Shown here: piece after piece, positions 1 to 64,000 of the stretch
How the letters are laid out: each line of letters starts with the position of its first letter
Position numbering within the stretch: position 1 is the first letter of the stretch
Virus record (IMG/VR): IMGVR_UViG_3300037070_003613
Coordinates: 62,001-126,000 of that record
Length of the DNA: 64,000 nt
DNA from: a virus
Reading direction: 5' to 3' (one strand)
Notes under the pieces: model-generated
What the model was told of the DNA's origin: nothing
Databases searched by the model: none
Seen by the model: only the letters and a program-made list of their open reading frames with translations
Position numbers and translations under genes: made by a program

Positions 1-545
1 TCTGCGCTCGGTGCGGCACTTCGTTCACCGTGTTCCGGAGCGATGTGAACCGTGGACGTCGCTTCTGCTCACCGAAATGCGCAGGCGTGGATCTGTCCGA
101 GCACCGGCGCGGTCCGACTCACCACCGCTACCGGCGAGCGACGACACGCTGTGAGATCTGCGGCGTCGCCTTCGAGCACGTGCCAGCCAAGCGTCGGCGG
201 TTCTGCTCGAAGTCCTGCTCGAACAGATCCCGCAAGTACCCAAGTGGGTCGGCGAACCCGAACTGGCGGGGCGGCGTGGCAGCCCGGTGGCGGAACTTCT
301 ACCTCACCCCCGAATGGATCGCCGTTCGCGACGCCGTGCTTCAACGTGACGGATGGCGCTGTCAGCACACCGGATGCCCGGGACGGCGAGGGAAGTTGCA
401 CGTGCATCACATCATCCATCTCGGAGATGGCGGCGCTCCGTATAACGACGCCAACCTAATCACGCTCTGCGGTGGTTGCCACACGGGGCACCATCGGCGA
501 GGCGACGTGCTTGTGTTCGATCCGCCCCGACCGGGGGTGCAGTGA
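1..545 (+). CDS. HNH endonuclease, 5' end cut by window edge
   Basis: The frame is already open at base 3, so the gene begins before the window. GTG 30 is the first in-window start candidate, but it would cut off the Cys pair CARC that completes the first zinc ribbon. The visible protein has two zinc ribbons (CARC with RRFCSPKC; CEIC with RRFCSKSC), then an HNH core: RDGWRC, HVHHIIH and CGGCHTGHH. Such enzymes nick or cut DNA; known phage roles are homing or assisting terminase. Its place directly before the head genes fits either. Its stop overlaps the next start by one base (TGATG). Confidence 0.85.
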   Translation, partial: CARCGTSFTVFRSDVNRGRRFCSPKCAGVDLSEHRRGPTHHRYRRATTRCEICGVAFEHVPAKRRRFCSKSCSNRSRKYPSGSANPNWRGGVAARWRNFYLTPEWIAVRDAVLQRDGWRCQHTGCPGRRGKLHVHHIIHLGDGGAPYNDANLITLCGGCHTGHHRRGDVLVFDPPRPGVQ

Positions 546-880
546 TGCCAATGGGACCGTACCGGAACTTTGCGGACTGCGTCGCCAAGAACCAGGACAA
601 GGCCAACCCGGAGGCGTATTGCGGCAAGATCAAGCACCAGGCCGAAGGCGCCGTGTTCGCCACCGGGCGCGGCGCGCAGGACGGCGACTGGGTGCGCGCC
701 CGGCCGATGAGCATCGAGGACACGGGGGACATGATCGTCGGCGGCGCCCCCCACCCGGCGCCGGTCACCGGGCTGCTCACCATCGTGCGCTCGAAGCTCC
801 CGGGCGTGTCGCGCTACTCGGTCGCCGGTCTCACCGTCGACCCGGCGACGATCACCGTCGTGGCTCCACCATCGCAATAG
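545..880 (+). CDS. Conserved head-module protein (111 aa)
   Basis: Starts at ATG 545 inside the stop of the HNH gene, which implies translational coupling. The N terminus carries NFADCV followed by PEAYCGKIK, a short Cys-containing motif that I know from the starts of actinophage capsid-protease-region proteins. The rest is a small soluble protein with no motif I can name. Because it sits between the nuclease and the protease genes, a role in head assembly is likely but inferred. The upstream frame is open to 476, but that would overlap the HNH gene by 70 bases without a ribosome site. Confidence 0.65.
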   Translation: MPMGPYRNFADCVAKNQDKANPEAYCGKIKHQAEGAVFATGRGAQDGDWVRARPMSIEDTGDMIVGGAPHPAPVTGLLTIVRSKLPGVSRYSVAGLTVDPATITVVAPPSQ

Positions 881-883
881 CCT
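878..883 (+). promoter_or_regulatory. Candidate -10 box for a leaderless start
   Basis: TAGCCT lies seven bases before ATG 891, and there is no Shine-Dalgarno sequence. The box overlaps the stop codon of the preceding gene. Judged by position only; no clear -35. Confidence 0.35.
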
Positions 884-890
884 GCGTTCG

Positions 891-2027
891 ATGGGCGCAG
901 TGATCGTGCTACTCCCCGCCGACCCGGCGGCGCTCGCAGCGGACGACGGCGACCCGGCGGAGGAACTCCACGTCACCCTGCTGTACCTGTCCGACGAGAC
1001 GCTGCCGCCCGACCAGTACGCGCTCGTGTCCGAAGCTGTCGCCTCGTGCGCGTCGATGCCGCCGATCGACGCCGACGTGTCCGGCGCCGGGATGCTCGGC
1101 AAGGACGCCGCGATCGTGCTGATCCTCGAATCGCAAGAGATCATGGATGTGCGCGCGCAACTCAAGGACGCCTGCGCGGCGTTGATGAACGACGCCGTCC
1201 AGTTCCCGTCGTTCATCCCGCATCTCACCATCGGCTACGCCGACTCCGTCGAGCACGGCCAATCCCTCCTCGATCACTGCCTGCCGATGGTCGGCGACGT
1301 GATCACGCTCGACCGCCTCGCCTGCTTGAACGGCGACGAACGCCACGAAACCCCGCTCGGCGCCGCCGCCGAACCCGCCGAGGTCGACATCGAGTCCGAT
1401 GTCTACTCGGAACCGATCTTCACATTCGCCGCCCCGGCAGCGGTCCCGCCGCCGGTGCCGGGCGCGGCTGCTCCCGCCCCGGGTCCCGCCCCGGGCGCGG
1501 GAGCACGTCCGAAGCGACAGGTGATCCTGGTCGGGATGCCGGTGGTCGATCCGAGCAAGGTGCCGTACAAGCCGACCGGCCTGCCGTACCAGTCACCGGA
1601 GCCGTACGTCGCGCTGCTCGAAGTCAAGCTCCGCCAGAACGAGGTCCCCGAGCAACTCGCCCAGGTGCTCGGGGACGTCCACCCGCCACCCGCCACGTCG
1701 ACGGCGACGAAGTCGCTGACCGCATCGGACACACGCCCGGCACGACGCGCGGTGCTGATGGACCCGGCACCATTGGCCGCGGCGTCCGACGCGATCAAGG
1801 CCGCGCTCGAACCGTACGGCACGACCGTCGATGACTACCCGTTCGTCGTGCAACTCGGCAACGAAGGCATCAGCAAAGCGGACGTGGTGGCATTGAAGGG
1901 CCAAGCGGTCGACTTCGCCGGACTGATCGCAGTCCTCCCGGACGGCACCGTGATCCACGAGGACAAAGGCCAGAGCGCGCCATCGACCACTGAGCCGACG
2001 ACGGCCGATACTGTTGCGGCGACGTAG
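891..2027 (+). CDS. 2H phosphoesterase-domain head-region protein
   Basis: 378 residues. The N-terminal domain has the two HxT motifs that define the 2H phosphoesterase superfamily: HVTLLY at residues 27-32 and HLTIGY at 111-116, with typical spacing. Family members hydrolyse cyclic or 2',3'-linked nucleotides, and some phage members destroy cyclic-nucleotide immune signals or repair RNA. A Pro/Ala-rich linker (about 180-205) leads to a C-terminal region containing KRQVILVGMPVVDP and an alpha/beta-looking segment that I do not recognise. It lies between head genes, so it may be made late or enter the virion; that is inference. ATG 891 has no ribosome site and may be leaderless. Confidence 0.65.
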   Translation: MGAVIVLLPADPAALAADDGDPAEELHVTLLYLSDETLPPDQYALVSEAVASCASMPPIDADVSGAGMLGKDAAIVLILESQEIMDVRAQLKDACAALMNDAVQFPSFIPHLTIGYADSVEHGQSLLDHCLPMVGDVITLDRLACLNGDERHETPLGAAAEPAEVDIESDVYSEPIFTFAAPAAVPPPVPGAAAPAPGPAPGAGARPKRQVILVGMPVVDPSKVPYKPTGLPYQSPEPYVALLEVKLRQNEVPEQLAQVLGDVHPPPATSTATKSLTASDTRPARRAVLMDPAPLAAASDAIKAALEPYGTTVDDYPFVVQLGNEGISKADVVALKGQAVDFAGLIAVLPDGTVIHEDKGQSAPSTTEPTTADTVAAT

Positions 2028-2030
2028 TTA
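2021..2030 (+). promoter_or_regulatory. Late-region GTAGTT motif
   Basis: GACGTAGTTA sits in the leader before the protease gene, about 55 bases from its start. The GTAGTT core recurs in the leaders at 4.4, 7.8 and 33.2 kb, always before structural genes that have good ribosome sites. Candidate late-promoter element. Confidence 0.3.
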
Positions 2031-2083
2031 CACGGGTGCGGTTTCGGGTGTCCGGGCCGCATCCGCTGCAACAGGAGGATGCC

Positions 2084-4036
2084 ATGACAGCACCAGCCTC
2101 AACGACCGCCGCCAAGCCCGGCGACCGTTTCCGCGCCGCCGCCGCAGCCAAGCGTGCCACGTTCGCCGACCCGATGGCCGGTGACCCGATGGCCGGTGAC
2201 GCGCCCGCCGAGCCAACCGGGGCAGCGATCACGCTCGGACTGGTGGCCGAGGACGGCACACCGATCGGCGACATCGGCACCATCAACTACGACGGCGACC
2301 CGTCCGAGGTCGACGCCGCGCTCGCCGGTGTCTCGATCGTGTTCACGTCACCAGATGTCGTTGACCTCGCGCCGCTGCAATCGGCGTTGGAGGGTTTGGG
2401 AATCACCGAGGCACAGTTGAACAGCGCACCCCCGGACGGGATCCCGGCCGAGGGTGGGACCTACACCGTCGCCGTCGTTGGGGGTGACGGCGGCGGCGGT
2501 GATGTCCCCGCTGACGTCCCGGCCCCCGAGTTCTCGTGGCGTCGGGCGGGCGACTTCGGCGCGGTCGCGGTCACCGACGACCCGAAGGCGCCCCGCTGGC
2601 AAGGTCTGCTCGTGGTCGAAGGCATCAAGTCCGGCGACGGACGCCAGATCGACTTTGAGGCGTTGACGTGGCGGAACCTGCCGCTGCCCTTGATGATGAT
2701 GACCCGCAACCCAGTCGGCGGCGAAGGCCACGACGGAGCGGAACTCGCCGGACGGATCGACAAGATCGAACGCAAGGACAACGGCGAGATCTGGGGCAGC
2801 GGCATCCTCGACTCCGGGTCCGAAGCTGGCAAGGAAGCGATGCGGCTGCTCACCCCCGACGCTGACGGCTTCACGTTGCTGCGCGGCGTGTCCGTCGATC
2901 TCGATGACGTCGAGATGGCATTCGAGGGACCCGAAGGCATCATCGACATCGGCGACCTCGGCATGTCGGCACCGATGAAGGTCGCCAAGGGCCGCATCAT
3001 GGGCGCGACGTTGACGCCGTTCCCCGCGTTCCAAGAGGCACAAGTCACGCTCGTGTCCGACAACGCGCTGATCGCGGCGATCACCGGTGGCGGCTGCGAC
3101 TGCGACCATGAGGCAGCGATGGTCGCCTCCGCTGGCGAACCGATGAAGGGCGCCCAGGTCCGGGTGTTCACACCATTCGGCGCCGACGCTCTCGTCGCCT
3201 CGGCCGGTTCGGCGCCGGTCATCCCGCTGCGCCCACCTGTCGCCTGGTTCGAGTGCCCGGCGCACGACGCCATCGCCGACGAGTCGGTTCGGATCACGAG
3301 CGACGGCCGCATCTACGGCCTCGCCGCCGACGACAAGTCGTGCCACATCGGCTTCGCCGATCGTTGCGTGCGGACACCCAAGTCGCGCGCCAACTACCGC
3401 TACTTCGCGAACAAGCAATGCGAGACCGCCGAAGGGATCATGGTCGCCTCGGGTCCGATCTTCATGGACACCGTCCACCCATCGTTGAAGTTGAAGGCAT
3501 CGGACGCGCAGGCGTTCTACGCCCACACCGGATGCGCTGTCGCGGACGTCGCCGTGTACGACACGCCGAAGGGCATGTACGTCGCCGGTGCCGTGCGACC
3601 ATCCGCTACGCCCGACCAGATCCGTGCCCTGCGCGGCTCGGACATCTCGCCCGACTGGCGCATCATCCAAGGCCACCTCGAATGCGTCGCGCTGCTCGCC
3701 GTCAACACGTCCGGCTTCATCACCCCGGCGCTCGTCGCGTCGGCCGGTGAAGCCGCGCTCGACGGCGCGGTCAAGCCCGGCAAGGTCGCTGTCGAGGTGT
3801 CGTTCGAGACCGGCGAGATCCTGGCGCTCGTGGCGGCAGGCATGAAGCCGCACACCGGCTCCGGTGTCGCCGCGCTCTCGGCCGAGGTCGAGACACTGCG
3901 CGCGCAGGTCGAGACGCTGATGGCGACGCAACTCGCCGAACGCAAGGCAGCCGCGCTCGGCAAGCTGCAAGCCCGCCGCCAACGCGCGCTCGACGCCCGG
4001 TTCGCCGAGGCACGCCAGCGGTTTACGCGCAAGTGA
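2084..4036 (+). CDS. Capsid maturation protease, large multidomain form
   Basis: 650 residues from ATG 2084, chosen because AGGAGG (2073-2078) lies five bases before it; a GTG at 2036 has no such site. The central domain (about 150-325) is an HK97-type prohead protease: GHDGAE with His216, GVSVDLDD with Ser270, and the family signature GRIMGATLTPFPAF near 303-316. It processes capsid and scaffold during head maturation. A second region (about 385-560) repeats WFECPAHDAI-like and HTGCAVADVAVYD segments and may be an additional structural domain. The C terminus is a coiled coil rich in Ala, Arg and Gln that could act as scaffold. Residues near 30-39 hold an MAGD duplication. Confidence 0.85.
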   Translation: MTAPASTTAAKPGDRFRAAAAAKRATFADPMAGDPMAGDAPAEPTGAAITLGLVAEDGTPIGDIGTINYDGDPSEVDAALAGVSIVFTSPDVVDLAPLQSALEGLGITEAQLNSAPPDGIPAEGGTYTVAVVGGDGGGGDVPADVPAPEFSWRRAGDFGAVAVTDDPKAPRWQGLLVVEGIKSGDGRQIDFEALTWRNLPLPLMMMTRNPVGGEGHDGAELAGRIDKIERKDNGEIWGSGILDSGSEAGKEAMRLLTPDADGFTLLRGVSVDLDDVEMAFEGPEGIIDIGDLGMSAPMKVAKGRIMGATLTPFPAFQEAQVTLVSDNALIAAITGGGCDCDHEAAMVASAGEPMKGAQVRVFTPFGADALVASAGSAPVIPLRPPVAWFECPAHDAIADESVRITSDGRIYGLAADDKSCHIGFADRCVRTPKSRANYRYFANKQCETAEGIMVASGPIFMDTVHPSLKLKASDAQAFYAHTGCAVADVAVYDTPKGMYVAGAVRPSATPDQIRALRGSDISPDWRIIQGHLECVALLAVNTSGFITPALVASAGEAALDGAVKPGKVAVEVSFETGEILALVAAGMKPHTGSGVAALSAEVETLRAQVETLMATQLAERKAAALGKLQARRQRALDARFAEARQRFTRK

Positions 4037-4086
4037 ACATCCGCTGACAATCTGTCAACTCACTTTCACCGCGCTCCGTCACCAGC

Positions 4087-4092
4087 TATCCT
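4087..4092 (+). promoter_or_regulatory. Candidate -10 box for a leaderless start
   Basis: TATCCT ends six bases before ATG 4099, so transcription would start at the A of the start codon. No ribosome site and no good -35 are visible. Confidence 0.45.
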
Positions 4093-4098
4093 GGTGTT

Positions 4099-4326
4099 AT
4101 GCGCGTAACTGTCGCGGTGCGTGAGATCCGGAGTGGGGACGCGATCCTCATCGAAGGTCGGGACAAGCCGTACATCGTCGCGAGCGTGCAGAGGTTCCGC
4201 GGGTTGACGTCGATCACCGCGTGTGATCCTGACTCGGTCGCGGTCGGCGCCTGCGGCGAGGAGTACCCAACGGACTGCGTCACGTTCGTGTTGGACGACT
4301 CCGACCGCGCTGCCGTCCTCGTGTAA
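4099..4326 (+). CDS. Small hypothetical protein (75 aa)
   Basis: Compact protein with the look of a small beta barrel: MRVTVAVREIRSGDAILIEG, a bulge, then repeated beta strands. No family recognised. It is monocistronic, between the protease and the capsid gene, with a candidate leaderless promoter in front and a hairpin terminator directly behind. Such single genes in head modules can be decoration or regulatory proteins; the sequence does not decide. Confidence 0.6.
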   Translation: MRVTVAVREIRSGDAILIEGRDKPYIVASVQRFRGLTSITACDPDSVAVGACGEEYPTDCVTFVLDDSDRAAVLV

Positions 4327-4330
4327 CCGC

Positions 4331-4359
4331 GGTACCCCGCGGGATTCTCGCGGGGTATC
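4331..4359 (+). terminator. Hairpin terminator candidate
   Basis: A perfect nine-base stem, TACCCCGCG with CGCGGGGTA, and a seven-base loop, five bases after the stop at 4326. The stem extends with a wobble pair and one more G-C. There is no U tract, so termination may be weak or factor-assisted. Confidence 0.55.
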
Positions 4360-4367
4360 CACCATTC

Positions 4368-4414
4368 GTGTAACCACATCGCTGTAACTTCGCGTCCGAT
4401 CGACGCGCGTAGTT
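4368..4414 (+). promoter_or_regulatory. Leader elements before the capsid gene
   Basis: Holds TGTAAC twice, 14 bases apart, around CCACATCG (4369-4388), then CGTAGTTC at 4408-4415. TAACCACATCG also occurs at 32337-32350, and CATCGGTGTAACT at 35098. These shared pieces suggest a late promoter or an activator site; the match to sigma-70 hexamers is poor. Confidence 0.35.
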
Positions 4415-4497
4415 CCGTCGTGAGCGAGCGGCCTAGCCGTCCCGCGGTGAGCAGATCCACCGCCCGCGAGGGCTTACACGACGCAGGAGCACGACGC

Positions 4498-6258
4498 ATG
4501 GACGTCATCAACTTCCCACAGGACCTCACGCAACTCGAACCCGATCAGTTGACGGCGTTGGAGCAGCAGATCAACTCGCGCGGCGAAGAACTCTCCGACG
4601 CCGAGTCCTCGCCCGAGTCGGTCGATGAACTCGAACTGCTCTCGCAGCAGGCCGACGCGATCGACGCCGAGAACACCCGCCGTGAGACCGAGCGGGCAGA
4701 CCTCGACGGCCGCAAGGAAGCCGCCGCCGGGCGCTTCAAGAAGGACCTCGCCGACCCGACCGAGGGCGACCAGGTCACCATCGGCGAGAACGAGGAGGAC
4801 CTGGACGAGGACGGCAAGCCGAAGGCCAAGGCCAAGGTCGAAGCCGCACCCGAGCCTGCGATCATCGACCAGATCGCCGCCGCCGTGTCGGCCGGGGTCA
4901 CCCAGGCGCTCGCCATCGCCGGGGTCACGATGCCGAACGGCAAGGGCGGGGTGCCGGGCAACGTCGCCGCCCTCTCAGCCCGCCAGTCGGCCCGCTCGAA
5001 GGTCCGCGAAGCCAGCAACGACGCCTTCATGGTGGCGACGGCGCACGCCCCGCACATGCGCGAAGGCACCCCGTTCGAGGACCCGTTGGCCGTCGCCTCG
5101 GCGATCGTCAACAAGCGTCTCAGCCTGACGTCGGTGCCGGGCGGCACGCGCGACTTCGTGTCGATCGCCCACACCGACAAGTTCATCGAGGGCGAGCACC
5201 TGTCGCAGATGGACGCGGCGGAGAACTTCCGCATCCTGCGCGACGTCCAGGTCGGAGCGCCGAAGGCACTCGTTGCCTCCGGTCACGCCTGCGCCGAGTA
5301 CGCCCCGAGCTACGAGTTCTTCCGCCTCGCGGAGCCGCAGAACCCGTTTGAGCAGGGGACCAACGTCGTGCAGGCGCCTCGTGGCGGCATCAACTACATC
5401 GTGCCGCCGTCCGTCGCCGCCGCCGCCGCCGCCATCGACATCTCGGCCCAGGACCGCAACTTCGCAGCGTCGTTCGTGCAGTTCTCGGCCGGTCCGAAGG
5501 CGTGCATCACGGTGTCGTGCCCGAGCACCTCGTCGGCCGAGGTGTCGGCCGTGTCGCAATGCGTCACGTTCGACAACCTCAACTACAAGGTGTTCCCGGA
5601 GCAGGTGTCGGCGTTCCTTGAGGACGTCGCCGTCCAGTTCATGTCGACCAAAGAGGTGTTCTACCTCGACTACGTCAACTCGAACTCGACGGCGGTCACC
5701 GGCAACTACTGCTACGGCTTCTCGCGCAGCCTGCTGCACGACTGGGTCACGGCCACGGTCGGCTACCGCAAGCGTCACGGCATGGCGTCGGACGCGACGA
5801 TGCAAGTCGCCGCTCCGGACTGGGCGCGTGAGGCCGTCAAGCTCGACATGGCGATGGACGGGTACCAAGGTCTGTCGTTCTTCGACATCACCGACAACCA
5901 CATGAACGCTGCCCTGTCGGCCCGCAACATCGACGCCATCTGGTACAACGACAACCCGACCGGGGTGTTGCCGAACCAGAAGTTCAACGGCGCCCAGGCG
6001 GTCGGTGGCCTCAACCAGTTCCCGACGAAGGTCAAGGCGTTCATCTACGCACCAGGGACGTTCGTCCGCCTCGACGGCGGCACGCTCGACGTCGGCCTCG
6101 TGCGTGACAGCACGCTCAACCGCACCAACGACCTGCAACTGTTCATGGAGGAGTGGATCGGCATCGCGAAGCTCGGCTTCGAGTCGGTCGGCCTCCTGAG
6201 CACGCTGTGCGTCAACGGCTCGGGTCCCGCCGGTGTCACGCCTTGCACCTGCCCCTGA
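4498..6258 (+). CDS. Major capsid protein with N-terminal scaffold domain
   Basis: 586 residues from ATG 4498, preceded by GCAGGAGC. Residues 1-100 are acidic and helical (LTQLEPDQLTALEQQINSR and onward), the delta/scaffold domain that the protease normally removes. The rest fits an HK97-fold capsid: a long beta-rich body and the end APGTFVRLDGGTLDVGLVRD followed by QLFMEEWIGIAKLGFESVGL, typical of actinophage capsid subunits. The C terminus is unusually Cys-rich (CVNGSG, PCTCP). It builds the icosahedral shell around packaged DNA. A hairpin follows the gene, as expected for a highly expressed message. Confidence 0.85.
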   Translation: MDVINFPQDLTQLEPDQLTALEQQINSRGEELSDAESSPESVDELELLSQQADAIDAENTRRETERADLDGRKEAAAGRFKKDLADPTEGDQVTIGENEEDLDEDGKPKAKAKVEAAPEPAIIDQIAAAVSAGVTQALAIAGVTMPNGKGGVPGNVAALSARQSARSKVREASNDAFMVATAHAPHMREGTPFEDPLAVASAIVNKRLSLTSVPGGTRDFVSIAHTDKFIEGEHLSQMDAAENFRILRDVQVGAPKALVASGHACAEYAPSYEFFRLAEPQNPFEQGTNVVQAPRGGINYIVPPSVAAAAAAIDISAQDRNFAASFVQFSAGPKACITVSCPSTSSAEVSAVSQCVTFDNLNYKVFPEQVSAFLEDVAVQFMSTKEVFYLDYVNSNSTAVTGNYCYGFSRSLLHDWVTATVGYRKRHGMASDATMQVAAPDWAREAVKLDMAMDGYQGLSFFDITDNHMNAALSARNIDAIWYNDNPTGVLPNQKFNGAQAVGGLNQFPTKVKAFIYAPGTFVRLDGGTLDVGLVRDSTLNRTNDLQLFMEEWIGIAKLGFESVGLLSTLCVNGSGPAGVTPCTCP

Positions 6259-6296
6259 CGATCCCTGACACAACTCAACAGTGACGGACACGGCGA

Positions 6297-6326
6297 GGGT
6301 GCCACCTGTGCAGCCGGGTGGCACCC
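6297..6326 (+). terminator. Hairpin after the capsid gene
   Basis: GGGTGCCACC and GGTGGCACCC form a perfect ten-base stem with a ten-base loop, about 40 bases after the capsid stop and 40 before the next start. There is no U tract. It could trim read-through and set a higher capsid level than downstream genes. Confidence 0.6.
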
Positions 6327-6365
6327 GAACCGTCCCCGTCCACCATCGAGAACCAGGAGTGAATC

Positions 6366-7301
6366 ATGTGGGGTCTTCGGGTCCAGGCACAACCGATCCA
6401 GGGTGAGGTCCCCCCGCACAACCTGCTCGCCGCCGCATGGCCCGGCCAGGTTGATCCGGACTGGGCGAACATCCCCGGCATCGGCGAGAACTGGCAGGAG
6501 GCATGGCGCGGCGGTGTGAAGTGGCGCCCCACCGGCTGCATCGGAGCGTTCGCTTGGGATCCGAACTGCGCCGACTTCCCGAAGGCTGACAAGTCGACGC
6601 CGCCCACCATCCCGGCGATGTTGGAAACCGACACGTTCGTGATCGAAACGTCGGTGGGTTGCACGCTCGTCGGCAACGCCAACGGCTCGGCCACCGACGC
6701 GTACCGCCAGATCGCGTTGATGCAGTTGGATCTCGGCACACCCAAGGCGCTCGAAACCCAGTTCTGGACCGGGACGCTCGGCTCACGGATGCAGTCCCTC
6801 GACTCGTCGGCGACCGAGATCACCGGCCTCACGTCGGCGGCGACGATCGTCACCGGCTCCACCATCTTCGACCGCCAGGTCGGCCTGGCGATGGCCGAGA
6901 AGCAACTCGCCGGATGCGGCGCCGGGACGAAGGGCATGATCCACGCACCATCGTGGCTCGTGACGCTCTGGATCGGTGATGGCATCGTGATCGAGAAGGA
7001 CGGCTACCTCGTGACCGCAGGCCGCGAGGATCGCGTCGTCGCCGGATCCGGCTACCCGGGCACCGGCCCGAGCGGAGTCGCCGCGGTCACGGGTCTCGAC
7101 ACGTGGATCTTCGCCACCGGCCCGGTCGAGGTCTACATTGACGAAGGCGTGATCATCGGCGAGACGATCGCCGAGTCGTTCAACCGGACCACGAACTACG
7201 TCGAGTTCCGCGCCGAACGCCAGGCGCTCGTCCGCTTCGATCCGTGCTGCCATTCGGCGGTCCTGCTCAACGCTTCCACGAACAGTGGTGGCGGCGGCTG
7301 A
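6366..7301 (+). CDS. Probable virion structural protein after the capsid gene
   Basis: 311 residues; GGAGTGAATC precedes ATG 6366. The second half has GMIHAPSWLVTLW, GYLVTAGREDRVVAGSGYPG and DTWIFATGPVEVY, a pattern I associate with a conserved actinophage head protein encoded next to the capsid gene and sometimes described as a capsid-like or minor head protein. No enzyme motif is visible. Five cysteines, including CC near the end, match the Cys-rich style of other virion proteins here. Coupled to a short membrane peptide gene by a one-base overlap. Confidence 0.6.
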   Translation: MWGLRVQAQPIQGEVPPHNLLAAAWPGQVDPDWANIPGIGENWQEAWRGGVKWRPTGCIGAFAWDPNCADFPKADKSTPPTIPAMLETDTFVIETSVGCTLVGNANGSATDAYRQIALMQLDLGTPKALETQFWTGTLGSRMQSLDSSATEITGLTSAATIVTGSTIFDRQVGLAMAEKQLAGCGAGTKGMIHAPSWLVTLWIGDGIVIEKDGYLVTAGREDRVVAGSGYPGTGPSGVAAVTGLDTWIFATGPVEVYIDEGVIIGETIAESFNRTTNYVEFRAERQALVRFDPCCHSAVLLNASTNSGGGG

Positions 7302-7417
7302 TGCCGCGCTGGGGCCAGTTCGTGATCGGGGTCGTCGCGACAGTGGCGATCTTCGCGCTGGCCCCGTTCATGGCGTCGCGCCGCAACCCGTACCGGCGCG
7401 GTGTCCGCTACGAGTGA
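7301..7417 (+). CDS. Short membrane peptide (38 aa)
   Basis: ATG 7301 overlaps the previous stop (TGATG). The peptide has one hydrophobic segment, VIGVVATVAIFALAPFM, between a short N terminus and a basic tail (SRRNPYRRGVRYE). The positive-inside pattern predicts a cytoplasmic C terminus. Function unknown; coupling to a head gene argues that it is really translated. Confidence 0.5.
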   Translation: MPRWGQFVIGVVATVAIFALAPFMASRRNPYRRGVRYE

Positions 7418-7423
7418 GACGCG

Positions 7424-7756
7424 ATGAGAACGACGCAGGCGTGCGGACCGGGCGAGTACGAACAGGGCGTGATGCCGACCGTGCGCGCCACGTACACCGG
7501 CATCCCCGACCCGGGTGAAACCGAGGGCGACCTGTTCAACCCGACGACGATCACCGTCACCACCAAGTCACCATCGGGAGTCTTGACCGTCTACACGACG
7601 CCGACCGCCGAGATCTCCTCGACCGAGACCGGCTACTGGGACTTCAACTTCCCTGACCCGCTGACCGAGACCGGCAAGTGGGTCGTCACGTTCGTCGGTG
7701 GAGGCGCGTCGAAGTCGACGTGGTTCACCATTGTCCGCGCCGCCGTCTACGTCTGA
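7424..7756 (+). CDS. Ig-like beta-sandwich head or decoration protein
   Basis: 110 residues, mostly beta: PTTITVTTKSPSGVLTVY, TGYWDFNF and GKWVVTFVGGG look like the strands of a single Ig-like domain, comparable to decoration or accessory domains on phage virions. No catalytic residues. The ATG lies seven bases after the previous stop without a clear ribosome site, so it may be read by re-initiation. Confidence 0.55.
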   Translation: MRTTQACGPGEYEQGVMPTVRATYTGIPDPGETEGDLFNPTTITVTTKSPSGVLTVYTTPTAEISSTETGYWDFNFPDPLTETGKWVVTFVGGGASKSTWFTIVRAAVYV

Positions 7757-7798
7757 GGCGGTCCCCGAATGACAACGAGAGATCCACTAGATTCCTCT

Positions 7799-7822
7799 CG
7801 CGTAGTTTCCCCGACGTAGTTC
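7799..7822 (+). promoter_or_regulatory. Two GTAGTT motifs in a leader
   Basis: GTAGTTTC and GTAGTTCA occur 17 bases apart in the 86-base gap before the 7843 gene. The gap also holds a weak six-base stem (CGAGAG with CTCTCG) just before them. Candidate late-promoter element. Confidence 0.3.
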
Positions 7823-7842
7823 ACCCGGCCGAGGAGTGGTAA

Positions 7843-8307
7843 ATGGCAAGCGTCAACTGGTTGACCAACAAGGGCAAGTTGAAGCTGATGCAGGGGTCGT
7901 GGGATGACTCGGGCGGCACGGCGATCCGGCTCGGCCTCATCAACGGCACGTCGCGGCCGACGACGATCGACACCGCCGCCGAGGTCGCCGACGTCAACTT
8001 CGTGTCCGACTTCCTCGGCCTCTCAGGCGTGGTCGAGTTGACGGTCGCCGGGTACTCGCGTCAGAACCTCACCCGCTCGAACGCGACCGAGGACGACACC
8101 AACGACCGGGTCAACATGGACGCTTCCGATGTCGTGATCTCCGGTGTCGCCGCGGGCGAAACGATCATCGGTGGGTTCGTGTTCGAGTTTGTCACGAACG
8201 ACGCCGACAGCCCGGTGATCAGCGTGTTCCTGTTGGACGCGCCTGGCATCCCGACCAACGGGTCAGACATCACGTTGACCATCACCGATCTCTACCGAGC
8301 CTCGTAG
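7843..8307 (+). CDS. Beta-rich virion protein (154 aa)
   Basis: GAGGAGTGG precedes ATG 7843. The sequence begins MASVNWLTNKGKLKLMQGSW and continues as alternating strands with Asp/Thr/Gly turns, the composition of small phage structural proteins such as tail-tip or decoration subunits. WLTNKGK near the start resembles the N terminus of a family of small phage structural proteins, but I cannot name it. Followed 12 bases later by another structural-looking gene with its own ribosome site. Confidence 0.5.
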   Translation: MASVNWLTNKGKLKLMQGSWDDSGGTAIRLGLINGTSRPTTIDTAAEVADVNFVSDFLGLSGVVELTVAGYSRQNLTRSNATEDDTNDRVNMDASDVVISGVAAGETIIGGFVFEFVTNDADSPVISVFLLDAPGIPTNGSDITLTITDLYRAS

Positions 8308-8319
8308 GAGGATAGAGCC

Positions 8320-8793
8320 ATGCCAGCACCATCCGGGTCCTACGCCGTCGTTCGATCGAACGTCGCGACCACCACAGCGATCACCGTCATCCAGGTCGCC
8401 ACCCCGGCGAACGTGGCGATCGACATCATCCGTGCTTGGGGCGGGCAGTCGTCGTCCACGACGTCGACCGCGACCGCGCTCGGCCTCATCAAGAAGTCGG
8501 CCGCGGCGTCGGTGACGTCGCGGACCCCCGATCCGTTGACGGACGGTATGCAGGCATCGAAGTGCGTCGGTGGCGCCTCGGCGACCGGCATCAACGCTTC
8601 GGCGGAAGGCACCGACGCCGCGAACTACCTGTGGAACGAGGGGTTGAACATCGTCGGCAACGGCTGCCTGTACCTCCCGGTCCCCGAGGAACGCATCGGT
8701 GTCGGACCGTCCGAGTTCATCGGCTTGAAGCACTCCGTCGCCCCGACCGGGAACTGGCTGCACGGCGTCACGTTCCTAGAGTTCAGCTACTAG
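8320..8793 (+). CDS. Beta-rich virion protein (157 aa)
   Basis: Strong site GTAGGAGG precedes ATG 8320. The protein has strands separated by Ser/Thr-rich stretches (GGQSSSTTSTATALGLIKKS) and ends GNWLHGVTFLEFSY, typical of small phage capsid-decoration or fibre-associated proteins. No known domain recognised. A near-perfect terminator hairpin two bases after the stop closes this transcript. Confidence 0.5.
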   Translation: MPAPSGSYAVVRSNVATTTAITVIQVATPANVAIDIIRAWGGQSSSTTSTATALGLIKKSAAASVTSRTPDPLTDGMQASKCVGGASATGINASAEGTDAANYLWNEGLNIVGNGCLYLPVPEERIGVGPSEFIGLKHSVAPTGNWLHGVTFLEFSY

Positions 8794-8794
8794 A

Positions 8795-8819
8795 CCCCGC
8801 GAGCGGCGCGCTCGCGGGG
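8795..8819 (+). terminator. Strong GC hairpin terminator
   Basis: CCCCGCGAGC and GCTCGCGGGG form a perfect ten-base stem with a five-base loop, starting one base after the stop codon. Like the other terminators here it lacks a U tract. Confidence 0.65.
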
Positions 8820-8830
8820 ACTAAGGTCGG

Positions 8831-9070
8831 ATGATGGGCAAGCTCCTCATGGTCGGCCGCAAGCTGGCCGTGCTCGGCGTCGACATGGACCGCCCCCTCG
8901 GGCCGTGGCACATCATGCAACCCGGTCGTCACGCGATCCCCCAAGTCGGCGAACAAGGCAAGACGATCGGCACGGCCCTGTGTGGCCGGTGGGCGATCAC
9001 CAACGGATACGCAGCCGACTTCGCACCGCAAGGCCAAGAACTCTGCCCAGCGTGCTCCGAGAGGCTGTAA
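8831..9070 (+). CDS. Small zinc-ribbon-like protein (79 aa)
   Basis: Has an ATGATG start; TAAGGT ends six bases before the second ATG (8834), which suggests a leaderless message beginning there. The protein ends with ELCPACSERL, and ALCGRW lies about 25 residues earlier, so the three cysteines could hold a metal with one other ligand. MDRPLGPWHIMQPGRH resembles small phage proteins of unknown role. It sits between the terminator and the fibre genes, and its stop overlaps the start of a tiny ORF. Confidence 0.5.
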   Translation: MMGKLLMVGRKLAVLGVDMDRPLGPWHIMQPGRHAIPQVGEQGKTIGTALCGRWAITNGYAADFAPQGQELCPACSERL

Positions 9071-9111
9071 TGGCACCGCCGATCACACCGGCAGGGCTGG
9101 TGATCGGCTGA
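9070..9111 (+). CDS. 13-residue coupled mini-ORF
   Basis: ATG 9070 overlaps the preceding stop (TAATG), and its own stop overlaps the next start (TGATG at 9109-9113). It encodes MAPPITPAGLVIG. The double overlap suggests it carries ribosomes from the small gene into the large fibre gene, which lacks a ribosome site. The peptide may have no function of its own. Confidence 0.4.
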   Translation: MAPPITPAGLVIG

Positions 9112-11030
9112 TGGCCGCCGTTCTTGATGCAGCCTCCAATGATGTGTCGTCTGGTAGCTCGCACACGTTCAGCAAGACATGCACCGGGACAGCAACTAAC
9201 GGAATCCTCCTAGTCGCTGTCACCGTCAGCCACGGCTCGGGTGTCGGCACGGTGACACCGATGACCTGCACCTACGGCGGCGTGTCAATGACCGAGGTTC
9301 GATCCGGCACGGCATCGGGCACGCCCCTCTCAGGCTCGTCGGCCACGTCAGGTATGTGCTTGTTCTATCTGTTGAATCCGGCTGCCGGGGCGGCCAACAT
9401 CGTCGTCACCTACACCGGCAACTCACAGAGTTCCATCATCGCCGCATCGTCGTACATCAACTGCGGCGGCATCGAGAACGTCGCGTCAACAACGTCCAAC
9501 GGCGCTGCGAACTCGCCAACGTTGAGCATCACGTCAGCGAGAGGCAGCCGTGCCTTCTGCGCCGCAAGTCACGGTGACACGATCACCGGGGTCGGCACCG
9601 GAACAAACGAGCGCACACGTCGCAACGTCAACAACACCTTCGCTGGCAACAACATCGTCAGCGGCGACGAGGCTGGCGCAGCAACGGTCGACATGGACTT
9701 CACGTCCTCTGTCAGCGACCAGTGGGTGATGATCGGTCTCAATCTCAGGGCGGTGGCGATTGTCAATGACACCGAGGATGTCAACACCGGACTGGCCAAT
9801 CTTGTGTTCAGTGAGCCTGCCGGACTCGCCGTTGATGATCTGCTGCTGGCTTGCCTGGCGAGCTTTAGCAACGTCGGCGGTGTGATCGCTTCCCCTGGCA
9901 ATATCACTGGGTTCACGTCGGTTGTGACGACTACTGCCGACGACGGGACATCGACCATCATGGGGCGGCTCACTCGACGGGTGGCCGATGGGACGGAAGG
10001 GCCGACCTACACGTCGGTTATTGCTGACGGGACGGGATCGTCGGGCAAGCTGCTTCGGATCACCGGAGTTGACACCACCAACCCGGTCAACAACACGGGT
10101 TCGACTGAGGGCACCGGCACGACGCTCACCTTCCCCGTCGTGGCGGTCGTCGGCACGGCGGTGTGCCTGGCGGTCGCAATGGTCAATGGCAACGGCGACG
10201 TTTCGGGCGGGGCGACTGGCTGGACTCTATACGACGCCTACGACGGGGTTCCCGGTTCGGCGGCGATCTACTACAAGACCGTTTCCCCCGGCCAGTCCAC
10301 GAATGCCGCCACAATCGGTGGGCTGACTTCCGACACGTGGTCAGTGGACGTTGTACTGATTGCGGCGGCACATGTGCCTGTCTACGTCACCGAGACAACC
10401 GACGACAACGGTGCCGGTGGTGACATCTCGTTCACCGAGCCAGCCAGCTTGGCGATTGCTGATCTGTTGTTGGCTGACATGGTGAACTACGGATCAGGCG
10501 GTCCCAACCCCGGCTTGATCAGCGGCTTCAACAACATCGCCACCGTCAACGGCGGTGTCACCCACGTACGCTCATGCTGGCGTGTTGCTGATGGCACCGA
10601 AGGCCCGACGTACACATCGACCGTCGCTGCCCCAACAGATTTCTCTGGTGGCGAGTTTCTTCACATCACAGATGTGGACCCTACGACACCGATTCACAAC
10701 TTCGGGACGAACAGCGGGTCGAGCAGCACGTTGACCTTGCCGTCAGTAGCCAACACGTCAGGACTGACATGCCTGGCCGTCGCTTACATCGCTCCCGATG
10801 AGGCGATCACGGCGGACCCGGCCGGGTGGAACGTCATTGGCGGTGCAGGCTCGGGCCTGTATTGGAAGTACGTTGTTGACGGCGCATCGTCGGGGGCCGG
10901 GACTGCGACGGCTGTGGCGACGGCCGACTACTCGGCGGTCGTCGTCCTGGTCGTTGGCGTTCTCACCACCGTGCCACCGCCAGCCCTGATCTTCCCTCTG
11001 CCCATCCGCTCGGCGCTGCGTCTCAGGTAG
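9111..11030 (+). CDS. Fibre or spike protein with two homologous repeats
   Basis: 639 residues from ATG 9111, the coupled start; the open frame runs back to 8982 but would overlap two genes. Residues 1-210 form a beta sandwich common in phage appendages (SHTFSKTCTGTATNGILLVA and onward). Two tandem units of about 200 residues follow, each with a Phe-Ser/Thr-Glu-Pro-Ala strand, RVADGTEGPTYTS, and a GKLLRITGVD or GEFLHITDVD strand. The duplication implies a repeated receptor-binding or shaft domain. No enzyme motif. Most likely a tail or head fibre; the exact attachment is unknown. Confidence 0.65.
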   Translation: MAAVLDAASNDVSSGSSHTFSKTCTGTATNGILLVAVTVSHGSGVGTVTPMTCTYGGVSMTEVRSGTASGTPLSGSSATSGMCLFYLLNPAAGAANIVVTYTGNSQSSIIAASSYINCGGIENVASTTSNGAANSPTLSITSARGSRAFCAASHGDTITGVGTGTNERTRRNVNNTFAGNNIVSGDEAGAATVDMDFTSSVSDQWVMIGLNLRAVAIVNDTEDVNTGLANLVFSEPAGLAVDDLLLACLASFSNVGGVIASPGNITGFTSVVTTTADDGTSTIMGRLTRRVADGTEGPTYTSVIADGTGSSGKLLRITGVDTTNPVNNTGSTEGTGTTLTFPVVAVVGTAVCLAVAMVNGNGDVSGGATGWTLYDAYDGVPGSAAIYYKTVSPGQSTNAATIGGLTSDTWSVDVVLIAAAHVPVYVTETTDDNGAGGDISFTEPASLAIADLLLADMVNYGSGGPNPGLISGFNNIATVNGGVTHVRSCWRVADGTEGPTYTSTVAAPTDFSGGEFLHITDVDPTTPIHNFGTNSGSSSTLTLPSVANTSGLTCLAVAYIAPDEAITADPAGWNVIGGAGSGLYWKYVVDGASSGAGTATAVATADYSAVVVLVVGVLTTVPPPALIFPLPIRSALRLR

Positions 11031-11043
11031 GAGAATACGAACC

Positions 11044-11490
11044 ATGTCCCGATACTCAGCAGGAATGACAGCAGCCGGGGCTGGCACGTCCGGTGGAACT
11101 GGCCGTCCGATCTTCGGCATCCTCGCCACCGCCGCGGTCACACCCAAGGTCCGAGAGATCGGCATCTTCAACACCACCGCCACCGCCTGCGCGTACCGTG
11201 TCGTGGCGGTCACGGGCGGCACACCGGGAGCGACCGTCACCGCCTACGCGACGGACCTCGGCATCCTCGGCACTCCCACCTGTCTCGCCAAGCAACTGTG
11301 GACCGCCGACATCTCATCCGCGCTCGACACCGGCTACCGCATCCAACTCGGAGCCGCGGTCGGTTCGGGCGGCATCCTCACGTTCGGCGACAACGGGCTA
11401 CGGACCGCGCTGGGTTCGACCATCGCCCTCGCCATCCAGCCGATCGGCACGGGCCAAGTGTGCGAGGTCTACTTCGTCTGGGACGAGTGA
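11044..11490 (+). CDS. Small structural protein (148 aa)
   Basis: GTAGGAGAATACGAACC precedes ATG 11044. Small-residue-rich beta protein: GRPIFGILATAAVTPKVREI, then CAYRVVAVTGG and IALAIQPIGTGQVCEVYFVW. The pattern of short strands with Thr/Gly turns recalls the 157-residue protein at 8320, so both may belong to one decoration or fibre-associated class. Stop and next start share GTGA. Confidence 0.5.
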   Translation: MSRYSAGMTAAGAGTSGGTGRPIFGILATAAVTPKVREIGIFNTTATACAYRVVAVTGGTPGATVTAYATDLGILGTPTCLAKQLWTADISSALDTGYRIQLGAAVGSGGILTFGDNGLRTALGSTIALAIQPIGTGQVCEVYFVWDE

Positions 11491-11951
11491 GCTTGCGTGT
11501 CGTCGTGTCCGCCGCCAACAAGGACTGCCCCGCCCACCTCGCGTTGAACGCCGAAGGCGTCGACCACGACGTTGTCGGCCACGAGTTGAGTTACGCCGAA
11601 CAACTCGCCGCGTGGTGGCGCGACGGCGAAGGGTTCGTGTTGGTGGAGCATGACGTCGCTCCGTGGCCCGGCGCCATTGGACAACTGATCGGATGTCCCC
11701 GCGATTGGTGCGCCTACCGCTTTCCGAAGTACCAGCATCTGATCCGGTCGCTCGGCTGCGTCAAGTTCTCGACCCGGCTCGTTCGCATCTACCCGGATTT
11801 GCCGTACCGTTGGGAGGGCCTGGCGTTCAACGAGTTCGAGGGTCCGATGCTGTCAGCGATCGCCGACGTGTTGCGGGCCGAGTCTCCCGATCGCAAGCCG
11901 GTGTGTGAGCACTCGCCGCCCGTCGCGCACGTACATCGCGGGGAGGGTTAG
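11487..11951 (+). CDS. Putative glycosyltransferase-like protein (154 aa)
   Basis: Starts at GTG 11487, four bases inside the previous gene. Residues near 50-65 read FVLVEHDVAPWPGAI, where EHD could stand for the metal-binding DxD of a small GT-A fold. Later it has WCAYRFPKYQ and LGCVKFS, a pattern I associate with phage proteins of this type. If correct, it would transfer a sugar to a virion protein or host glycan. Its place between fibre genes supports modification of fibres, but catalysis is inferred from a few residues only. Confidence 0.5.
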   Translation: MSLRVVVSAANKDCPAHLALNAEGVDHDVVGHELSYAEQLAAWWRDGEGFVLVEHDVAPWPGAIGQLIGCPRDWCAYRFPKYQHLIRSLGCVKFSTRLVRIYPDLPYRWEGLAFNEFEGPMLSAIADVLRAESPDRKPVCEHSPPVAHVHRGEG

Positions 11952-12668
11952 GTGGGGTTCCCGGCGATCGAGACGACCAACGAGTCGAGTACGAACACGG
12001 CAGGCACCAGCCACGTCGTGAGCCTCCCGGCAGGGATCGTCGCTACCGACCTTGTGCTGGTCCTGATGGACATCGGGTCGACGTCGGCGACGCTCAACGC
12101 GCTCACCAACTGGGGCGAGATCCTCGATGAGTCAGCCGCCAACGGATTGAAGATCCTGTGGTACACAGGCGGTGGCGTCCCCAGCAACCCGACGTTCACA
12201 TCGTCGGCCAGCACGCGTGACGCCACGATCTCGTTGCGAATCTCGAACGCAGACAAGTCGATCACACCGCAAATCGCGACGACCGGCACCGGGACATCGG
12301 CGACGCCTGACCCGCCGTCAGTGACACCGACCGGGGGCGTCGTCAAGGACTACCTGTTCATCGTCATGGCCGGGATGGCGGGCGAGGAAGCCGACGACGA
12401 CACATGGGCCAACACGCCGCCCACCAACTACCTGCCGTCGCCGCCCTACCAGAAGTCGTGCGGCACCGCGGGCACCAACCTCGGTGGTCTGATCACCGTT
12501 GCCACCCGCCAGTTGAACACCGGGGCTGCACAAGATCCCGGCACGTTCGGTGTCGACGTGTCGGCCGCCTGGCGCACGCAGCACATCATCGTCCACCCCC
12601 TTCCGTCCATCATGCCGCCCGAAATCAAGATGCCGCCGATGGTGGCGCCCGCGAGGATCGGGTCCTGA
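11952..12668 (+). CDS. Fibre-like beta protein (238 aa)
   Basis: GTG 11952 abuts the preceding stop. The N-terminal half (VVSLPAGIVATDLVLVLMD, LTNWGEILDESAANGLKILW, ATISLRISNADK) matches the beta-sandwich unit seen in the 9111 fibre, so the two proteins are probably related. It ends with MPPEIKMPPMVAPARIGS, a Pro/Met-rich tail like those on phage appendage proteins. Stop and next start overlap (TGATG). Confidence 0.55.
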   Translation: MGFPAIETTNESSTNTAGTSHVVSLPAGIVATDLVLVLMDIGSTSATLNALTNWGEILDESAANGLKILWYTGGGVPSNPTFTSSASTRDATISLRISNADKSITPQIATTGTGTSATPDPPSVTPTGGVVKDYLFIVMAGMAGEEADDDTWANTPPTNYLPSPPYQKSCGTAGTNLGGLITVATRQLNTGAAQDPGTFGVDVSAAWRTQHIIVHPLPSIMPPEIKMPPMVAPARIGS

Positions 12669-15600
12669 TGGTCGCCTACAGGGTCCCCGCCCACAACCCG
12701 CCACGCCTCGCACCCCCGGTGTCGATGGCTGTCGGACCGTTGGCGGCACCACCGCTGACCATCGACATCCCGACCGGCGACATCACGTTCGCGACGGACA
12801 CCCCCCCGGTCGTCACGGTCGTCCCTCAACTTGACTCACTGCTCAACGACCAGTCACGCCATCACCAGACCGTCCACACAGCGGTGCGCCGCGACCCTGA
12901 CCGGTCTGCGATCTGGAATCACTCAACACGATCGAGATATCAGCAACCCCCGTACCTACGAATCATAGACAACTTCAACCGAGGGACCGTCGACCTTGGG
13001 TACAACTGGCGGTTCCCGGGGCCAGGTGTAATCGACCTCGGGCCGCTAGTCCCACTGTCCATTGTCTCTGACGTCGTGCCTATCAGTTCGCCGCTGATCG
13101 GGGGGATGATCTGGCGTTCCAACAGATTCGCCGACATCCAGTCCGCGGAAGTGACCGTCACGATGGGAAGCGGCGACGGGACCGCTGGCGTCGTGCTTCT
13201 CGCACGGGACGGCAACCTTGACAACTGCTTCATCGCTGTATGGCGCGTCGACAGTGGGATCGGCACCTACAGGGTCTACGCGATCGTCAACGGCATCTCG
13301 GACATCGGCACATTCGCTGTCGCCCCAACATCGGGCACCATACGAATCAAGGGCGAATCCACCGGGACCGGCGTCCGCCTCTACGCCGATGGCGTTCTCC
13401 AACTGACCCGCCTTGATGCCTCGTTCACATCGGGGGATGTGGGCATAGCGGGGTGGGTCTCGACGGGGTCTGCAATCACGCTCGATGACTTCTCTGCGGA
13501 GCCGAGCGTCGAAGACATCCCGAACCTGGCCTACGACCATCGCTTCCTGCGCGGCGACATATTCCGCCGCCCGAACCTCGGGTTGCAGCCGTACAGCCAG
13601 GCGTTGCGTCGGCGATTCGAGGCTCCGCCGTACGTCATCAATCAGGAAGACGATCTAGCACCGATGCTGGTTGCGCAACGACGACCAGCAATCCACGCCG
13701 CGGTGCGTCCACGGCCTGATCGCACCGCACACCGGGCCTCGCTTCCGCGTTACCACCAGTTGCCGCCATTCGTGCTTGACGTCGCCCTGACGATCATCAT
13801 TCCGGTCGCGGATCTGATCTTCGCCGGTGTCGCCCCCACGATCGCGGGAACGGGCACGGCGACCATTCCGATCCCGCCGGGCGACATCACGTTCGCCGGT
13901 GTCGCACCCGACGTCGCGGTCGGCATGGACCCGTTGCTGTACGTCGACATCAATCGTCGCCGTTGGGCGCTCGCCGCCGCGGGTCGTCGCGGCCCACCGT
14001 GGCAGCGACCCACCCGCACCCGCACCACACAAGCCGTTCAGATCGCGGCGCAGACCATCGCGATCCCGCCCGGCGACCTGGTCATCACCGGCGTCGCACC
14101 AACCGTCACCGGAACGGGCACGGCGACAATCCTCGAACCGACCGGTGCGATCACGTTCCTGGGCATCTCGCCGTTCGTCAGCGCGACCGGTGGCTTCAAC
14201 GTCCAAGTGCCGACAGGCGCGCTCACCATTGATGGCGTCGCGCCTGCGGTCACGACGGGCATGGACCCGTCGCTCATCGTTGACCAGAACCGCCGCCGCT
14301 CCACCCTCGCGATTGCCACCCGGCGAGATCCGGCTCGGCCGTGGCTGCGTTCACATCGCCTCAACGTTCCACTGGTCGCCTACCCGCAGACCATCGCGGT
14401 GCCGCCAGGCGACATCGTGCTCACCGGCGTCGAACCAGACGTCACCGCCGGGATGGACATCGCCCTCATCTACGACCAGAACCGGCGACGTTCCACAGTC
14501 AACACGGCTACCCGACGTGCCCCGGTTCAGCGGCCCGCGGTTCGGCGTGGCGGGACGATCCCGGGCGAAGCGCAGACGATCCCGATCCCACCGGCAGACC
14601 TGACCCTCGTCGGCGTGGCGCCGATCGTGGCGGGCACCGGCACGGCCACCATCGCCGTCCCACCAGGCGCTCTCACGATTACCGGCGTAGCGCCCGTCGT
14701 CACCGCGACGGGCACCGCCACGATCCCCGTCCCACCAGGCCCGGTCACCCTCACCGGCGTCGCCCCCGTGGTCACATCGACAGGGACGGCGACGATCCTC
14801 GCGCCGACCGGTCAACTGACGATCAACGGCATCTCGCCGTTCGTGTCATCCACGGGCGGCTTCAACGTCCAGATCCCGACCGGCGCACTGACACTGACGG
14901 GCGTCGCCCCGGTCGTTGCCGGTTCGAGTACCGCGACGATCCTCGTCCCGCCCGGTCTGCTCACCATCGACGGCATCGCCCCGGACGTCACGACCGGCAT
15001 GGATCCGGCGCTATACGTCGACGTCAACCGTCGCCGCTCGACGCTGGCCGTCGCTGTCCGCCGACTCCCCGCCCGCTTCTGGGTGCGGCAGAGCAAGCTC
15101 GACCCGAACCTGATCGCGTTCCCGCAGACGATCGCGATCCCACCAGGCGACCTCACTCTGACCGGTGTGGCCCCTGTGGCCACCGCCACGGGCACAGCGA
15201 CGATCCTGACACCTGTCGGTGCGCTCACCATCGACGGCGTCGCTCCGAGCGTTGCAGGCACCGGAACGGCGACGATCCTCGCCCCGGTCGGGCTGATCAC
15301 GCTCACCGGGGTCGAACCGACGATCTTCGCCGGGGACGACCCCGTCTACCTCGCCGACGCCAACGCCGCCTACCGGCAGGCGGTCAACACCGCCGCATGG
15401 CGCAACCCGGACGCATCGGCGCCGTGGAAGTGGATGCTGCGCCGCCGCCGCTCGGATCGGCAGGGCGGTCTGCTCCCATCCGCGGTCGCGGCGGGCTTCC
15501 CGCTCGTTCCGAATGTCAACCGCAAGCAGCAGTTGCAGGTCCGCCTCGTAGCGGCCCGACGCGACGTCAACACCGCCGCCCAACGCGTGATGGCGCAACG

Positions 15601-16711
15601 GTTCCACTCGGCACCGCCCGCCCCCGAAGCCCAGACGATCGACATCCCGACCGGCGACCTGACCCTGACCGGCGTCGAACCGGTCGTCGCCGGGTCGAGC
15701 ACCGCGACGATCCTCGCCCCAATCGGCGCGTTGACGCTGACCGGTGTCGCGCCGACGATCTCGGCCCCGGCCACCATCGCAATCCCGCCGGGCACGCTCA
15801 CGATCACCGGGGTCGCGCCGACTGTTACGCCGACCGGCACGGCGACGATCCTCGCCCCGGTCGGAGCGTTGACGCTCGCAGGCGTCGCGCCAGCCGTCAC
15901 CGTCCGAATCACCATCGCGATCCCGCCTGGCGCCCTCGCGCTGACCGGCGTCGCGCCGGTCGTGACCGCGACGGGGACCGCGACGGTTCTCGCCCCGACC
16001 GGGCAGATCACGATCAGCGGGCGGACGCCGACCGTCGCCGGGACCGGCACTCGCACGATCCCCGCGCCGACCGGCACGATCACGCTGACCGGGGTCGCGC
16101 CGACCGTCGACGCCAGCACCCGGATCGAGATCCCACCCGGACAGATCACGCTGACCGGTGTCGCCCCCGTCATCACCGCGACCGGGACCGCGACCGTCCT
16201 CGTCCCGACCGGCACGTTGACGATCAACGGTGTCGCCCCGTTCGTCTCCTCGACCGGCGGCTTCAACATTCAGATCCCGACCGGTCTGCTGACCCTGACC
16301 GGCGTCGCGCCGATCACGACCGGCGGAGCGGGCACCGTCACCATCCCGACCGGCACGCTGACCCTGACCGGTGTGGCACCGATCGTCACGGCCACCGGCT
16401 CGGCGACGGTGCTCGTGCCGACCGCTCAGGTGACGCTCTCGGGTGCCGCACCATCGGTGTCGGGCACCGGCGCCGCCACGTCGATCGAGATCCCGACCGG
16501 CGACATCATCCTCGTCGGCGCCGCGCCAGGGGTCCTGTTCCGCGGCACGGTCTCGTTGGAGGTCCTGGTCCCGACATGCACGCTCGAAGTGCTGGCGCCG
16601 ACCGTCGAACTCGAAGTGCTCACCCCGACCGTCGACCTCGACGTGTACGCCACCATCGTCACGCTCGAAGTGCTCGCACCAACAGTGGTGCTCACACAGT
16701 CAGCGGATTAA
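12668..16711 (+). CDS. Giant repeat fibre with lectin-like domain
   Basis: 1347 residues from ATG 12668, coupled to the previous stop; the frame is open back to 12404 but that part overlaps another gene. Residues about 95-280 form a concanavalin/laminin-G-like jelly roll (NFNRGTVDLGYNW, GVVLLARDG, GVRLYADGVLQL). The remainder carries about 28 copies of a 20-24-residue unit, P-P/T-G-x-L-T-L-T-G-V-A-P-x-V, separated in the first two thirds by Arg-rich modules such as NRRRSTLAVA. The C terminus changes to a ten-residue LEVLAPT repeat. It looks like a long thin fibre; its attachment point is not known. Confidence 0.7.
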   Translation: MVAYRVPAHNPPRLAPPVSMAVGPLAAPPLTIDIPTGDITFATDTPPVVTVVPQLDSLLNDQSRHHQTVHTAVRRDPDRSAIWNHSTRSRYQQPPYLRIIDNFNRGTVDLGYNWRFPGPGVIDLGPLVPLSIVSDVVPISSPLIGGMIWRSNRFADIQSAEVTVTMGSGDGTAGVVLLARDGNLDNCFIAVWRVDSGIGTYRVYAIVNGISDIGTFAVAPTSGTIRIKGESTGTGVRLYADGVLQLTRLDASFTSGDVGIAGWVSTGSAITLDDFSAEPSVEDIPNLAYDHRFLRGDIFRRPNLGLQPYSQALRRRFEAPPYVINQEDDLAPMLVAQRRPAIHAAVRPRPDRTAHRASLPRYHQLPPFVLDVALTIIIPVADLIFAGVAPTIAGTGTATIPIPPGDITFAGVAPDVAVGMDPLLYVDINRRRWALAAAGRRGPPWQRPTRTRTTQAVQIAAQTIAIPPGDLVITGVAPTVTGTGTATILEPTGAITFLGISPFVSATGGFNVQVPTGALTIDGVAPAVTTGMDPSLIVDQNRRRSTLAIATRRDPARPWLRSHRLNVPLVAYPQTIAVPPGDIVLTGVEPDVTAGMDIALIYDQNRRRSTVNTATRRAPVQRPAVRRGGTIPGEAQTIPIPPADLTLVGVAPIVAGTGTATIAVPPGALTITGVAPVVTATGTATIPVPPGPVTLTGVAPVVTSTGTATILAPTGQLTINGISPFVSSTGGFNVQIPTGALTLTGVAPVVAGSSTATILVPPGLLTIDGIAPDVTTGMDPALYVDVNRRRSTLAVAVRRLPARFWVRQSKLDPNLIAFPQTIAIPPGDLTLTGVAPVATATGTATILTPVGALTIDGVAPSVAGTGTATILAPVGLITLTGVEPTIFAGDDPVYLADANAAYRQAVNTAAWRNPDASAPWKWMLRRRRSDRQGGLLPSAVAAGFPLVPNVNRKQQLQVRLVAARRDVNTAAQRVMAQRFHSAPPAPEAQTIDIPTGDLTLTGVEPVVAGSSTATILAPIGALTLTGVAPTISAPATIAIPPGTLTITGVAPTVTPTGTATILAPVGALTLAGVAPAVTVRITIAIPPGALALTGVAPVVTATGTATVLAPTGQITISGRTPTVAGTGTRTIPAPTGTITLTGVAPTVDASTRIEIPPGQITLTGVAPVITATGTATVLVPTGTLTINGVAPFVSSTGGFNIQIPTGLLTLTGVAPITTGGAGTVTIPTGTLTLTGVAPIVTATGSATVLVPTAQVTLSGAAPSVSGTGAATSIEIPTGDIILVGAAPGVLFRGTVSLEVLVPTCTLEVLAPTVELEVLTPTVDLDVYATIVTLEVLAPTVVLTQSAD

Positions 16712-17007
16712 CCGGCGTGAGCGTTGTCGCCGGTGACGTTCGCCATCGGGACGACAGGGGTGCCCGGCTCGGGGGCGAGCAGGCCACGCTGCGACTTGAT
16801 GACCGGTGTCGAGCGGCGCACGATCGCGATCGCGGCGCCGATCCACGACACGACCTTGCTGCCCCACTTCGTGAACACCTCGGCCTTGTCGGACGGCAAC
16901 TCCTCGGCGACCTCGCCGATGATGATGGGGGCGATCAGAGCGGCGGCGACGAGCCACGTGTTGACGGCGGTGCCGAGCACCCTGATGCGAGCGATGAGAC
17001 CGTTCAT
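16708..17007 (-). CDS. Holin
   Basis: 99 residues; TAGGAGAACCAA precedes the ATG. One clear hydrophobic segment (TWLVAAALIAPIIIGEV) and a second amphipathic one (WGSKVVSWIGAAIAIV), then a polar Pro-rich tail. Size, topology and position directly after the endolysin gene fit a phage holin, which opens the membrane at lysis time. It is the last gene of the leftward unit; its stop overlaps the stop of the fibre gene on the other strand, so the two transcripts converge here with no terminator between them. Confidence 0.7.
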   Translation of the reverse strand: MNGLIARIRVLGTAVNTWLVAAALIAPIIIGEVAEELPSDKAEVFTKWGSKVVSWIGAAIAIVRRSTPVIKSQRGLLAPEPGTPVVPMANVTGDNAHAG

Positions 17008-17016
17008 TTGGTTCTC

Positions 17017-17787
17017 CTACGAGTTGGCGAGTTGGATGAACACAGCCTGCGTCTGAGGGCCGATGATCCCATCCGGCGTCAGCTTGAACGCCGTCTGGAT
17101 GTTCTTCACGGCGGTGACGGTCTGCGCCCCGTACTTGCCGTCAACGATGATCGTCTTCGAGCCGCCGACCGCGCCCGGGGCACGGATCACGGTCTGGACC
17201 ATTGCGACGTCTGGGCCTTCCATACCGGGCTTGATGACACGAGGGAACACGATGGCAACTCCTGACGGTGGAAGCGGTGGCGGGTTGACCGGCGGCGGTG
17301 CGAGGCCGAGACGGGCGGAGATGTCGACAGCGTCACCCCACCCTTCCGGGTTCGTTTCGATGTGGAAGTACGTCGCCCACGCGTCGCCCATCCCCTCGGC
17401 GGTCGTGTTCGTCTTCCACCACGACGTGTGCGCGTCGGCGACACTCGATGTGCGCCCGGCACGCCAGATCCGTGACCCGAAGTAGTCGTGGATCGCCTGG
17501 ACGTGCAACTCATGCGAGTTGTCGATCAGGAATGGGATGATCACGTTCTTGGCGGTCAGCCGATCCGGATAGTTGCGGTCCGTCGCCGCGCCCCACCAGT
17601 GGACCGATGGAGTCGTGCCGCCCCGGATCGGACGCTGCCCGTAGCAGCCGTTGTTCGTCATCGCGAACCGTTTACCGAGATAGTTCCCGAGGCAGATCAG
17701 GTTCGGGGAGCAGGTGTGGTACTTCGGGGTGGCCGGGTCGGCGAGCAAACCCCAGTTGTAGAAGTGGGTCTCGACCGACATGGGCAT
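17017..17787 (-). CDS. Endolysin with C-terminal peptidoglycan-binding domain
   Basis: 256 residues if it starts at ATG 17787, two fewer from ATG 17781; the longer open frame to 18114 overlaps the upstream gene. Residues about 1-160 look like a peptidase domain: HDYFGSRIW, then WATYFHIETNPEGWGDAVD, which could supply the His and Asp ligands of an M15-like metal site; this assignment is tentative. A Pro linker (PPPVNPPPLPP) leads to a clear PG_binding_1 domain (GMEGPDVAMVQ to DGIIGPQT). It should cut host cell wall at lysis, released by the adjacent holin. Confidence 0.75.
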   Translation of the reverse strand: MPMSVETHFYNWGLLADPATPKYHTCSPNLICLGNYLGKRFAMTNNGCYGQRPIRGGTTPSVHWWGAATDRNYPDRLTAKNVIIPFLIDNSHELHVQAIHDYFGSRIWRAGRTSSVADAHTSWWKTNTTAEGMGDAWATYFHIETNPEGWGDAVDISARLGLAPPPVNPPPLPPSGVAIVFPRVIKPGMEGPDVAMVQTVIRAPGAVGGSKTIIVDGKYGAQTVTAVKNIQTAFKLTPDGIIGPQTQAVFIQLANS

Positions 17788-17824
17788 CCAACCTAGTGAG
17801 TCGCAACCCGCGACCGGGGGACCC

Positions 17825-19852
17825 TCAGAACGACGACGCGTACAACGCCAACAGTTCACTGTTCGACGGGCGACCGCGGTACAACCCGGCCCACACGCAA
17901 CCATCCCACGGGTTACCGGCGACGGCGGTGTCGTGTGCGGTGCCAGCGAAGAACAGGAACAGATCGGAGGCGGTCGTGCCCTGCGAATCGAACTGCGGGC
18001 ACGGCCACGTCCCGTTCTCGAAGAAATACTCGTCAACGTTGGGACCCTCCGGGTATGCGTTGTCGTCGTGGGCGACCGTGTTGACGCCGCCGCTATCAAC
18101 GACCCACACGCCATACGAACGTGACGCCGGGTCGATGTAGAGCGCGACGAGCAGGTCGATGTCGCGGTCCATCAACGGGTTCGTGATCGTCTCATCCCAG
18201 TACGCCTCGAAGAACGTGCCCTCGCCGATCGAGTCGCCCAGCGACGCGCCGTACAGACCGGAGAAGCCACCGTCGAACGCGAACCCTTCCGCGGAGGGGG
18301 TGACGAAGTCGTATGCGCCGCCGTCGCCGGGGATGATGTCAACCTCGATGTATCCGATCGTGTTCTCGAATGTGCGGTGCCCTGCGGGTAGGGCGAAGAT
18401 GAACGTCGCCGGTCCGGCCGACCAGTCGCCACCCATGTCCGACTCGCTCGGCAATGTCGCGTTCGGCCCGAAGTCCGCGCCGCCCGCCCAGTTGACCTGC
18501 TTCTTCGCGTAGATGACGTCGCCCGGCCCGTCGTCAACGATCTTGAGGTCGAACACCGAGCCAGCCGACCCGGTGTTCGGGAACGTCGCCCCGGCCGTGA
18601 CCGAGGTCAACAGACGCGAATCCCACTTGACGATCGCCGCACCGAGTCCGGTCGATGGTTCGGTGACCGGGGTGCGCCACGGTCGCGGCCCTGCCGCCTG
18701 GTTCGGACTCGGCTGCTCGCGCGGACGGGGGATGAAGATGATCCCGTCGCCCTCACCGAGATCGTTCGCGAGCGCGGCGATGCTGCCGTCAGTGAGCAGC
18801 ACGCCGCCGCTAGCGAACCCGGACGCGTCCGGCGCCAGTGTGTGGGTGACGGTCTGTGTTGCCAGGTCGAACCAGTCCCAGTCGCCGTTGTCGAGGTTGG
18901 TGAAGATCGCCGTGGCCGCGTCGGGGCAGCCGACGAACTCGATCTGATGGCCCGGTGTCCACGTCCAGGCGACGGTCGGCGACGACGGCGTCGAAACGTT
19001 GATGCCCTTGAGTCGCATGACGCTGCCGGTGCTGTCGAGCACGTGGACGAGCAGCAGTGAATCGGTGGCCCGCCAGCAGTCGAACGGGATCGACGTCGCG
19101 CCGGTGCCCAACGACGCCGTGCCGACAATGCCCGCCGTCGAGAACACCGACAGGGTTTGACGACCGGCGATCGCCCCGTAGTAGGTGCCCGCGTTCACGA
19201 AGACGTGGTCGACCATGCCGAGCCCGAACACCTGATGTGACAGGTTGAAGGGGCCGTGGTCGGTGACGTTGGCGGTGTCAAAGTCGGAACCGACAATCCG
19301 ATACGTGGACCCGCTCAGATGGGTGAACCACAAGACGTTGTTCGGATCGAGGCAGCAGCTAGAGAACCCGGAACCGGAGCCGATCCCGTAGGGGCCGACG
19401 CTCTTGTTCGTGATCAGGGTGATGTTGGTCGGGTCGCTGAGATCGTAGAGACGCGCCGGGTTCGAGGATTGCGGCGTGTCATAGTGGTTGTTGACGACGG
19501 CGAGCTTCGTCCCGGCCGCCGCCCGTCCACCCCACGGTCGCCTGATCGCCCCGCCAGCCGGGAGCACCAGGAAGTCGAGCACGCCCGTGATGTCAGCGGT
19601 GGCGATCGCTGACAGTTGCCCGTAGAAGTTGATCAGACCGTTCGCCCAGTTCGAGACCTGCACGACGGCGTTCGTCGTCGGGATCGCCCAGCGAGCCTGC
19701 TCCGTGCTGGCCCCCGGGAAGTAACGGTCATCGCGCACCCACACCCCGGGCAGCGGGACACCGCCGAACGGCGAACCGAGGATGTCGATCTTGCCATGTG
19801 TGATCGGGACATCGAACAGCGGCGTGTGCGACGAATCGTGGAAGATCGGCAT
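17825..19852 (-). CDS. Tail fibre with propeller-like body
   Basis: 675 residues. The N terminus MPIFHDSSHTPLFD shares a tag with the next two upstream fibre genes. Residues about 80-400 contain repeated four-strand units (ARLYDLSDPTNITLI, FDLATQTVTHTL, GVLLTDGSIAALANDLG) like a WD-type or YVTN propeller. Residues about 440-675 are a jelly-roll-like domain (GSAGSVFDLKIVDD to YGVWVVDSGG) related to the N-terminal part of the next fibre. Likely receptor-binding or structural tail-tip protein; last fibre before the lysis genes. Confidence 0.6.
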   Translation of the reverse strand: MPIFHDSSHTPLFDVPITHGKIDILGSPFGGVPLPGVWVRDDRYFPGASTEQARWAIPTTNAVVQVSNWANGLINFYGQLSAIATADITGVLDFLVLPAGGAIRRPWGGRAAAGTKLAVVNNHYDTPQSSNPARLYDLSDPTNITLITNKSVGPYGIGSGSGFSSCCLDPNNVLWFTHLSGSTYRIVGSDFDTANVTDHGPFNLSHQVFGLGMVDHVFVNAGTYYGAIAGRQTLSVFSTAGIVGTASLGTGATSIPFDCWRATDSLLLVHVLDSTGSVMRLKGINVSTPSSPTVAWTWTPGHQIEFVGCPDAATAIFTNLDNGDWDWFDLATQTVTHTLAPDASGFASGGVLLTDGSIAALANDLGEGDGIIFIPRPREQPSPNQAAGPRPWRTPVTEPSTGLGAAIVKWDSRLLTSVTAGATFPNTGSAGSVFDLKIVDDGPGDVIYAKKQVNWAGGADFGPNATLPSESDMGGDWSAGPATFIFALPAGHRTFENTIGYIEVDIIPGDGGAYDFVTPSAEGFAFDGGFSGLYGASLGDSIGEGTFFEAYWDETITNPLMDRDIDLLVALYIDPASRSYGVWVVDSGGVNTVAHDDNAYPEGPNVDEYFFENGTWPCPQFDSQGTTASDLFLFFAGTAHDTAVAGNPWDGCVWAGLYRGRPSNSELLALYASSF

Positions 19853-19867
19853 CGGACGCGACCCTAG

Positions 19868-21673
19868 CTACGGCGTCGGATACCGATACACGACCCGACC
19901 GGCCGCGCCAGGCGTGGCCGTCAGACCGAACGCTCCGCCTGCGCCACCTGAACCGGTGTTCGCTGCGGGTGCTACAGCGGCGATGTCGGGGCCGTCCGTA
20001 GCTCCGACAGCGCCGCTGTGAGGAGCCGTCCCGCCGACGTAGGTGCCCGTGAACCGTTGAGCGCCGCCAGGTCCACCATCACCGTAGAAGTCGCCTGAGC
20101 CAGCGGGCCATTCGACGCCTGCGCCGCCGTCACCGGCGTGTCCCGATGTGCTCGACTGAGCGTTCCCACCGTTCGCTGCCGCGCCGCCGCCACCCCCGGC
20201 GCCGAAGTTGTCGGCACCACCAGAGTTGTAGCCGTTACCGCCCGAGTGAACGCCCCCGCCGCCAGTACCACCATGCTGCCCGCCGCCGCCGCCCGCTACG
20301 CCGCTCGATCCGTTCGCCGTGCCGGACCCGTTCGCGCCGCCGCCCGCGCCACCGGCGAGCGTTGTCGTCGTCGCACCGACGATGACGGTCGGACCACCGC
20401 TCGACCCGTTCGAGTTCGGGACGACTGTGCCGCCAGGGCCGATCGTGATGACCTCCGGGACCGTGATGACCCCGGTCGTAACGTCGTACTCGCCGTTGCC
20501 ACCGCCACCGCCGGTCCGCTCCGAGCCAGGATCGCCACCCGCCGCGCCGCCCGCGATAGCGAACCGTTCGATCGGCGCGGGATAGCCGTTCGGGTCGAAC
20601 GTCCCGTCCGCCGTGAACGTGTGATACGTGTATCCGCCGTCCGTCGTGATCGTCCCGCCGGTCGGGATCGGGACCACGTACGGCGTGGTCGCTTGCAGCC
20701 AGATCTCGTGGATCTGGGTCAGAGTCGGCTTGCTCGTTGGACGCCACAAACCTTTGGTCGTGCAGCAGTTCCAGGCCGTGCCGAGACCGGGCAGCGATGG
20801 CCCGGCGTGGTAGCCGATCCCCCAGTACATTCGCACCATCGCCGTCTCGGCGGCTTCGGCCGCGACCGCGCCGCCGTAGGCGTCGAGGTCATCTTCCATC
20901 TCGAACCATTCGTTGGGTGCAGGTGGGCTGACGGGGAACTCCTCGGCACCGTCAGCCGTGAACGTGTGCTCGAACTCGGTCAGCCCACCTGCGCCGTCGT
21001 AGATGAAGTCCCACATCGTGCGAGTGGCAGCGTCGAAGTAGTGACCGAACAGGTAGTTGCTTGGGTCCGTGATCGAGTTGTCGGCTCCCCATGCTTCGAT
21101 GTCGGTGAACTGATAGAGCAGACCGGCGAAGGCGACGTCCCAGAAGCTCTCTTGAAACCCCTCGAACATCGTGGGGTTGCCCGTGTCCTCGTAGAGGTAT
21201 GTCGAACCGACACCGACCTGAATCCCGTCCCCGGCTACGTCGGTGAAGAACCATTCGCACTCGGACCCGGTCCAAGCCTCAGTCGGCACGCCGGTGCCGC
21301 GGAGCGCGGTGAGGATCGTGGAGGGCAGGACGGTCACCATCAGGAACGCGGCGGTCGTAGGCGGCCCTCCGAGATCGTCCCAGCCGGTCGGGAACGACGA
21401 TCCGCTGTCCGGCTGGGCGAAGTAGTTGTATCGCTTGATCGCCCACCAGTCCCCCGTCCAGGGGCCGCCGCTTCGATCCTCGATCGGTAGATCGAAGACC
21501 GCGCCCGCCGTGCCCAAGTTGAGCAGGTCGCTCGTGCCACCATCATGGTGGCGTGTGTCGTAGTAGATCACCGGCGCTGGGAGCGGCGGCAACGGCGACA
21601 CGGCAACGACGGACCCTCTGCTCTTGGGCGGGTCGAACAGCGGCTTGTGCGACGACTCGCGGCGGTGCGGCAT
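19868..21673 (-). CDS. Tail fibre with polyglycine C-terminal domain
   Basis: 601 residues from the ATG at 21673, which overlaps the sulfotransferase stop (TGATG) and gives the shared start MPHRRESSHKPLFD. Residues about 30-330 form a beta domain paralogous to the C-terminal part of the neighbouring fibre (LGTAGAVFDL). The last about 200 residues are Gly-rich, with runs such as AGGGGGQHGGTGGGG and short variable inserts, similar to the polyglycine-sandwich tips of T-even gp38 adhesins. The tip would bind the host receptor. Gly-rich strings made several long mirror frames in this area; they are not genes. Confidence 0.65.
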   Translation of the reverse strand: MPHRRESSHKPLFDPPKSRGSVVAVSPLPPLPAPVIYYDTRHHDGGTSDLLNLGTAGAVFDLPIEDRSGGPWTGDWWAIKRYNYFAQPDSGSSFPTGWDDLGGPPTTAAFLMVTVLPSTILTALRGTGVPTEAWTGSECEWFFTDVAGDGIQVGVGSTYLYEDTGNPTMFEGFQESFWDVAFAGLLYQFTDIEAWGADNSITDPSNYLFGHYFDAATRTMWDFIYDGAGGLTEFEHTFTADGAEEFPVSPPAPNEWFEMEDDLDAYGGAVAAEAAETAMVRMYWGIGYHAGPSLPGLGTAWNCCTTKGLWRPTSKPTLTQIHEIWLQATTPYVVPIPTGGTITTDGGYTYHTFTADGTFDPNGYPAPIERFAIAGGAAGGDPGSERTGGGGGNGEYDVTTGVITVPEVITIGPGGTVVPNSNGSSGGPTVIVGATTTTLAGGAGGGANGSGTANGSSGVAGGGGGQHGGTGGGGVHSGGNGYNSGGADNFGAGGGGGAAANGGNAQSSTSGHAGDGGAGVEWPAGSGDFYGDGGPGGAQRFTGTYVGGTAPHSGAVGATDGPDIAAVAPAANTGSGGAGGAFGLTATPGAAGRVVYRYPTP

Positions 21674-22470
21674 CAGTACCCGAAGGTCTGGTGGAACAGC
21701 GGCCAACGCCCCTTGATCTGCGCGGCGAGGTCATCGGGAACGAGGTCCGCATCGACGGGCCGCTGCTCGACCTGCCCGGAGCCGTCATGGGGGAACTTGA
21801 AGCGATACAGAGCGTCGGCGTCGGTGGCGACCGACACGACCTTGTCGAAGTCGTAGTCGAACGGCTCAAGACCGAGATGCTTGTCGATACCACGCATCGC
21901 GACATCGGGGGCAGCGGTGAAGCCCTCGTACACGGCGAAGAACACGAACGGGATGCCGGACTGCGTGAACGGACGACGGCGGATCATGTCCTCGACCGCG
22001 GCGATCGGACCGCCGATCATGCCGCCCTGGGAGAACATGACGTTCGCTTTGTCCCACAACGGTTCGTGTGGGCCGTACTCGGCGGTGGCCCGATGCTGCT
22101 TCTCGATTGAGGCGAACACGTCGCGTGGGTGGCGGACGGCGGCGACCATGCGGGCGTCGGGGTACAGGCGTTGCAACAACAGGTAGCTCCACCCCCAGCC
22201 CCGCGACTTGTCGACTACGAGGCGACCGTCGTCGGGATGCCAGTTGTTGACGATGCCCCGCAACACGGACACGTTGCGTTCACGCGCCTCGGGCAGGCCG
22301 ATCAGATCCGACGTGACTTCCGGCGAGTTCGTCAGGAACTCCGACATCTTGGCGAGCGCACCCGGCAGACCGGATGTCGATGAGACCGTGACGTCGTCGC
22401 GTTGGGCGAGCAGGTTGCACAGCAGCGTCGACCCGGAGCGGGGCAGACCGGCGAGCGTCGCGATCCTCAT
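21673..22470 (-). CDS. PAPS-dependent sulfotransferase
   Basis: 265 residues. GLPRSGSTLL at 8-17 is the 5'-phosphosulfate loop, and AVRHPRDVFAS near 115 is the 3'-phosphate motif with the conserved Arg; together they identify the sulfotransferase superfamily. The enzyme moves sulfate from PAPS to a hydroxyl or amine, usually on a sugar. It lies between fibre genes, overlapping both neighbours, so it is co-translated with tail genes. The acceptor is unknown: fibre glycans, host surface polysaccharide or a metabolite are all possible. GC content and codon use look like the neighbours. Confidence 0.85.
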   Translation of the reverse strand: MRIATLAGLPRSGSTLLCNLLAQRDDVTVSSTSGLPGALAKMSEFLTNSPEVTSDLIGLPEARERNVSVLRGIVNNWHPDDGRLVVDKSRGWGWSYLLLQRLYPDARMVAAVRHPRDVFASIEKQHRATAEYGPHEPLWDKANVMFSQGGMIGGPIAAVEDMIRRRPFTQSGIPFVFFAVYEGFTAAPDVAMRGIDKHLGLEPFDYDFDKVVSVATDADALYRFKFPHDGSGQVEQRPVDADLVPDDLAAQIKGRWPLFHQTFGY

Positions 22471-22760
22471 ACGTCCTTCGTCTCCTCCGTCCCGACATCG
22501 ACCACCGATGCCGCCGCGGCGACGGCGTCGCGTTCGACTTGGATGACACGTTCGGATGCTTCGACAGCAACTTCGATGTCGACTTCCTCGACGGTGAGCC
22601 GCGGCGGCAGTGACGGCACCCGGTCAGCGATGACAGTGATCGCACCATCTTCGTCAACGGTGAATGATGACACCGGTCCCTGGCTTTGTGTCGCGAGGCG
22701 GCGCAACGCGATCTTCTGGGTGCGCTCTGGGTCGTCGCCGGTGATGCGGAAGGTGGGCAT
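22467..22760 (-). CDS. Small tail-operon protein (97 aa)
   Basis: Start ATG 22760 is preceded by AGGAGAACCA; the open frame runs further upstream without support. Begins MPTFRITGDDPERTQKIALR, then a beta segment and an acidic helical end (VEEVDIEVAVEASERVIQVE). No family recognised. It overlaps the sulfotransferase start by four bases, so the two are probably co-regulated. Confidence 0.5.
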   Translation of the reverse strand: MPTFRITGDDPERTQKIALRRLATQSQGPVSSFTVDEDGAITVIADRVPSLPPRLTVEEVDIEVAVEASERVIQVERDAVAAAASVVDVGTEETKDV

Positions 22761-22768
22761 TGGTTCTC

Positions 22769-23911
22769 CTATGTGATCTTGACGGACACGCCGCCCGAGC
22801 GGATGTAGACGTAGCCGCCAGCGATCCACCACGCCCCGAGCGCCGGGGAGGCCGGGGCACCGTTCGTGTAGACGTGGAAGTCGTTGCCGACCTGGAACGA
22901 ATCGGCGACGGCGTTCGTGCCCGGCGCGAACTGCACAGCCCCAGCGGCGGAAGCGACGATCGACTCGCCAGGCTGAGCGTCACCGAAAGCAAACGCACCT
23001 AGCGCCGAAGCGGTGATCAAACCATTGGAACTCGTCGCGGCGACAGCATGACCACCAGCGAACGCTCCCTTGGCGGAGGCCCAGATCCGTGCCAACGCGG
23101 GCGATGCCACGTCGGCGTTGGCGTATCCGAATGCGAGTGCGCCACGCGCTTCGGCATGGACCTGCGCATACGACGTCGTATGCGTCACATCACTCCCGGT
23201 GTAGGCGAATCCGAACGCCCAGCCCTCGGACGTCCTGACCAGCGCCCCGACACCGTACGCGGTGCCGAGCGCGGTCCCTTGCGTCGCGTAGATGTGCCCG
23301 CCGTATGCGGCGTATCCGAAGGCGAGTCCGGCGAATCTGCCCTCGATCGACGTGATGGTCGAGCCGGTCGTCTCGTTCCAGTGGGCCACGTAGCCGCCCG
23401 CCCAGCCGTAGCTCGCATGGATACCCACGGTCGAGCCAGCGCCGGACGCGAACCCGCCACCCACAACCAGCGCAGGGCCATGCAGAGAAAGGCTGGCGTC
23501 ACCGCCGTCCTCGCCGTAGATGTAGCCGCCGCAAAGTCCCAACGTGGCGGTCCCGTCTATTTGCCCGGTGGCGGCCCCATCGGTGCCTGCGTACCCGAAC
23601 ACGATCCCGCCCGCGTTGTTGGCACTGCTCACGCACGCGAACTCGCCGGTCCCACCCGTCCGTCCGACGACGACGAGACCGGGCTGCACGTCGGCGTGTG
23701 TGATCTTCGTGCCGGGCGGTGTGAACGTTCCGGACGGATAGCCGAGAGAGTTGGCGACGGTCGCCCCGTCACCCACCTTGACGCCGATGCGGCCAGCGGC
23801 ACCGGTCAGGCGAACCAACCCCAGTTCTCCGTCGAGCAGCGTCGGGTTGTCCGAGGCCCAGTCCGCCTGTGTGGCACGCTTGATCTGGCCGGGTCCGTTC
23901 AGGGCGGTCAC
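22769..23911 (-). CDS. Trimeric tail fibre with YadA-like repeats
   Basis: 380 residues. The N terminus (IKRATQADWASDNPTLLDGE) is the short tail-attachment domain seen on many phage fibres. The middle has about a dozen imperfect 14-16-residue repeats of the type GALAFGYA or GAFAFGDA, resembling the left-handed beta roll of trimeric adhesin heads. The C terminus (FQVGNDFHVYTNGAPASPALG) ends in strands that could bind receptor or start trimerisation. No signal peptide, as expected for a virion protein. Confidence 0.65.
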   Translation of the reverse strand: MTALNGPGQIKRATQADWASDNPTLLDGELGLVRLTGAAGRIGVKVGDGATVANSLGYPSGTFTPPGTKITHADVQPGLVVVGRTGGTGEFACVSSANNAGGIVFGYAGTDGAATGQIDGTATLGLCGGYIYGEDGGDASLSLHGPALVVGGGFASGAGSTVGIHASYGWAGGYVAHWNETTGSTITSIEGRFAGLAFGYAAYGGHIYATQGTALGTAYGVGALVRTSEGWAFGFAYTGSDVTHTTSYAQVHAEARGALAFGYANADVASPALARIWASAKGAFAGGHAVAATSSNGLITASALGAFAFGDAQPGESIVASAAGAVQFAPGTNAVADSFQVGNDFHVYTNGAPASPALGAWWIAGGYVYIRSGGVSVKIT

Positions 23912-23912
23912 G

Positions 23913-24122
23913 TCAGCACACTACGTCGAAGTCGATCGTGTCCGAGCCACTCCCCGCCGACGTGCCACCATCCCACGAATCCGAACCTGATCCGGCCGAC
24001 GTGCCACCATCCCAGCCGCAGAAGTCAAGTGCGACCCCGCCCGGCACGAGATCGCGCGGCGCCGCCATCCGTTTGATCTTGCCCGGGTCGAACACCGGTG
24101 TGTGCGAGGAACGATGCCGCAT
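23913..24122 (-). CDS. Short fibre-tag protein (69 aa)
   Basis: Begins MRHRSSHTPVFDPG, the same tag as the two fibres downstream, and then has only a short low-complexity part with two copies of WDGGTSAGSGSDS-like sequence (encoded by a direct repeat near 23943-24020). It may be a remnant of a larger fibre that lost its body, or a small cap or adaptor built only of the docking tag. Packed tightly between neighbours (gaps of one base), so it is likely translated. Confidence 0.5.
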   Translation of the reverse strand: MRHRSSHTPVFDPGKIKRMAAPRDLVPGGVALDFCGWDGGTSAGSGSDSWDGGTSAGSGSDTIDFDVVC

Positions 24123-24123
24123 G

Positions 24124-25965
24124 TCAGATCTTCGTGACGCCGAGATCGCCGAGCGTGCCCATCGACTTGCCGCCGATCGAACGCAGCAACTTGCCCTGCG
24201 CCTGGTCGAGACTCAACCACGGGTGGCCGCACTCCAACGACCAGATCGCGTACCCCTTCTCGTCGGTGTTGCAGCCGATCGACAACACCTGCACTTCCTC
24301 GGTGCCACCATCATCGGTCGGCACCGTCACATAGTCGCCGACCTCGAACCCGACGTACGGCGTGTCACCCGACCCGGCCGGTTCGATCGCGATCCGGATC
24401 GCGACGTCAGCGTCGCGCGCCGCTCTGGCGAGTTCGATCCGGCCCTGCCGTTCGGCGTCCTCGGCGATGCCCGCCTCGGTCGACAAGGTGTCGGCAACGA
24501 CCGCGCCGAACGATGCCTGTGCGGCGAGATCGTCAACCCACACAAACCCCTTCGCCCACTGCACCTTCAACCGGTTGGCGTAGACGCGGGTCGGGCCGCG
24601 CTCCATGCCGTCCTCACCGATGTTGACGCCCTCAACGAACGACACCCCGGATGACACACCGCCAGACCCCTGCGCCCAGCATTCGAGTGTCAACGTGTCC
24701 GGCTTGAAGTGCCAGTCGATCCAACCTTCCTGGTGCAACTGTTCGAGGAGCTTGCCGCCGGTCTCACCCTGCTTCATCGCGAACCACGGCACGAACTCCA
24801 TCTCGGTGTCCGGATCCGCCGAATCCCAGTCGCCGCCGTTCGAGTCGGTGAAGTCGGTGAACGTCTCACCGGCGTGTTGCGTCATCTCGCCCCGCGCCTG
24901 GCACTCGGCGATGAACTCCTGCAAGATCTGACCAGGCGTATAGCCGGGCCATTCTTCGAGCGTCGTCGCGAAGTACGACACCCAGTCCGCGGCGTTCGAC
25001 AGGAGCAGCCCGATGCCCTCGGACATCTCGACCTCGTCAGGCCAGATCGCCATGGCGATAGCGGCGAACAGAAGACCGGCCGGGTTCGATGTCAAGTCGG
25101 GGACGTACACGTTCTCGACCATCATCCCGACCAACCAGAACGCGGCGGGGAGTTCGAGCGAGATCTCTTTCCAGCCGGTCCACATCAACAAGTCGGCTTC
25201 CTCCGACAAGGCCGGGATCCCATGCAGGTGGAAGTCGAACAGGTTGTCGGCGGTGACCGTGAACTTCGTCAACTGGGTCCCGGCGAGACCGAATCCGCCG
25301 CGGAAGAAATGCCAGCCGATCGCCGTCTCCGTTGAACCATCGGCGATCGTCCAGTACGTCGGCACGTACGTCGGGGTCGGCGAGAACCCGTCGCCGTTGT
25401 GCGGCGCCCACGGCCACGGAAACGCGAGCGGAGCGGGCACGAGGTCGTAGATCGGTTCGTCGGTGATCTCGTCGGTCGCCGACTGCACCTTGAGGACACG
25501 CGCCCCGTAGGCGACGCCGTCCTTGTACTCGTACAGTTCGGTCGGCGCACCCCAGCCCCCGGCGTTCGGGAAGTTCGGCGACGCCCACGACCAGTTCCGT
25601 GTCGACGGATCGAGGTCAGCCCCGGCGGGGACGTCGACGTCCACGATCCCGTTGTTCCACACGCACCCCCAGCCATCGCCGGTCATGACGAGCACGTTGC
25701 CGGTCTTCGGTCGCCGGGCGGTGGCGGTCCGCTTGGCGTCGATGCGGAACGTGAACCGTCGCACCCCGCCGACCTTGATCGCGATGAACCGGCCCCTCGT
25801 GCAGGCGGCACGGTCCGAGTCGTTCATCGCGATCGAGCAGTTCCCGCTCCCGAACCCGTTGTAGCCGTCGATGAAGCCCATCCCGAACGCTCCGTCGAGT
25901 GCCGTGACCAACGTCGTGGTGTCGGTGTCGTACAGGTCGGCTGAGAGCTTGAGTGGGTTGCCCAC
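24124..25965 (-). CDS. Minor tail / baseplate hub-like protein
   Basis: 613 residues from GTG 25965, which overlaps the previous stop (TAGTG). It follows the distal tail protein in transcription order and has the size and character of siphovirus Gp37-like tail-tip proteins: beta-rich N-terminal half with RFTFRIDAKRT, a middle helical part (ATTLEEWPGYTPGQILQEF), and a C-terminal part ending in a short barrel (PYVGFEVGDYVTVPTDDGG). Probably forms the tail-tip hub to which fibres attach. Enzyme motifs were not found. Confidence 0.65.
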   Translation of the reverse strand: MGNPLKLSADLYDTDTTTLVTALDGAFGMGFIDGYNGFGSGNCSIAMNDSDRAACTRGRFIAIKVGGVRRFTFRIDAKRTATARRPKTGNVLVMTGDGWGCVWNNGIVDVDVPAGADLDPSTRNWSWASPNFPNAGGWGAPTELYEYKDGVAYGARVLKVQSATDEITDEPIYDLVPAPLAFPWPWAPHNGDGFSPTPTYVPTYWTIADGSTETAIGWHFFRGGFGLAGTQLTKFTVTADNLFDFHLHGIPALSEEADLLMWTGWKEISLELPAAFWLVGMMVENVYVPDLTSNPAGLLFAAIAMAIWPDEVEMSEGIGLLLSNAADWVSYFATTLEEWPGYTPGQILQEFIAECQARGEMTQHAGETFTDFTDSNGGDWDSADPDTEMEFVPWFAMKQGETGGKLLEQLHQEGWIDWHFKPDTLTLECWAQGSGGVSSGVSFVEGVNIGEDGMERGPTRVYANRLKVQWAKGFVWVDDLAAQASFGAVVADTLSTEAGIAEDAERQGRIELARAARDADVAIRIAIEPAGSGDTPYVGFEVGDYVTVPTDDGGTEEVQVLSIGCNTDEKGYAIWSLECGHPWLSLDQAQGKLLRSIGGKSMGTLGDLGVTKI

Positions 25966-26465
25966 TACGCGAAGCGTCCCTCAAGGATCGTGCCGGTCAT
26001 CACGAACTCGACCAGCGACAGATCGTCAATCGGATGCGCGAGCTTGAGCGGGTCGAACTGCACGTGCGCCTGCTGCGTAGCGCCGGACGGCTTGACCAGC
26101 GTGCAAAGACGGGCACCATCACCGGTCGTGACCGGGTTGAACACACCGGCGTTGAGGAGACCGATGTTCGTTTCGAGACCGACCGTTGAATCCGCGTACG
26201 GCGTCCCGGCAGCGTTGAAGTCGCCGGTCACCCAGAACACGAGCGAGAACGGGCATTCGTCGTATTCCTTCGGGTAGCCGACACGGCCGGGAGACGAGGG
26301 GACGACACGGTTCTCACCGACGTAGCTCCGCTCGAACCACAACGTCGTGAGGTCCTGCACCATCCACCCCCACGTGTTGAGCGGGAAGTCCGGTGCATCT
26401 TCGATCGTGAGCGTGCCGTAGCAGTTGGGCGCGCAGCCGAACGGGTGATAGGCGGTGTACGTCAT
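25965..26465 (-). CDS. Distal tail protein-like (166 aa)
   Basis: First gene after the tape measure and overlapping it by four bases (ATGA), the usual place of a distal tail protein. Beta-rich: GTLTIEDAPDFPLNTWGWMV, then ECPFSLVFWVTGDFNAAG and a C-terminal strand FVMTGTILEGRF. These fit an N-terminal Dit-type beta sandwich that caps the tube and anchors the tip. Identification rests on position and secondary structure rather than a signature. Confidence 0.55.
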   Translation of the reverse strand: MTYTAYHPFGCAPNCYGTLTIEDAPDFPLNTWGWMVQDLTTLWFERSYVGENRVVPSSPGRVGYPKEYDECPFSLVFWVTGDFNAAGTPYADSTVGLETNIGLLNAGVFNPVTTGDGARLCTLVKPSGATQQAHVQFDPLKLAHPIDDLSLVEFVMTGTILEGRFA

Positions 26466-29400
26466 CGGAGCAGTCTCCGCATCTCATCGAGGAACTCGAA
26501 TGCCTTGCGCCGGTTGTTGGATCCGTCGCCGAGATACAGCTTGTCGACCATCACACGATCGACGTACTCCTCCTGCGTGAGCGGGGTCCGCGTCGCCTGG
26601 ATCGCCTCGATCATCGCCTGACGGACGACGCGCCCGTCGACGCCACGAGCGTCATGGCCGCGCTCGGCGAGCGCCCTGAACATGCGGTCCAGTTCGGGGA
26701 GCACGACCGGCGGCGACTCGAACACGTTGGTTTCGGATGTCACGTCGGGCATACCTCGTGGACGCACGTCGAGGTCGAGGATCTCCGCGACCTTCATGAA
26801 CACGCCGAGCGCCCCGACGCGCTTGCCCATTCCGAGCGGGATGTACGCCTCGCCGCCGGTTTCGGGTTCGGCCCAGATCCGCGGGCCGCGTGCGATCTGA
26901 GCGGTGTGCGGCGCGTCCATCGTCCCGAAGCCGTGGATGCCGCCCTCGGCGAAGGCACCGCCGCCCTTCCCGAAGATGTCCTCCAACACCGACTGCGGTG
27001 TGTTCCTGCCGGGTCGGCTCCGAGAGGGCGGCGTCACGATGGGCGCGTCGAGGTTGCCGCCGAGTGCGACGGGTATCAGATCCTTGAACTGCTCCGCGAT
27101 CGCCTGCCTCTTGGCGTCATCGACGGCCACTTGCACGTTCTCGATGTTCAACTCGGCCGGAAGTTGAATCGGCGGATCTTGCGATTCGAGCAGCGTCCGA
27201 AGATCTGTCATCTCCTTGTCGATGTCGATGAACTCGGTCTTCAACTCGACAGTGTTCTTGCCGCTGGCGTTGACCTCCTCGACCTGGTCGAGGATCGCCT
27301 GGGTGGCTTCCGCGGCCAACTCCTCCGGCGTCTTGAACTGGGCGGCGACCAGCGCCGGGCCACCGAACCCTTCGAGCCGCTCGACCTGTTTCGCCTCCTC
27401 GACCTGGGCGATGCGTTCGTTGATCGTGGCCAACACTTCCTTCGCCCGGAGATCAATGATCGCCTTGTCGAGTGGAGCGACGTCGATCTCGATCGCCGGG
27501 TGATCCGTGGCGAACGCCTTGAGATCTTCGCGTTGCTTCTCAAGGTCAGCGATCTGCACGTCGAGTTGGACGTCGGTCGGGTCGGTCTGCTGCGCGGCCT
27601 CGACATCCTCGTTGAACGCCGCGACCGCGGCCTGCGCTGCCTGTTCGGCGCCGAGCGCGACCCGGTCGGCGGGCCACACCTGGGCGATGAGTTGGTCGAC
27701 GGTCGTCGGGTCGATGCCACCATCAATGAGCGACTGGCGGAACGGGGCGAGGAACGCTTCGGCTGCGCGTGCCCCGGCGAGCGGATCGGTGAGACCGATC
27801 GACGCTGCCCGGTCGAGCGCGTCCTGGACGGTGTTCACGATGCCGTCCTGGAAGAACGCTTGCGCCTCCGGTGTCGGTGCCGCCAACAGGAAGTCGAAGA
27901 ACGAAAGGTTCGCCTCGGCGGCTTGCGCCGTCAACTGCTGCATCAACGTCGTCGGGACGGTCGACAGTTCCGCCATCTCGGCGCGGACGTCGGCGAGTTT
28001 CTTCAACTCGTCGTCAATCCGATCCTGAATGTCACGCTGGTCGTCGGCGACCTCGTTGGCGACACGAGCGCGGCGGGCGCGAAGCTCGGCGGCACGGTTC
28101 ACGAGGCCGAGCGCGTCGGCCTGCGCGATGTCATCATCGAACGCCGACAGCTTGTCCTGACCATCGCGCACGGCCCGGGCAAGCTGCTCTTTGAGATCGC
28201 CCAGCCGGTTCTGCGACTCGTCAATGTTCTTCGTCAGACCTTCGGCTTTCTTGAGGTCATCCTCGTTGACGATGCCGGTCAACGACTTGGTGATGTCACG
28301 GAAGTCCTGGTCGAGGTTCTGGCTGGCGACCGTCAGATCGAGCTTGGCGCCGATCGAGTCGAGCACGTCACCGAACCGCTTGAACGCGGCAGTGGCCTTG
28401 TCGGCAGCGGATTCGGCTTGCTCGCCGAGCAGCTTGGCCTGCTCGCGGAGTTCCTCCATCGTGATGCCGTCATCGAGGAGCGCCTGCTTCCAGTCGGCCA
28501 ACGCCTTGTTGGCCGTGTCGACGGCGTCGGCGGTGTCATCGCCGAGACCCTTCGCGGCATCACCAGTCGCCGACATTGCGTCCCCGAGGACGAACGCCTT
28601 ATCGGCAGCGGCATCGGTGCCCGCCACGATGTCCCCATACAGGGTGGGCAGTCCCTCAAGATCCTTGCGGGAATCACCGATCGCGTTGATGACATCGTTG
28701 ACCTGTTGGAGGTTGGCGGTCGGGAACTGAATGGTGAGAGCACTGAGCAGGTCGCCCTCATCCTTGATGGCGACCAGGTCTCCGAGCACTGCATCGGAGA
28801 TGCCAAGGTTCTTGACCGCATCCTTCGTCGCTGTCAGCCGGACGATAAGTCCATTCATGAACTTGCCGAACTGCTCCTCGCCTGCGAGTGCCTCTTGGCG
28901 GATGGTTTCCTTGTCGATGCCCAGCGACCGGAGCAGGGTGAACCCTTGCGGGCCGAGCGCCTCGTCCACCAGGTCGGCGAACACTCGACTGTTGATGACC
29001 CCCTTGAGATTGATGAGATCGTCGGAGAACTCGGATCGGATCTTGTCAGCGAGTGATTCGATCGACCGTTCGAGTTCCTCTGCCTCTCTCTGGCCGTCGA
29101 TGAAGCCTTGAGCGATGAGACCGACCCCGACACCGATGGTGGCGAAGATGCCGCCCGGCACGCCGCCGGTGGCGAGTCCGGTCAACACGGAACCGATCGC
29201 GCCGACCGCGCCGGTGATCCGGGTGGCCGCGTCCTCGGAGGCGAGCGCCATCCCCGAGAAGGCGCCTGCGATGGCGACACCGAAGCCCTGCGCCACGGCC
29301 CCCGACTTGGTGAGGTTGGCAACCTCGGACCGCACCGCCTGGAAACTGGACTGTCCCGCGGCTCGGAACTCCCCGAAGTCGCTGACCGCTGTCTTGAGGG

Positions 29401-32314
29401 TGCCGGACAAGCGGCCCACTGACGTGGAGATCCCGGTGATCTGTGTCTGGAAGAAACTGACGGCCTTGAACCCGAGGAACACTCCGAGCAGTGTTTGCAG
29501 GACGCCGACCGGGATGTCGCCGATCAACTCGCCGACCACGGTCAGGACCGGGATGAGCACCTCGCCCACGGCCTGAGTGACGTTGAGGAGAGTCTCGAAG
29601 GCGGGCACAAGATCGGTCGCGGCCAACACCAACTGGTTGACGACCGGCGCCGCGGCCTCGGCCACGCCGGTGACAAGCGCGATGCCCTGGGATGCGGCAC
29701 GGAACGCAGTCGGCAACGCGTCTTGGGCGAACGTGACGATGTTGTCGAGGATCGGTGTGATCTTCGGGCCGAGTTCACCGATCGAACCGAACGCCTGTGT
29801 GAACAGTGTTTGGATCTCGGGGCCGATGTCCTTGAGCACGCCGAGCGCACGCACGACGACAGGGGCGACGCCCTGGATGCCTTCGCCGATGCCCTCGACC
29901 AGGGTGCCGCCGATCTCAAGGCCGACGTCACCCAACTCTCTGAGAGCGGGGATCAGAGCGTCGCGGATCTCGGGGGTGAGCAACGCCGCCGACGCGGCGA
30001 ACACGGTGAGCGCACCGGTCAGAGTCGTGATGCCCGGGATCAGCCTCCCGAACGGGCCGAGCACGGCGCCGAGCGCGCCGAGGCCGAGCGCGCCGAACGC
30101 GATCCCGAGCGGAGCGAGCGCCGGGCCGAGACCTTCGAGGGCGTCGATCGTCGGCTCGATCAGATCCGGGGCGTTCTCGAAGAACTGGTTGAAGGCGTCG
30201 AACACCGGACCCTCAACGAGAGCCGCCATGACCGGCTCGATCCGAGCACCCAACTGGTCGAATACGGCGGTGAACGACTTGAACCCGGCGATCAACGTGT
30301 CCGAGATCGGCTCGATGATCTTGACGCCGAAGCGGGCGCGGGCGGCACCGAAGTTCTCGATCGACCCCGACAGGGTGTCGCCGAGCTTCTCCATCGTGCC
30401 CGAGAAGGCGACCGTGGCGCCGTTGATCCCCTCGGTGCCGTGGAGGATGCCTTGTGTGATCGCGTCGAGAGCGAACTCGGAGGTGATCGCCCCCTCCGAG
30501 ATCATCTTGCGGATCTCCTCGGTGGTCTTGCCGACTGTGTTGCCGAGGATTCGCAGCACGTCGACGCCGACGTTGCCGAACTGCCAGACGTCCTCACCAT
30601 TGATCCGGCCGATCGCCTGGATCTGACCGAAGATCGTGGCGAGCGACTGGGCGAACTGGTTGGCTTGCGAGCCGCGGGTGGCGGCAGCCTCACCGATCGC
30701 GGTGAGGAACAACGGCACCTTCTCCGCCGCGATGCCGAACGCGATCATGTTCGTCGCGGCACGCGCGAAGTCGTCCAACCGGAACGGCGTCCCACGCACG
30801 ACGTTCAACACGTCGCTCAACACCTGCGCTGCTGCCGACGCCGATTGGAGAGCGACCGTCAGCGAAGCGGTCGAGTCCTGGATCGTCGTGAACCGTTGGA
30901 AGCCTTCCGCCAGACTGGTCGCGAACACCCCGCCGATCGTGAGCGCGGCGGTCGCCAGGACCCGCTGGGTTGTCGTCGCGAACTGTCGACCGAACGCGCT
31001 CCCGGCTCGATCCCCGGCCCGCTCGAAGTCGTGCTCGGCGTCGGTCCCGAACGCCGTGACCTGAGCTTGCGCCGGGGCGAGGTTAGCGTTGACCGGAACG
31101 ACGACCGGCGGAACGTTCGGTGGCGGCGGTGGCGGTGGCGGCGGGCCGAGCACGGTCGGGATGACGACCGGCTGGAAGCTCGCGCCGCCGCTCGTGATGC
31201 GGGCGAGATCGGCGAGCAACTGTTGGGCGTCGACCACGACCGGTAGGCGCACCGGGTCGGCGTCGACAGCGGCGATGTCGGCCTGGGCCTGGTCGACGTC
31301 GGCGACGGCAGGAATGACGACCGGCGGAATGTTGGTGCCGAACGCCGTGAGATCGGCGTGGGCTTGATCATCGTCAAGACCGATCCGGACGAGGACGCCC
31401 TCCGATTGGAGTTGGGCCATCTCCGCCCGGAACCGGGCCAGCCCGGGGCTGGCCTCAATCCCGGGGCCGACCCCGGCTGCCGTGACCGGCACTTCGAGCG
31501 GCGGAAGATCCACCTTGGCGACGGCGGGCGGCACCTCGGACACGTCGGGCAGGACGCGCAGGATGACTGGCGGAAGGCTGTCGAGGGCGGTGGTGACCTC
31601 GCGCGGCACCTCGCTGACATCAGCTTGGAACTTGACCGTGAACGGCCCCTCGGGCAACTCGCTGATCGGCGCCACGGCCGGGATGACGGGAGTGGGGGTG
31701 GGCGCCACGGCGGTCGTGACGGGCACGACGATGTCGAGCGTGGTGAGCGCGACAAGCTCGCTGATCGCCTGGTCGGTGTTGACGACGACCGGGACCTCAA
31801 CGACGACGTCGAGTGTGGAGAGGGCGACGATGTCACTGAGTGCCTGCTCGACGTTGGCGAGGACCGGAAGCTCGATGATGGTTTCGCTGCCTTCGAGTCC
31901 GGCGATCTCACCTTCGGCCGCTTCGATGTTGGCGGTGACCGGGACCTCGACCACGACACCGAGCGTGGTGAGAGCGACGAGGTCGGCCAGCGCGGCGTCG
32001 GTGTCGAGCGTGACCGGCACGACAATGCCAGCGCCGATCGCGTCGAGGTTGACGATCTCTCCGAGCGCCTGCTCGGCGTCGGCGATGATCGGCACCGTGA
32101 TCGGCGGGACCGCCTGGTTCAACCGGTCGAGGCCGGTGGCGATGTTCCGCAACGCGTTCTGGTCGACGGTGACAGCGACCTTGATCGCCATGTCCGCTTC
32201 GAGCCGGGTCGCCTTCGCGATCAGTTCACGACGGATCCGTTCCCAGTCGGCGTTGGCTTTGGCGTCGCTCAGTCGGATGTCGGCCGCAGCCTGAGCAACA
32301 GTCCGAATCGCCAC
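26462..32314 (-). CDS. Tail tape measure protein
   Basis: 1950 residues, the longest gene here. The N-terminal 400 residues repeat a unit of roughly 30-40 residues (VVVEVPV or IIELPVLANVEQALSDIV). Residues near 600-700 hold the TP901-type tape-measure core (VWQFGNVGVDVLRILGNTVG, EGAITSEFALDAI). Hydrophobic helices follow, then long helical stretches and a C-terminal region (FAEGGIHGFG). It sets tail length, about 290 nm if the usual 0.15 nm per residue holds, and is ejected with the DNA. GTG 32314 has no ribosome site; a start further in is possible. It points away from the chaperone genes, which is unusual. Confidence 0.9.
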   Translation of the reverse strand: MAIRTVAQAAADIRLSDAKANADWERIRRELIAKATRLEADMAIKVAVTVDQNALRNIATGLDRLNQAVPPITVPIIADAEQALGEIVNLDAIGAGIVVPVTLDTDAALADLVALTTLGVVVEVPVTANIEAAEGEIAGLEGSETIIELPVLANVEQALSDIVALSTLDVVVEVPVVVNTDQAISELVALTTLDIVVPVTTAVAPTPTPVIPAVAPISELPEGPFTVKFQADVSEVPREVTTALDSLPPVILRVLPDVSEVPPAVAKVDLPPLEVPVTAAGVGPGIEASPGLARFRAEMAQLQSEGVLVRIGLDDDQAHADLTAFGTNIPPVVIPAVADVDQAQADIAAVDADPVRLPVVVDAQQLLADLARITSGGASFQPVVIPTVLGPPPPPPPPPNVPPVVVPVNANLAPAQAQVTAFGTDAEHDFERAGDRAGSAFGRQFATTTQRVLATAALTIGGVFATSLAEGFQRFTTIQDSTASLTVALQSASAAAQVLSDVLNVVRGTPFRLDDFARAATNMIAFGIAAEKVPLFLTAIGEAAATRGSQANQFAQSLATIFGQIQAIGRINGEDVWQFGNVGVDVLRILGNTVGKTTEEIRKMISEGAITSEFALDAITQGILHGTEGINGATVAFSGTMEKLGDTLSGSIENFGAARARFGVKIIEPISDTLIAGFKSFTAVFDQLGARIEPVMAALVEGPVFDAFNQFFENAPDLIEPTIDALEGLGPALAPLGIAFGALGLGALGAVLGPFGRLIPGITTLTGALTVFAASAALLTPEIRDALIPALRELGDVGLEIGGTLVEGIGEGIQGVAPVVVRALGVLKDIGPEIQTLFTQAFGSIGELGPKITPILDNIVTFAQDALPTAFRAASQGIALVTGVAEAAAPVVNQLVLAATDLVPAFETLLNVTQAVGEVLIPVLTVVGELIGDIPVGVLQTLLGVFLGFKAVSFFQTQITGISTSVGRLSGTLKTAVSDFGEFRAAGQSSFQAVRSEVANLTKSGAVAQGFGVAIAGAFSGMALASEDAATRITGAVGAIGSVLTGLATGGVPGGIFATIGVGVGLIAQGFIDGQREAEELERSIESLADKIRSEFSDDLINLKGVINSRVFADLVDEALGPQGFTLLRSLGIDKETIRQEALAGEEQFGKFMNGLIVRLTATKDAVKNLGISDAVLGDLVAIKDEGDLLSALTIQFPTANLQQVNDVINAIGDSRKDLEGLPTLYGDIVAGTDAAADKAFVLGDAMSATGDAAKGLGDDTADAVDTANKALADWKQALLDDGITMEELREQAKLLGEQAESAADKATAAFKRFGDVLDSIGAKLDLTVASQNLDQDFRDITKSLTGIVNEDDLKKAEGLTKNIDESQNRLGDLKEQLARAVRDGQDKLSAFDDDIAQADALGLVNRAAELRARRARVANEVADDQRDIQDRIDDELKKLADVRAEMAELSTVPTTLMQQLTAQAAEANLSFFDFLLAAPTPEAQAFFQDGIVNTVQDALDRAASIGLTDPLAGARAAEAFLAPFRQSLIDGGIDPTTVDQLIAQVWPADRVALGAEQAAQAAVAAFNEDVEAAQQTDPTDVQLDVQIADLEKQREDLKAFATDHPAIEIDVAPLDKAIIDLRAKEVLATINERIAQVEEAKQVERLEGFGGPALVAAQFKTPEELAAEATQAILDQVEEVNASGKNTVELKTEFIDIDKEMTDLRTLLESQDPPIQLPAELNIENVQVAVDDAKRQAIAEQFKDLIPVALGGNLDAPIVTPPSRSRPGRNTPQSVLEDIFGKGGGAFAEGGIHGFGTMDAPHTAQIARGPRIWAEPETGGEAYIPLGMGKRVGALGVFMKVAEILDLDVRPRGMPDVTSETNVFESPPVVLPELDRMFRALAERGHDARGVDGRVVRQAMIEAIQATRTPLTQEEYVDRVMVDKLYLGDGSNNRRKAFEFLDEMRRLLR

Positions 32315-32366
32315 GGAGGACAGACTAATGACAGCGGCGTAACCACATCGGTGTCATCTGCGAGAG

Positions 32367-32372
32367 TACGGT
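32367..32372 (+). promoter_or_regulatory. -10 box in the divergent tail start region
   Basis: TACGGT ends eight bases before ATG 32381, with TAACCACATCGG just upstream (32342-32352), which also occurs in the capsid leader. Only 66 bases separate the divergent starts of the tape measure and the adaptor, so promoters for both directions must overlap here. Confidence 0.4.
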
Positions 32373-32380
32373 TGGCCACC

Positions 32381-33175
32381 ATGACGTGGCAGGTGCTCGA
32401 TTCGGGTGTCGAGCCGATCACCGGGTGCGCCTGGACGATCATCGACCTGTGCGACGCCAACGTCAGCTTCGCCGTGGGGGAAGCCGCCGACAAGATGGCG
32501 ATCGGCGTCCTGCACGCCGCCTCGGGCCGACAGTTCGGGCTGTGCGCGCGCACCATCCGGCCGTGCATGGAGGACTGCAACACCGGGCTACAGACGTTCA
32601 ACCCGGCGCAACCCCGCTACGTGTACATCGTCGGGGAACCGTTCACGACGTTCCTGCCGTGGGCACGGATCCAGTGCGGTGTCTGCCTGAGCCGCCGCTG
32701 CGCCTGCGCCCACGTCTCCCAGATCGTGCTCCCCAACCATCGCATCCGCCGCGTCCGCGAAGTGAAGATCGACGGCGTCGTGCTCGACCCATCCGCCTAC
32801 CGGCTCGCCGGGCGACGACTGATCCGGATGGACGGCGGCGCCTGGCCGCGCTGCCAAGCCGACGACGCAGCCGACGACGCGCCCGGCTCGTGGTCCGTCG
32901 ACTACATCTACGGACGCCCGGTCGATGAGGGCGGTCAGATCGCGACCGGGATCTACGCCTGCGAGATCGCCAAGTCGCTGTCAGGCAACGAATGCGAACT
33001 CCCCCAACGCGTCCAAACCGTGTCGCGCCAGGGCGTCACCATCGGCTTCGTGGACCCGATGGACTTCCTCTCCCAAGGGTTGACCGGCCTGTACGTGGTC
33101 GACTCGTGGATCAAACAGGTCAACCCGAGCGGGCTACCCCGCCGAGCCGGAATGCTCAGAGCCGATGACTTCTAG
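32381..33175 (+). CDS. Head-to-tail adaptor
   Basis: 264 residues from ATG 32381; the longer open frame to 31358 runs under the tape measure gene. Typical actinophage adaptor features: FGLCARTIRPCMEDC, then CGVCLSRRCACAH, VREVKIDGVVLDPSAYRL, and the C-terminal SQGLTGLYVVDSWIKQVNPS. The protein would sit below the portal and connect head to tail. The many cysteines (about a dozen) are a family trait. It is the first gene of the rightward tail-tube unit. Confidence 0.75.
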   Translation: MTWQVLDSGVEPITGCAWTIIDLCDANVSFAVGEAADKMAIGVLHAASGRQFGLCARTIRPCMEDCNTGLQTFNPAQPRYVYIVGEPFTTFLPWARIQCGVCLSRRCACAHVSQIVLPNHRIRRVREVKIDGVVLDPSAYRLAGRRLIRMDGGAWPRCQADDAADDAPGSWSVDYIYGRPVDEGGQIATGIYACEIAKSLSGNECELPQRVQTVSRQGVTIGFVDPMDFLSQGLTGLYVVDSWIKQVNPSGLPRRAGMLRADDF

Positions 33176-33177
33176 CG

Positions 33178-33187
33178 TCGTAGTTAC
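33178..33187 (+). promoter_or_regulatory. GTAGTT motif before the tail tube gene
   Basis: TCGTAGTTAC lies immediately after the adaptor stop, about 75 bases before the tail tube gene; compare the copies near 2.0, 4.4 and 7.8 kb. Confidence 0.3.
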
Positions 33188-33262
33188 ATGGTCCGCGTTT
33201 GGTGATAGCGGACGTGCAAACATGTTCGCCGTGGTACCCGCACGTAGCCGAGGAGTAACGCC

Positions 33263-33958
33263 ATGACGTGTTTCGACCGCCAGTACATCCGCCGTGTCAC
33301 CGCGATTGCGCTGGACGACTGCGGCCGTATCGCCGCCACCCCGGCAACGGGGACGGTGATCAAGGGACTCGCCGACGCCTTGCAGAGCGTGGCGTTCACC
33401 CGCAACGTGGACGTCCCCCAGCAGACCGTCACGAAGAAGGTGAACGGGGGCACCTGCACGCAGCCGTTCCCGACGCCGACCGACCGAGGCTTCTCGACGG
33501 CGCTCACGTTCTGCGGCATCCACCCGGTGTTCGAGTCGATCACCGGCTACAAGCGGCTCGACATGAACGGCTCCACGATCACCGGGTGGGAGGACTCCAA
33601 CATCACCGGCAACCCGAAGGTGGCGTTGGAGATCATCTACGAGTCGTCGGCCGACGCTTGCACCGGTGGATCCGTGCCGTGCTTCGCTCAGTTGATCCCG
33701 GCGATCGTGCAGTGGGTCCGCTCGGGCGACGAGACCTACAACGGCACCGATGTCCCGGCGCTCGTGATGACCGGCCAGGCGTTGCTGAACGGCAACCTGT
33801 TCGACAACTACACGGCCGGAACGTTGCCGCCGTGGTTGGCGCACTGGGCACCGAAGTTCAACGACATCCAGACCGGCCGTGCCTGGTCGACGTCGGCGGT
33901 CATCACCTGCCCGGCAGCGGACACCGCCGACTCCTGTGTCCTGACCACGATCACCTGA
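33263..33958 (+). CDS. Major tail (tube) protein
   Basis: 231 residues; GAGGAGTAACGCC precedes ATG 33263. Begins MTCFDRQYIRRVTAIALDDC and continues with the Gly/Thr-rich beta pattern of actinophage tail tubes, including FTRNVDVPQQTV and GYKRLDMNGSTITGWEDSN; WLAHWAPKFNDIQTGRAW lies near the end. It polymerises into the tube whose length the tape measure sets. A good ribosome site, its own leader and its position support strong late expression. Confidence 0.7.
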   Translation: MTCFDRQYIRRVTAIALDDCGRIAATPATGTVIKGLADALQSVAFTRNVDVPQQTVTKKVNGGTCTQPFPTPTDRGFSTALTFCGIHPVFESITGYKRLDMNGSTITGWEDSNITGNPKVALEIIYESSADACTGGSVPCFAQLIPAIVQWVRSGDETYNGTDVPALVMTGQALLNGNLFDNYTAGTLPPWLAHWAPKFNDIQTGRAWSTSAVITCPAADTADSCVLTTIT

Positions 33959-33977
33959 CCCGGCCCTCGGGCACACG

Positions 33978-33983
33978 TAGGGT
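33978..33983 (+). promoter_or_regulatory. Candidate -10 box for a leaderless start
   Basis: TAGGGT ends six bases before ATG 33990; no ribosome site is present. Confidence 0.4.
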
Positions 33984-33989
33984 TCGGGC

Positions 33990-34556
33990 ATGGCGACCGT
34001 TGGCTATCCCGATCCGATCAGCGCGATCGACGCCGTCGTCGCATGTCTGCGGATCCCCAACTTCGTGGTCCACACCGGCTCGCTCAACTCGGGACTCACC
34101 ATCCCGTGTTGCGCGTCCGGCTGTCAAGGCGATTGCCCGCACGGTGTGCTGCGCGTCGAGACCGGTGACACGACACCGAAGGACGGCCTCCCGGTGGCGA
34201 TGATCATGAGCGGCAAGTGCGCGGCGCCGCTCGTGCAGGAGATCGTCGTCAACTATCGCGAGTGCTTCCCATCGAACCTCGGCAAGGCGGCGACGCCGAC
34301 CGCGGAACTGACCGCGGCCGGACTGTCGGTCGTGATGTCATGGTGGGCCGCGCTGCAACGGTTGTGGGCGTGCGGCACGCCGACCCAGCAACGCCTGCGG
34401 TTCGTGCGTCGCTCCGACTCGGAACCCCTCGGCCAATGCGCCGGGTGGACGCTCGTGCTCGAATGCGACCTCGTCAACTGCCTGCCGACACCGGTCGTCG
34501 CCGGTGGCTTGTCGATCACCGTTCCACCGGCTGACCTGGGTGTGGCGCCGGTCTGA
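33990..34556 (+). CDS. Head-tail connector / tail terminator-like protein
   Basis: 188 residues with a Cys cluster IPCCASGCQGDCPHGVLRV, then YRECFP, a helical middle (AAGLSVVMSWWAALQRLW) and a C-terminal strand pair with CAGWTLVLECDLVNC. This matches, in outline, an actinophage connector family that joins stopper and tube. The paired cysteines could form disulfides or bind metal. Its stop overlaps the start of a small gene (TGATG). Confidence 0.5.
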   Translation: MATVGYPDPISAIDAVVACLRIPNFVVHTGSLNSGLTIPCCASGCQGDCPHGVLRVETGDTTPKDGLPVAMIMSGKCAAPLVQEIVVNYRECFPSNLGKAATPTAELTAAGLSVVMSWWAALQRLWACGTPTQQRLRFVRRSDSEPLGQCAGWTLVLECDLVNCLPTPVVAGGLSITVPPADLGVAPV

Positions 34557-34729
34557 TGCGGTACGTGCTGATCGTCTCCCCGTTCCTGACCGCACCGAAG
34601 GGCACCATCGTGTCCCAGGATCGGCTCGGCATGACCGACGACAAGCTGGACGAGTTCATCGAGGCGGGGTTCGCCATCGAGTGTGAGATCGAGGAAGTCG
34701 ATGGCGACGGTCACGACCAACACGCGTGA
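34556..34729 (+). CDS. Small connector-region protein (57 aa)
   Basis: Starts within the previous stop and overlaps the next gene by 29 bases. Sequence MRYVLIVSPFLTAPKGTIVS followed by an acidic helix (DDKLDEFIEAGFAIECEIEE). Resembles the short connector proteins often found between stopper and completion genes, but no family is recognised. Confidence 0.5.
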   Translation: MRYVLIVSPFLTAPKGTIVSQDRLGMTDDKLDEFIEAGFAIECEIEEVDGDGHDQHA

Positions 34730-35096
34730 ACTCGACGCGTTCTACAACGACGTCGCGATCCAATACTTCGATGAGATCGACCCGATCGTGCAGGCACGGT
34801 TCCGCAGCGAGGTCCCCGTCGACACCGGTCTGTTGCGTTCCCGCCATCGCCGCTTGAAGGTGATCCGCGACCGCGGCCGGTGGGTCGGGCGGTGGGTGGC
34901 GCCGACCGGCTACGACCTGTTCGTCCACGACGGCACCGGCGAACGCGCCAAGGCGTCAGCCGGACCGCAGACCATCAAGCGGTTGAACGCCCGGGTCGTG
35001 ATGCGAGTCCACCCCGGCCAGCGCGCCAACCCGTGGCTGTACCGCAGTCTCGTGCGGCTGGGTTTCCCGGGCGCCGTGTGGATCAAGTCCAGATGA
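34701..35096 (+). CDS. HK97 gp10-like tail completion protein
   Basis: 131 residues from ATG 34701, preceded by GAGGAAG. Shows the family landmarks: EVPVDTGLLRSRHRRLKV, YDLFVHDGTGER and a C-terminal NPWLYRSLVRLGF. These proteins finish the head-tail joint or the tube top. The gene begins inside the previous one and ends before the chaperone promoter region. Confidence 0.75.
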   Translation: MATVTTNTRELDAFYNDVAIQYFDEIDPIVQARFRSEVPVDTGLLRSRHRRLKVIRDRGRWVGRWVAPTGYDLFVHDGTGERAKASAGPQTIKRLNARVVMRVHPGQRANPWLYRSLVRLGFPGAVWIKSR

Positions 35097-35124
35097 CATC
35101 GGTGTAACTCTGGACGTGTAGTGT
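35093..35124 (+). promoter_or_regulatory. Promoter region of the tail chaperone
   Basis: TAGTGT (35119-35124) lies nine bases before ATG 35134. CATCGGTGTAACTC (35098-35111), a relative of the element in the capsid leader, is just upstream, and ATGACA at 35093 could be a poor -35. No ribosome site. Confidence 0.4.
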
Positions 35125-35133
35125 GTCGGGACT

Positions 35134-35703
35134 ATGGACACCCCGACCAACTCAGTGATGCGCTTCGGCGTCAGAACGCTCGGCAAAGGGATCGAATGGG
35201 GCTACGTCGACCCCGTCACGAAAGAACTCCGAACGGTCGAGTTCCACCCCAAGGTCGGCGTCACCTTCGAGGAGATCTTGGACTTCCAAGCCGCCCGCTC
35301 CGAGTTGATCCGTGACCTGCGCGCCGAAGCTCGCCGGATGCAAGCGGCCGTCGACGCGCTCGACCCGGAGGACCCGGAGATGGCGATGAAGGCGGAGGAG
35401 ATCACACGCGGCGACCCCGACGCCGAACGCGAACGGTTCGAGCGCCAGGTCGACTCGGTGCTGATGCTGATCGTGGACGACGAACGCGCGTTGATGGGTC
35501 CACTCCTGCGCGCCGGACACCCGAACGAGATCCGGGAACTGATCAACCATCTGCAAACGGTCGTGATCACCAAGACCGCGACGCGGGTGGAGGCGGTAGC
35601 GAACGTGGACCCTACGTCGCCGCCTGCGCCTGTCGACTCATCCTCGACCGAGGACTCTGGACCCGTCTCCGAATCAAAGGTGGAACCAATCTCCGAGACC
35701 TGA
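35134..35703 (+). CDS. Tail assembly chaperone, short form
   Basis: 189 residues. N terminus MRFGVRTLGKGIEWGYVDP, then a helical body (FERQVDSVLMLIVDDERALM) and a low-complexity Pro/Ser end. It corresponds to the G-type chaperone that coats the tape measure during tail assembly. The second protein is read by slipping into the -1 frame near 35610. Ends inside the overlapping second frame. Confidence 0.65.
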   Translation: MDTPTNSVMRFGVRTLGKGIEWGYVDPVTKELRTVEFHPKVGVTFEEILDFQAARSELIRDLRAEARRMQAAVDALDPEDPEMAMKAEEITRGDPDAERERFERQVDSVLMLIVDDERALMGPLLRAGHPNEIRELINHLQTVVITKTATRVEAVANVDPTSPPAPVDSSSTEDSGPVSESKVEPISET

Positions 35704-35921
35704 GCTACGCCGACGCGGCGCTCGTCGCGTTGACGTACATGGAGATGGCGTACCCGAACGATCTGGAACGCGCCGGTGAATGGCGCAAGATGGCGGAGCG
35801 GATGCACATCCCGCTCGATGAGGATCCACAGTTGAAGGCCGATCGTCGCAAGCGGGTGCAGGCGGACCTCGAAGCAATGTTCGGTCCAATGGTGGCCCCG
35901 GGTACTACGGTGGAGGAGTAG
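35134..35921 (+). CDS. Tail assembly chaperone, -1 frameshift product
   Basis: The -1 frame stays open well before the short-form stop and reads LILDRGLWTRLRIKGG, then LSYADAALVALTYMEMAYPN and on to TAG 35919. This looks like the T-type extension of siphovirus chaperones, and only TTG 35730 could start it independently. A plausible slip is at GACCCT (35608-35613), where a Pro-tRNA on CCT can re-pair with CCC. The fusion would be about 261 residues and would recruit tube subunits to the tape measure. Confidence 0.6.
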
Positions 35922-35937
35922 CCCACGAGGAGGAGTC

Positions 35938-36354
35938 ATGGACGAACTGCACGAGCGAGCCAGCGAACTCGACATCAAAGGCCGCAGCAAGATGAGCAAC
36001 GAGGAACTCGAAGCTGCGATCGCTGATCACGACGCCGCTCTCGAACGCGCCGCCGAACTCAACGTCCGAGGACGGACGAAGATGACGGCCGAGGAACTAC
36101 AGGACGCGATCGCCGCCGCCGAAGCCAAGCTCGGCGACCAGCCGCAGCCCGAGATCGTGCCCGGCGAGATGTACCCGCACACGCCAGCGATCCCACCGAC
36201 CGGCGAAGGCGACATGGGCTACAGCCCGGCGCCCGAGAACCTGCCATCGGTCCCCTCGATCGAACTGCCGTCGAGCGTCCACGACTACTCGGGCGGCACG
36301 CACACCGTCGTGTCCGTCCCGGTCCCGATCCCCGGACCGCCCGGGGCTGGCTGA
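35938..36354 (+). CDS. Protein with two Rho_N/SAP-like helical motifs (138 aa)
   Basis: CGAGGAGGAGTC precedes ATG 35938. Two near-identical helical units, LHERASELDIKGRSKMSNEE and LERAAELNVRGRTKMTAEEL, match the pattern of Rho N-terminal-like or SAP-like nucleic-acid-binding helices. A Pro-rich tail ends VPVPIPGPPGAG. It might bind DNA or act as a head-tail-region accessory; it lies after the chaperone where the tape measure would normally be. Confidence 0.5.
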   Translation: MDELHERASELDIKGRSKMSNEELEAAIADHDAALERAAELNVRGRTKMTAEELQDAIAAAEAKLGDQPQPEIVPGEMYPHTPAIPPTGEGDMGYSPAPENLPSVPSIELPSSVHDYSGGTHTVVSVPVPIPGPPGAG

Positions 36355-36572
36355 TGGCTGGGTGCGGTTGCAACGGCAGCAACGTCGACGCCATCTTGAA
36401 CAACGAGCAGGTGCCGCAACCATTGGCCCGGAACTCCTCGATCGAGTACGTCGTCCGCTTCGCTGACGGCTCCTACTCGGAGGAGTTGCCGTCGATGGAG
36501 GAGGCGTTCCAGGTGGCCGCGGCCCTCGGCGGGCAAGCCCGCGCGAGAGCCAAGGTGCCAGCGACCGCCTGA
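36354..36572 (+). CDS. Small Cys-rich protein (72 aa)
   Basis: Coupled to the previous stop (TGATG). Starts MAGCGCNGSN, then a beta segment (SIEYVVRFADGSYSEELPSM) and an Ala-rich helix. Last gene of the rightward tail unit; its stop lies one base from the stop of the opposite vWA gene. No family recognised. Confidence 0.5.
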   Translation: MAGCGCNGSNVDAILNNEQVPQPLARNSSIEYVVRFADGSYSEELPSMEEAFQVAAALGGQARARAKVPATA

Positions 36573-36573
36573 C

Positions 36574-37266
36574 TCAGGGCAACGTCCGGGTCTTGACCTT
36601 CGGGTCCGGCGTCTCGGTGACGGTGCCGTCGTCGTCAATGTCGACCGGACCGGCGAACGCCGCGGCGACAGCGACGTCCCCGCCGCGGACGGCGCCGATC
36701 GTGTCGGACAGGTGAGCCGTGCTCACCGTCATGCCCTTCGCCGAGCCGCTCGACCGATGCACGTTCTGGCCCATCTGAGTTCCGGCGTACGCCTGCGACG
36801 CACCCCACGCTGCCGGGCCGGACGCCATGAACACGAACGTCCACCCCCACTTGTCGGTCTGCTCGTTGATCATCGCGTTGACCTGCTCTTGCGTGTACTC
36901 GCGGGAGGCGTTCTCGAAGCCGTCCGTCTGGACGACGAAGATCACCTTGCCCGGTCGCTCATCCTCGGAGAGCGCGGCGAGGCGCTCGCCGGTGACCACG
37001 ATCCCCTTGCCGACTGCGTCGCGCAGCGGCGTGTTGCCGCGAGGCACGAGCTTGTACTCGACGCTGTCTTGGATCTGGCCGTCGTACACGGTGCGGAACG
37101 GGTCCTGGTCATCGAAGTCCACGAGCAGCAACGAGCACTGGTCGGGCAGCTTGCGCTGGTCATCGAGGAAGGCGTTGATCGCCCCCTCGGCATCCGACAG
37201 GATGCTCCGCATGGAGCCGGTCCGGTCAGCGATGAGGGTGATGTGGGTAGCGTTGGGATTGGTCAT
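36574..37266 (-). CDS. von Willebrand factor A domain protein
   Basis: 230 residues from ATG 37266, with AGGAGACTGCGC in front. The MIDAS metal site is complete: DRTGS at 14-18, Thr79 in GNTPLRDA, and Asp115 in QTDGFENA. The fold runs the whole length with a beta-alpha pattern and a short C-terminal tail (TPDPKVKTRT). Such proteins bind partners through a metal; bacterial relatives occur in tellurite/stress (TerY-like) and other assemblies. It is the only leftward gene between two rightward blocks, which suggests separate control. Partner and role unknown. Confidence 0.75.
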   Translation of the reverse strand: MTNPNATHITLIADRTGSMRSILSDAEGAINAFLDDQRKLPDQCSLLLVDFDDQDPFRTVYDGQIQDSVEYKLVPRGNTPLRDAVGKGIVVTGERLAALSEDERPGKVIFVVQTDGFENASREYTQEQVNAMINEQTDKWGWTFVFMASGPAAWGASQAYAGTQMGQNVHRSSGSAKGMTVSTAHLSDTIGAVRGGDVAVAAAFAGPVDIDDDGTVTETPDPKVKTRTLP

Positions 37267-37328
37267 GCGCAGTCTCCTGGTCTGGGGTTCCGTGAGCGTA
37301 CACCATCCCGACGACACCTGCAACACAG

Positions 37329-37358
37329 TTGACAAACCGGGGACAACCTGCGCATAAT
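37329..37358 (+). promoter_or_regulatory. Early promoter P1 with conserved spacer
   Basis: TTGACA (37329-37334) and CATAAT (37353-37358) with an 18-base spacer. The whole 30 bases are shared with copies at 61223 (one difference) and 61797 (two differences). Spacer conservation, with GACAAACC and GACAACC in direct repeat, points to an operator inside the promoter. Confidence 0.8.
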
Positions 37359-37364
37359 GTCAGT

Positions 37365-37402
37365 GGAGAGGGGGATCCTCTCCGGAAAGGGAAACCACCA
37401 CC
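37365..37402 (+). promoter_or_regulatory. Leader hairpin plus start-associated box
   Basis: GGAGAGG and CCTCTCC form a seven-base stem with a five-base loop at the 5' end of the P1 message, followed by GGAAAGGGAAACCACCACC and ATG 37403. The same arrangement occurs at 61833-61869. It may control translation or message stability. Confidence 0.6.
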
Positions 37403-37474
37403 ATGAACGAATGGCACGGCCGAGACGGCACGTTCATTCCGACGAAGCCACCGCCCGACCCGAAGGACGGTTGA
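37403..37474 (+). CDS. 23-residue peptide, first gene of the P1 message
   Basis: ATG directly after the start-associated box. Encodes MNEWHGRDGTFIPTKPPPDP and three more residues. Too short for a family call. The strong, conserved initiation box argues that it is translated; it may be a real peptide or a leader. Confidence 0.5.
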   Translation: MNEWHGRDGTFIPTKPPPDPKDG

Positions 37475-37479
37475 TCGCG

Positions 37480-37572
37480 ATGGTATTCCTCGAAACCCTC
37501 GCCGTCCTCGTGCTGATCTTCGTCGGCACGCTCGACGTGCCCGGTCGACTTGCCGCTGTCGAAGCCCGATGA
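37480..37572 (+). CDS. Small membrane peptide (30 aa)
   Basis: ATG 37480 lies five bases after the previous stop. Sequence MVFLETLAVLVLIFVGTLDV then a short polar end; one membrane helix. Its stop overlaps the next start. Possible early membrane-acting peptide. Confidence 0.45.
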   Translation: MVFLETLAVLVLIFVGTLDVPGRLAAVEAR

Positions 37573-37703
37573 ACCGCCCGACCGACACCATCGAGACACC
37601 CGAGGACGGGGAGCCGAGCGACGTGTACGACCGGCTCGCCTGGGAGTACGAGTGGATCGAGGAGAACGCCGAGGAGAACGATGAAACCACACGACCCGAA
37701 TAA
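37569..37703 (+). CDS. Acidic small protein (44 aa)
   Basis: ATG 37569 overlaps the previous stop (ATGA). Strongly acidic: DGEPSDVYDRLAWEYEWIEE and a Glu/Asn tail. It overlaps the following basic peptide gene by 23 bases. Acidic early phage proteins of this size often mimic DNA or bind host proteins, but nothing here proves it. Confidence 0.45.
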   Translation: MNRPTDTIETPEDGEPSDVYDRLAWEYEWIEENAEENDETTRPE

Positions 37704-37785
37704 CACGACCCGCCCCACCAAGTTCGTGGGCGGCGCCGGTCATTGGGCGAAGCGTGGCTCGAAGAAACCGAAGACCAAGAAATGA
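37681..37785 (+). CDS. Basic small protein (34 aa)
   Basis: ATG 37681 lies inside the preceding gene in another frame. Sequence MKPHDPNNTTRPTKFVGGAG then a Lys-rich end (KRGSKKPKTKK). The charge suggests nucleic-acid binding. The stop is directly followed by the next start-associated box. Confidence 0.4.
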   Translation: MKPHDPNNTTRPTKFVGGAGHWAKRGSKKPKTKK

Positions 37786-37800
37786 AAGGAAACCACCACA
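37786..37800 (+). promoter_or_regulatory. Start-associated box
   Basis: AAGGAAACCACCACA runs into ATG 37801. Copies precede 37403, 51142, 61473 and 61870. AAGGA probably pairs with 16S rRNA; conservation beyond it is unexplained. Confidence 0.6.
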
Positions 37801-38088
37801 ATGGGACGTCATAACGCCGAAGGCTTCGCCGAGGCCGTCGCCGAAGGCACCTGCTCGCTGCGCGCCGCACTCAGTTGGCACCTGACCTCAAACCACTTCC
37901 CGCCCGTGCCGACGAGCATGATCGAGCCGTGCCTGGAAGCCATCGAGGCGTGCAACGAGGAAGACTGGGAGCGTGAGATCGCGTTGCCTGGGGCGATCAC
38001 CTTCCGGGGAGTGCGCACGGCGCCCGCCAACGCGATTGTCGAGGCTCACCACCTCGATTCGTTCCTCGGAGACGACGATGACGACTAA
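37801..38088 (+). CDS. Hypothetical early protein (95 aa)
   Basis: Starts right after a start-associated box. MGRHNAEGFAEAVAEGTCSL, then HLTSNHFPPVPTSMIEPCLE, ending in a five-Asp tail. Helical, acidic; no family recognised. Overlaps the next start by 11 bases. Belongs to the P1 early unit. Confidence 0.6.
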   Translation: MGRHNAEGFAEAVAEGTCSLRAALSWHLTSNHFPPVPTSMIEPCLEAIEACNEEDWEREIALPGAITFRGVRTAPANAIVEAHHLDSFLGDDDDD

Positions 38089-38290
38089 GACCCGCATCTA
38101 CCGCTACGAGCCAGTCCTGTTCGACATGTTCACCAAGCGCGCCGTCGAGATCCCTGACGGCGCCCGGCTCGTGAAGACGCAACCATTCGGCTGCCCGAAG
38201 AACGGGACGATGGGTATGTGCTACGTCGAAGACGCCGACACCGGCGGGTTCTACGGACTCGTGATGCTCAACTCGCTCGTCCGGGCGTAA
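38078..38290 (+). CDS. Hypothetical protein (70 aa)
   Basis: ATG 38078 is chosen because the frame upstream lies under the previous gene. MTTKTRIYRYEPVLFDMFTK, then KTQPFGCPKNGTMGMCYVED; a small beta protein with two cysteines. No family recognised. Confidence 0.55.
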   Translation: MTTKTRIYRYEPVLFDMFTKRAVEIPDGARLVKTQPFGCPKNGTMGMCYVEDADTGGFYGLVMLNSLVRA

Positions 38291-38307
38291 CTGTCGCACC
38301 CCTCGCG

Positions 38308-38313
38308 TAGTCT
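38308..38313 (+). promoter_or_regulatory. Candidate -10 box for a leaderless start
   Basis: TAGTCT ends seven bases before ATG 38321, with GGGCGTAACTGTCG upstream, a fragment like those at other promoter regions. Confidence 0.35.
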
Positions 38314-38320
38314 GCAACTC

Positions 38321-38350
38321 ATGACCGCCCGTCTTGTGTGTTGCGACTAA
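38321..38350 (+). CDS. Nine-residue leader ORF
   Basis: Encodes MTARLVCCD and stops in TAATG, overlapping ATG 38350 of the HNH gene. Likely couples translation rather than giving a working peptide. Confidence 0.3.
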   Translation: MTARLVCCD

Positions 38351-38811
38351 TGCGACCGCCCGTTGCCCAGGACTTCATTGAGTCCGTTCTGCTGTCGGCT
38401 ACCGATGAGTGCATCGAGTGGCCCTACGCCCTGACCCACAACGGTTACCCGCAGATGATGAGGCGCGACAATCAGCGGACGGTACGGGTGACGATCTTCG
38501 TCTGCGAGCAGGTGCATGGTCCCCGTCCGGCGGGCCGCGTCGACGCTGCGCATAGCTGCGGGATCCGGCGATGCGTGAACCCTCGCCATCTTCGCTGGGC
38601 GACTCGACGCGAGAACGAGGCTGACAAGCTGCTCCACGGCACGCTACGAACCGGCGTACGGGCACCGCAGGCCAAGCTGACGCAATCACAGGTTGATGAC
38701 GCTCGGCGTCGCTTTGCCGCGGGGACTGTTACGCAGGGTCAACTGGCAATCGAGTTCAAGATGAACCAAGCGGCGATCAGCCGCATGATCAGAGGAATGA
38801 CGTACAGATGA
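38350..38811 (+). CDS. HNH homing endonuclease-like protein
   Basis: 153 residues. ECIEWPYALTHNGYPQMMRR, then VHGPRPAGRVDAAHSCGIRR and CVNPRHLRWATRRENEADK form the compact HNH_3-type fold of phage homing nucleases. The C-terminal 45 residues (LTQSQVDDARRRFAAG, GQLAIEFKMNQAAISRMIRG) are a helix-turn-helix that would recognise the target. It probably spreads itself between phage genomes and may be dispensable. It overlaps the Gam-like gene by four bases. Confidence 0.8.
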   Translation: MRPPVAQDFIESVLLSATDECIEWPYALTHNGYPQMMRRDNQRTVRVTIFVCEQVHGPRPAGRVDAAHSCGIRRCVNPRHLRWATRRENEADKLLHGTLRTGVRAPQAKLTQSQVDDARRRFAAGTVTQGQLAIEFKMNQAAISRMIRGMTYR

Positions 38812-39410
38812 GCGAAGGCGCGCCCACCGTCGAGGATCAGATCGAAGCCGTCCTTTCGGGACCTGAACCGGCCTATTCGGAAACCCCCGACAAGGCGATC
38901 CCTGCCGAACAGGTGACGGCGATGTACTACCTGCGTCGCCTCCACCGTCTGCGCGCAGAGCGGGAGCGCATCGAGGCGATGTTCGACACGCTGATCGAGG
39001 AACTCAACGACCGTCGCGGCTCGCAGGTCGATCCGATCAAGGCCACCATCGACTGGTTGGAGCAGGCACTCGCACTGTGGCATCACGCCCGCATCCAAGA
39101 GGACCCGAAGGCGCTCACCATCCAACTCCCGTCCGGCACGCTGCGCTCCTCCAAAGCCCAGCCGCGCTGGACGTACGACGACGCCGCAGCGTTCCTCGAA
39201 TGGGCGAGGAAGAACGCCACCGCCGCGATCCGCACCCCGGAGGTCAAAGAGGAGATCGCCAAGAACGAGGCGAAGAAAGTCCTCGACCCGATCATCCAGG
39301 TGGTCGACGGGCGAGCCATTGTGACAGAGACCGGCGAGAAGGTCCCCGGCTTGAAGATCGAACCCGGCGGCGACTACGACTTGGGTCGCTTCTACGCAGC
39401 GGAGGCATGA
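38808..39410 (+). CDS. Gam-like host-nuclease inhibitor
   Basis: 200 residues. A long coiled-coil region (YYLRRLHRLRAERERIEAMF) is followed by IDWLEQALALWHHARI and a beta part, KALTIQLPSGTLRSSKAQPR. This layout matches the Mu Gam/Gp157-like family, which binds DNA ends and protects them from host exonucleases. It lies just before a Sak4-like ATPase, with a four-base overlap, as expected for a phage recombination unit. Confidence 0.65.
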   Translation: MSEGAPTVEDQIEAVLSGPEPAYSETPDKAIPAEQVTAMYYLRRLHRLRAERERIEAMFDTLIEELNDRRGSQVDPIKATIDWLEQALALWHHARIQEDPKALTIQLPSGTLRSSKAQPRWTYDDAAAFLEWARKNATAAIRTPEVKEEIAKNEAKKVLDPIIQVVDGRAIVTETGEKVPGLKIEPGGDYDLGRFYAAEA

Positions 39411-40633
39411 CCATGACCGACACCCCCCACCCGGCCGAAACCGCGCAACCACCGCGCGGCTTCGCGCCCGCAGTGCGCGAACGCCACCATGCGCGCGTCG
39501 CCGTCGAGGGACCGAAAGGCGCAGGCAAGTCGCGGCTCGCGTTGCAGTGGGCGCGGATCCTCGCCGGTGACAACCCGATCGCGGCAATCGACACCGAGCA
39601 CCGTCGTCTCGCCGCCTACGCTCCCGGGCCGGGTGAGCAGGTCAGCGAGAACCCGAACATGCCGCCGTGGGACTTCTGGCATCACGGCTGGGCCGGTCCA
39701 TTCGACCCGGTCGCGCTCGTGCGGAAAGCCGAGGCAGCCGCCGACGCGGTCGGCCCGAGCGGTGTCGTGCTGATCGACTCGCTGACGCCGTTCTGGTCCG
39801 GGCGTGGCGGCATCCAGGACATTGTCGACTCGTCACCATCGGGCTGGAAGGTCGGCTCGCCGGTGCATCGCGACATGCTCGACTCGCTGTCGCGGCTGCC
39901 GTGCCACTTGATCGTGACGATCCGCTCCAAGACCGAGTACGCGATCGAGGAGAAGGATGTCGGCGGGCGTGTCGTGCCCACCATGCGCCGGATCGGCGGC
40001 GCCCCCGATCAACGGTTGGGGATCGACTTCGAGTTCGAGGTGATCGTGACCGTCGACCCCGACCACCGGTTCTCGGTGACCGCGTCGTCGTGCCCGGACA
40101 ACCTCACTCTCGCCAGTGCCGAGCCGGGCTACAGCGGCGACGTCGCGCAGGTCTACGCGCAGTGGATCGAGGGCGGCATCGAACGGATCGCCCGCCGCGA
40201 CGTGAACGCGATCCTCGGCCAGTTCGATCTGGTTGATGACCCGCCCGAGCGGACGAAGATGAAGACCGACTTCGTCGCCGCGTTCGGCCCGCCGGACGAT
40301 CTGCTCGCCGACGACGCCGCCGCAGCGTTCGAGTGGGTCAAGGAACGTGTCGACGCCTGGCTGGCGCCACCGGAGATCCGGCCCACCATCACCGAGCCGA
40401 CCGGCCCGGCCGAGCAGCCGACGCTGCCCGACGCCGAAGCGCCAACGGATGAGGAGGTCCCGTTCGTCGGCGACGGACTCGAAGGACGCGACAAGGTGGA
40501 TCTGCTCCACATCGCACGCACGCTCGGCGTCGAGGTCGACGGCCGTTGGGGCGTCTCGCGGATCGCCGCCGCCATCCGCGAGAACCTCCCCGCCGAAGCC
40601 GCCGCAGAGGCCGAGGAACCCAGCGTCGCGTAG
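39407..40633 (+). CDS. Sak4-like RecA-fold ATPase
   Basis: 408 residues from ATG 39407 (ATGA overlap); ATG 39413 is equally possible because GGAGG lies seven bases before it. Walker A is GPKGAGKS at 35-42, the Walker B strand is VVLIDSLTPFW, and IVTIRSKTEYAIEE follows, the layout of Sak4/AAA_24 phage recombination ATPases. It likely helps single-strand annealing with a partner SSB, which I do not see in the window. The C-terminal 100 residues are acidic, then LLHIARTLGVEVDG, a small helical domain perhaps for partner binding. Confidence 0.75.
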   Translation: MTMTDTPHPAETAQPPRGFAPAVRERHHARVAVEGPKGAGKSRLALQWARILAGDNPIAAIDTEHRRLAAYAPGPGEQVSENPNMPPWDFWHHGWAGPFDPVALVRKAEAAADAVGPSGVVLIDSLTPFWSGRGGIQDIVDSSPSGWKVGSPVHRDMLDSLSRLPCHLIVTIRSKTEYAIEEKDVGGRVVPTMRRIGGAPDQRLGIDFEFEVIVTVDPDHRFSVTASSCPDNLTLASAEPGYSGDVAQVYAQWIEGGIERIARRDVNAILGQFDLVDDPPERTKMKTDFVAAFGPPDDLLADDAAAAFEWVKERVDAWLAPPEIRPTITEPTGPAEQPTLPDAEAPTDEEVPFVGDGLEGRDKVDLLHIARTLGVEVDGRWGVSRIAAAIRENLPAEAAAEAEEPSVA

Positions 40634-40649
40634 TAGCGTTCGGCGTCAG

Positions 40650-41078
40650 ATGAAGCGCAGCGGCCTACCCAAGCGACGCACCCCGCTTCCCCGAGCAACG
40701 GCCCCGTTGAAGTCCCACAAGCCGTGGCCCGACCCGACCAAACCGCGCCGCCCGATCAAACGTCAATCCGACAAGCGACGGGCGGAGCAGCCCGAGCGTG
40801 ATCGGGTGCGCGAGGAGACGTTGCGTCGCGCCGGGTACCGCTGCGAACTGGCCGACATCGTCCCGGAGGTCAAGTGCTGGCATCCGGACGGACGCTTCGC
40901 GCTCGATGTCGATGAGAAGGCCGGACGTGGCGTGGCCCCCGGCTCGCATCTCGATGTCACCATCACGCAAGCGGTGTGCCGTGCGCATCACGATTGGAAG
41001 CAGATCAACCGCGACGAGGCCGAAGCTCGTGGCGTTCGGATGTCAGGAGCCGAGTATGAGCGACGACGCACAGCATGA
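40650..41078 (+). CDS. HNH-like nuclease of the NinG/recombination type
   Basis: 142 residues from ATG 40650. The basic N terminus (MKRSGLPKRRTPLPRATAPL, KPRRPIKRQ) is typical of NinG-like phage nucleases. The core has AGYRCEL, KCWHPDG, then LDVTITQAVCRAHHDW, an HNH layout in which some canonical residues are replaced. It follows the ATPase by 16 bases and probably acts in recombination or resolution. Stop overlaps the next gene by 23 bases. Confidence 0.6.
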   Translation: MKRSGLPKRRTPLPRATAPLKSHKPWPDPTKPRRPIKRQSDKRRAEQPERDRVREETLRRAGYRCELADIVPEVKCWHPDGRFALDVDEKAGRGVAPGSHLDVTITQAVCRAHHDWKQINRDEAEARGVRMSGAEYERRRTA

Positions 41079-41256
41079 CGAACTGGTGCAAGTCATACGA
41101 CAGGTGTACGTGTCGGACGACTACCCGGCGCTGGCTTCACTCGCGACCGGCGCAGGCCGGTTCCCGCACATGCAAGCCATCAACGAGGCAGCGCGGGCGT
41201 TGAACGAGATCGCCGGTCTCCGCGAGGATCTGGCAGCGGCGCGACGCCATGAGTGA
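41056..41256 (+). CDS. Small helical protein (66 aa)
   Basis: ATG 41056 with CAGGAGC in front. MSDDAQHDELVQVIRQVYVS, then ALNEIAGLREDLAAARRHE: mostly helix with an amphipathic C terminus. No family recognised. Overlaps the next gene by eight bases. Confidence 0.5.
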   Translation: MSDDAQHDELVQVIRQVYVSDDYPALASLATGAGRFPHMQAINEAARALNEIAGLREDLAAARRHE

Positions 41257-41677
41257 CGCGCCGCGTGATCCGATTGCTGAACAGGACGAAGCCGCCCGGG
41301 TGTTCCTCGAACGCACCGGCCGCAAGTCGACCGACCCGGCGCCGCCCGGCATCCTCCACATGCGGATCACCCCGACCGCCGTGTTCGGCCGCTTCCCCGG
41401 CGGCACCGACCCTCGCGCCGCTGTCCATGCCGTGTTCTCCGAGATGTTCGAGGGCACGTTCGAGGAGGTCCCCGCCAGCGGCTACGCCCGCAAGGGCCAG
41501 AGCAAGTACCCGGACGCCATCGAGGCTGACGTGATTGAAGACGACACTGACTCGGAAGAATCGGGTCGCTGGCGGACGGAGGACGCGCCTCCCGATGGGA
41601 AGTGGACCGTGTCCTACGAGATCTGCGCGGAGGATGACCCAGGACCGGATGACCGCGGTGTAACTTCACCCGGGTAA
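41249..41677 (+). CDS. Hypothetical protein (142 aa)
   Basis: MSDAPRDPIAEQDEAARVFL, a central strand-rich part (GILHMRITPTAVFGRFPGG) and an acidic C terminus. No family recognised. The gene ends in front of a glycosyltransferase with TGTAACTTC inside its end, so a promoter for the next gene may lie within it. Confidence 0.5.
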   Translation: MSDAPRDPIAEQDEAARVFLERTGRKSTDPAPPGILHMRITPTAVFGRFPGGTDPRAAVHAVFSEMFEGTFEEVPASGYARKGQSKYPDAIEADVIEDDTDSEESGRWRTEDAPPDGKWTVSYEICAEDDPGPDDRGVTSPG

Positions 41678-41727
41678 CTCGGATCCATCTCTACCCGGCT
41701 GACAACGGCGCCTGCGGAAACCTGCGG

Positions 41728-42777
41728 ATGCGCTGGCCCGGCGAACTCGCGCGAGCCGCCGGATACGACGTGACGGTGTTCGAGCCGGGGCCGATGAACT
41801 CGATGCCGGTGATGGTCGGCCTCGACCATCGAGGAGTCCCGCAGGCGAAGCTGACCGGCGAGATCGACTTCGACGTGGTCGTGTTCCAACGTCCGCTGGC
41901 GTGGCGCAACGTGTTCGCCATCCAACTCCTGCAACGCAACGGGGTGCGCTGCGTGGTCGAACTCGATGACGACCTGGCCTCGGTCCACGCCCAACATGAC
42001 GCGTTCGCCTATCTCAACCCGGCCACCCACCCGGAAGCCAACTCGCAGCACCTCGCGCGTTGCTGTATGCACGCCGACGCCGTGGTGGTCACCACACCGG
42101 CCCTGGCGCGTGCCTACGGGCAGAAACGGGCCGTGGTGGTCGAGAACCACATCCCACGCCGCTACCTCGCCGTAGAGGCCGACAGGGATCCGGATCTGGT
42201 CAGGATCGGTTGGACCGGCAAGATCGGCTCGCACGCCGGTGACCTCAACGTCCTGCAAGGCGCTATGTCGACGGTGCTGCGTTCGGAACCATCAGCGCGT
42301 CTGTGCGTGCTGGGCGACAACACCGGCGTCGACCGGGTGCTCGGCCTGCCGGATCCGCCTGAGCTTGTCGTCGGTGTCGGCATGGACCGCTACCCGTACG
42401 AGGTCGCCCGCTTCGACATCGGCATCGCACCATTGGCCGACACGATGTTCAACCGCTCGAAGTCGTGGCTCAAACCGCTCGACTACGCCGCCACCGGCGT
42501 CCCGTTCGTGTGCTCCGGAACCGACGAGTACAAACGCTTCACCGCGCAGGGTTGCGGCAACATCGCCGAACGCTCCCGACAATGGGTCAGCGCGCTGCGC
42601 CGCCTCATCCAGTCACCATCGCTGCGCGCCGAGCAAGCCGAAGCGGGACGCGAAGTCGCGGCCCGGTGGGTGATGGAAGACCACGTCGACCGCTACGTCG
42701 AGGCGTGGGCCGGAACTTGTGTCGCCGGGACGCGCGATACTGCTGCACCGATGGCAACGACAGAGAGGACACCATGA
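41728..42777 (+). CDS. GT-B glycosyltransferase
   Basis: 349 residues from ATG 41728, but the same frame upstream still looks coding (RIHLYPADNGACGNLR then MRWPGEL), and no ATG, GTG or TTG starts it. The body has a Rossmann-like N half (DFDVVVFQRP, VRCVVELDDDLA) and a donor half with IGWTGKIGSHAGD and FNRSKSWLKPLDYAATGVPF, typical of GT4-like enzymes. It would glycosylate a virion protein, DNA base or host surface component. Overlaps the next gene by four bases. Confidence 0.75.
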   Translation: MRWPGELARAAGYDVTVFEPGPMNSMPVMVGLDHRGVPQAKLTGEIDFDVVVFQRPLAWRNVFAIQLLQRNGVRCVVELDDDLASVHAQHDAFAYLNPATHPEANSQHLARCCMHADAVVVTTPALARAYGQKRAVVVENHIPRRYLAVEADRDPDLVRIGWTGKIGSHAGDLNVLQGAMSTVLRSEPSARLCVLGDNTGVDRVLGLPDPPELVVGVGMDRYPYEVARFDIGIAPLADTMFNRSKSWLKPLDYAATGVPFVCSGTDEYKRFTAQGCGNIAERSRQWVSALRRLIQSPSLRAEQAEAGREVAARWVMEDHVDRYVEAWAGTCVAGTRDTAAPMATTERTP

Positions 42778-43178
42778 CAGACGAACTGCAACCACCCGAG
42801 GAGGAGTCCGCGTTCATCCGCTGGCTCCGCGAGCACCTCGACGGCGAGATGCTGGCCGAACTCGATGACGGCATCAAAGAGATCGCCGCCGCCACCGCGA
42901 TCAGCGGACGCAAGACGTCGATGACGCTCGACATTGGCATCGACCAGAAGGGTCGGACGTTGGTCGTCAAGGCTGATGTCAAGGTGAAGATCCCGCCGCC
43001 CCCACGCGACCCTGACATCTTCTACGCCGACCGCGACGGCGGTCTGTTCCGTGAGGATCCGACGCGACCGAAGCTCGACTTCTCGAACGTCGTCCAACTT
43101 GCCGAGGAGCCACGCCGGATCGACACCGAGACCGGCGAGATCAAGACCATCAACGACCAGACCGGAGATCCGCAATGA
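42774..43178 (+). CDS. Hypothetical protein (134 aa)
   Basis: ATG 42774 is the ATGA-coupled start. Helical N half (SAFIRWLREHLDGEMLAELD), then a beta hairpin (TSMTLDIGIDQKGRTLVVKA) and an acidic C terminus ending in TETGEIKTI. It is found directly before the DUF2303 gene, and its TLDIG...LVVKADVKVKIP strands suggest the pair works together. Function unknown. Confidence 0.55.
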   Translation: MTDELQPPEEESAFIRWLREHLDGEMLAELDDGIKEIAAATAISGRKTSMTLDIGIDQKGRTLVVKADVKVKIPPPPRDPDIFYADRDGGLFREDPTRPKLDFSNVVQLAEEPRRIDTETGEIKTINDQTGDPQ

Positions 43179-44011
43179 GCGGCGAAGTACAGGCACTCAT
43201 CAACGCACTCGCCCAGGACGCGGCGGTCGACACACGGCTGCGCGAGCCGGGCGAACTGTCGGAGCGGGCGATCCCGCCCGGCTGGCAGGTGCTCTACACC
43301 GACAACGAGCGGCTGCTCGACAACCCGCGCCGCGCCCTCGGTGAGGTCAAGGTCCGCTCCGCCAAGGGCTTCATCGACGCCGTCAAGCAACGCTGGCCTG
43401 CGGGCACCCCGGATGATCCGGCGAAGACGGTCACGATCTACGCCGACGACGCCCACCAGACATTGATCGCGATCCTCAACGACGATCTCGGTTCGACGGC
43501 CGGATGGCGTGACCATCGCGTCGCGCTCGACGTGTCCAAGACCGAGGAGTGGAAGCACTGGATGTCACACCAGGGGATGAAGTCGCAGGAAGCATTCGCG
43601 GAGGCGATCGAGTTGGGCCAGTTGGAGATCACCGACCCATCCCCGGCGCTGATGCTGCGCATCGCCGAGACGTTCGAGGCGACGGTCGGCGTGACGTTCA
43701 AGAAAGGCGCCCAGGTCCGCGACGGCGCCCAGCAGTACGTGTACGAGGAGACCATCGACGCCAAGGCTGCCGGTGGCACCGTTGAAGTCCCGGAGGGCTT
43801 CACGATCACCGTGGCGCCGTACATCGGTAGCCCCCGCTACGTCGTCAAGGCCCGACTCAAGACCCGGCTCGTGTCCGGCAAGTTCACCATCGGCTACGTG
43901 TTGGAGCGCCCCGAGGAAGTCGAACGGGCAGCGTTCCGTGACATCGCCACTCAGGTCGCGACCGATCTCAACCTGACAGCGATCGAAGGGGTCGCTCCAC
44001 CCCCGCGGTGA
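43175..44011 (+). CDS. DUF2303 family protein
   Basis: 278 residues, overlapping the previous gene by four bases. Shows the DUF2303/YfdQ layout: VKVRSAKGFIDAVKQRW near the N terminus, VTIYADDAHQTLIAILNDD, WRDHRVALDVSKTEEWKHWM, then QEAFAEAIELGQLEI and a C-terminal beta half. The family is common in phage early regions next to recombination genes; its biochemical role is not established. Confidence 0.75.
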   Translation: MSGEVQALINALAQDAAVDTRLREPGELSERAIPPGWQVLYTDNERLLDNPRRALGEVKVRSAKGFIDAVKQRWPAGTPDDPAKTVTIYADDAHQTLIAILNDDLGSTAGWRDHRVALDVSKTEEWKHWMSHQGMKSQEAFAEAIELGQLEITDPSPALMLRIAETFEATVGVTFKKGAQVRDGAQQYVYEETIDAKAAGGTVEVPEGFTITVAPYIGSPRYVVKARLKTRLVSGKFTIGYVLERPEEVERAAFRDIATQVATDLNLTAIEGVAPPPR

Positions 44012-44014
44012 ATC

Positions 44015-44332
44015 ATGTCGCTGCCTCACCTGCGGGTCTACGACCTCATCACCGAGGCCGACTTCCAACGAGCCACAGTCGAGCGCGCCACGCTCTACGG
44101 ATGGTGGGTGTGGCACGACAACGACTCGCGACGTAACGACTCGGGTCTGCCGGATCTCATCATGGTCCGACCGCCCCGGGTTGTGTTCGCCGAACTCAAG
44201 ACCGAGAAGGGTCGCGTGTCGGTCGTGCAACGCGCCGTGATCGCGATGCTCAAGGGCTGCCCCGGTGTCGAGGCGTACCTTTGGCGACCATCCGACGAAC
44301 GGGCACTCGACGCCGCGCTCCGACCGGAGTAG
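44015..44332 (+). CDS. VRR-NUC nuclease
   Basis: 105 residues. FQRATVERATLYGWWVWHD, then SGLPDLIMVRPPRVVFAELK and VVQRAVIAMLKGCPGVEAYL form the compact VRR-NUC/Holliday-resolvase-type fold with the Asp and Glu-x-Lys catalytic set. Phage versions cut branched DNA during recombination or packaging. Follows the DUF2303 gene after three bases. Confidence 0.8.
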   Translation: MSLPHLRVYDLITEADFQRATVERATLYGWWVWHDNDSRRNDSGLPDLIMVRPPRVVFAELKTEKGRVSVVQRAVIAMLKGCPGVEAYLWRPSDERALDAALRPE

Positions 44333-44354
44333 CGTCCAGAGTTCCGTACATGTA

Positions 44355-44410
44355 AGACCCCCGGCGATCCGCATCAACGCTGCCCTGCAATCTGCGGACC
44401 CCCGGGGGTC
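44355..44410 (+). promoter_or_regulatory. Alternative hairpins in the initiator leader
   Basis: GACCCCCGG (44355-44363) can pair with CCGGGGGTC (44402-44410), or the latter can fold on itself as the palindrome GACCCCCGGGGGTC (44397-44410). Mutually exclusive folds lie 24 bases before a small leader ORF, as in attenuators; it could also just end the upstream transcript. Confidence 0.45.
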
Positions 44411-44433
44411 GGTTATCCCTGTTGAAGGATGAG

Positions 44434-44478
44434 ATGAACGATAACAGCAAACGACACGCGTGTCACTTGGCGCCATGA
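44434..44478 (+). CDS. 14-residue leader ORF
   Basis: GAAGGATGAG precedes ATG 44434. Encodes MNDNSKRHACHLAP; its stop overlaps ATG 44475 of the initiator (ATGA). The ribosome site belongs to this ORF, so the initiator is probably translated only by coupling. Confidence 0.45.
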   Translation: MNDNSKRHACHLAP

Positions 44479-45221
44479 AGATCCGCCGCACCGAGTTCGC
44501 GATGGTCCCGACGTGGGTGATTCTGCACGAGGAGATGCGCGGGCACGGCACGAGGATCGCGACGTACGTCGCGCTCAGGGTGATCGCGTTCGAGTTCCCC
44601 GACTACGAGTGGACGTCGGAGCGAGAGATCGCAGAGTCAGCGGCCCGCGTCGCCGGATGCGGCTCCGAAGCGTGTCGCAAACACATGCGTGCGATGCGTG
44701 CCGCCGGGATCGTGACCGGCGACCACGGCGAGATCGTCCTCCCGCACGACCCGCCTGACCAGGTTGGGGACGCCGGTGGGGACACAGGTCCCCACGTGGG
44801 GACACAGGTACCCAATCGTGGGGACACACGTCCCCAGACACCTCTTATAGAAGACGCGTTAGAAAACCCTCCTCCTACAGAGGAGTCGTTGGGTACGGCG
44901 GGGGCCGATCCGAAGGCCGACGCGAGAGCCGCGGCAACAGGGTTCTTCGACCGCGTCAAGCACGACACCGGCAAGTCGCCGGTCGGGATCAAGTTCATGG
45001 CGCTCGCCAAACTCATCGAACCGTTCCTGCGCGCCGGGTACACCATGCCCGAGGTCAAACGCGCGGTGTGGACCGTGTACACCGAACGGCGACCGTGGTC
45101 GCTCGCGGTGATCGAGCAACACCTCGACGGCCGCATCGCGCCCGGCGCCCGGATCGGCAAGCAACTCGACGCGCTACAGGCCGCGATCAACGCCGAGAAC
45201 TGTCGCCTCGATAGTGCATGA
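44475..45221 (+). CDS. Lambda O-like replication initiator
   Basis: 248 residues. The N-terminal domain (RRTEFAMVPTWVILHEEM, YEWTSEREIAESAARVAG, CRKHMRAMRAAGIV) is a winged helix with the general layout of phage replication initiators. The linker is encoded by DNA iterons, and the C-terminal domain (FFDRVKHDTGKSPVGIKFMA, LAVIEQHLDGRIAPGARIG) would contact helicase or its loader. The start is set by the ATGA overlap with the leader ORF; GTG 44460 is in frame but has no ribosome site. The helicase-loader gene follows 800 bases downstream. Confidence 0.7.
   Translation: MKIRRTEFAMVPTWVILHEEMRGHGTRIATYVALRVIAFEFPDYEWTSEREIAESAARVAGCGSEACRKHMRAMRAAGIVTGDHGEIVLPHDPPDQVGDAGGDTGPHVGTQVPNRGDTRPQTPLIEDALENPPPTEESLGTAGADPKADARAAATGFFDRVKHDTGKSPVGIKFMALAKLIEPFLRAGYTMPEVKRAVWTVYTERRPWSLAVIEQHLDGRIAPGARIGKQLDALQAAINAENCRLDSA
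44776..44837 (+). repeat. Iterons inside the initiator gene
   Basis: Three 20-base units start at 44776, 44796 and 44818, each GTGGGGACAC followed by AGGTCCCCAC, AGGTACCCAA or ACGTCCCCAG. A partial copy is at 44763. Each holds the dyad GGGGAC...GTCCCC in whole or part. The 20-base period is not a multiple of three, so selection is on DNA. Likely initiator-binding sites. Confidence 0.75.
44838..44890 (+). promoter_or_regulatory. AT-richer stretch beside the iterons, possible unwinding site
   Basis: CACCTCTTATAGAAGACG and GTTAGAAAACCC lie directly after the iterons and are clearly poorer in GC than the surroundings. CTCCT...AGGAG (44872-44885) forms a small inverted repeat. The arrangement iterons then AT-rich DNA is that of the lambda origin. 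Confidence 0.55.
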
Positions 45222-45580
45222 TGGGCGACATGCGGACTGTGGTCACCATCGAGATCCCGATCGAGCACCGCTTCGCCGTGGGCGATCTGATCTACCGGAT
45301 GGAGAAGCCGGTCGGCGACGAGATCCCGCCCGCGGAGCAGTTCTCACTGTGGCGCGTGATCGAAGTCGGTTGCTCGCAGCCTCACCATCAGCAAGGCGTG
45401 TACGCGTTGTGGGACGGACCGTGGTACCGGATGGAGCCGGTCAACGAGTTCGCCAAGCTGATCGCGATGGAAGCGCACGGCCGGGTGGCAAAGGCATCGA
45501 CCCCGCTCATCGAGTTGATGGGACCGGTGACCGAACGTGTCCGCACGGTCGACAGGCAGTGTGAACGTCATGTCCGGTGA
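45218..45580 (+). CDS. Hypothetical protein (120 aa)
   Basis: Start ATG 45218 overlaps the initiator stop; ATG 45230 is also possible. Beta-rich: MRTVVTIEIPIEHRFAVGDL, then FSLWRVIEVG and GVYALWDGPWYRMEPVNEF. Looks like a small barrel protein. No family recognised. Confidence 0.5.
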   Translation: MMGDMRTVVTIEIPIEHRFAVGDLIYRMEKPVGDEIPPAEQFSLWRVIEVGCSQPHHQQGVYALWDGPWYRMEPVNEFAKLIAMEAHGRVAKASTPLIELMGPVTERVRTVDRQCERHVR

Positions 45581-45998
45581 TACCCCCCCCGACATGCGGC
45601 CACTCGAACGTCTCCTCGCGTCCCGCGATTACGCGCTCTACCATGCCCGCCGCAGCTACCGGCCGAACCTGATGTTCAGCGGCTCGACGCTGTCGTTCCG
45701 CCCGGACATGATGCGCCGTGTCGCCGCCGAAGCACCGATCCTGACCGAGATCGACCGGTTGAAGCGATGGCAGATCCGGGTCCCCGAGCACTCGTACCAG
45801 ACCGACTGCGAGGTGACGTTCGCTCTCGACTTCACGTGGATCTCCGAGACGTGGAACGACGGGCTGGCATGGTCGTTCTTCAACGAGTTCCCGATGTACG
45901 TGCAATGCACCCTCGACCATCTGCTCGATGACAACCCGTTCTTCGTGCGGCCGTCGATCATCATGTTCCCGCGGCTGATCGACATGACCGTCTCGTGA
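45570..45998 (+). CDS. Hypothetical protein (142 aa)
   Basis: ATG 45570 lies ten bases before the previous stop. LERLLASRDYALYHARRSYR, then SGSTLSFRPDMMRRVAAEAP and FNEFPMYVQCTLDHLLDD. Mixed alpha/beta; no family recognised. Coupled to the helicase-loader gene by four bases. Confidence 0.55.
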   Translation: MSGDTPPDMRPLERLLASRDYALYHARRSYRPNLMFSGSTLSFRPDMMRRVAAEAPILTEIDRLKRWQIRVPEHSYQTDCEVTFALDFTWISETWNDGLAWSFFNEFPMYVQCTLDHLLDDNPFFVRPSIIMFPRLIDMTVS

Positions 45999-46528
45999 AC
46001 AAGGTCGACGCGCTCAAGCTGATCGGCGCCGCGCAGATGCTCTGGCCGTCGTGGCGCGACGCACCATCGACGCAACGCGACGTGGCGTTGATGGCCGACG
46101 TGTGGCTGACCGTCCTCGAAGACGTCCCCGCCGACCTCGCGTACGCGGCGTTGACGGTGCTCGCCGCCGAGGGCCGCGAGTTCATACCCCCACCCGGTGT
46201 GATCCGCCGCCACGCGATCCTGCTCCGCGCCCGAGCGTCCGGCGATCTCCCGCCCGGCGTCGATGAGGCGTGGCGCGAGGTCCAGACCCGGGTCCGCAAA
46301 GAGGGCCGTCACGGCTGGAACGACGACTGGTCGCATCCGTGTATTGACGAGACCGTGCAAACGATGGGGTGGTGGCAACTCTGCGACGGCGCCAACCAGG
46401 ACTCGCTGCGCGCCCACTTCCGCCAGTTCTACACCGAGGCCACGACCCGCCACGAACGCGACCTGGTGCTCTCGGACTCGATGCTCGACGTGATCACGAC
46501 CGCCTCACTGCGTGCCCTCGCGGAATGA
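45995..46528 (+). CDS. Helicase loader-like protein (G39P type)
   Basis: 177 residues. The N-terminal half (VALMADVWLTVLEDVPADLA, YAALTVLAAEGREFIPPPGV, IRRHAILLRAR) fits the helical fold of SPP1 G39P-like loaders, which bring the replicative helicase to the initiator at the origin. The C half is helical with conserved Trp (EAWREVQTRVR, HGWNDDWSHPC). A helicase gene is not in this window. Overlaps the previous gene by four bases. Confidence 0.7.
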   Translation: MNKVDALKLIGAAQMLWPSWRDAPSTQRDVALMADVWLTVLEDVPADLAYAALTVLAAEGREFIPPPGVIRRHAILLRARASGDLPPGVDEAWREVQTRVRKEGRHGWNDDWSHPCIDETVQTMGWWQLCDGANQDSLRAHFRQFYTEATTRHERDLVLSDSMLDVITTASLRALAE

Positions 46529-46541
46529 CGCCACCATCGCG

Positions 46542-46547
46542 TACTGT
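46542..46547 (+). promoter_or_regulatory. Candidate -10 box for a leaderless start
   Basis: TACTGT ends six bases before ATG 46554; no ribosome site and no clear -35. Confidence 0.45.
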
Positions 46548-46553
46548 TCTCAC

Positions 46554-46937
46554 ATGATCCAACGTTTCCACGCAGAGAACTGGCTCCACGACGAGATCCC
46601 GTGGGGTGGCGTCGTCAAGCTGATCACCGCCCACCCGACCGACAAAGCCCAGTCCGGCACCCTCGGCGAGTACGCGCTGAACAACCCGGCGCTGTACATC
46701 CGTTGGCAGGAAGGCCCGCTCGTCGCCCCTGACGGATCCCGCTACGAGGCGAACGGCTGCTTCGTGGAGACCGTGATCGAGGCCGCGCTGCAACGCATGG
46801 AGTTCTACCAGGAGACCCGGTTCGCGTGCGAGGAGAACCAGGAGATCATCGACCATCTGCGCAAGGCGATCGCCTGGTGTCAGGAACGAACCGCGCGCCG
46901 CGAGGCCCGCCAAGTGGAAGGAACCAGCCAGGTATGA
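46554..46937 (+). CDS. Hypothetical protein (127 aa)
   Basis: ATG 46554 is chosen because of the -10 box six bases upstream and because the frame upstream is intergenic. WGGVVKLITAHPTDKAQSGT, then CFVETVIEAALQRMEFYQET and a helical end (LRKAIAWCQERTARREAR). Resembles small phage proteins of the Acb-region type in size only; no family recognised. Confidence 0.5.
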   Translation: MIQRFHAENWLHDEIPWGGVVKLITAHPTDKAQSGTLGEYALNNPALYIRWQEGPLVAPDGSRYEANGCFVETVIEAALQRMEFYQETRFACEENQEIIDHLRKAIAWCQERTARREARQVEGTSQV

Positions 46938-47344
46938 AAGTTCATATCTTTCGACACGTCGCCCCCGACAAGATCGACATCGGCGACGTCGTGTTGTGGG
47001 ACAACGACGACCCGATCGAAGTCGAGTCGATCACCCGCACCAAGGACGGCTACGACCTGACGGGCCACTCGCGCCACAAGCCGGGCCTCCGGGCGGTCAC
47101 CATGAAGCCGCGGGACTCACTCATCCGTGTGATCCCGAACCGGAGCGAGGCCGAGAAGATCTTGGCGGAACTCAAGAAAGCTGTCACGGACAGCGACCCG
47201 GCGACGTGGAACGTCGAACTGATCAACGATCTCAAGCCGCTCGTCATCCGCGGCAAGGCGAGCGAGTTGGCCAAGGTCACGACGGCCACCACGGGCGAGA
47301 AGGTCACGGTCGGCGATCCCGTCAACGATGCCCCTGTTTCGTAG
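46934..47344 (+). CDS. Hypothetical protein (136 aa)
   Basis: ATG 46934 is coupled to the previous stop. VAPDKIDIGDVVLWDNDD, then ITRTKDGYDLTGHSRHKPGL and a helical C half (EAEKILAELKKAVTDSDPAT). First half looks like a small beta barrel; no family recognised. Overlaps the next gene by 17 bases. Confidence 0.5.
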   Translation: MKVHIFRHVAPDKIDIGDVVLWDNDDPIEVESITRTKDGYDLTGHSRHKPGLRAVTMKPRDSLIRVIPNRSEAEKILAELKKAVTDSDPATWNVELINDLKPLVIRGKASELAKVTTATTGEKVTVGDPVNDAPVS

Positions 47345-47645
47345 GCGCCCGACCACCATCGAGGCCCGCCAGTTCACCGGCGGTGCCGAGTCGGCGACAC
47401 CGATCATCGACTGGGTGCTCGCCGGTGGCGGCACGGCGACATGGATGGAGGCACACCAGGTCGGGATCGCCCCGTACCGACCCGACGACATCAACGAGAT
47501 CGTCGTGATGGAACGGATCTCGCTGCGCACCCTCGAAGGCACGATCTACGTGTCGGTCGGCGACTGGGTGATCAAGGGGACCGCAGGCGAGTTCTATCCG
47601 TGCAAACCCGAGATCTTCGCTGACGTCTACGAGCCACTCGAATGA
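47328..47645 (+). CDS. Conserved phage protein with TLEG/GEFYPCKP motif
   Basis: 105 residues. MPLFRRRPTTIEARQFTGG, then TLEGTIYVSVGDWVIKGTAG and EFYPCKPEIFADVYEPLE are landmarks of a widely distributed small phage protein family. The function of the family is not established; it is usually among early genes of unknown role. Overlaps the methyltransferase gene by four bases. Confidence 0.75.
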   Translation: MPLFRRRPTTIEARQFTGGAESATPIIDWVLAGGGTATWMEAHQVGIAPYRPDDINEIVVMERISLRTLEGTIYVSVGDWVIKGTAGEFYPCKPEIFADVYEPLE

Positions 47646-48271
47646 GCCACATCCGCGCCATCGGCAACCCGCCACGCCGAGGCAACGCCGAGTTGATCGC
47701 GGATCTCGCCCAACTCGGCTACCTGCCGGAGCCGGTGATCGACGTGACGTACGGCAAGGGCCGCTTCTGGAAGCTGTACCGGCCCGAGAAGCTCGTCACG
47801 AACGACTTGGATCCGATCTCGGACTCCATGCTCCACCATGACTTCACGAACTTCCCGGCGCCTGACAGACTGTTCGCGACGGTCGTGTTTGACCCGCCGT
47901 ACAAGCTGAACGGCACCGCCTCCCAGGGAGGCCCGGCCACCTCGGACGACGACTACGGCGTGGGCGGCGACTACCGCACCCCGGCCGAACGTCACGATCT
48001 GATGCGGCGCGGCATGACCGAAGCCGCCCGGATGGCGCGCGAGTTCGTGATCGTGAAGTGCATGGACCAGGTCGTGTCCGGCCGCATCCACTGGCAGACC
48101 GACATGATGACCGAGCACGGCCGCACCATCGGCCTCAACAAGATCGACACCCTCCACGTCTACGGTTACCGGACGCAACCAGCAGGCCGACGCCAAGTCC
48201 ACGCCCACCGCGACTACTCGACGGCACTCGTGTTCGCCGTCCTCCCCGAACCCCCGCCGCAACTCATTTGA
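47642..48271 (+). CDS. DNA methyltransferase (DPPY type)
   Basis: 209 residues. VIDVTYGKGRFWKLY (32-46) is the AdoMet-binding motif, VVFDPPY (81-87) is the catalytic loop of N6-adenine/N4-cytosine methyltransferases, and GMTEAARMAREFVIVKCMDQ follows as the third strand region. No partner nuclease is next to it, so it is an orphan enzyme: host-restriction protection or regulation is likely. The target is unknown; ACCAT is one word to test, but nothing in this gene points to it. Confidence 0.8.
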   Translation: MSHIRAIGNPPRRGNAELIADLAQLGYLPEPVIDVTYGKGRFWKLYRPEKLVTNDLDPISDSMLHHDFTNFPAPDRLFATVVFDPPYKLNGTASQGGPATSDDDYGVGGDYRTPAERHDLMRRGMTEAARMAREFVIVKCMDQVVSGRIHWQTDMMTEHGRTIGLNKIDTLHVYGYRTQPAGRRQVHAHRDYSTALVFAVLPEPPPQLI

Positions 48272-48297
48272 CAAACCGTAGTCGGAGCGAGTAGTGT
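48268..48297 (+). promoter_or_regulatory. Promoter P4, partial copy
   Basis: TTGACAAACCG matches the first 11 bases of P1-P3, but the rest of the spacer differs; TAGTGT (48292-48297) is a weaker -10. The start would be at or a few bases before ATG 48305, so the message may be leaderless. The promoter overlaps the methyltransferase stop. Confidence 0.6.
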
Positions 48298-48304
48298 TGA
48301 GGTC

Positions 48305-48690
48305 ATGGAAGCCACCACGCCGTATCCAGAGTCCGAGAAGATGCACGCCGTCCACGAGACATCGCAAGTGATCGGCGAGTTCATCGAGTGGCTGCCAACA
48401 CGCGGCAAGTTCATCGGCACGTGGCGCACCCTCGTGGACTGCCCGGGCGGCGGAGCGTTCTCGAACTGGACGTGCGAGAGTGGCGTCAAGGTCCATGATC
48501 GCACCGGCGAGGACGGCGGCACTGCCCGGTCTGCGACGGCAAGGGCGTGGTCGAGGCCACGAATCCCATCCCCGAAGTGGACTACGTCGACATCAACAAG
48601 CTGCTCGCCGAGTTCTTCAACATCGACCTGGCGAAGATCGACACCGAACGCCGAGCCATGCTCGACGCGATGCGGGCGGCGAACCCGTGA
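48305..48690 (+). CDS. Conserved phage protein split by a -1 frameshift
   Basis: The first part (MEATTPYPESEKMHAVHETS, then EWLPTRGKFIGTWRTL) is in one frame; the end (CPVCDGKGVVE, VDINKLLAEFFNIDLAKID, ERRAMLDAMRAANP) is in the -1 frame, open from 48499 to TGA 48688. Together they make one protein of a type common in phages, an N-terminal SQxIGEFIEWL-like helix and a C-terminal FNIDLAKIDTE...MLDAMRAAN helix pair. Either a programmed shift in the GC-rich stretch 48499-48523 or an assembly indel. Runs from promoter P4. Confidence 0.5.
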
Positions 48691-48854
48691 CCAGCAAGCG
48701 CGACAGCGTCGGCCGGGTCGCCGTGTGGGTCACAGACATGCTCGTGCTCAACGCCATCGAGGAGATCGAGCAGGTCGACAACGGATCGGTGGCGTTCGTG
48801 TTCGACGGGCGCCCGATGCGGATCGACATCCGCTGCACCCGGGAGACATCGTGA
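48687..48854 (+). CDS. Small hypothetical protein (55 aa)
   Basis: GTG 48687 overlaps the previous stop (GTGA). VAVWVTDMLVLNAIEEIEQV, then SVAFVFDGRPMRIDIRC: a beta-alpha-beta unit. Real expression is supported by tight packing and by the frame ending cleanly at the next gene. Confidence 0.45.
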   Translation: MTSKRDSVGRVAVWVTDMLVLNAIEEIEQVDNGSVAFVFDGRPMRIDIRCTRETS

Positions 48855-49099
48855 GCACCATGACGAAACTTCGGGTCGTGGCTGACGTGTGGTACGACGG
48901 CGCGCACTTCGTTCGCCGCGACTGCGACACCGGTGAGGAGATCGAGGAGGGCCGCTGGTGCGCGTCGATCGAAACACCTGACGGCGAGATCACCTGGACC
49001 GCCAAGTCGCCGGGCGCGGTCGTCAACACCGCTGACCGTTGGGGCGCCGGGCGCGGCCTCCACGTCGAGATCCACTTCCTCACCCCGGTCGGTGGCTGA
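48851..49099 (+). CDS. Hypothetical protein (82 aa)
   Basis: GTG 48851 or ATG 48860. TKLRVVADVWYDGAHFVRRD, then EEGRWCASIETPDGEITWTA and GLHVEIHFLTPVGG: a small beta sandwich. No family recognised. Its stop overlaps the next start (TGATG). Confidence 0.5.
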   Translation: MSTMTKLRVVADVWYDGAHFVRRDCDTGEEIEEGRWCASIETPDGEITWTAKSPGAVVNTADRWGAGRGLHVEIHFLTPVGG

Positions 49100-49470
49100 T
49101 GGACCAGCCGACACATGACAGCATCCGCGCCAAGCTGAGTCGCGCCGTGCATCCGGGCTTCTCGTACTGCCTGCGTTGCGGGTTTCCGTGGGCGGTGGTC
49201 GAGGGCCATCACACCTCGTACGGCGCGAAGCTGATCGAGTCGTACCGGGCGCTCGACGCCGACGTGCGGGCGATGGTCAACTCAGGTCAGGTGTCGCTGC
49301 TCGGCGACGGCGCGTGTTTCCCGCTGTGCGAGAAGTGCTGGGCGAAGCTGACCGTCGAGGAACGCGAGCCGTACTACTGGAAGTTGCTGCGTCTGTGGGA
49401 CACGCCCGACTATCCGCTGTCGGAGGAAGTCGCGCACCAGGTGATTGCCGCCTGCCGGGAGGGACTGTGA
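49099..49470 (+). CDS. Zinc-ribbon HNH-like phage protein (123 aa)
   Basis: CLRCGFPWAVVEGHHTSYGA and CFPLCEKCWAKLTVEEREPY give four Cys plus two His in an order like degenerate HNH/zinc-ribbon phage proteins. Without a clear catalytic Asn/His pair, it may bind nucleic acid rather than cut. Coupled to both neighbours. Confidence 0.6.
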   Translation: MDQPTHDSIRAKLSRAVHPGFSYCLRCGFPWAVVEGHHTSYGAKLIESYRALDADVRAMVNSGQVSLLGDGACFPLCEKCWAKLTVEEREPYYWKLLRLWDTPDYPLSEEVAHQVIAACREGL

Positions 49471-49724
49471 CGATCGTCGCCAAGATCCACGCCCGGCCCG
49501 GCCGGATCGACTGGGAGACGCTCCAACGCGAGGAGACCGACCAGATCGACTCGATCCCCTGCGACCCGGAGTTGGGTGTGATGTTCGAGCTTCGCCTGAC
49601 CCGCCCACCATCGTTGGAGGGGCGCCGGGCGGTGCTCGTGATCCCACCCGAGCATCTCGGCGGCGTTCTGAAAGCTGTCAAGGCGGCGATGATCGCGCAA
49701 CGCTCGAAGGCGATGACACCATGA
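49467..49724 (+). CDS. Small hypothetical protein (85 aa)
   Basis: GTG 49467 (GTGA overlap). PGRIDWETLQREETDQIDSI, then VMFELRLTRPPSLEGRRAVL and a C-terminal helix. No family recognised. Confidence 0.45.
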   Translation: MTIVAKIHARPGRIDWETLQREETDQIDSIPCDPELGVMFELRLTRPPSLEGRRAVLVIPPEHLGGVLKAVKAAMIAQRSKAMTP

Positions 49725-50281
49725 GCCACCAGCGCGCCGAGTTCCCGCGGATCGTGGATCGGTGGACGGAGATCTCCGAGGCCCGCATCGCCGACAAGTC
49801 GTTGCGGCCGGACTGCTGCGTGCTCGCCTCGAAGGTGCTGCTCGTGGCGTTCACCGAGGCCGGGTTCGAGGCCAGCGCCGAACCGACGTACACGGTCGCC
49901 ACGAACCGGGCGTCATGGCAGTGGCAGGGACGCCCGATCAAAGAGTGGCCACCGGAGGCGTGGTCGGTCGGGGTCGAACCCGGGCAGCGGATCGACACCG
50001 GCTCGTACCCGGGGCATCTGGTCGTGGTCGTCAAAGTCGACGGCGAACTGTGGATGGTCGACGGTTCGTCCGGTCAGTTGTCGCGCCCGGCGAAACAGAT
50101 GACGATCCCCCGTGTGCTCGCGTTCCCGATCGCCAACTGGCCGGACCGGGTGTGGGTCCGCAACTTCGACTGGGCAATCCAGTACACGCCCGCACCATTG
50201 GGCAAGCTGCATCGGGTCGGGAACGACTGGACGAAGAACTGGCGGAAGTACGCCGAACAGATGAGGGAGTGCAACGCATGA
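49721..50281 (+). CDS. Transglutaminase/cysteine-peptidase-like protein
   Basis: 186 residues from ATG 49721. The segment LRPDCCVLASKVLLVAFTEA has a Cys32-Cys33 pair at the N cap of a helix, followed by His99 in SYPGHLVVVVKV and Asp114 in LWMVDGSSGQ. This Cys-His-Asp order and spacing match papain-like/transglutaminase-fold phage proteins. It could cleave or cross-link a host or phage protein. No signal peptide, so it acts in the cytoplasm. Fold assignment is inference from the motif pattern. Confidence 0.5.
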   Translation: MSHQRAEFPRIVDRWTEISEARIADKSLRPDCCVLASKVLLVAFTEAGFEASAEPTYTVATNRASWQWQGRPIKEWPPEAWSVGVEPGQRIDTGSYPGHLVVVVKVDGELWMVDGSSGQLSRPAKQMTIPRVLAFPIANWPDRVWVRNFDWAIQYTPAPLGKLHRVGNDWTKNWRKYAEQMRECNA

Positions 50282-50451
50282 CACCGTGGCCCGAGCAGTG
50301 GCTCCTCGTGTACCCGGAGGGACGCGGCGTCGTCTACAACCGGCCGGTCGGGATTGATGAGCAACCGTGGGCGGTCGGCGTCGTCCACATCCACCCAGAC
50401 GGCACCGCCACCACCATCCAGTTCGCCCGCCCAGGAAAGCAGGAGTCATGA
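50278..50451 (+). CDS. Small hypothetical protein (57 aa)
   Basis: ATG 50278 is coupled to the previous stop. MTPWPEQWLLVYPEGRGVVY, then AVGVVHIHPDGTATTIQFAR: an antiparallel beta unit. No family recognised. Confidence 0.45.
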   Translation: MTPWPEQWLLVYPEGRGVVYNRPVGIDEQPWAVGVVHIHPDGTATTIQFARPGKQES

Positions 50452-50882
50452 ACGAGGCCCACGACGAGACCGGCCGGTTCGTTCCGGATCCCCGCCTCGA
50501 ACGTGTCGGGGATATCTTCGAGAGCTTCGACCGGATGATCGACCACATGGCCGCCCTACTGGTGAAGGGCCGCGCGTTGATCGCGTTCCATCAGCGGATG
50601 GAGGACCACCTCATGGATTCGCTGATCGAGATCGCCTCGCTCGGCGGACCGGCCGGGGAGGTCGCCGCGGAGGCGCTGATTGTCGCCTGGCCCGAGGCCG
50701 GTTGGGACGACAACATCAACGTGATGTTGACCGACTACGCCCGCAAGATCACACCGGCCGAGTGGCGGCGCCGCAAGCTGGCCGGGGATCTCAACTGGCC
50801 GCATCAGCACCAGGGACTCGACGGCTGGATGGCGTCCTGCGACCAGGACCACGTCGAGTTCGAGGTCCGCCATGACGACTGA
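50448..50882 (+). CDS. Helical hypothetical protein (144 aa)
   Basis: GCAGGAGTC precedes ATG 50448. Long amphipathic helices: RVGDIFESFDRMIDHMAALL, HQRMEDHLMDSLIEIASLGG and AAEALIVAWPEAGWDD. The C terminus has a short polar segment (NWPHQHQGLDGWM). No family recognised; overlaps the next gene by 11 bases. Confidence 0.5.
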   Translation: MNEAHDETGRFVPDPRLERVGDIFESFDRMIDHMAALLVKGRALIAFHQRMEDHLMDSLIEIASLGGPAGEVAAEALIVAWPEAGWDDNINVMLTDYARKITPAEWRRRKLAGDLNWPHQHQGLDGWMASCDQDHVEFEVRHDD

Positions 50883-51081
50883 CATGTGGGTGGTCTGCAA
50901 GTTCAAGTCGGGTGGCGGCACCCAACTTGACCGGTACCCCAACCAGTTCCACGACGTCTCGTTCCACGACAACGAACTCGACGCGCTCCGTGCCGCCAAC
51001 ACGACAGGCGGCAAGGCCATCAAGATCGTCCCCGGCGAGAAGCTGGACGACCTGTACTTCGCGTCGTACGGGAATAGCTGA
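50872..51081 (+). CDS. Small hypothetical protein (69 aa)
   Basis: MWVVCKFKSGGGTQLDRYPN, then VSFHDNELDALRAANTTGGK and AIKIVPGEKLDDLYFASY: beta-alpha-beta. No family recognised. Followed by a 60-base gap before the SPFH gene. Confidence 0.5.
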   Translation: MTTDMWVVCKFKSGGGTQLDRYPNQFHDVSFHDNELDALRAANTTGGKAIKIVPGEKLDDLYFASYGNS

Positions 51082-51126
51082 CCGCCGTCCACGGTTCTCA
51101 TCGAGTTCTACCCAAACCCCATAGAC

Positions 51127-51141
51127 AGGAAACCACCCACC
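51127..51141 (+). promoter_or_regulatory. Start-associated box before the SPFH gene
   Basis: AGGAAACCACCCACC runs into ATG 51142. It has one extra C compared with the copies at 37401, 37800, 61472 and 61869. Confidence 0.6.
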
Positions 51142-52500
51142 ATGCCTAGATTCCGCATCTTCACCGTTGTCGCCGGTATCGGCGCAGCGTTCATCCTCCT
51201 CCTGCTGATAATCGGGGTGGCCACCATGTCCCGACAGCGCACCGCCGCCAACGAATGGGGCTGCTCGTTCGGCAGCGGACCGGTCGAGCGGACCCGGCAA
51301 CTCAAGAACCGGCTCGCCCCCGGCGAATCGGGCGGCTACTCGAATGACACGTTGAAGACCGGCCCGGCCGACATCCGCTTCTACTTCATCGACACCAACC
51401 CGCAGACCGCCGACTTCGGCGCCACCCCGATCGTCGTGCCCGCCAAGGGTTCATCGACCTCTGGTGTCGGCGTCGTCCAAACCTCAACCGAGGTCCAGGT
51501 GCGGTTCGTGATCAACGAGAACTTCTGCGACTTCTACGTCAACCACCTCAAGCGCGTCGAGTCCACAGTGGATCTCAACTACAACGCCAAGCAAGGCGAG
51601 GAGTCGGGGTGGGCGTCGGTGCTCAACCAGACCATGAACCAGAAGTTGATCGAGGCGACCCGCCCGGTGCTGCGCGACGTCGACTACATCACGTTGTACA
51701 CCAACGGCGCGATCGAGGGCGGCTCCGCCTATGACGTGCTCGCCCGGGAACTGTCAACCAACCTGACCCGCGAGTTGAACGCCGACCTCGGCAAGGAATA
51801 CTTCTGCGGCCCGAGCTACAAGTTCGACGGCACCATCGACGGCGAGTTCGACAACGGCTGCCCGCCGCTCGAAGTCACCGTCAAGTCGATCACCCCCGTC
51901 AACCCGGATCTGATCACGAACCTGCAAGCCATCGTGAACAACGAGGAGCAGCAACGCAAGATCGAATCCGACACCCGCCTCGCCCAGGAGCAGACCCGAG
52001 CCGAGCAGGAACGGGCGATCGCCGTCGCGCAGGCCAACCAGGAGAAGGCCGTCGCGCAGGCCGCAGCCGACCAGGCGACACAGGTCGCGCAGGCGGCAGC
52101 CAATCAGGAAATCCAGGTCGCCCAGGCGACAGCCGACCAGAACATCAAGGTCGCCCAGGCCAGGGCCGACCAGCAGATCAAGGTCCAGCAGGCTGAATCC
52201 GAGCGTGCGGTCCAGACAGCGCAGAACGAGACTCGACGGGCGAACGAACAGTTCAACGCCGAGACCGATCTGCTCGTCGCTCAGGCTCGTGGCCCGGTGG
52301 CGACCCAGTTGGCGGCGAACAAGACGGCCGACCTCGTGGCGCAGGCCCAATACTGCGTGACTCTGGCAGCGTCCGGGATCCGCTGCGATCTGCTGGCAGC
52401 CGCCGAAGCTGGCACCGTGATCGTGCCCACCGTCAACCTGTCGGGCACCGCTGACGGCGGCTCGGCGGGAACGACGGTCGTACTGGACGCCCGACCATGA
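51142..52500 (+). CDS. SPFH/band-7 (prohibitin-like) membrane protein
   Basis: 452 residues. One N-terminal membrane segment (AGIGAAFILLLLIIGVATM), then an SPFH domain (about 40-260; RTRQLKNRLAPGES, STEVQVRFVINENFCDFYV, LARELSTNLTRELNADLG), then a heptad-rich helix of repeated AQA/ADQ units (VAQAAANQEIQVAQATADQ). Such proteins form ring or cage assemblies on membranes and act as scaffolds. It begins a three-gene cassette with a lipoprotein and a membrane protein. Phage versions are known but poorly understood; superinfection exclusion or virus-factory anchoring are possibilities, both inferred. Confidence 0.8.
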   Translation: MPRFRIFTVVAGIGAAFILLLLIIGVATMSRQRTAANEWGCSFGSGPVERTRQLKNRLAPGESGGYSNDTLKTGPADIRFYFIDTNPQTADFGATPIVVPAKGSSTSGVGVVQTSTEVQVRFVINENFCDFYVNHLKRVESTVDLNYNAKQGEESGWASVLNQTMNQKLIEATRPVLRDVDYITLYTNGAIEGGSAYDVLARELSTNLTRELNADLGKEYFCGPSYKFDGTIDGEFDNGCPPLEVTVKSITPVNPDLITNLQAIVNNEEQQRKIESDTRLAQEQTRAEQERAIAVAQANQEKAVAQAAADQATQVAQAAANQEIQVAQATADQNIKVAQARADQQIKVQQAESERAVQTAQNETRRANEQFNAETDLLVAQARGPVATQLAANKTADLVAQAQYCVTLAASGIRCDLLAAAEAGTVIVPTVNLSGTADGGSAGTTVVLDARP

Positions 52501-52736
52501 GGAAGTTCGTGGGGGTGGCCGCGGCGGCGGTCACCCTCATCCTCGTCTCGTGCGGCGACGACGACGACTTCGATCAACCAACCTCGGTCAACGTCGGCGA
52601 GCAGCAACGCCAGACGTGCGTCGATTCAGGCAAGATCGCGGTCGTGGAGGATGACATGGTGATCGGCTGCGTGACCGTCGAACAGTACGGCGACATCCTC
52701 GAACTCACACCGACCCCGGCGGGAACGTCACCATGA
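52497..52736 (+). CDS. Lipoprotein (79 aa)
   Basis: ATG 52497 overlaps the SPFH stop (ATGA). MRKFVGVAAAAVTLILVSCG is a signal peptide with lipobox L-V-S-C; Cys19 would be lipidated. The mature part is short and acidic (DDDDFDQPTSVN) with two further Cys. It would sit outside the cytoplasmic membrane, and its coupling with the SPFH gene suggests a shared membrane complex. Confidence 0.75.
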   Translation: MRKFVGVAAAAVTLILVSCGDDDDFDQPTSVNVGEQQRQTCVDSGKIAVVEDDMVIGCVTVEQYGDILELTPTPAGTSP

Positions 52737-52975
52737 GACTGATCCTGCCCGTCGTGTTCGCGGTCGGGATCTTCTACGGCGGGTTCGCGCTCGGCTACTA
52801 CCGCAGGCCCACGGACCCGCGGATAGTGGCCCTACGCGAGCACGCCCGCCTGTTGGAGCGCGCCGGGAAAGCATCCCGACGCGGCCAGCACGGGCTGGCC
52901 GAGATCTACGAACGCGGCGCGCAGGAGGCGCTCGAACTGGCTGACGCCGAACCACGGAAGGAACTCGGACCGTAA
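52733..52975 (+). CDS. Single-pass membrane protein (80 aa)
   Basis: MRLILPVVFAVGIFYGGFAL is one membrane segment, followed by a charged helix (REHARLLERAGKASRRGQHG, EIYERGAQEALELADAEPRK). Third gene of the SPFH/lipoprotein cassette, overlapping the previous gene by four bases. Topology predicts the helix in the cytoplasm. Confidence 0.6.
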   Translation: MRLILPVVFAVGIFYGGFALGYYRRPTDPRIVALREHARLLERAGKASRRGQHGLAEIYERGAQEALELADAEPRKELGP

Positions 52976-53160
52976 TGCCGAACGTCATGTTCTACGTGAT
53001 CCGCTGCCTCGTCTGCGATGAGGCCGCTGGACAGCCGCTCGACATGCCGTTCGGCTCGGCCCGGGAGCGGGGTCAGTGGGCGACGGCGCACACGAAGGCG
53101 ACCGGCCATGAACGTTGGTTGGTGGTCGATGTGCCCGGCTACAGGTCCCCGGAACCATGA
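52975..53160 (+). CDS. Zinc-finger-like small protein (61 aa)
   Basis: CLVCDEAAG gives two Cys and QWATAHTKATGHERWLVVD gives two His, a C2H2-like arrangement known in small actinophage proteins. Start overlaps the previous stop (TAATG). Probably nucleic-acid binding. Confidence 0.55.
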   Translation: MPNVMFYVIRCLVCDEAAGQPLDMPFGSARERGQWATAHTKATGHERWLVVDVPGYRSPEP

Positions 53161-53417
53161 ACTCGATCGAGGCCCGCACCCTGAACTCGTTGCGGCTGAT
53201 TGCTACGGGCCGCGTGTCATGGAACGCACGCAGTCTTCGGATCCGCTTCGAGTACGGAGCGATGCTCGAACCTGACCATCAGTACCTCGACGGCCTCGTG
53301 TTGAGCGAGGACTACTACGTCCGGGAACACATGGCGACGTCGGATCGTGGGTCGGTGACGTTGACGTCGAGGGGACGGCAACTGCTCGCCGAACTCGAAG
53401 CGGAAGCCGCGCGGTGA
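53157..53417 (+). CDS. Small DNA-binding-like protein (86 aa)
   Basis: ATG 53157 is coupled. SIEARTLNSLRLIATGRVSW, then a beta hairpin and SVTLTSRGRQLLAELEAEAA at the end: the layout of a winged helix. No family recognised. Confidence 0.5.
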   Translation: MNSIEARTLNSLRLIATGRVSWNARSLRIRFEYGAMLEPDHQYLDGLVLSEDYYVREHMATSDRGSVTLTSRGRQLLAELEAEAAR

Positions 53418-54289
53418 GCGAGTCCGCCGAGGCGATCGCGAAGGTCGTCGGTGATCTGCGTGCGGGCCTGATCTGGGACATCTACGACGCCGGGCTGTAT
53501 TCGACGGAGATCAACGAGTTCGAGGACGCTGTCGTGGTCGACGCCACCCCGGTCTACCGCGACCTGTTGAAACGCACCGGTGTCCGCTTGTACGAGGATC
53601 ATCGCATCGCGCCGGTGTGGCCGAACGCGCTGATCTGCTACCGCAACGAGCACGGCAACGGCATCGTCACCCACGTCACCGCAGCCCCGCTCGAAGTGTG
53701 GGACGCGACCGGCGACCGGTGGGAAACGAACCTCGAACACACCATCGACTGGGACCGGGTGCGCTGGGTGTGCCTGTTCACGATCTTCTCCGGGAACCGC
53801 GCCAAGAACAACACCGTCCCGGTGCCAACCGCCGGACCGCTCCACATGTGGCGCGCCGCCGTCTACGAGGACGGCGAGATCGCCGATCTCCGCTGGGTCG
53901 CGGTGTCGGGCGAACCGGGCCTGAACGAACGCTGGGACATGGCCCAGTTGGTGACGCTCGGAGCGATCAACCTCGGGAACTGCGTCAACGTCGAACTGCG
54001 TGAACCGAAACGGCAACGCCACGCACAACGCCGCCTCGACCGCACCGGCGTCCGCGTCTCAGAGCTACACGTCCGACCGACCTCGAAGTCGTACACCGCC
54101 GAACGGCTCGCGACCCTCACGTCGGCGTCGATCCCGATCCATTCGGTCCGAGGCCACTTCGCCGAGTACGGCGTGAACGGCCGCGGCCTCTTGTTCGGCA
54201 AGCTGTCGGGCCGCTATTGGATCCCGGCCCACGCCCGAGGCAACCCGGAACACGGCCACGTCGAGCAGAGCTACACAGTGGAACCATGA
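53414..54289 (+). CDS. Conserved phage protein with VRGHF/YWIPAHARG C terminus
   Basis: 291 residues from GTG 53414 (GTGA overlap). The C terminus, HSVRGHFAEYGVNGRGLLFG then YWIPAHARGNPEHG, is a landmark of a phage family of unknown function; here a long N-terminal helical/beta region precedes it (RAGLIWDIYDAGLYSTEINE, VRWVCLFTIFSGNRAKNNTV). It may bind nucleic acid through the basic middle (KRQRHAQRRLDRTGVR). Confidence 0.6.
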   Translation: MSESAEAIAKVVGDLRAGLIWDIYDAGLYSTEINEFEDAVVVDATPVYRDLLKRTGVRLYEDHRIAPVWPNALICYRNEHGNGIVTHVTAAPLEVWDATGDRWETNLEHTIDWDRVRWVCLFTIFSGNRAKNNTVPVPTAGPLHMWRAAVYEDGEIADLRWVAVSGEPGLNERWDMAQLVTLGAINLGNCVNVELREPKRQRHAQRRLDRTGVRVSELHVRPTSKSYTAERLATLTSASIPIHSVRGHFAEYGVNGRGLLFGKLSGRYWIPAHARGNPEHGHVEQSYTVEP

Positions 54290-54474
54290 GCCTCCTCCCG
54301 AACTTCAAGTCGCATCCGACGACCGAAGATCTCGCCTACTACGTCGACCGTGGCCTGCGCGGTGGCGAGACGACCCCCAAGGTGACCCGGGTGGCCAACC
54401 ATGTGAAACGCTGCGTGATCTGCGCACGGCTGACGAACGAGATCACCGCCGAGTGGGACGAGGGCGACGAATGA
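54286..54474 (+). CDS. Small hypothetical protein (62 aa)
   Basis: ATG 54286 is coupled (ATGA). TTEDLAYYVDRGLRGGETTP, then VANHVKRCVICARLTNEITA: helical with one Cys pair CVIC. Possibly a small zinc-binding or anti-sigma-like protein; HVKRCVIC recalls the HxxxCxxC motif of zinc anti-sigma factors. Confidence 0.5.
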   Translation: MSLLPNFKSHPTTEDLAYYVDRGLRGGETTPKVTRVANHVKRCVICARLTNEITAEWDEGDE

Positions 54475-54770
54475 GCGAGCACCTCGACGGCAAGCCGATC
54501 TCGACGTACTCGTATCGGATCCTCGGCTGCCGCTGCCCGGACTGCACCGCTCTCGCCACCGCCGAGCACCGCCGCACCTACCAGGCCCGAGGCCGCGCTC
54601 TCGGCAAGGTCCAGAACCGCACCCAGAACAAAGCGGTCGCCTGGGTCCGCGCGAACTGCCCAGTCCTGTGGGAACAGTTCCTCGCCGAGTCGTACGAGGA
54701 ACTCGGCATCGAACGCCGCAAGCCCGGCCAGCGTGACCGATCCGCGCCCGACCAGAGTTCCGAGGCGTAG
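54471..54770 (+). CDS. Cys-containing conserved phage protein (99 aa)
   Basis: YRILGCRCPDCTALATAEHR matches the Cys/His motif of a small phage family often annotated as hypothetical, followed by a basic helical region (RRTYQARGRALGKVQNRTQN). Probably nucleic-acid binding. Its stop overlaps a -10-like TAGGCT. Confidence 0.6.
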   Translation: MSEHLDGKPISTYSYRILGCRCPDCTALATAEHRRTYQARGRALGKVQNRTQNKAVAWVRANCPVLWEQFLAESYEELGIERRKPGQRDRSAPDQSSEA

Positions 54771-54773
54771 GCT
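54768..54773 (+). promoter_or_regulatory. Candidate -10 box for a leaderless start
   Basis: TAGGCT ends six bases before ATG 54780 and starts in the previous stop codon. Confidence 0.4.
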
Positions 54774-54779
54774 TCGACC

Positions 54780-54971
54780 ATGACCGCCGACGACGCAGCC
54801 GAACCACCTGAGCCGTCCGACGACGAAGCGACCGCCCGCGCCTGGGTGATGCTGCTCATCTCCGACATGTCATGGCTCGTCGGCAACGTCGAAGGCGGAG
54901 GCTCCACCGTCCCCGACCGCATCACCGACGACCTCCGAGACGCACTCTCCTGGCTGGCAGGCACACCATGA
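54780..54971 (+). CDS. Acidic small protein (63 aa)
   Basis: MTADDAAEPPEPSDDEATAR, then AWVMLLISDMSWLVGNVEGG and a C-terminal helix. Acidic with one amphipathic or buried segment; no family recognised. Overlaps the next gene by four bases. Confidence 0.5.
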   Translation: MTADDAAEPPEPSDDEATARAWVMLLISDMSWLVGNVEGGGSTVPDRITDDLRDALSWLAGTP

Positions 54972-55297
54972 TCACGCTCCCCCGTCTGCCGTGGCATTGG
55001 CGCCTGCGCCGCTGGCTCGGCTTCGACTCGCTTCGCCGCGGGATCCTGTTCATCCCCAACGAACTCCACTTCCGCGAGCCTGACGCGAGTGACACCGACC
55101 GGTTCCTGAACGAACTGATCCGGGTCATGACCGAACCGATCCGGGTCATGACCGAACCGATCGGGGGCCGACCATCGCGCTGGTGGCGGTTCCGCCGCTG
55201 GGCCGGTTTCGACTCCGTACGCCACACCAAGTCGACCCGCGACGCCCGCACCCTGGTCCCGATCATCCTCCGCGGCCCAGCTTCGGCGGCACCATGA
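54968..55297 (+). CDS. Internally duplicated basic protein (109 aa)
   Basis: ATG 54968. The N-terminal WHWRLRRWLGFDSLRRG and the central RWWRFRRWAGFDSVRHT are copies of one motif. Between them a 21-base tandem repeat encodes IRVMTEP twice. The Trp/Arg-rich repeats could bind membranes or nucleic acid; the role is unknown. Confidence 0.5.
   Translation: MITLPRLPWHWRLRRWLGFDSLRRGILFIPNELHFREPDASDTDRFLNELIRVMTEPIRVMTEPIGGRPSRWWRFRRWAGFDSVRHTKSTRDARTLVPIILRGPASAAP
55118..55159 (+). repeat. 21-base tandem repeat
   Basis: ATCCGGGTCATGACCGAACC plus G is repeated twice exactly, with a third unit beginning. In frame, encoding IRVMTEP; a likely slippage expansion. Confidence 0.8.
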
Positions 55298-55449
55298 GCG
55301 ACGCCAAGATGCACCGCGTGGCCCGACTCGGACGCTTCAAGCTGTACTACGCCAACCGCCACGTCTTCATCCACCCCGGCTTCCACCTGTGGACCGGGCA
55401 CCGCCACATCCGACTGCTGCCGATCCCCAAGATGGGAGCACACCCATGA
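55294..55449 (+). CDS. Small basic protein (51 aa)
   Basis: ATG 55294 is coupled. RVARLGRFKLYYANRHVFIH, then PGFHLWTGHRHIRLLPIPKM: beta-rich, His-rich. No family recognised. Confidence 0.45.
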   Translation: MSDAKMHRVARLGRFKLYYANRHVFIHPGFHLWTGHRHIRLLPIPKMGAHP

Positions 55450-56012
55450 ACGCCAACCCTGACCCGCACGACCCGTGGGACCGCCGCCCCGGCGAATCCC
55501 CGAAGGCATACGCGGCGTTCCTCAAGTACCGAGACATGGGTCCCTACAAACGCTCTCTGCGCGCACTCGGCGCGCGCGAAAGTAGTACAGAAGTAGTACA
55601 TATCGCCCTCGCAGCCCGCTGGTCCCGCGAGAACGACTGGGTCGACCGAGCCGGATCCTGGGACGACTACCTCGCCTACCAGGCCCAAGTCGCCCAGGTC
55701 GAAGAAGTCCACGCGATGCGCCGCCGCCACGCCGCACTCGGCTTCACCCTGATCGACACCGTGATCGAACGAGCCAAGCTGATCAACATCGAGAAGCTCA
55801 CCGTGCGTGACATGCTCGCAATGGCGCAACTCGCCGTCCAGATCGAACGCCAAGCCCGCGGCGAAGTCACCGCCATCATCGAAACCCGCACCGAGGAAGA
55901 AGCCCAAGGCCCGACCGGCGCCGACATCCTGACGGCGTTGCGCACCCACAAGGAACTCCTCGTCCTCGCCGAAGAACTCGACCGAGTCATGCTCGAAGGG
56001 AACGACCAATGA
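55446..56012 (+). CDS. Terminase small subunit
   Basis: 188 residues from ATG 55446. RRPGESPKAYAAFLKYRDMG is the typical N-terminal motif of actinophage small terminases, and WSRENDWVDRAGSWDDYLAY follows. Helical coiled-coil body (FTLIDTVIERAKLINIEKLT, QLAVQIERQARGEVTAI). It recognises the packaging site and regulates the large subunit, whose gene begins 330 bases downstream. A short membrane peptide gene is nested between the two. Confidence 0.8.
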   Translation: MNANPDPHDPWDRRPGESPKAYAAFLKYRDMGPYKRSLRALGARESSTEVVHIALAARWSRENDWVDRAGSWDDYLAYQAQVAQVEEVHAMRRRHAALGFTLIDTVIERAKLINIEKLTVRDMLAMAQLAVQIERQARGEVTAIIETRTEEEAQGPTGADILTALRTHKELLVLAEELDRVMLEGNDQ

Positions 56013-56167
56013 CCCTGTTCGACCGATCCGTCAGCGTGTTCGACGCCCTCGAACAGAACGACATCCACCCGATCAACCACCGCTCCCGCATCACACTGTT
56101 CGCGGTCGGCCTCGGTATCGGCGCCGCATTGTGGGCGGCTCTCGCCATCGCTGACGCGCTCGTGTGA
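56009..56167 (+). CDS. Membrane peptide between terminase genes (52 aa)
   Basis: ATG 56009 is coupled. SVFDALEQNDIHPINHRSRI is polar, then TLFAVGLGIGAALWAALAIA is one membrane helix. Such peptides in packaging regions are rarely studied; a membrane-linked function is inferred. Confidence 0.5.
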   Translation: MTLFDRSVSVFDALEQNDIHPINHRSRITLFAVGLGIGAALWAALAIADALV

Positions 56168-56242
56168 TCGCGCCCAGATAAGGTTCCCGCCAACCCCCGG
56201 CGTCTTCCTCTCGATCGTTGCCAAACAGCCACCGGGGCGCAC

Positions 56243-56287
56243 GTGACGGCCCCTCCGTTTGCCGCCCGCTTCCGGAGGGGCCGTCAC
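56243..56287 (+). terminator. 15-base-pair hairpin before the large terminase
   Basis: GTGACGGCCCCTCCG and CGGAGGGGCCGTCAC form a perfect 15-base stem with a 15-base loop, the strongest hairpin in the window. It separates the small-subunit transcript from the large terminase. GTGACGGCC also recurs at 56317. It could be a terminator or a structural or packaging signal. Confidence 0.7.
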
Positions 56288-56329
56288 CGCGTCCCCACCA
56301 TCGACAACTCTGGATGGTGACGGCCGAGT

Positions 56330-56335
56330 TACATT
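56330..56335 (+). promoter_or_regulatory. Candidate -10 box for a leaderless start
   Basis: TACATT ends six bases before ATG 56342. GGATGGTGACGGCC lies 18 bases upstream. Confidence 0.45.
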
Positions 56336-56341
56336 GATGTG

Positions 56342-57901
56342 ATGCCGACCGCCGGTGTCGTCCTCGCCGAGGACCTTGCAGAGCACGGCTGGCGGCTGGC
56401 CCCGGACCGCCTCGCCGCCCACATCACCCGCTTCGAGCCGGTGACCGAAGGCTTCGGCGGCGAGTTCCAGATGTCCGGCCCCTACCAGCGGCCACGCCAC
56501 GTCCGCAAGATCGGCGCCGTGCTCGCTGACACCATCAGCGAAGGCAACGGCCGACTGATCGTCAACCAGCCCCCGCAAACCGGCAAGTCGATGCTGATCT
56601 CGCGGTGGACACCGACGTGGGCGCACCATCTCACCGAAGGCAAGGTCCGCGTCCTGCTCGGCTCCTACCAGGCCCGCTACGCCGCGTCGTGGGGCAAGGC
56701 GACGAAAGACACCGTCGAGAAGTTCGGCGACGAACTCCTCCTCGAACTCTCACCATTCGCGCACGCCCGCGACGTGTGGGAAACGACCGCCGGGGGCGGG
56801 ATGCGCACGAGCGGCATCGAAGGCTCGATGACCGGCCTCCCCGGGGACATCATCATCGTGGACGACCCGTTCCGCTCGTTCAAGGAAGCCCACTCACCGA
56901 CAGTCCGCCAGGATGTGTGGGACTGGTTCTGGGCTGTCCCGATGACCCGCCTCCAACCCGGCTCGACCGTGATCGTGGTTCAAACCCGTTGGCATGAGGA
57001 CGACCTCACCGGGCGCCTCATGTCGTCGGAGGGCGCGCACCGCTGGACGCAGCTACGCATCCCCGCCCTGTGCGACGACCCCGCCACCGACTTCCTCGGC
57101 CGCAAGCTCGGCGAGTCGATCTGGCCCGAACGGTTCTCCGAGGAGCACTACAGCGATCTCAAGATCGACTCCGGTGCCTACAAGTGGGCCGGGATGTACC
57201 AGCAACTCCCGGCACCATTGGAAGGGGAGATCTTCAAGCGGGCGAAGTGGGTCAAGGTCGACGCCGCCCCGATCGGCCGCATGACGCACCTCGTGCGCCG
57301 CTGGGACCTCGCGAGCACCCAGGACGACGGCGACTACACCGCCGGTGTGTTGATGGGCCGCACCGACCGCTCCGAGTTCTTCATCCTCGACATCCAACAC
57401 GAACGTCTTTCTTCGCTCGGCGTCGAGGAGTTGATCAAGGACACCGCCCGCCGCGACCACAAGGACTACGGCGGCAAGGTGCTGATCCGCCTCGAACAGG
57501 AACCCGGCGCGACCGGCAAACGAACCGCCGAGGACTACGTCAAGCGTCTCCTGTCCGGATACCCGGCCAAGGCGTTGCGCACCGACAACAAGAAAGAACT
57601 CAAGGCGCAGCCGTTCGCAGCGCAACAGGAAGCCGAGAACGTGATGCTCGTGCGCCACCTCGACAAGATCACCGGCCAGTTCGTCACACCGACGTGGTGG
57701 GAGGAGTTCATCGAGGAAGCCGCCGTGTTCCCGTCCGGCACCCACGATGACATGGTCGACGCCGCCTCCGAAGCGTTCAACGATCTCCGCGAGTTGGAGA
57801 TGAAGCGAGTCAAGGCCAAGACCCGCACCATGGCCGGGGAACGAATCGGCGTCCCCCCGCAGACCGGACAGCCCCGAGGCCAGACCCGCCCACCCGGCTG
57901 A
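56342..57901 (+). CDS. Terminase large subunit
   Basis: 519 residues from ATG 56342 (GTG 56339 is in frame just before). Walker A is QPPQTGKS at 76-83, Walker B IIIVDD at 170-175, and the nuclease domain has WDLAS at 321-325 and HDDMVDAASEA near 465. It belongs to the Terminase_6 group. It cuts concatemers and pumps DNA into the prohead through the portal, which is not in this window. Clear coding bias; no frameshift or intein. Confidence 0.95.
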   Translation: MPTAGVVLAEDLAEHGWRLAPDRLAAHITRFEPVTEGFGGEFQMSGPYQRPRHVRKIGAVLADTISEGNGRLIVNQPPQTGKSMLISRWTPTWAHHLTEGKVRVLLGSYQARYAASWGKATKDTVEKFGDELLLELSPFAHARDVWETTAGGGMRTSGIEGSMTGLPGDIIIVDDPFRSFKEAHSPTVRQDVWDWFWAVPMTRLQPGSTVIVVQTRWHEDDLTGRLMSSEGAHRWTQLRIPALCDDPATDFLGRKLGESIWPERFSEEHYSDLKIDSGAYKWAGMYQQLPAPLEGEIFKRAKWVKVDAAPIGRMTHLVRRWDLASTQDDGDYTAGVLMGRTDRSEFFILDIQHERLSSLGVEELIKDTARRDHKDYGGKVLIRLEQEPGATGKRTAEDYVKRLLSGYPAKALRTDNKKELKAQPFAAQQEAENVMLVRHLDKITGQFVTPTWWEEFIEEAAVFPSGTHDDMVDAASEAFNDLRELEMKRVKAKTRTMAGERIGVPPQTGQPRGQTRPPG

Positions 57902-57902
57902 A

Positions 57903-58145
57903 ATGTCGCCACCCAGGACTACGGTTGCGGCGATGGCCACCGTTGTCGAAGCGATCGCATCCACCATCGGCTACTCGCCCGGGATCGACGGGCTGCTCGG
58001 TTCTGGCCTGTCGAAGATGCTCGCCTTCCAACAGGCCACTGACATCTGCAAGGCGCTCGGGCTGCCAAGCGACGTCGATGTCGACGTGGTCCGCCGGTGG
58101 GGCAGCGGCGAAGTCATCCACCTCGGCCCGGAGCACCTCGCATGA
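57903..58145 (+). CDS. Small hypothetical protein (80 or 70 aa)
   Basis: ATG 57903 is one base after the terminase stop; ATG 57933, with TACGGT ending seven bases before it, may be the true leaderless start (70 aa). VVEAIASTIGYSPGIDGLLG, then MLAFQQATDICKALGLPSDV and a beta end. No family recognised. Confidence 0.5.
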   Translation: MSPPRTTVAAMATVVEAIASTIGYSPGIDGLLGSGLSKMLAFQQATDICKALGLPSDVDVDVVRRWGSGEVIHLGPEHLA

Positions 58146-58345
58146 GCGAGACCCTGTACGAGTTGGTCGTGAGCGGTGAACGCAAACTGTTCCCGCTCTG
58201 GCGTGCCGCTGCCGTCTACGACAACGGCTGGATCGACGTACGGTTCGGCACCATCGTCCACGAGAACGACCAGACCCGCCCGATGACCGACGCCGACCGC
58301 CGACTGGTCGCCGACGCCGCCGACGAGTACAGCGCGAGCAAGTGA
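58142..58345 (+). CDS. Small hypothetical protein (67 aa)
   Basis: Coupled ATG 58142. LYELVVSGERKLFPLWRAAA, then GWIDVRFGTIVHENDQ and a helical end. Small beta-alpha protein; no family recognised. Confidence 0.45.
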   Translation: MSETLYELVVSGERKLFPLWRAAAVYDNGWIDVRFGTIVHENDQTRPMTDADRRLVADAADEYSASK

Positions 58346-58440
58346 TGACCCGCCAAGAGTTGTTCTGGATCCTGATCATCAAGATCTCCGTCACCGGATT
58401 CTTCGCTACCGCGCTCTGGCTGAACTGGGGCCGCAAGTGA
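58345..58440 (+). CDS. Membrane peptide (31 aa)
   Basis: ATG 58345 overlaps the previous stop (TGATG). ELFWILIIKISVTGFFATAL is one membrane helix, then a short basic end (GRK). Confidence 0.45.
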   Translation: MTRQELFWILIIKISVTGFFATALWLNWGRK

Positions 58441-58652
58441 CCGACTGGCTCCCCGGCGACCTGCGCGTCCAGATCCACCCGTCCGGGCTATCGGTGACAT
58501 GCCGGTACTGCGGCCGGTGCGGTGCCATCATCCCGCTCACGTTGAAGGAACTCCACGACGACTTCCACGGCCGCGCCCCGTTCGACCCGGCAGGCGAACC
58601 GATGCACGGCCACCCACCCGCCGACATGCCCCCGGAGGTGTCCTGCTCATGA
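58437..58652 (+). CDS. Small Cys-rich protein (71 aa)
   Basis: GTG 58437 (GTGA overlap). SVTCRYCGRCGAIIPLTLKE holds three Cys close together, then DDFHGRAPFDPAGEPMHGHP. Likely a zinc-binding small protein. Confidence 0.5.
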   Translation: MTDWLPGDLRVQIHPSGLSVTCRYCGRCGAIIPLTLKELHDDFHGRAPFDPAGEPMHGHPPADMPPEVSCS

Positions 58653-59062
58653 GCGACATGCCGAACGAGGACGAGTTGGACCAGGCGCTCCTCGACGCCG
58701 CCCGGCGCGGGTTCGTGGAGTTCTCCACCATCGAGGAGTTGCCGCACGTCCTCGAACACCTCGGCCCCGTGTCCGGCGGCGACATCCTCATCTTCCGTGA
58801 CCTCGATGACCAGACCCGGGAGGACGCAACCCAAGCGGTGATGGACTACTACGTCGAGGTCGCCCGCGCCCAGAACCGGGTCGAGGTCCGCAGCGTCAGC
58901 GCCGACGTCAAGTACACGGCCGACCGGCTCCCGGTAGCGGCAGCAGCGGTCGTGCCGCTGCTCGTGTTCCTCCCGAGCGGGATCGGGATCGAGCACCTGA
59001 CCGAGTCCGACATGGTCCGCGCCGGATGGCAACGGATCACCAACCCAGAGGAGACCCCGTGA
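58649..59062 (+). CDS. Hypothetical protein (137 aa)
   Basis: ATG 58649 is coupled. DELDQALLDAARRGFVEFST, then DILIFRDLDDQTREDATQAV and AADRLP-like middle, ending with PVAAAAVVPLLVFLPSG. Resembles an alpha/beta domain with a hydrophobic strand; no family recognised. Confidence 0.5.
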   Translation: MSDMPNEDELDQALLDAARRGFVEFSTIEELPHVLEHLGPVSGGDILIFRDLDDQTREDATQAVMDYYVEVARAQNRVEVRSVSADVKYTADRLPVAAAAVVPLLVFLPSGIGIEHLTESDMVRAGWQRITNPEETP

Positions 59063-59301
59063 GCGCAGACGGACCGATCTATCACAAGTACGACGTAACT
59101 CGTACTGACGGGGCGGAGGCCGACCCGGAGTCCAAGCACTTCGGCGGTTGCTTCCTGTTCGTGCTCGACATCGACCACGACCCGTTCGCAGCGAAGGCAC
59201 TGTCGGCCTACGCCGAAGCGTGCCACCGCACGCACCCGGAGTTGGCGTCCGCTCTCCGCGGTGCGCTTATCGAGCGCGACCTCCCCCGACCCCATGAGTA
59301 A
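59059..59301 (+). CDS. Hypothetical protein (80 aa)
   Basis: GTG 59059 (GTGA overlap). IYHKYDVTRTDGAEADPESK, then FGGCFLFVLDIDHDPFAAKA and a helical end. The pattern FLFVLDIDHDPFA is common in small actinophage proteins of unknown function. Confidence 0.55.
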   Translation: MSADGPIYHKYDVTRTDGAEADPESKHFGGCFLFVLDIDHDPFAAKALSAYAEACHRTHPELASALRGALIERDLPRPHE

Positions 59302-59509
59302 GTCGACGTGGCACGTCACTGTCGAGATGGACGACGGCGAGGTGTGGGCAACCGAACTACTCCACGTCACCGGCGGCATGAAGGAAGCGTCGTTCCGGGC
59401 CGCGAAGATCATCGAGGGCCGCTACGGCACCGGCGAGACCGGGATCAAGACGTTGTTCGTCGGGATCACCCTGCCCGAAGGCGCGCTCGACCTGGGCGTC
59501 AAGCCATGA
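59294..59509 (+). CDS. Small hypothetical protein (71 aa)
   Basis: ATG 59294. MSKSTWHVTVEMDDGEVWAT, then EASFRAAKIIEGRYGTGETG and a beta end: alpha/beta small domain. No family recognised. Confidence 0.45.
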   Translation: MSKSTWHVTVEMDDGEVWATELLHVTGGMKEASFRAAKIIEGRYGTGETGIKTLFVGITLPEGALDLGVKP

Positions 59510-59799
59510 GTGAGCGTCCACTGCCACGCGACTCCGACCCGGTCGCCGGTCTCTGGTTGCGCTGGGAGATCGTCGGCGGCGAACCGGTGTTGAAGATCGA
59601 CCAGGACGTGACGGGCGGGATGACGCTGTACACAGCGGAGGCGCTCGCTCACGCCATCCTGTACCAGACTGCTCTGCTCAAGGCGAACGTCGACGCCCCG
59701 TTCGACTGGGGACGCTTCGAGCCGCCGTGGGAATGTCCCGTTCCAGGCTGCTCCGAACCGACCGGCCAACGGCACAAGCACATGGGGGTGGTGCGATGA
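59506..59799 (+). CDS. Small zinc-finger-like protein (97 aa)
   Basis: ATG 59506. LWLRWEIVGGEPVLKIDQDV, then ECPVPGCSEPTGQRHKHM, where two Cys and two His form a likely zinc site. No further motif. Confidence 0.5.
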   Translation: MSERPLPRDSDPVAGLWLRWEIVGGEPVLKIDQDVTGGMTLYTAEALAHAILYQTALLKANVDAPFDWGRFEPPWECPVPGCSEPTGQRHKHMGVVR

Positions 59800-60017
59800 C
59801 ACCAGGCCAGATCCAAGGTTCGATTGACGAGATCTGCGAAGGACTCGACGCTCAACGCGCGGCGTACATCTCGGCCCGCGGTTCGGACCACACGCAGCAA
59901 CCGTTCACCATCACGTTCGACCCGGACGTCACGAACTACGAGGAGATGACCCGCATCCTCGAAACGGTCCGCGCCCGCTACCCGCAGTGGCGCATCAAGG
60001 GAGAGTGGAAGACATGA
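59796..60017 (+). CDS. Small hypothetical protein (73 aa)
   Basis: ATG 59796 is coupled. GSIDEICEGLDAQRAAYISA, then PFTITFDPDVTNYEEMTRIL and RYPQWRIKGEWKT. Alpha/beta; no family recognised. Confidence 0.45.
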   Translation: MTPGQIQGSIDEICEGLDAQRAAYISARGSDHTQQPFTITFDPDVTNYEEMTRILETVRARYPQWRIKGEWKT

Positions 60018-60253
60018 GCCTCGACTACACCCACTTCAACACCAAGCTCTGCGAGGTGCTCGGCCTCGACGTGACCAAGGTCGCGAGCCTCATGATCGTC
60101 GCCACCGGCGAGGAGACCACCATCAACGTCGAATGGGTCGCGCTCGATGATCACGGCGAACTCGATAACTGGCACCAGAAGTACCGGATCGTCCCCCTCG
60201 ACCCGCACGATGCCCGCGGGGTCTACGACCGTGGCGTGATCGCCGATGAGTAA
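60014..60253 (+). CDS. Small hypothetical protein (79 aa)
   Basis: ATG 60014. MSLDYTHFNTKLCEVLGLDV, then VASLMIVATGEETTINVEWV and YRIVPLDPHDARGVYDRGVI. Beta-rich; no family recognised. Confidence 0.45.
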   Translation: MSLDYTHFNTKLCEVLGLDVTKVASLMIVATGEETTINVEWVALDDHGELDNWHQKYRIVPLDPHDARGVYDRGVIADE

Positions 60254-60371
60254 CTGGTGGGTCGGATACGTGGTCGGCGTGTCGGTCGGTGTGGCAGGGA
60301 TGCTGTTCGGCGCGTACGTCTGGGGCTACATAGAGGGACTCCGCGACGGACGACGGGAGCGTCATGAGTGA
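60246..60371 (+). CDS. Membrane peptide (41 aa)
   Basis: Starts eight bases before the previous stop. NWWVGYVVGVSVGVAGMLFG is one membrane helix, then a charged end (EGLRDGRRERHE). Overlaps the next gene by eight bases. Confidence 0.5.
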   Translation: MSNWWVGYVVGVSVGVAGMLFGAYVWGYIEGLRDGRRERHE

Positions 60372-60660
60372 CGATCTGAACCCGACCGAGTCCGAGGCGT
60401 CCGAGGACGTCCACTGGTGGTTCGGTCTGAGCTACTCGTCTTACCTGTGCTGCAACCGGTCCCTGTTGCAGTCGATGCCCGACGAATGGCAGGCCCGGTT
60501 CGTGCAGTGCATGATCGAACTCCGCGACCACTTCCCGAACATCAACGAACCGCAGTACACCGTCTACGCCCGCTCCGCTGACGGCCGGTTCATCAAGGAT
60601 CCGATCCCCAACTACAACCGGGGCCGCACCTTCATCGCCTCGACCGATCATCACGGTTGA
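60364..60660 (+). CDS. Hypothetical protein (98 aa)
   Basis: Starts in the previous gene. FGLSYSSYLCCNRSLLQSMP, then ARFVQCMIELRDHFPNINEP and YARSADGRFIKDPIPNYNRG. This 'SYLV-LHRTLLQSMP' type is a recurring small phage protein; function unknown. Confidence 0.6.
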   Translation: MSDDLNPTESEASEDVHWWFGLSYSSYLCCNRSLLQSMPDEWQARFVQCMIELRDHFPNINEPQYTVYARSADGRFIKDPIPNYNRGRTFIASTDHHG

Positions 60661-60677
60661 CGGTCACCCGAAAGGGG

Positions 60678-60683
60678 TACGGT
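60678..60683 (+). promoter_or_regulatory. Candidate -10 box for a leaderless start
   Basis: TACGGT ends five bases before ATG 60689; GAAAGGGG just upstream is not spaced for ribosome binding at this ATG. Confidence 0.4.
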
Positions 60684-60688
60684 CGACC

Positions 60689-60868
60689 ATGCTCGCAGAC
60701 ATCATGTCGAAGCCCGATCTCGCGGAGGCGTGCTTCCTCGTCGCCGTGATCGTGTTCGCGGCGGGGTTGCTCATCAGCCTCTCCAAGACCTCGCCGCTCA
60801 AGGCGTACGACCGGGTGATCGAGTACACCGGCCTCGCGATCCTGGCGTTCGGCTTCCTCGCCCTGTAA
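60689..60868 (+). CDS. Two-helix membrane protein (59 aa)
   Basis: MLADIMSKPDLAEACFLVAV is followed by IVFAAGLLISL and, after a basic loop, YTGLAILAFGFLAL. Two membrane helices with a short cytoplasmic loop give a holin-like shape, but it is far from the lysis genes. Ends at TAACGT, which may be a promoter box for the next ORF. Confidence 0.5.
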   Translation: MLADIMSKPDLAEACFLVAVIVFAAGLLISLSKTSPLKAYDRVIEYTGLAILAFGFLAL

Positions 60869-60879
60869 CGTCCGCTCCC

Positions 60880-60972
60880 ATGAGCGACGCACCTGACGCA
60901 CCCGACACCGAGGAAGCCCCGGACGGCGACGAGACGCCGGACACCGAGGAGACCGCGCCCGACGACGAGTGA
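60880..60972 (+). CDS. Very acidic peptide (30 aa)
   Basis: ATG 60880; TAACGT ends eight bases before. Composition Asp/Glu/Pro/Thr, e.g. DTEEAPDGDETPDTEETAPD. Either a real acidic peptide, possibly mimicking nucleic acid, or low-complexity leader. Confidence 0.4.
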   Translation: MSDAPDAPDTEEAPDGDETPDTEETAPDDE

Positions 60973-60991
60973 TCGCCGGGGAGATCCCCCG

Positions 60992-61216
60992 ATGCCAGCC
61001 AAGCTCGTCAAGTTCTCCGTGCCCGACGCGGTGTACGACCACCTCGCGGCGCGTGCCGCCGCGCACGAGCAGACCGTCAACGAGTACGTCCGCGCCCGAC
61101 TGATGGCGTCACTCACCGCCAAGCAACCGGCCGACTCCGGGACCCTGCGACCATCGCGTCCGCGGACCGTCGAGCCACGCTGGAAGCAGAAGGACATGCC
61201 CAAAGCCAAGGCGTGA
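60992..61216 (+). CDS. Ribbon-helix-helix DNA-binding protein (74 aa)
   Basis: GGGGAGATCCCCCG precedes ATG 60992. KLVKFSVPDAVYDHLAARAA then NEYVRARLMASL is the beta strand and two helices of a CopG/MetJ-like repressor; a basic tail follows (RPSRPRTVEPRWKQKD). It lies directly before promoter P2 and is the best candidate in the window for the protein that binds the conserved P1-P3 spacer. Confidence 0.65.
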   Translation: MPAKLVKFSVPDAVYDHLAARAAAHEQTVNEYVRARLMASLTAKQPADSGTLRPSRPRTVEPRWKQKDMPKAKA

Positions 61217-61222
61217 ACTCTG

Positions 61223-61252
61223 TTGACAAACCGGGGACAACCTGTGCATAAT
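61223..61252 (+). promoter_or_regulatory. Early promoter P2
   Basis: TTGACA (61223-61228) and CATAAT (61247-61252), 18-base spacer, differing from P1 at one position. Eight bases separate the -10 from ATG 61261, so the transcript is leaderless or nearly so. Confidence 0.8.
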
Positions 61253-61260
61253 AATGGTGC

Positions 61261-61458
61261 ATGGGAACCACCACGACGAACGTGTACGCCAAGGACTTCA
61301 AGCGCGGTGACCGGCTCGCGTCCGGCTCCACCATCCTCGGCTACCTGAGACTCGCCAAGGGCGGCATCGCCTACATGGTCGAGACCCCCGGCGGCGCCCG
61401 CCGCGAACTCGTCTTCGACGGCCGTCGCAAGTACGCCATCGTCATCGAGACCGACTGA
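61261..61458 (+). CDS. Small early protein (65 aa)
   Basis: First gene after P2, no ribosome site. TTTTNVYAKDFKRGDRLASG, then AYMVETPGGARRELVFDGRR and KYAIVIETD: a small SH3-like or beta-barrel domain. Related in style to the 61-residue protein at 61870. No family recognised. Confidence 0.55.
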   Translation: MGTTTTNVYAKDFKRGDRLASGSTILGYLRLAKGGIAYMVETPGGARRELVFDGRRKYAIVIETD

Positions 61459-61472
61459 AAGGAAACCACCAC
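61458..61472 (+). promoter_or_regulatory. Start-associated box
   Basis: AAAGGAAACCACCAC (61458-61472) runs into ATG 61473; it begins within the previous stop. Confidence 0.6.
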
Positions 61473-61787
61473 ATGGTCAAACCCAAGACATTCATCGTGA
61501 CTCTGCGAGGCACCGAGATCACCGACTTCGGGTTCCGCCTCCGGATCGACCTGACCGGCAAGCTCCCCGGCCCCACCAAGTTCGAGACCACGATCACGAC
61601 CCCCGACGAACTCGACGCAGCGATCGACGCCATCGTCGCCGCCGCCGACCGCCCGGAAGGCACCGAAACCTTCCCGGTCAACGGGTTCTACATCTCGGTC
61701 GACCCGAAGGCCGGTCGCTGGCCCGCCGGGTTCAAGGCCCGCTTCGACAAGTCCCTGACCCGGCGCTTCGAGACCATCGCCGCCTAG
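61473..61787 (+). CDS. Hypothetical early protein (104 aa)
   Basis: PKTFIVTLRGTEITDFGFRL, then TITTPDELDAAIDAIVAAAD and FYISVDPKAGRWPAGFKARF. Alpha/beta; no family recognised. Read from P2, with a start-associated box. Confidence 0.55.
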   Translation: MVKPKTFIVTLRGTEITDFGFRLRIDLTGKLPGPTKFETTITTPDELDAAIDAIVAAADRPEGTETFPVNGFYISVDPKAGRWPAGFKARFDKSLTRRFETIAA

Positions 61788-61796
61788 TCAAGACTG

Positions 61797-61826
61797 TTGA
61801 CAAACCGCAGACAACCTGCGCATAAT
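61797..61826 (+). promoter_or_regulatory. Early promoter P3
   Basis: TTGACA (61797-61802) and CATAAT (61821-61826) with the conserved 18-base spacer; two differences from P1. Confidence 0.8.
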
Positions 61827-61832
61827 ACTGGT

Positions 61833-61869
61833 GTGAGGAAGGGTCCTCACAGGAAAGGAAACCACCACC
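61833..61869 (+). promoter_or_regulatory. Leader hairpin plus start-associated box
   Basis: GTGAGGA and TCCTCAC form a perfect seven-base stem with a four-base loop right at the predicted 5' end of the P3 message, followed by AGGAAAGGAAACCACCACC and ATG 61870. Stem sequence differs from the P1 leader, but structure and order are the same. Confidence 0.65.
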
Positions 61870-62055
61870 ATGTTGTTCACCGTTGGCTCCCGCTGGCGGG
61901 AGCGGTCGGGCAACGAGTTCGTCGTTGTCGGCAGGCTCGACAACGGCGCCCTCAAGGTCCGGTTCGACGGCGGCTGGACCCTGTTGCTGGCACCGTCCGA
62001 GCGGTTGAAGTGGACGGCGGTCGTCACCAACGACGAGTTCGCGGTGGCGGCATGA
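61870..62055 (+). CDS. Small early protein (61 aa)
   Basis: LFTVGSRWRERSGNEFVVVG, then LKVRFDGGWTLLLAPSERLK: a small beta barrel, like the protein at 61261. No family recognised. Overlaps the next ORF by four bases. Confidence 0.6.
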   Translation: MLFTVGSRWRERSGNEFVVVGRLDNGALKVRFDGGWTLLLAPSERLKWTAVVTNDEFAVAA

Positions 62056-62129
62056 GCGTGGACGAACTCTGGATGCTCGTGCTCGCACGACGCGCCGAAA
62101 CCCCGACACCCACCGAGGAGGATGAATGA
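62052..62129 (+). CDS. 25-residue peptide
   Basis: ATG 62052 is coupled. MSVDELWMLVLARRAETPTP then TEEDE. Too short for family assignment; ends GAGGAGGATGAATGA, whose GAGGAGG serves as the ribosome site of the next gene. Confidence 0.4.
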   Translation: MSVDELWMLVLARRAETPTPTEEDE

Positions 62130-62323
62130 CCGTGTACGGCCTCTACCGAGGCAACCCGAACGAGATCGGCATGATCGCCCCGAGCAAGGCTGCCGCCGCC
62201 ACCATGCGAGCGATGTTCGGCCCCGCCTGGAAGGCCCGCAAGCTGACCGCCGCCGAGGCCAACGACCCGTGGGTCCTGGCCGAGATCGCAACGCTGACCG
62301 CCGAGGGAGTGTGGAACGCATGA
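62126..62323 (+). CDS. Small hypothetical protein (65 aa)
   Basis: GAGGAGG precedes ATG 62126. YGLYRGNPNEIGMIAPSKAA, then AATMRAMFGPAWKARKLTAA: helical. No family recognised. Confidence 0.5.
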   Translation: MTVYGLYRGNPNEIGMIAPSKAAAATMRAMFGPAWKARKLTAAEANDPWVLAEIATLTAEGVWNA

Positions 62324-62520
62324 ACCGGGCCACCTACAACCGGGTGAGCGTCGGCGGCGACAACTCCAATGCCGATCTCATGAACGCCGCCCGCTACGCC
62401 ATCCTCGCCAACCTCAAGACCGCCAAGGCCCGCTGGGTGATCGGCACGGCGCTCGACCTGTTCAGCCCCGAGAACGTCTACATGGACGGCGAACTGTTCT
62501 CCTACGGGAGCGAACGATGA
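62320..62520 (+). CDS. Small helical protein (66 aa)
   Basis: ATG 62320 is coupled. NSNADLMNAARYAILANLKT, then KARWVIGTALDLFSPENVYM. No family recognised. Confidence 0.45.
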   Translation: MNRATYNRVSVGGDNSNADLMNAARYAILANLKTAKARWVIGTALDLFSPENVYMDGELFSYGSER

Positions 62521-62753
62521 GAGCACCGATCCCCCGCTACCACGACGGCTGGGACAACGGTGTCGCCTGGGTGCGCTCCGAACTCGGCAAGCGTGACCGG
62601 CCCGGCCGCTGGGCGCGAGCCGCACTCGCCAAGCTGCGGGCGGCGACGCCGTCCGGTTTGCGCGACGACTTCGGTTGGGGCTTCAAGGACGGCGCCGCGA
62701 CCACGCTCGCCAACCACCTCTACACCATCGACAACCTGGAAGGAACCGAATGA
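62517..62753 (+). CDS. Small hypothetical protein (78 aa)
   Basis: ATG 62517 is coupled. RYHDGWDNGVAWVRSELGKR, then RAALAKLRAATPSGLRDDFG and a Trp/Gly segment (FGWGFKDGAATTLA). No family recognised. Confidence 0.45.
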   Translation: MRAPIPRYHDGWDNGVAWVRSELGKRDRPGRWARAALAKLRAATPSGLRDDFGWGFKDGAATTLANHLYTIDNLEGTE

Positions 62754-62983
62754 CCACCCGAGAAAGCAAGACCCCACCGAGGGTCGCCACCGTCACCGCC
62801 CGCGCCAAAGACGTCGAAGTCAGCGGCACCGACCGGGCGCCGATCGTGATACCCGCCACCGCCGACAAGAAACACCCCGAACGTCTCGCCGCCGCGCTGC
62901 GAGGCTTCCTCGCTGACGCTTTCGTCGCCGGGTACGACAGGGCGAACGCCGACATGGCGATGATGGACGGGAACGACGAATGA
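62750..62983 (+). CDS. Small hypothetical protein (77 aa)
   Basis: ATG 62750. Beta N half (VATVTARAKDVEVSGTDRAP) and helical C half (LAAALRGFLADAFVAGYDRA). No family recognised. Confidence 0.45.
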   Translation: MTTRESKTPPRVATVTARAKDVEVSGTDRAPIVIPATADKKHPERLAAALRGFLADAFVAGYDRANADMAMMDGNDE

Positions 62984-63207
62984 ACGTCAAGATCGAGTTC
63001 AACGTCGAGCCGACCGATCGGACACGGCTCGCCATCGCCCGGCTCACCGGCCGACGCGCCGAAGGGCTGGCGTCACGTGACACCGTCAAGCTGTTCTTCA
63101 AGACGTACGGGCTGAACGGCTACGAGTTGATCGCCGAGGAGATCGGCCGCATCAACGAGGAAGCTGCCCGGATCGCCAAGTCTCTCGCCACGGAAGGGGC
63201 ATCATGA
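62980..63207 (+). CDS. Small hypothetical protein (75 aa)
   Basis: ATG 62980. NVKIEFNVEPTDRTRLAIAR, then LASRDTVKLFFKTYGLNGYE and a helical end. Beta-alpha-alpha; could be a small nucleic-acid-binding protein. Confidence 0.45.
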   Translation: MNVKIEFNVEPTDRTRLAIARLTGRRAEGLASRDTVKLFFKTYGLNGYELIAEEIGRINEEAARIAKSLATEGAS

Positions 63208-63530
63208 CAACCACCACCCGCACCCGAGTCACCAAGCGCGAGGCCGAGCGCACGCTCAACGCCGTGAAGCGCATGTTCCGGGCGTACATCTCCGAGGGCT
63301 ACGGTCCCGAACTTCGCAAGGACTGGGACTGGGGCTGGACCACCGAGGCCCATTACGACTGGGCGATCGTCTGGGAAGACGGCTCGCCCTACGACTGGAC
63401 GTACCTGTTCCCCGGCGGCGGCATAGACGAGGAGTTCGGCTTCCGCCACACCGAGGTCGAACTGCCCGAGGGTGTCTGGACCGAGGCGATCACCGGTTGG
63501 GCGCTCGCCATCTACCCGAAGGACTGGTGA
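63204..63530 (+). CDS. Hypothetical protein (108 aa)
   Basis: ATG 63204 is coupled. KREAERTLNAVKRMFRAYIS, then a Trp-rich part (WDWGWTTEAHYDWAIVWEDG) and VELPEGVWTEAITGWALAIY. Trp-rich small phage protein; no family recognised. Confidence 0.5.
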   Translation: MTTTTRTRVTKREAERTLNAVKRMFRAYISEGYGPELRKDWDWGWTTEAHYDWAIVWEDGSPYDWTYLFPGGGIDEEFGFRHTEVELPEGVWTEAITGWALAIYPKDW

Positions 63531-63533
63531 CCG

Positions 63534-63713
63534 ATGAACGCTGAACTCCGCTCCCTCATCCGGCTCCGCGACGCTGCGTTGCGGGATCTCGACCGGGCCG
63601 ACCGGATCGACAAGGGGAGCCGCTGGCTCACGCACCCGGACGAGATGCGCAGCCTGTCAGCCCGCTTCCACGAACTCGACGCCCGGGTCGAGGCGATGGG
63701 CGAGTCACCATGA
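63534..63713 (+). CDS. Small helical protein (59 aa)
   Basis: ATG 63534. AELRSLIRLRDAALRDLDRA, then MRSLSARFHELDARVEAMGE: two amphipathic helices. No family recognised. Confidence 0.45.
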   Translation: MNAELRSLIRLRDAALRDLDRADRIDKGSRWLTHPDEMRSLSARFHELDARVEAMGESP

Positions 63714-63799
63714 TCCTGTTCGGCTGGATCGTGGAAGCACTCACGATCGACTTCCTCATCTTCGATCTCATCCACCACCTACGAAAGGCACACCACTGA
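63710..63799 (+). CDS. Membrane peptide (29 aa)
   Basis: ATG 63710 is coupled (ATGA). ILFGWIVEALTIDFLIFDLI is hydrophobic; ends HHLRKAHH. Stop overlaps the next start. Confidence 0.4.
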   Translation: MILFGWIVEALTIDFLIFDLIHHLRKAHH

Positions 63800-64000
63800 T
63801 GGACCCAGAGGCAACACTTGCGATCGTCAACGACGAAGCCGCCACATCGGATGAGCGTGACTTCGCTGCGCTCGACCTGCTGGTCTGGCTCGCCAAGGGT
63901 GGCGTCCTGCCCCCGATGGAGGGGCTGCGCCCCAAGGCTGATCTGATCGAACGCTGCGAGAGTCGAGTGATCGGCGCCATCGAGGGCTACGAGGAACGCT
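63799..64000 (+). CDS. Hypothetical protein, cut by window end
   Basis: ATG 63799 overlaps the previous stop (TGATG). Visible part: MDPEATLAIVNDEAATSDER, then FAALDLLVWLAKGGVLPPME and GYEER at the edge. The frame is open at the last base, so the gene continues. No family recognised so far. Confidence 0.5.
   Translation, partial: MDPEATLAIVNDEAATSDERDFAALDLLVWLAKGGVLPPMEGLRPKADLIERCESRVIGAIEGYEER

Follow-up and report, generated by a model that had tools for sequence, protein, structure and literature searches.

The pentamer ACCAT, which a first-pass annotation had reported as enriched on one strand of this viral DNA whatever the gene direction, forms the core of a longer word of 7 bp, CACCATY (CACCAT followed by C or T), with the reverse complement RATGGTG. 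The word is sharply defined and asymmetric and points one way round the whole circular genome independently of gene direction, with 150 copies on the + strand against 18 on the - strand (89% in one orientation, about 1 per kb). It is made partly with rare codons and is kept at genome level as individual sites come and go. The original observation is confirmed and the effect is stronger than was stated; its interpretation is partly supported. CACCATY is very probably a selected signal, and it appears to be a polar one, read by a DNA-tracking enzyme.

The genome and its probable host

The window, the whole 64,000-nt stretch analysed, corresponds to bases 62001-126000 of the 147,492-bp IMG/VR virus record IMGVR_UViG_3300037070_003613 (G000). 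Positions are those of the window unless the record is named. The ends of the record share a 121-bp overlap or repeat, and a contig of a different sample, 100% identical, runs across their join, so the record is a complete circular map. A search for further members of the clade returned only that contig. The genome encodes a portal, a major capsid protein, a terminase and a leftward tape measure related to those of actinophages. The nearest prophage relative (capsid identity 53%) sits in Desertimonas flava, which belongs to the actinobacterial class Acidimicrobiia, and the phage probably has an actinobacterial host too. A host search by methylase similarity was uninformative, with best matches of 45-50% identity.

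A simple gene caller of our own assigned about 108 kb to rightward genes and 25 kb to leftward ones. The predicted proteins include no recognisable replicative polymerase, DnaB-type helicase or primase (divergent ones may escape recognition), so host enzymes are probably used. Yet this 147-kb genome has two portal-like genes, at 19990-22080 of the record and 2084-4036 of the window. It also contains a TROVE/Ro60-like protein (record 4738-6351) and an RNA-ligase-like match (window 891-2027).

Four giant ORFs (1749, 1597, 1176 and 759 aa) lie outside the window at 22087-37923 of the record (locus L002), with CCA-adding-enzyme, HNH, GNAT, Mu-F and ParB-like domains. Within them the peptide F-NPWHDEIGRFAPKGTG recurs 17 times in near-identical form, usually just ahead of a domain, and one more copy lies on the - strand near 52414 of the record. 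These ORFs look like polyvalent injected proteins (PMC5512222), in which the repeated peptide would be a linker or a cleavage or packaging tag.

Repeated intergenic elements, all on the + strand, are located at 6960, 7891, 9226, 44686, 59931, 99321, 123205, 123784, 134684 and 145768 of the record. The 10-mer TTGACAAACC (14 copies on one strand, 0 on the other) suggests repeated promoters, and GGAAACCACCA ahead of ATG suggests a repeated start-associated sequence. Avoidance of palindromes is extreme both here and in G001, a relative at about 90%. GCCGGC, GGGCCC, GAGCTC, CTCGAG, AGGCCT, CTGCAG, CAGCTG, AGCGCT, ATCGAT, TTCGAA and GAATTC have zero copies in the 147 kb (for GCCGGC, 142-183 are expected). 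CTGGAG and CTCTTC are also absent; GTCGAC, CGGCCG and GGCGCC are common.

Strand bias and coding sequence

The local counts reported earlier were exact. ACCAT occurs 24 times on the + strand and 7 times on the - strand of the leftward block of tail genes at 16708-32314 (tape measure, 26462-32314), and 17 against 4 times in the rightward stretch 44461-50460. The counts are 143 and 35 over the window and 322 and 82 over the whole record; equal numbers genome-wide, which the annotation had named as evidence against the bias, are not found. Among 30 bins of 5 kb the bias lies towards the + strand nearly throughout, with one bin even (5 vs 5) and none reversed. The longer CACCATC is found 136 times on the + strand of the record and 13 times on the - strand. 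In the window, 74 of the 150 + strand copies of CACCATY are present, for example at 489, 778, 867, 1226, 1768, 2278, 14224, 20074, 24005, 30595, 42428, 56530 and 62723, and the - strand holds seven (read as RATGGTG on +), at 12638, 28730, 29135, 35888, 44100, 56313 and 61253. The leftward block accounts for 12 and 2 of these, against 2.7 and 3.0 in codon shuffles. Spacing of the word is random, and no regular interval was found.

A codon-preserving shuffle had been proposed as the means of refuting the bias. Synonymous codons were permuted within each gene, keeping the protein and the codon counts, and start codons were trimmed in later tests. The bias is not reproduced. In the leftward genes of the window, + strand ACCAT stands at 24 against 12.3 expected, above all 500 shuffles (maximum 20), and CACCATY at 12 against 2.7 (maximum of 500 shuffles, 7); in the rightward window genes CACCATY stands at 53 against 25.5 (maximum of 200, 41). 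Over the whole record the + strand enrichment of CACCATY is 5-fold in leftward genes (19 vs 3.9; maximum of 500, 10) and 2-fold in rightward genes (112 vs 57.0; maximum of 200, 73). On the - strand the rightward genes are at expectation (9 vs 8.7), and a mild local depletion is possible within the leftward ones (2 vs 6.6). The ratio of coding to antisense CACCATC inverts from 101:8 in rightward to 1:17 in leftward genes (Fisher p = 3e-14), and the 15 kb of intergenic DNA holds 16 copies against 3.

These results bear on a functionless origin in codon use, codon pairs or strand-specific mutation bias. Neutral strand skew exists, and in rightward genes some of the surplus of raw ACCAT on the + strand comes from ordinary Thr-Ile codons (in-frame ACC ATC) and from ACCATG start codons. 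The Pro-Ser pair CCA TCG, a rare codon use, is also preferred in both gene directions (31 vs 7.5 expected in rightward genes, 5 vs 1.2 in leftward), so that for this pair only the preceding CA is strand-specific. However, the shuffles preserve protein, codon counts and per-gene composition and still fail, and the preference reverses with gene direction; codon usage and codon pairs were rejected as the cause on these grounds. Start-codon context was rejected as the whole cause since it accounts for some ACCATG sites only. Bias along a single mutational route was also rejected, as most words that differ from CACCATC by one letter occur about as often as expected (CCCCATC is depleted), and a mutational context fits poorly with a sharp 7-bp word whose other neighbours lie near or below expectation. 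A functionless origin is accordingly very improbable. The codon habits noted earlier in the leftward genes are real: Asp-Gly favours GAT GGT, again a use of rare codons (18 vs 3.6 expected; in rightward genes 1 vs 4.1) and Thr-Ile shuns ACC ATC (5 vs 11.7).

Enrichment of the + strand rather than general depletion of the - strand had been argued from a GC content of about 64%. The GC content of the window is 66% by base count, and the argument itself holds under a gene-free, maximal-order Markov model of the record. On the + strand ACCAT is counted 322 times against 189 expected (z 13.4, rank 1 of all 5-mers), and on the - strand 82 times against 91 (z -1.2). The - strand count of CACCATY is likewise close to Markov expectation over the whole record. 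The codon shuffles and the Markov model agree that the bias is bound to the strand and not to the codons.

The same figures contradict the earlier suggestion that sites of a type III (or similar) restriction system are kept in one orientation as a means of evasion. The genome does avoid many restriction palindromes completely, and the shortfall of - strand CACCATY in leftward genes (2 vs 6.6) is in the expected direction. However, evasion predicts one strand emptied and the other without enrichment, whereas the 18 copies on the - strand are near Markov expectation and the + strand is enriched 2- to 5-fold. In the T7 control the EcoP15I word CAGCAG is likewise held in one orientation over a whole phage genome, but with the opposite pattern: one strand is emptied (0 vs 6.5 expected) and the other is at Markov expectation (36 vs 33.4). 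Orientation-based evasion was rejected on these counts and can scarcely be credited.

The boundaries of the word follow from its one-letter variants in genes. CACCATC (118 vs 58.3) and CACCATT (13 vs 2.6) alone are enriched and the others are near or below expectation, which defines the word as CACCATY. The preceding base is free, that is, there is no specificity in the base after RATGGTG; a following G is somewhat favoured and a following T disfavoured. When all 5- to 7-mers were tested jointly, CACCATY alone showed strong strand preference in both gene directions. The strand contrast of CACCATC is 6.0 in rightward and 7.9 in leftward genes taken separately, and unrelated words reach at most about 2.5 in the weaker contrast. 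No such word emerged from the same joint test of seven comparator phages, whose highest-scoring words reach about 2 to 3.6. Nothing on CACCATY was found in the literature on oriented phage words. A further feature of the + strand is that CCCAT is at half its Markov expectation (49 vs 102.5), with ATGGG normal (104 vs 108.5). CCCCATC is at 1 against 17.9 expected in genes, and the shortfall of CCCAT and CCCCATC may be linked to the oriented word.

Polarity, replication and relatives

At fourfold-degenerate sites the strand component of composition shows an excess of A relative to T (+0.165) and of C relative to G (-0.06), and each third of the map gives the same sign. The + strand would thus be lagging-type and the - strand leading-type everywhere, and since the neutral-site skew keeps its sign, replication is taken to be one-directional over the whole molecule. 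RATGGTG would then lie on the G/T-rich leading-type strand. A flip of the word at an origin, raised by the annotation as a check, was looked for round the whole circle and none was seen anywhere.

This polarity is relevant to a primase, either an unrecognised phage enzyme or that of the host, which would start pppACCAUY primers at the template RATGGTG, one-way forks keeping the word on the lagging-strand template. The skew fits, as the + strand looks discontinuously made, and the orientation is constant round the circle. T7 primers also begin with ACC, and the primer-sense word here would do the same. However, no primase or replicative helicase was recognised by Pfam (divergent primases are missable), and bacterial DnaG reads about three bases rather than seven. 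In T7, which has a known sequence-specific primase, GACC is almost unbiased (222 vs 193), so a phage with such an enzyme need not show oriented sites. The gp4 primase sites of T7 are hardly oriented, and the word here is longer and is accompanied by no primase that could be found. A primase is an improbable reader.

The word is shared with G001, in which CACCATY is present 59 times against 7, CACCAT is again the top strand-contrast 6-mer, and ACCAT stands at 122 against 76 expected on the + strand and 49 against 49 on the - strand under the maximal-order Markov model. The + strand CACCAT sites common to both genomes number 25 of 60 alignable, the average for any 6-mer, and greater conservation of position was rejected. 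Because the bias is intact in G001 though its sites have turned over, density and orientation are maintained and not individual positions. The signal is absent from relatives at 44-53% capsid identity. No clear bias of the word was seen in G003, G004, G005, G007, Mimi, Pumpernickel, GMA2, DSL-LC01 or Sixama, the 11 copies against 3 in the 33-kb fragment of G005 being too few to judge. Nor was such a signal seen in 60 Acidimicrobiia genome samples, a set that need not include the host. It is conceivable, if doubtful, that the word is a clade-specific polar code, a 7-bp word kept at about 1 per kb in one orientation and against codon preference for some phage or host reader, with no counterpart in the sampled relatives or host-class genomes.

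A phage DNA methyltransferase or other phage DNA-binding protein may also be considered, for which the word would be a target kept one way round, so that one strand is marked asymmetrically for strand discrimination, packaging or protection from a methylation-dependent system. The genome has at least three genes for DNA methyltransferases. One of them, a candidate reader or modifier at 47642-48271 on the + strand (PHROG 24333, E 1.9e-13), falls in a region with an 81% alignment to G001, and a word with seven sharply fixed positions would suit direct protein recognition. There is, however, no known reason for such a target to be both enriched and oriented, and the specificity of the enzymes is not readable from sequence, which leaves this reading about as improbable as a primase. 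GATC was rejected as an enriched methylase site, since it is not enriched by Markov.

Comparison with known oriented signals

Oriented words such as Chi and KOPS reveal the way in which polarity is read by DNA-tracking enzymes. Through a phage with a single word kept one-way, both the reader enzyme and one-way replication become accessible, and codon shuffles in opposing gene sets, tested jointly, are a general route to such words.

KOPS and SRS resemble CACCATY in being oriented, over-represented and independent of gene direction. They belong to chromosomes and change orientation at ori and dif, whereas the orientation here never flips on a complete circle. Another kind of polar signal, such as KOPS-like guidance of a translocase or a polarity for packaging or ejection, would suit a word that is oriented, genome-wide and randomly spaced. 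However, no FtsK-like translocase was recognised, no gradient or flip marking a target locus was seen round the circle, and nothing specific supports a packaging direction, so this is unlikely.

The leading, though unproven, proposal is that the reader is Chi-type, and it is put forward tentatively. RATGGTG on the leading-like strand would act as Chi does. On entering at an open concatemer end or an injected end, a helicase-nuclease (the host's, or a phage enzyme that escaped recognition) would be switched from degradation to recombination by a correctly oriented RATGGTG. The switch would protect the DNA made by rolling-circle replication or another one-directional mode. Species-specific Chi words belong to other RecBCD and AddAB enzymes; to our knowledge, none has been established for the helicase-nucleases of actinobacteria.

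Several features differ from Chi. No base is required after RATGGTG, whereas E. coli Chi has a final G; at about 1 per kb the word is several times denser than Chi is in E. coli; and 89% of copies are oriented on a phage without any flip. A predicted Mu Gam-like DNA-end-binding protein is encoded at 38808-39410 on the + strand (Pfam PF07352, E 3e-14; PHROG 2205, E 4.8e-23), whereas lambdoid phages with RecBCD inhibitors tend to avoid Chi (PMC3784561). It is followed at 39407-40633 on the + strand by an ATPase of the AAA_24 family (Pfam PF13479, E 1.8e-5, short of the curated cut-off; PHROG 1366, no assigned function) that may be a Sak4-like recombinase. The Chi-type reading is weakened by the Gam-like gene, by the freedom of the base that follows RATGGTG and by the lack of a host with the signal among the Acidimicrobiia samples.

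The word resembles Chi in being short (Chi-like words have 5-8 bp), asymmetric and over-represented beyond codon and composition effects and, as RATGGTG, in lying on the presumed leading-type strand. GATGGTGG is one base off E. coli Chi GCTGGTGG and fits the GNTGGTGG of H. influenzae. In E. coli, Chi is over-represented and 75% lies on the leading strand, although such skew is not universal (PMC5959072). Lambdoid phages with a recombinase and without a RecBCD inhibitor have a median observed-to-expected ratio for Chi of 2.5, and those with inhibitors avoid Chi, a tendency rather than a strict rule (PMC3784561). The ratio here is about 2 to 5. It is this fit in length, strength and strand (PMC3784561, PMC5959072), with the single-base difference of GATGGTGG, that favours the Chi-type reading.
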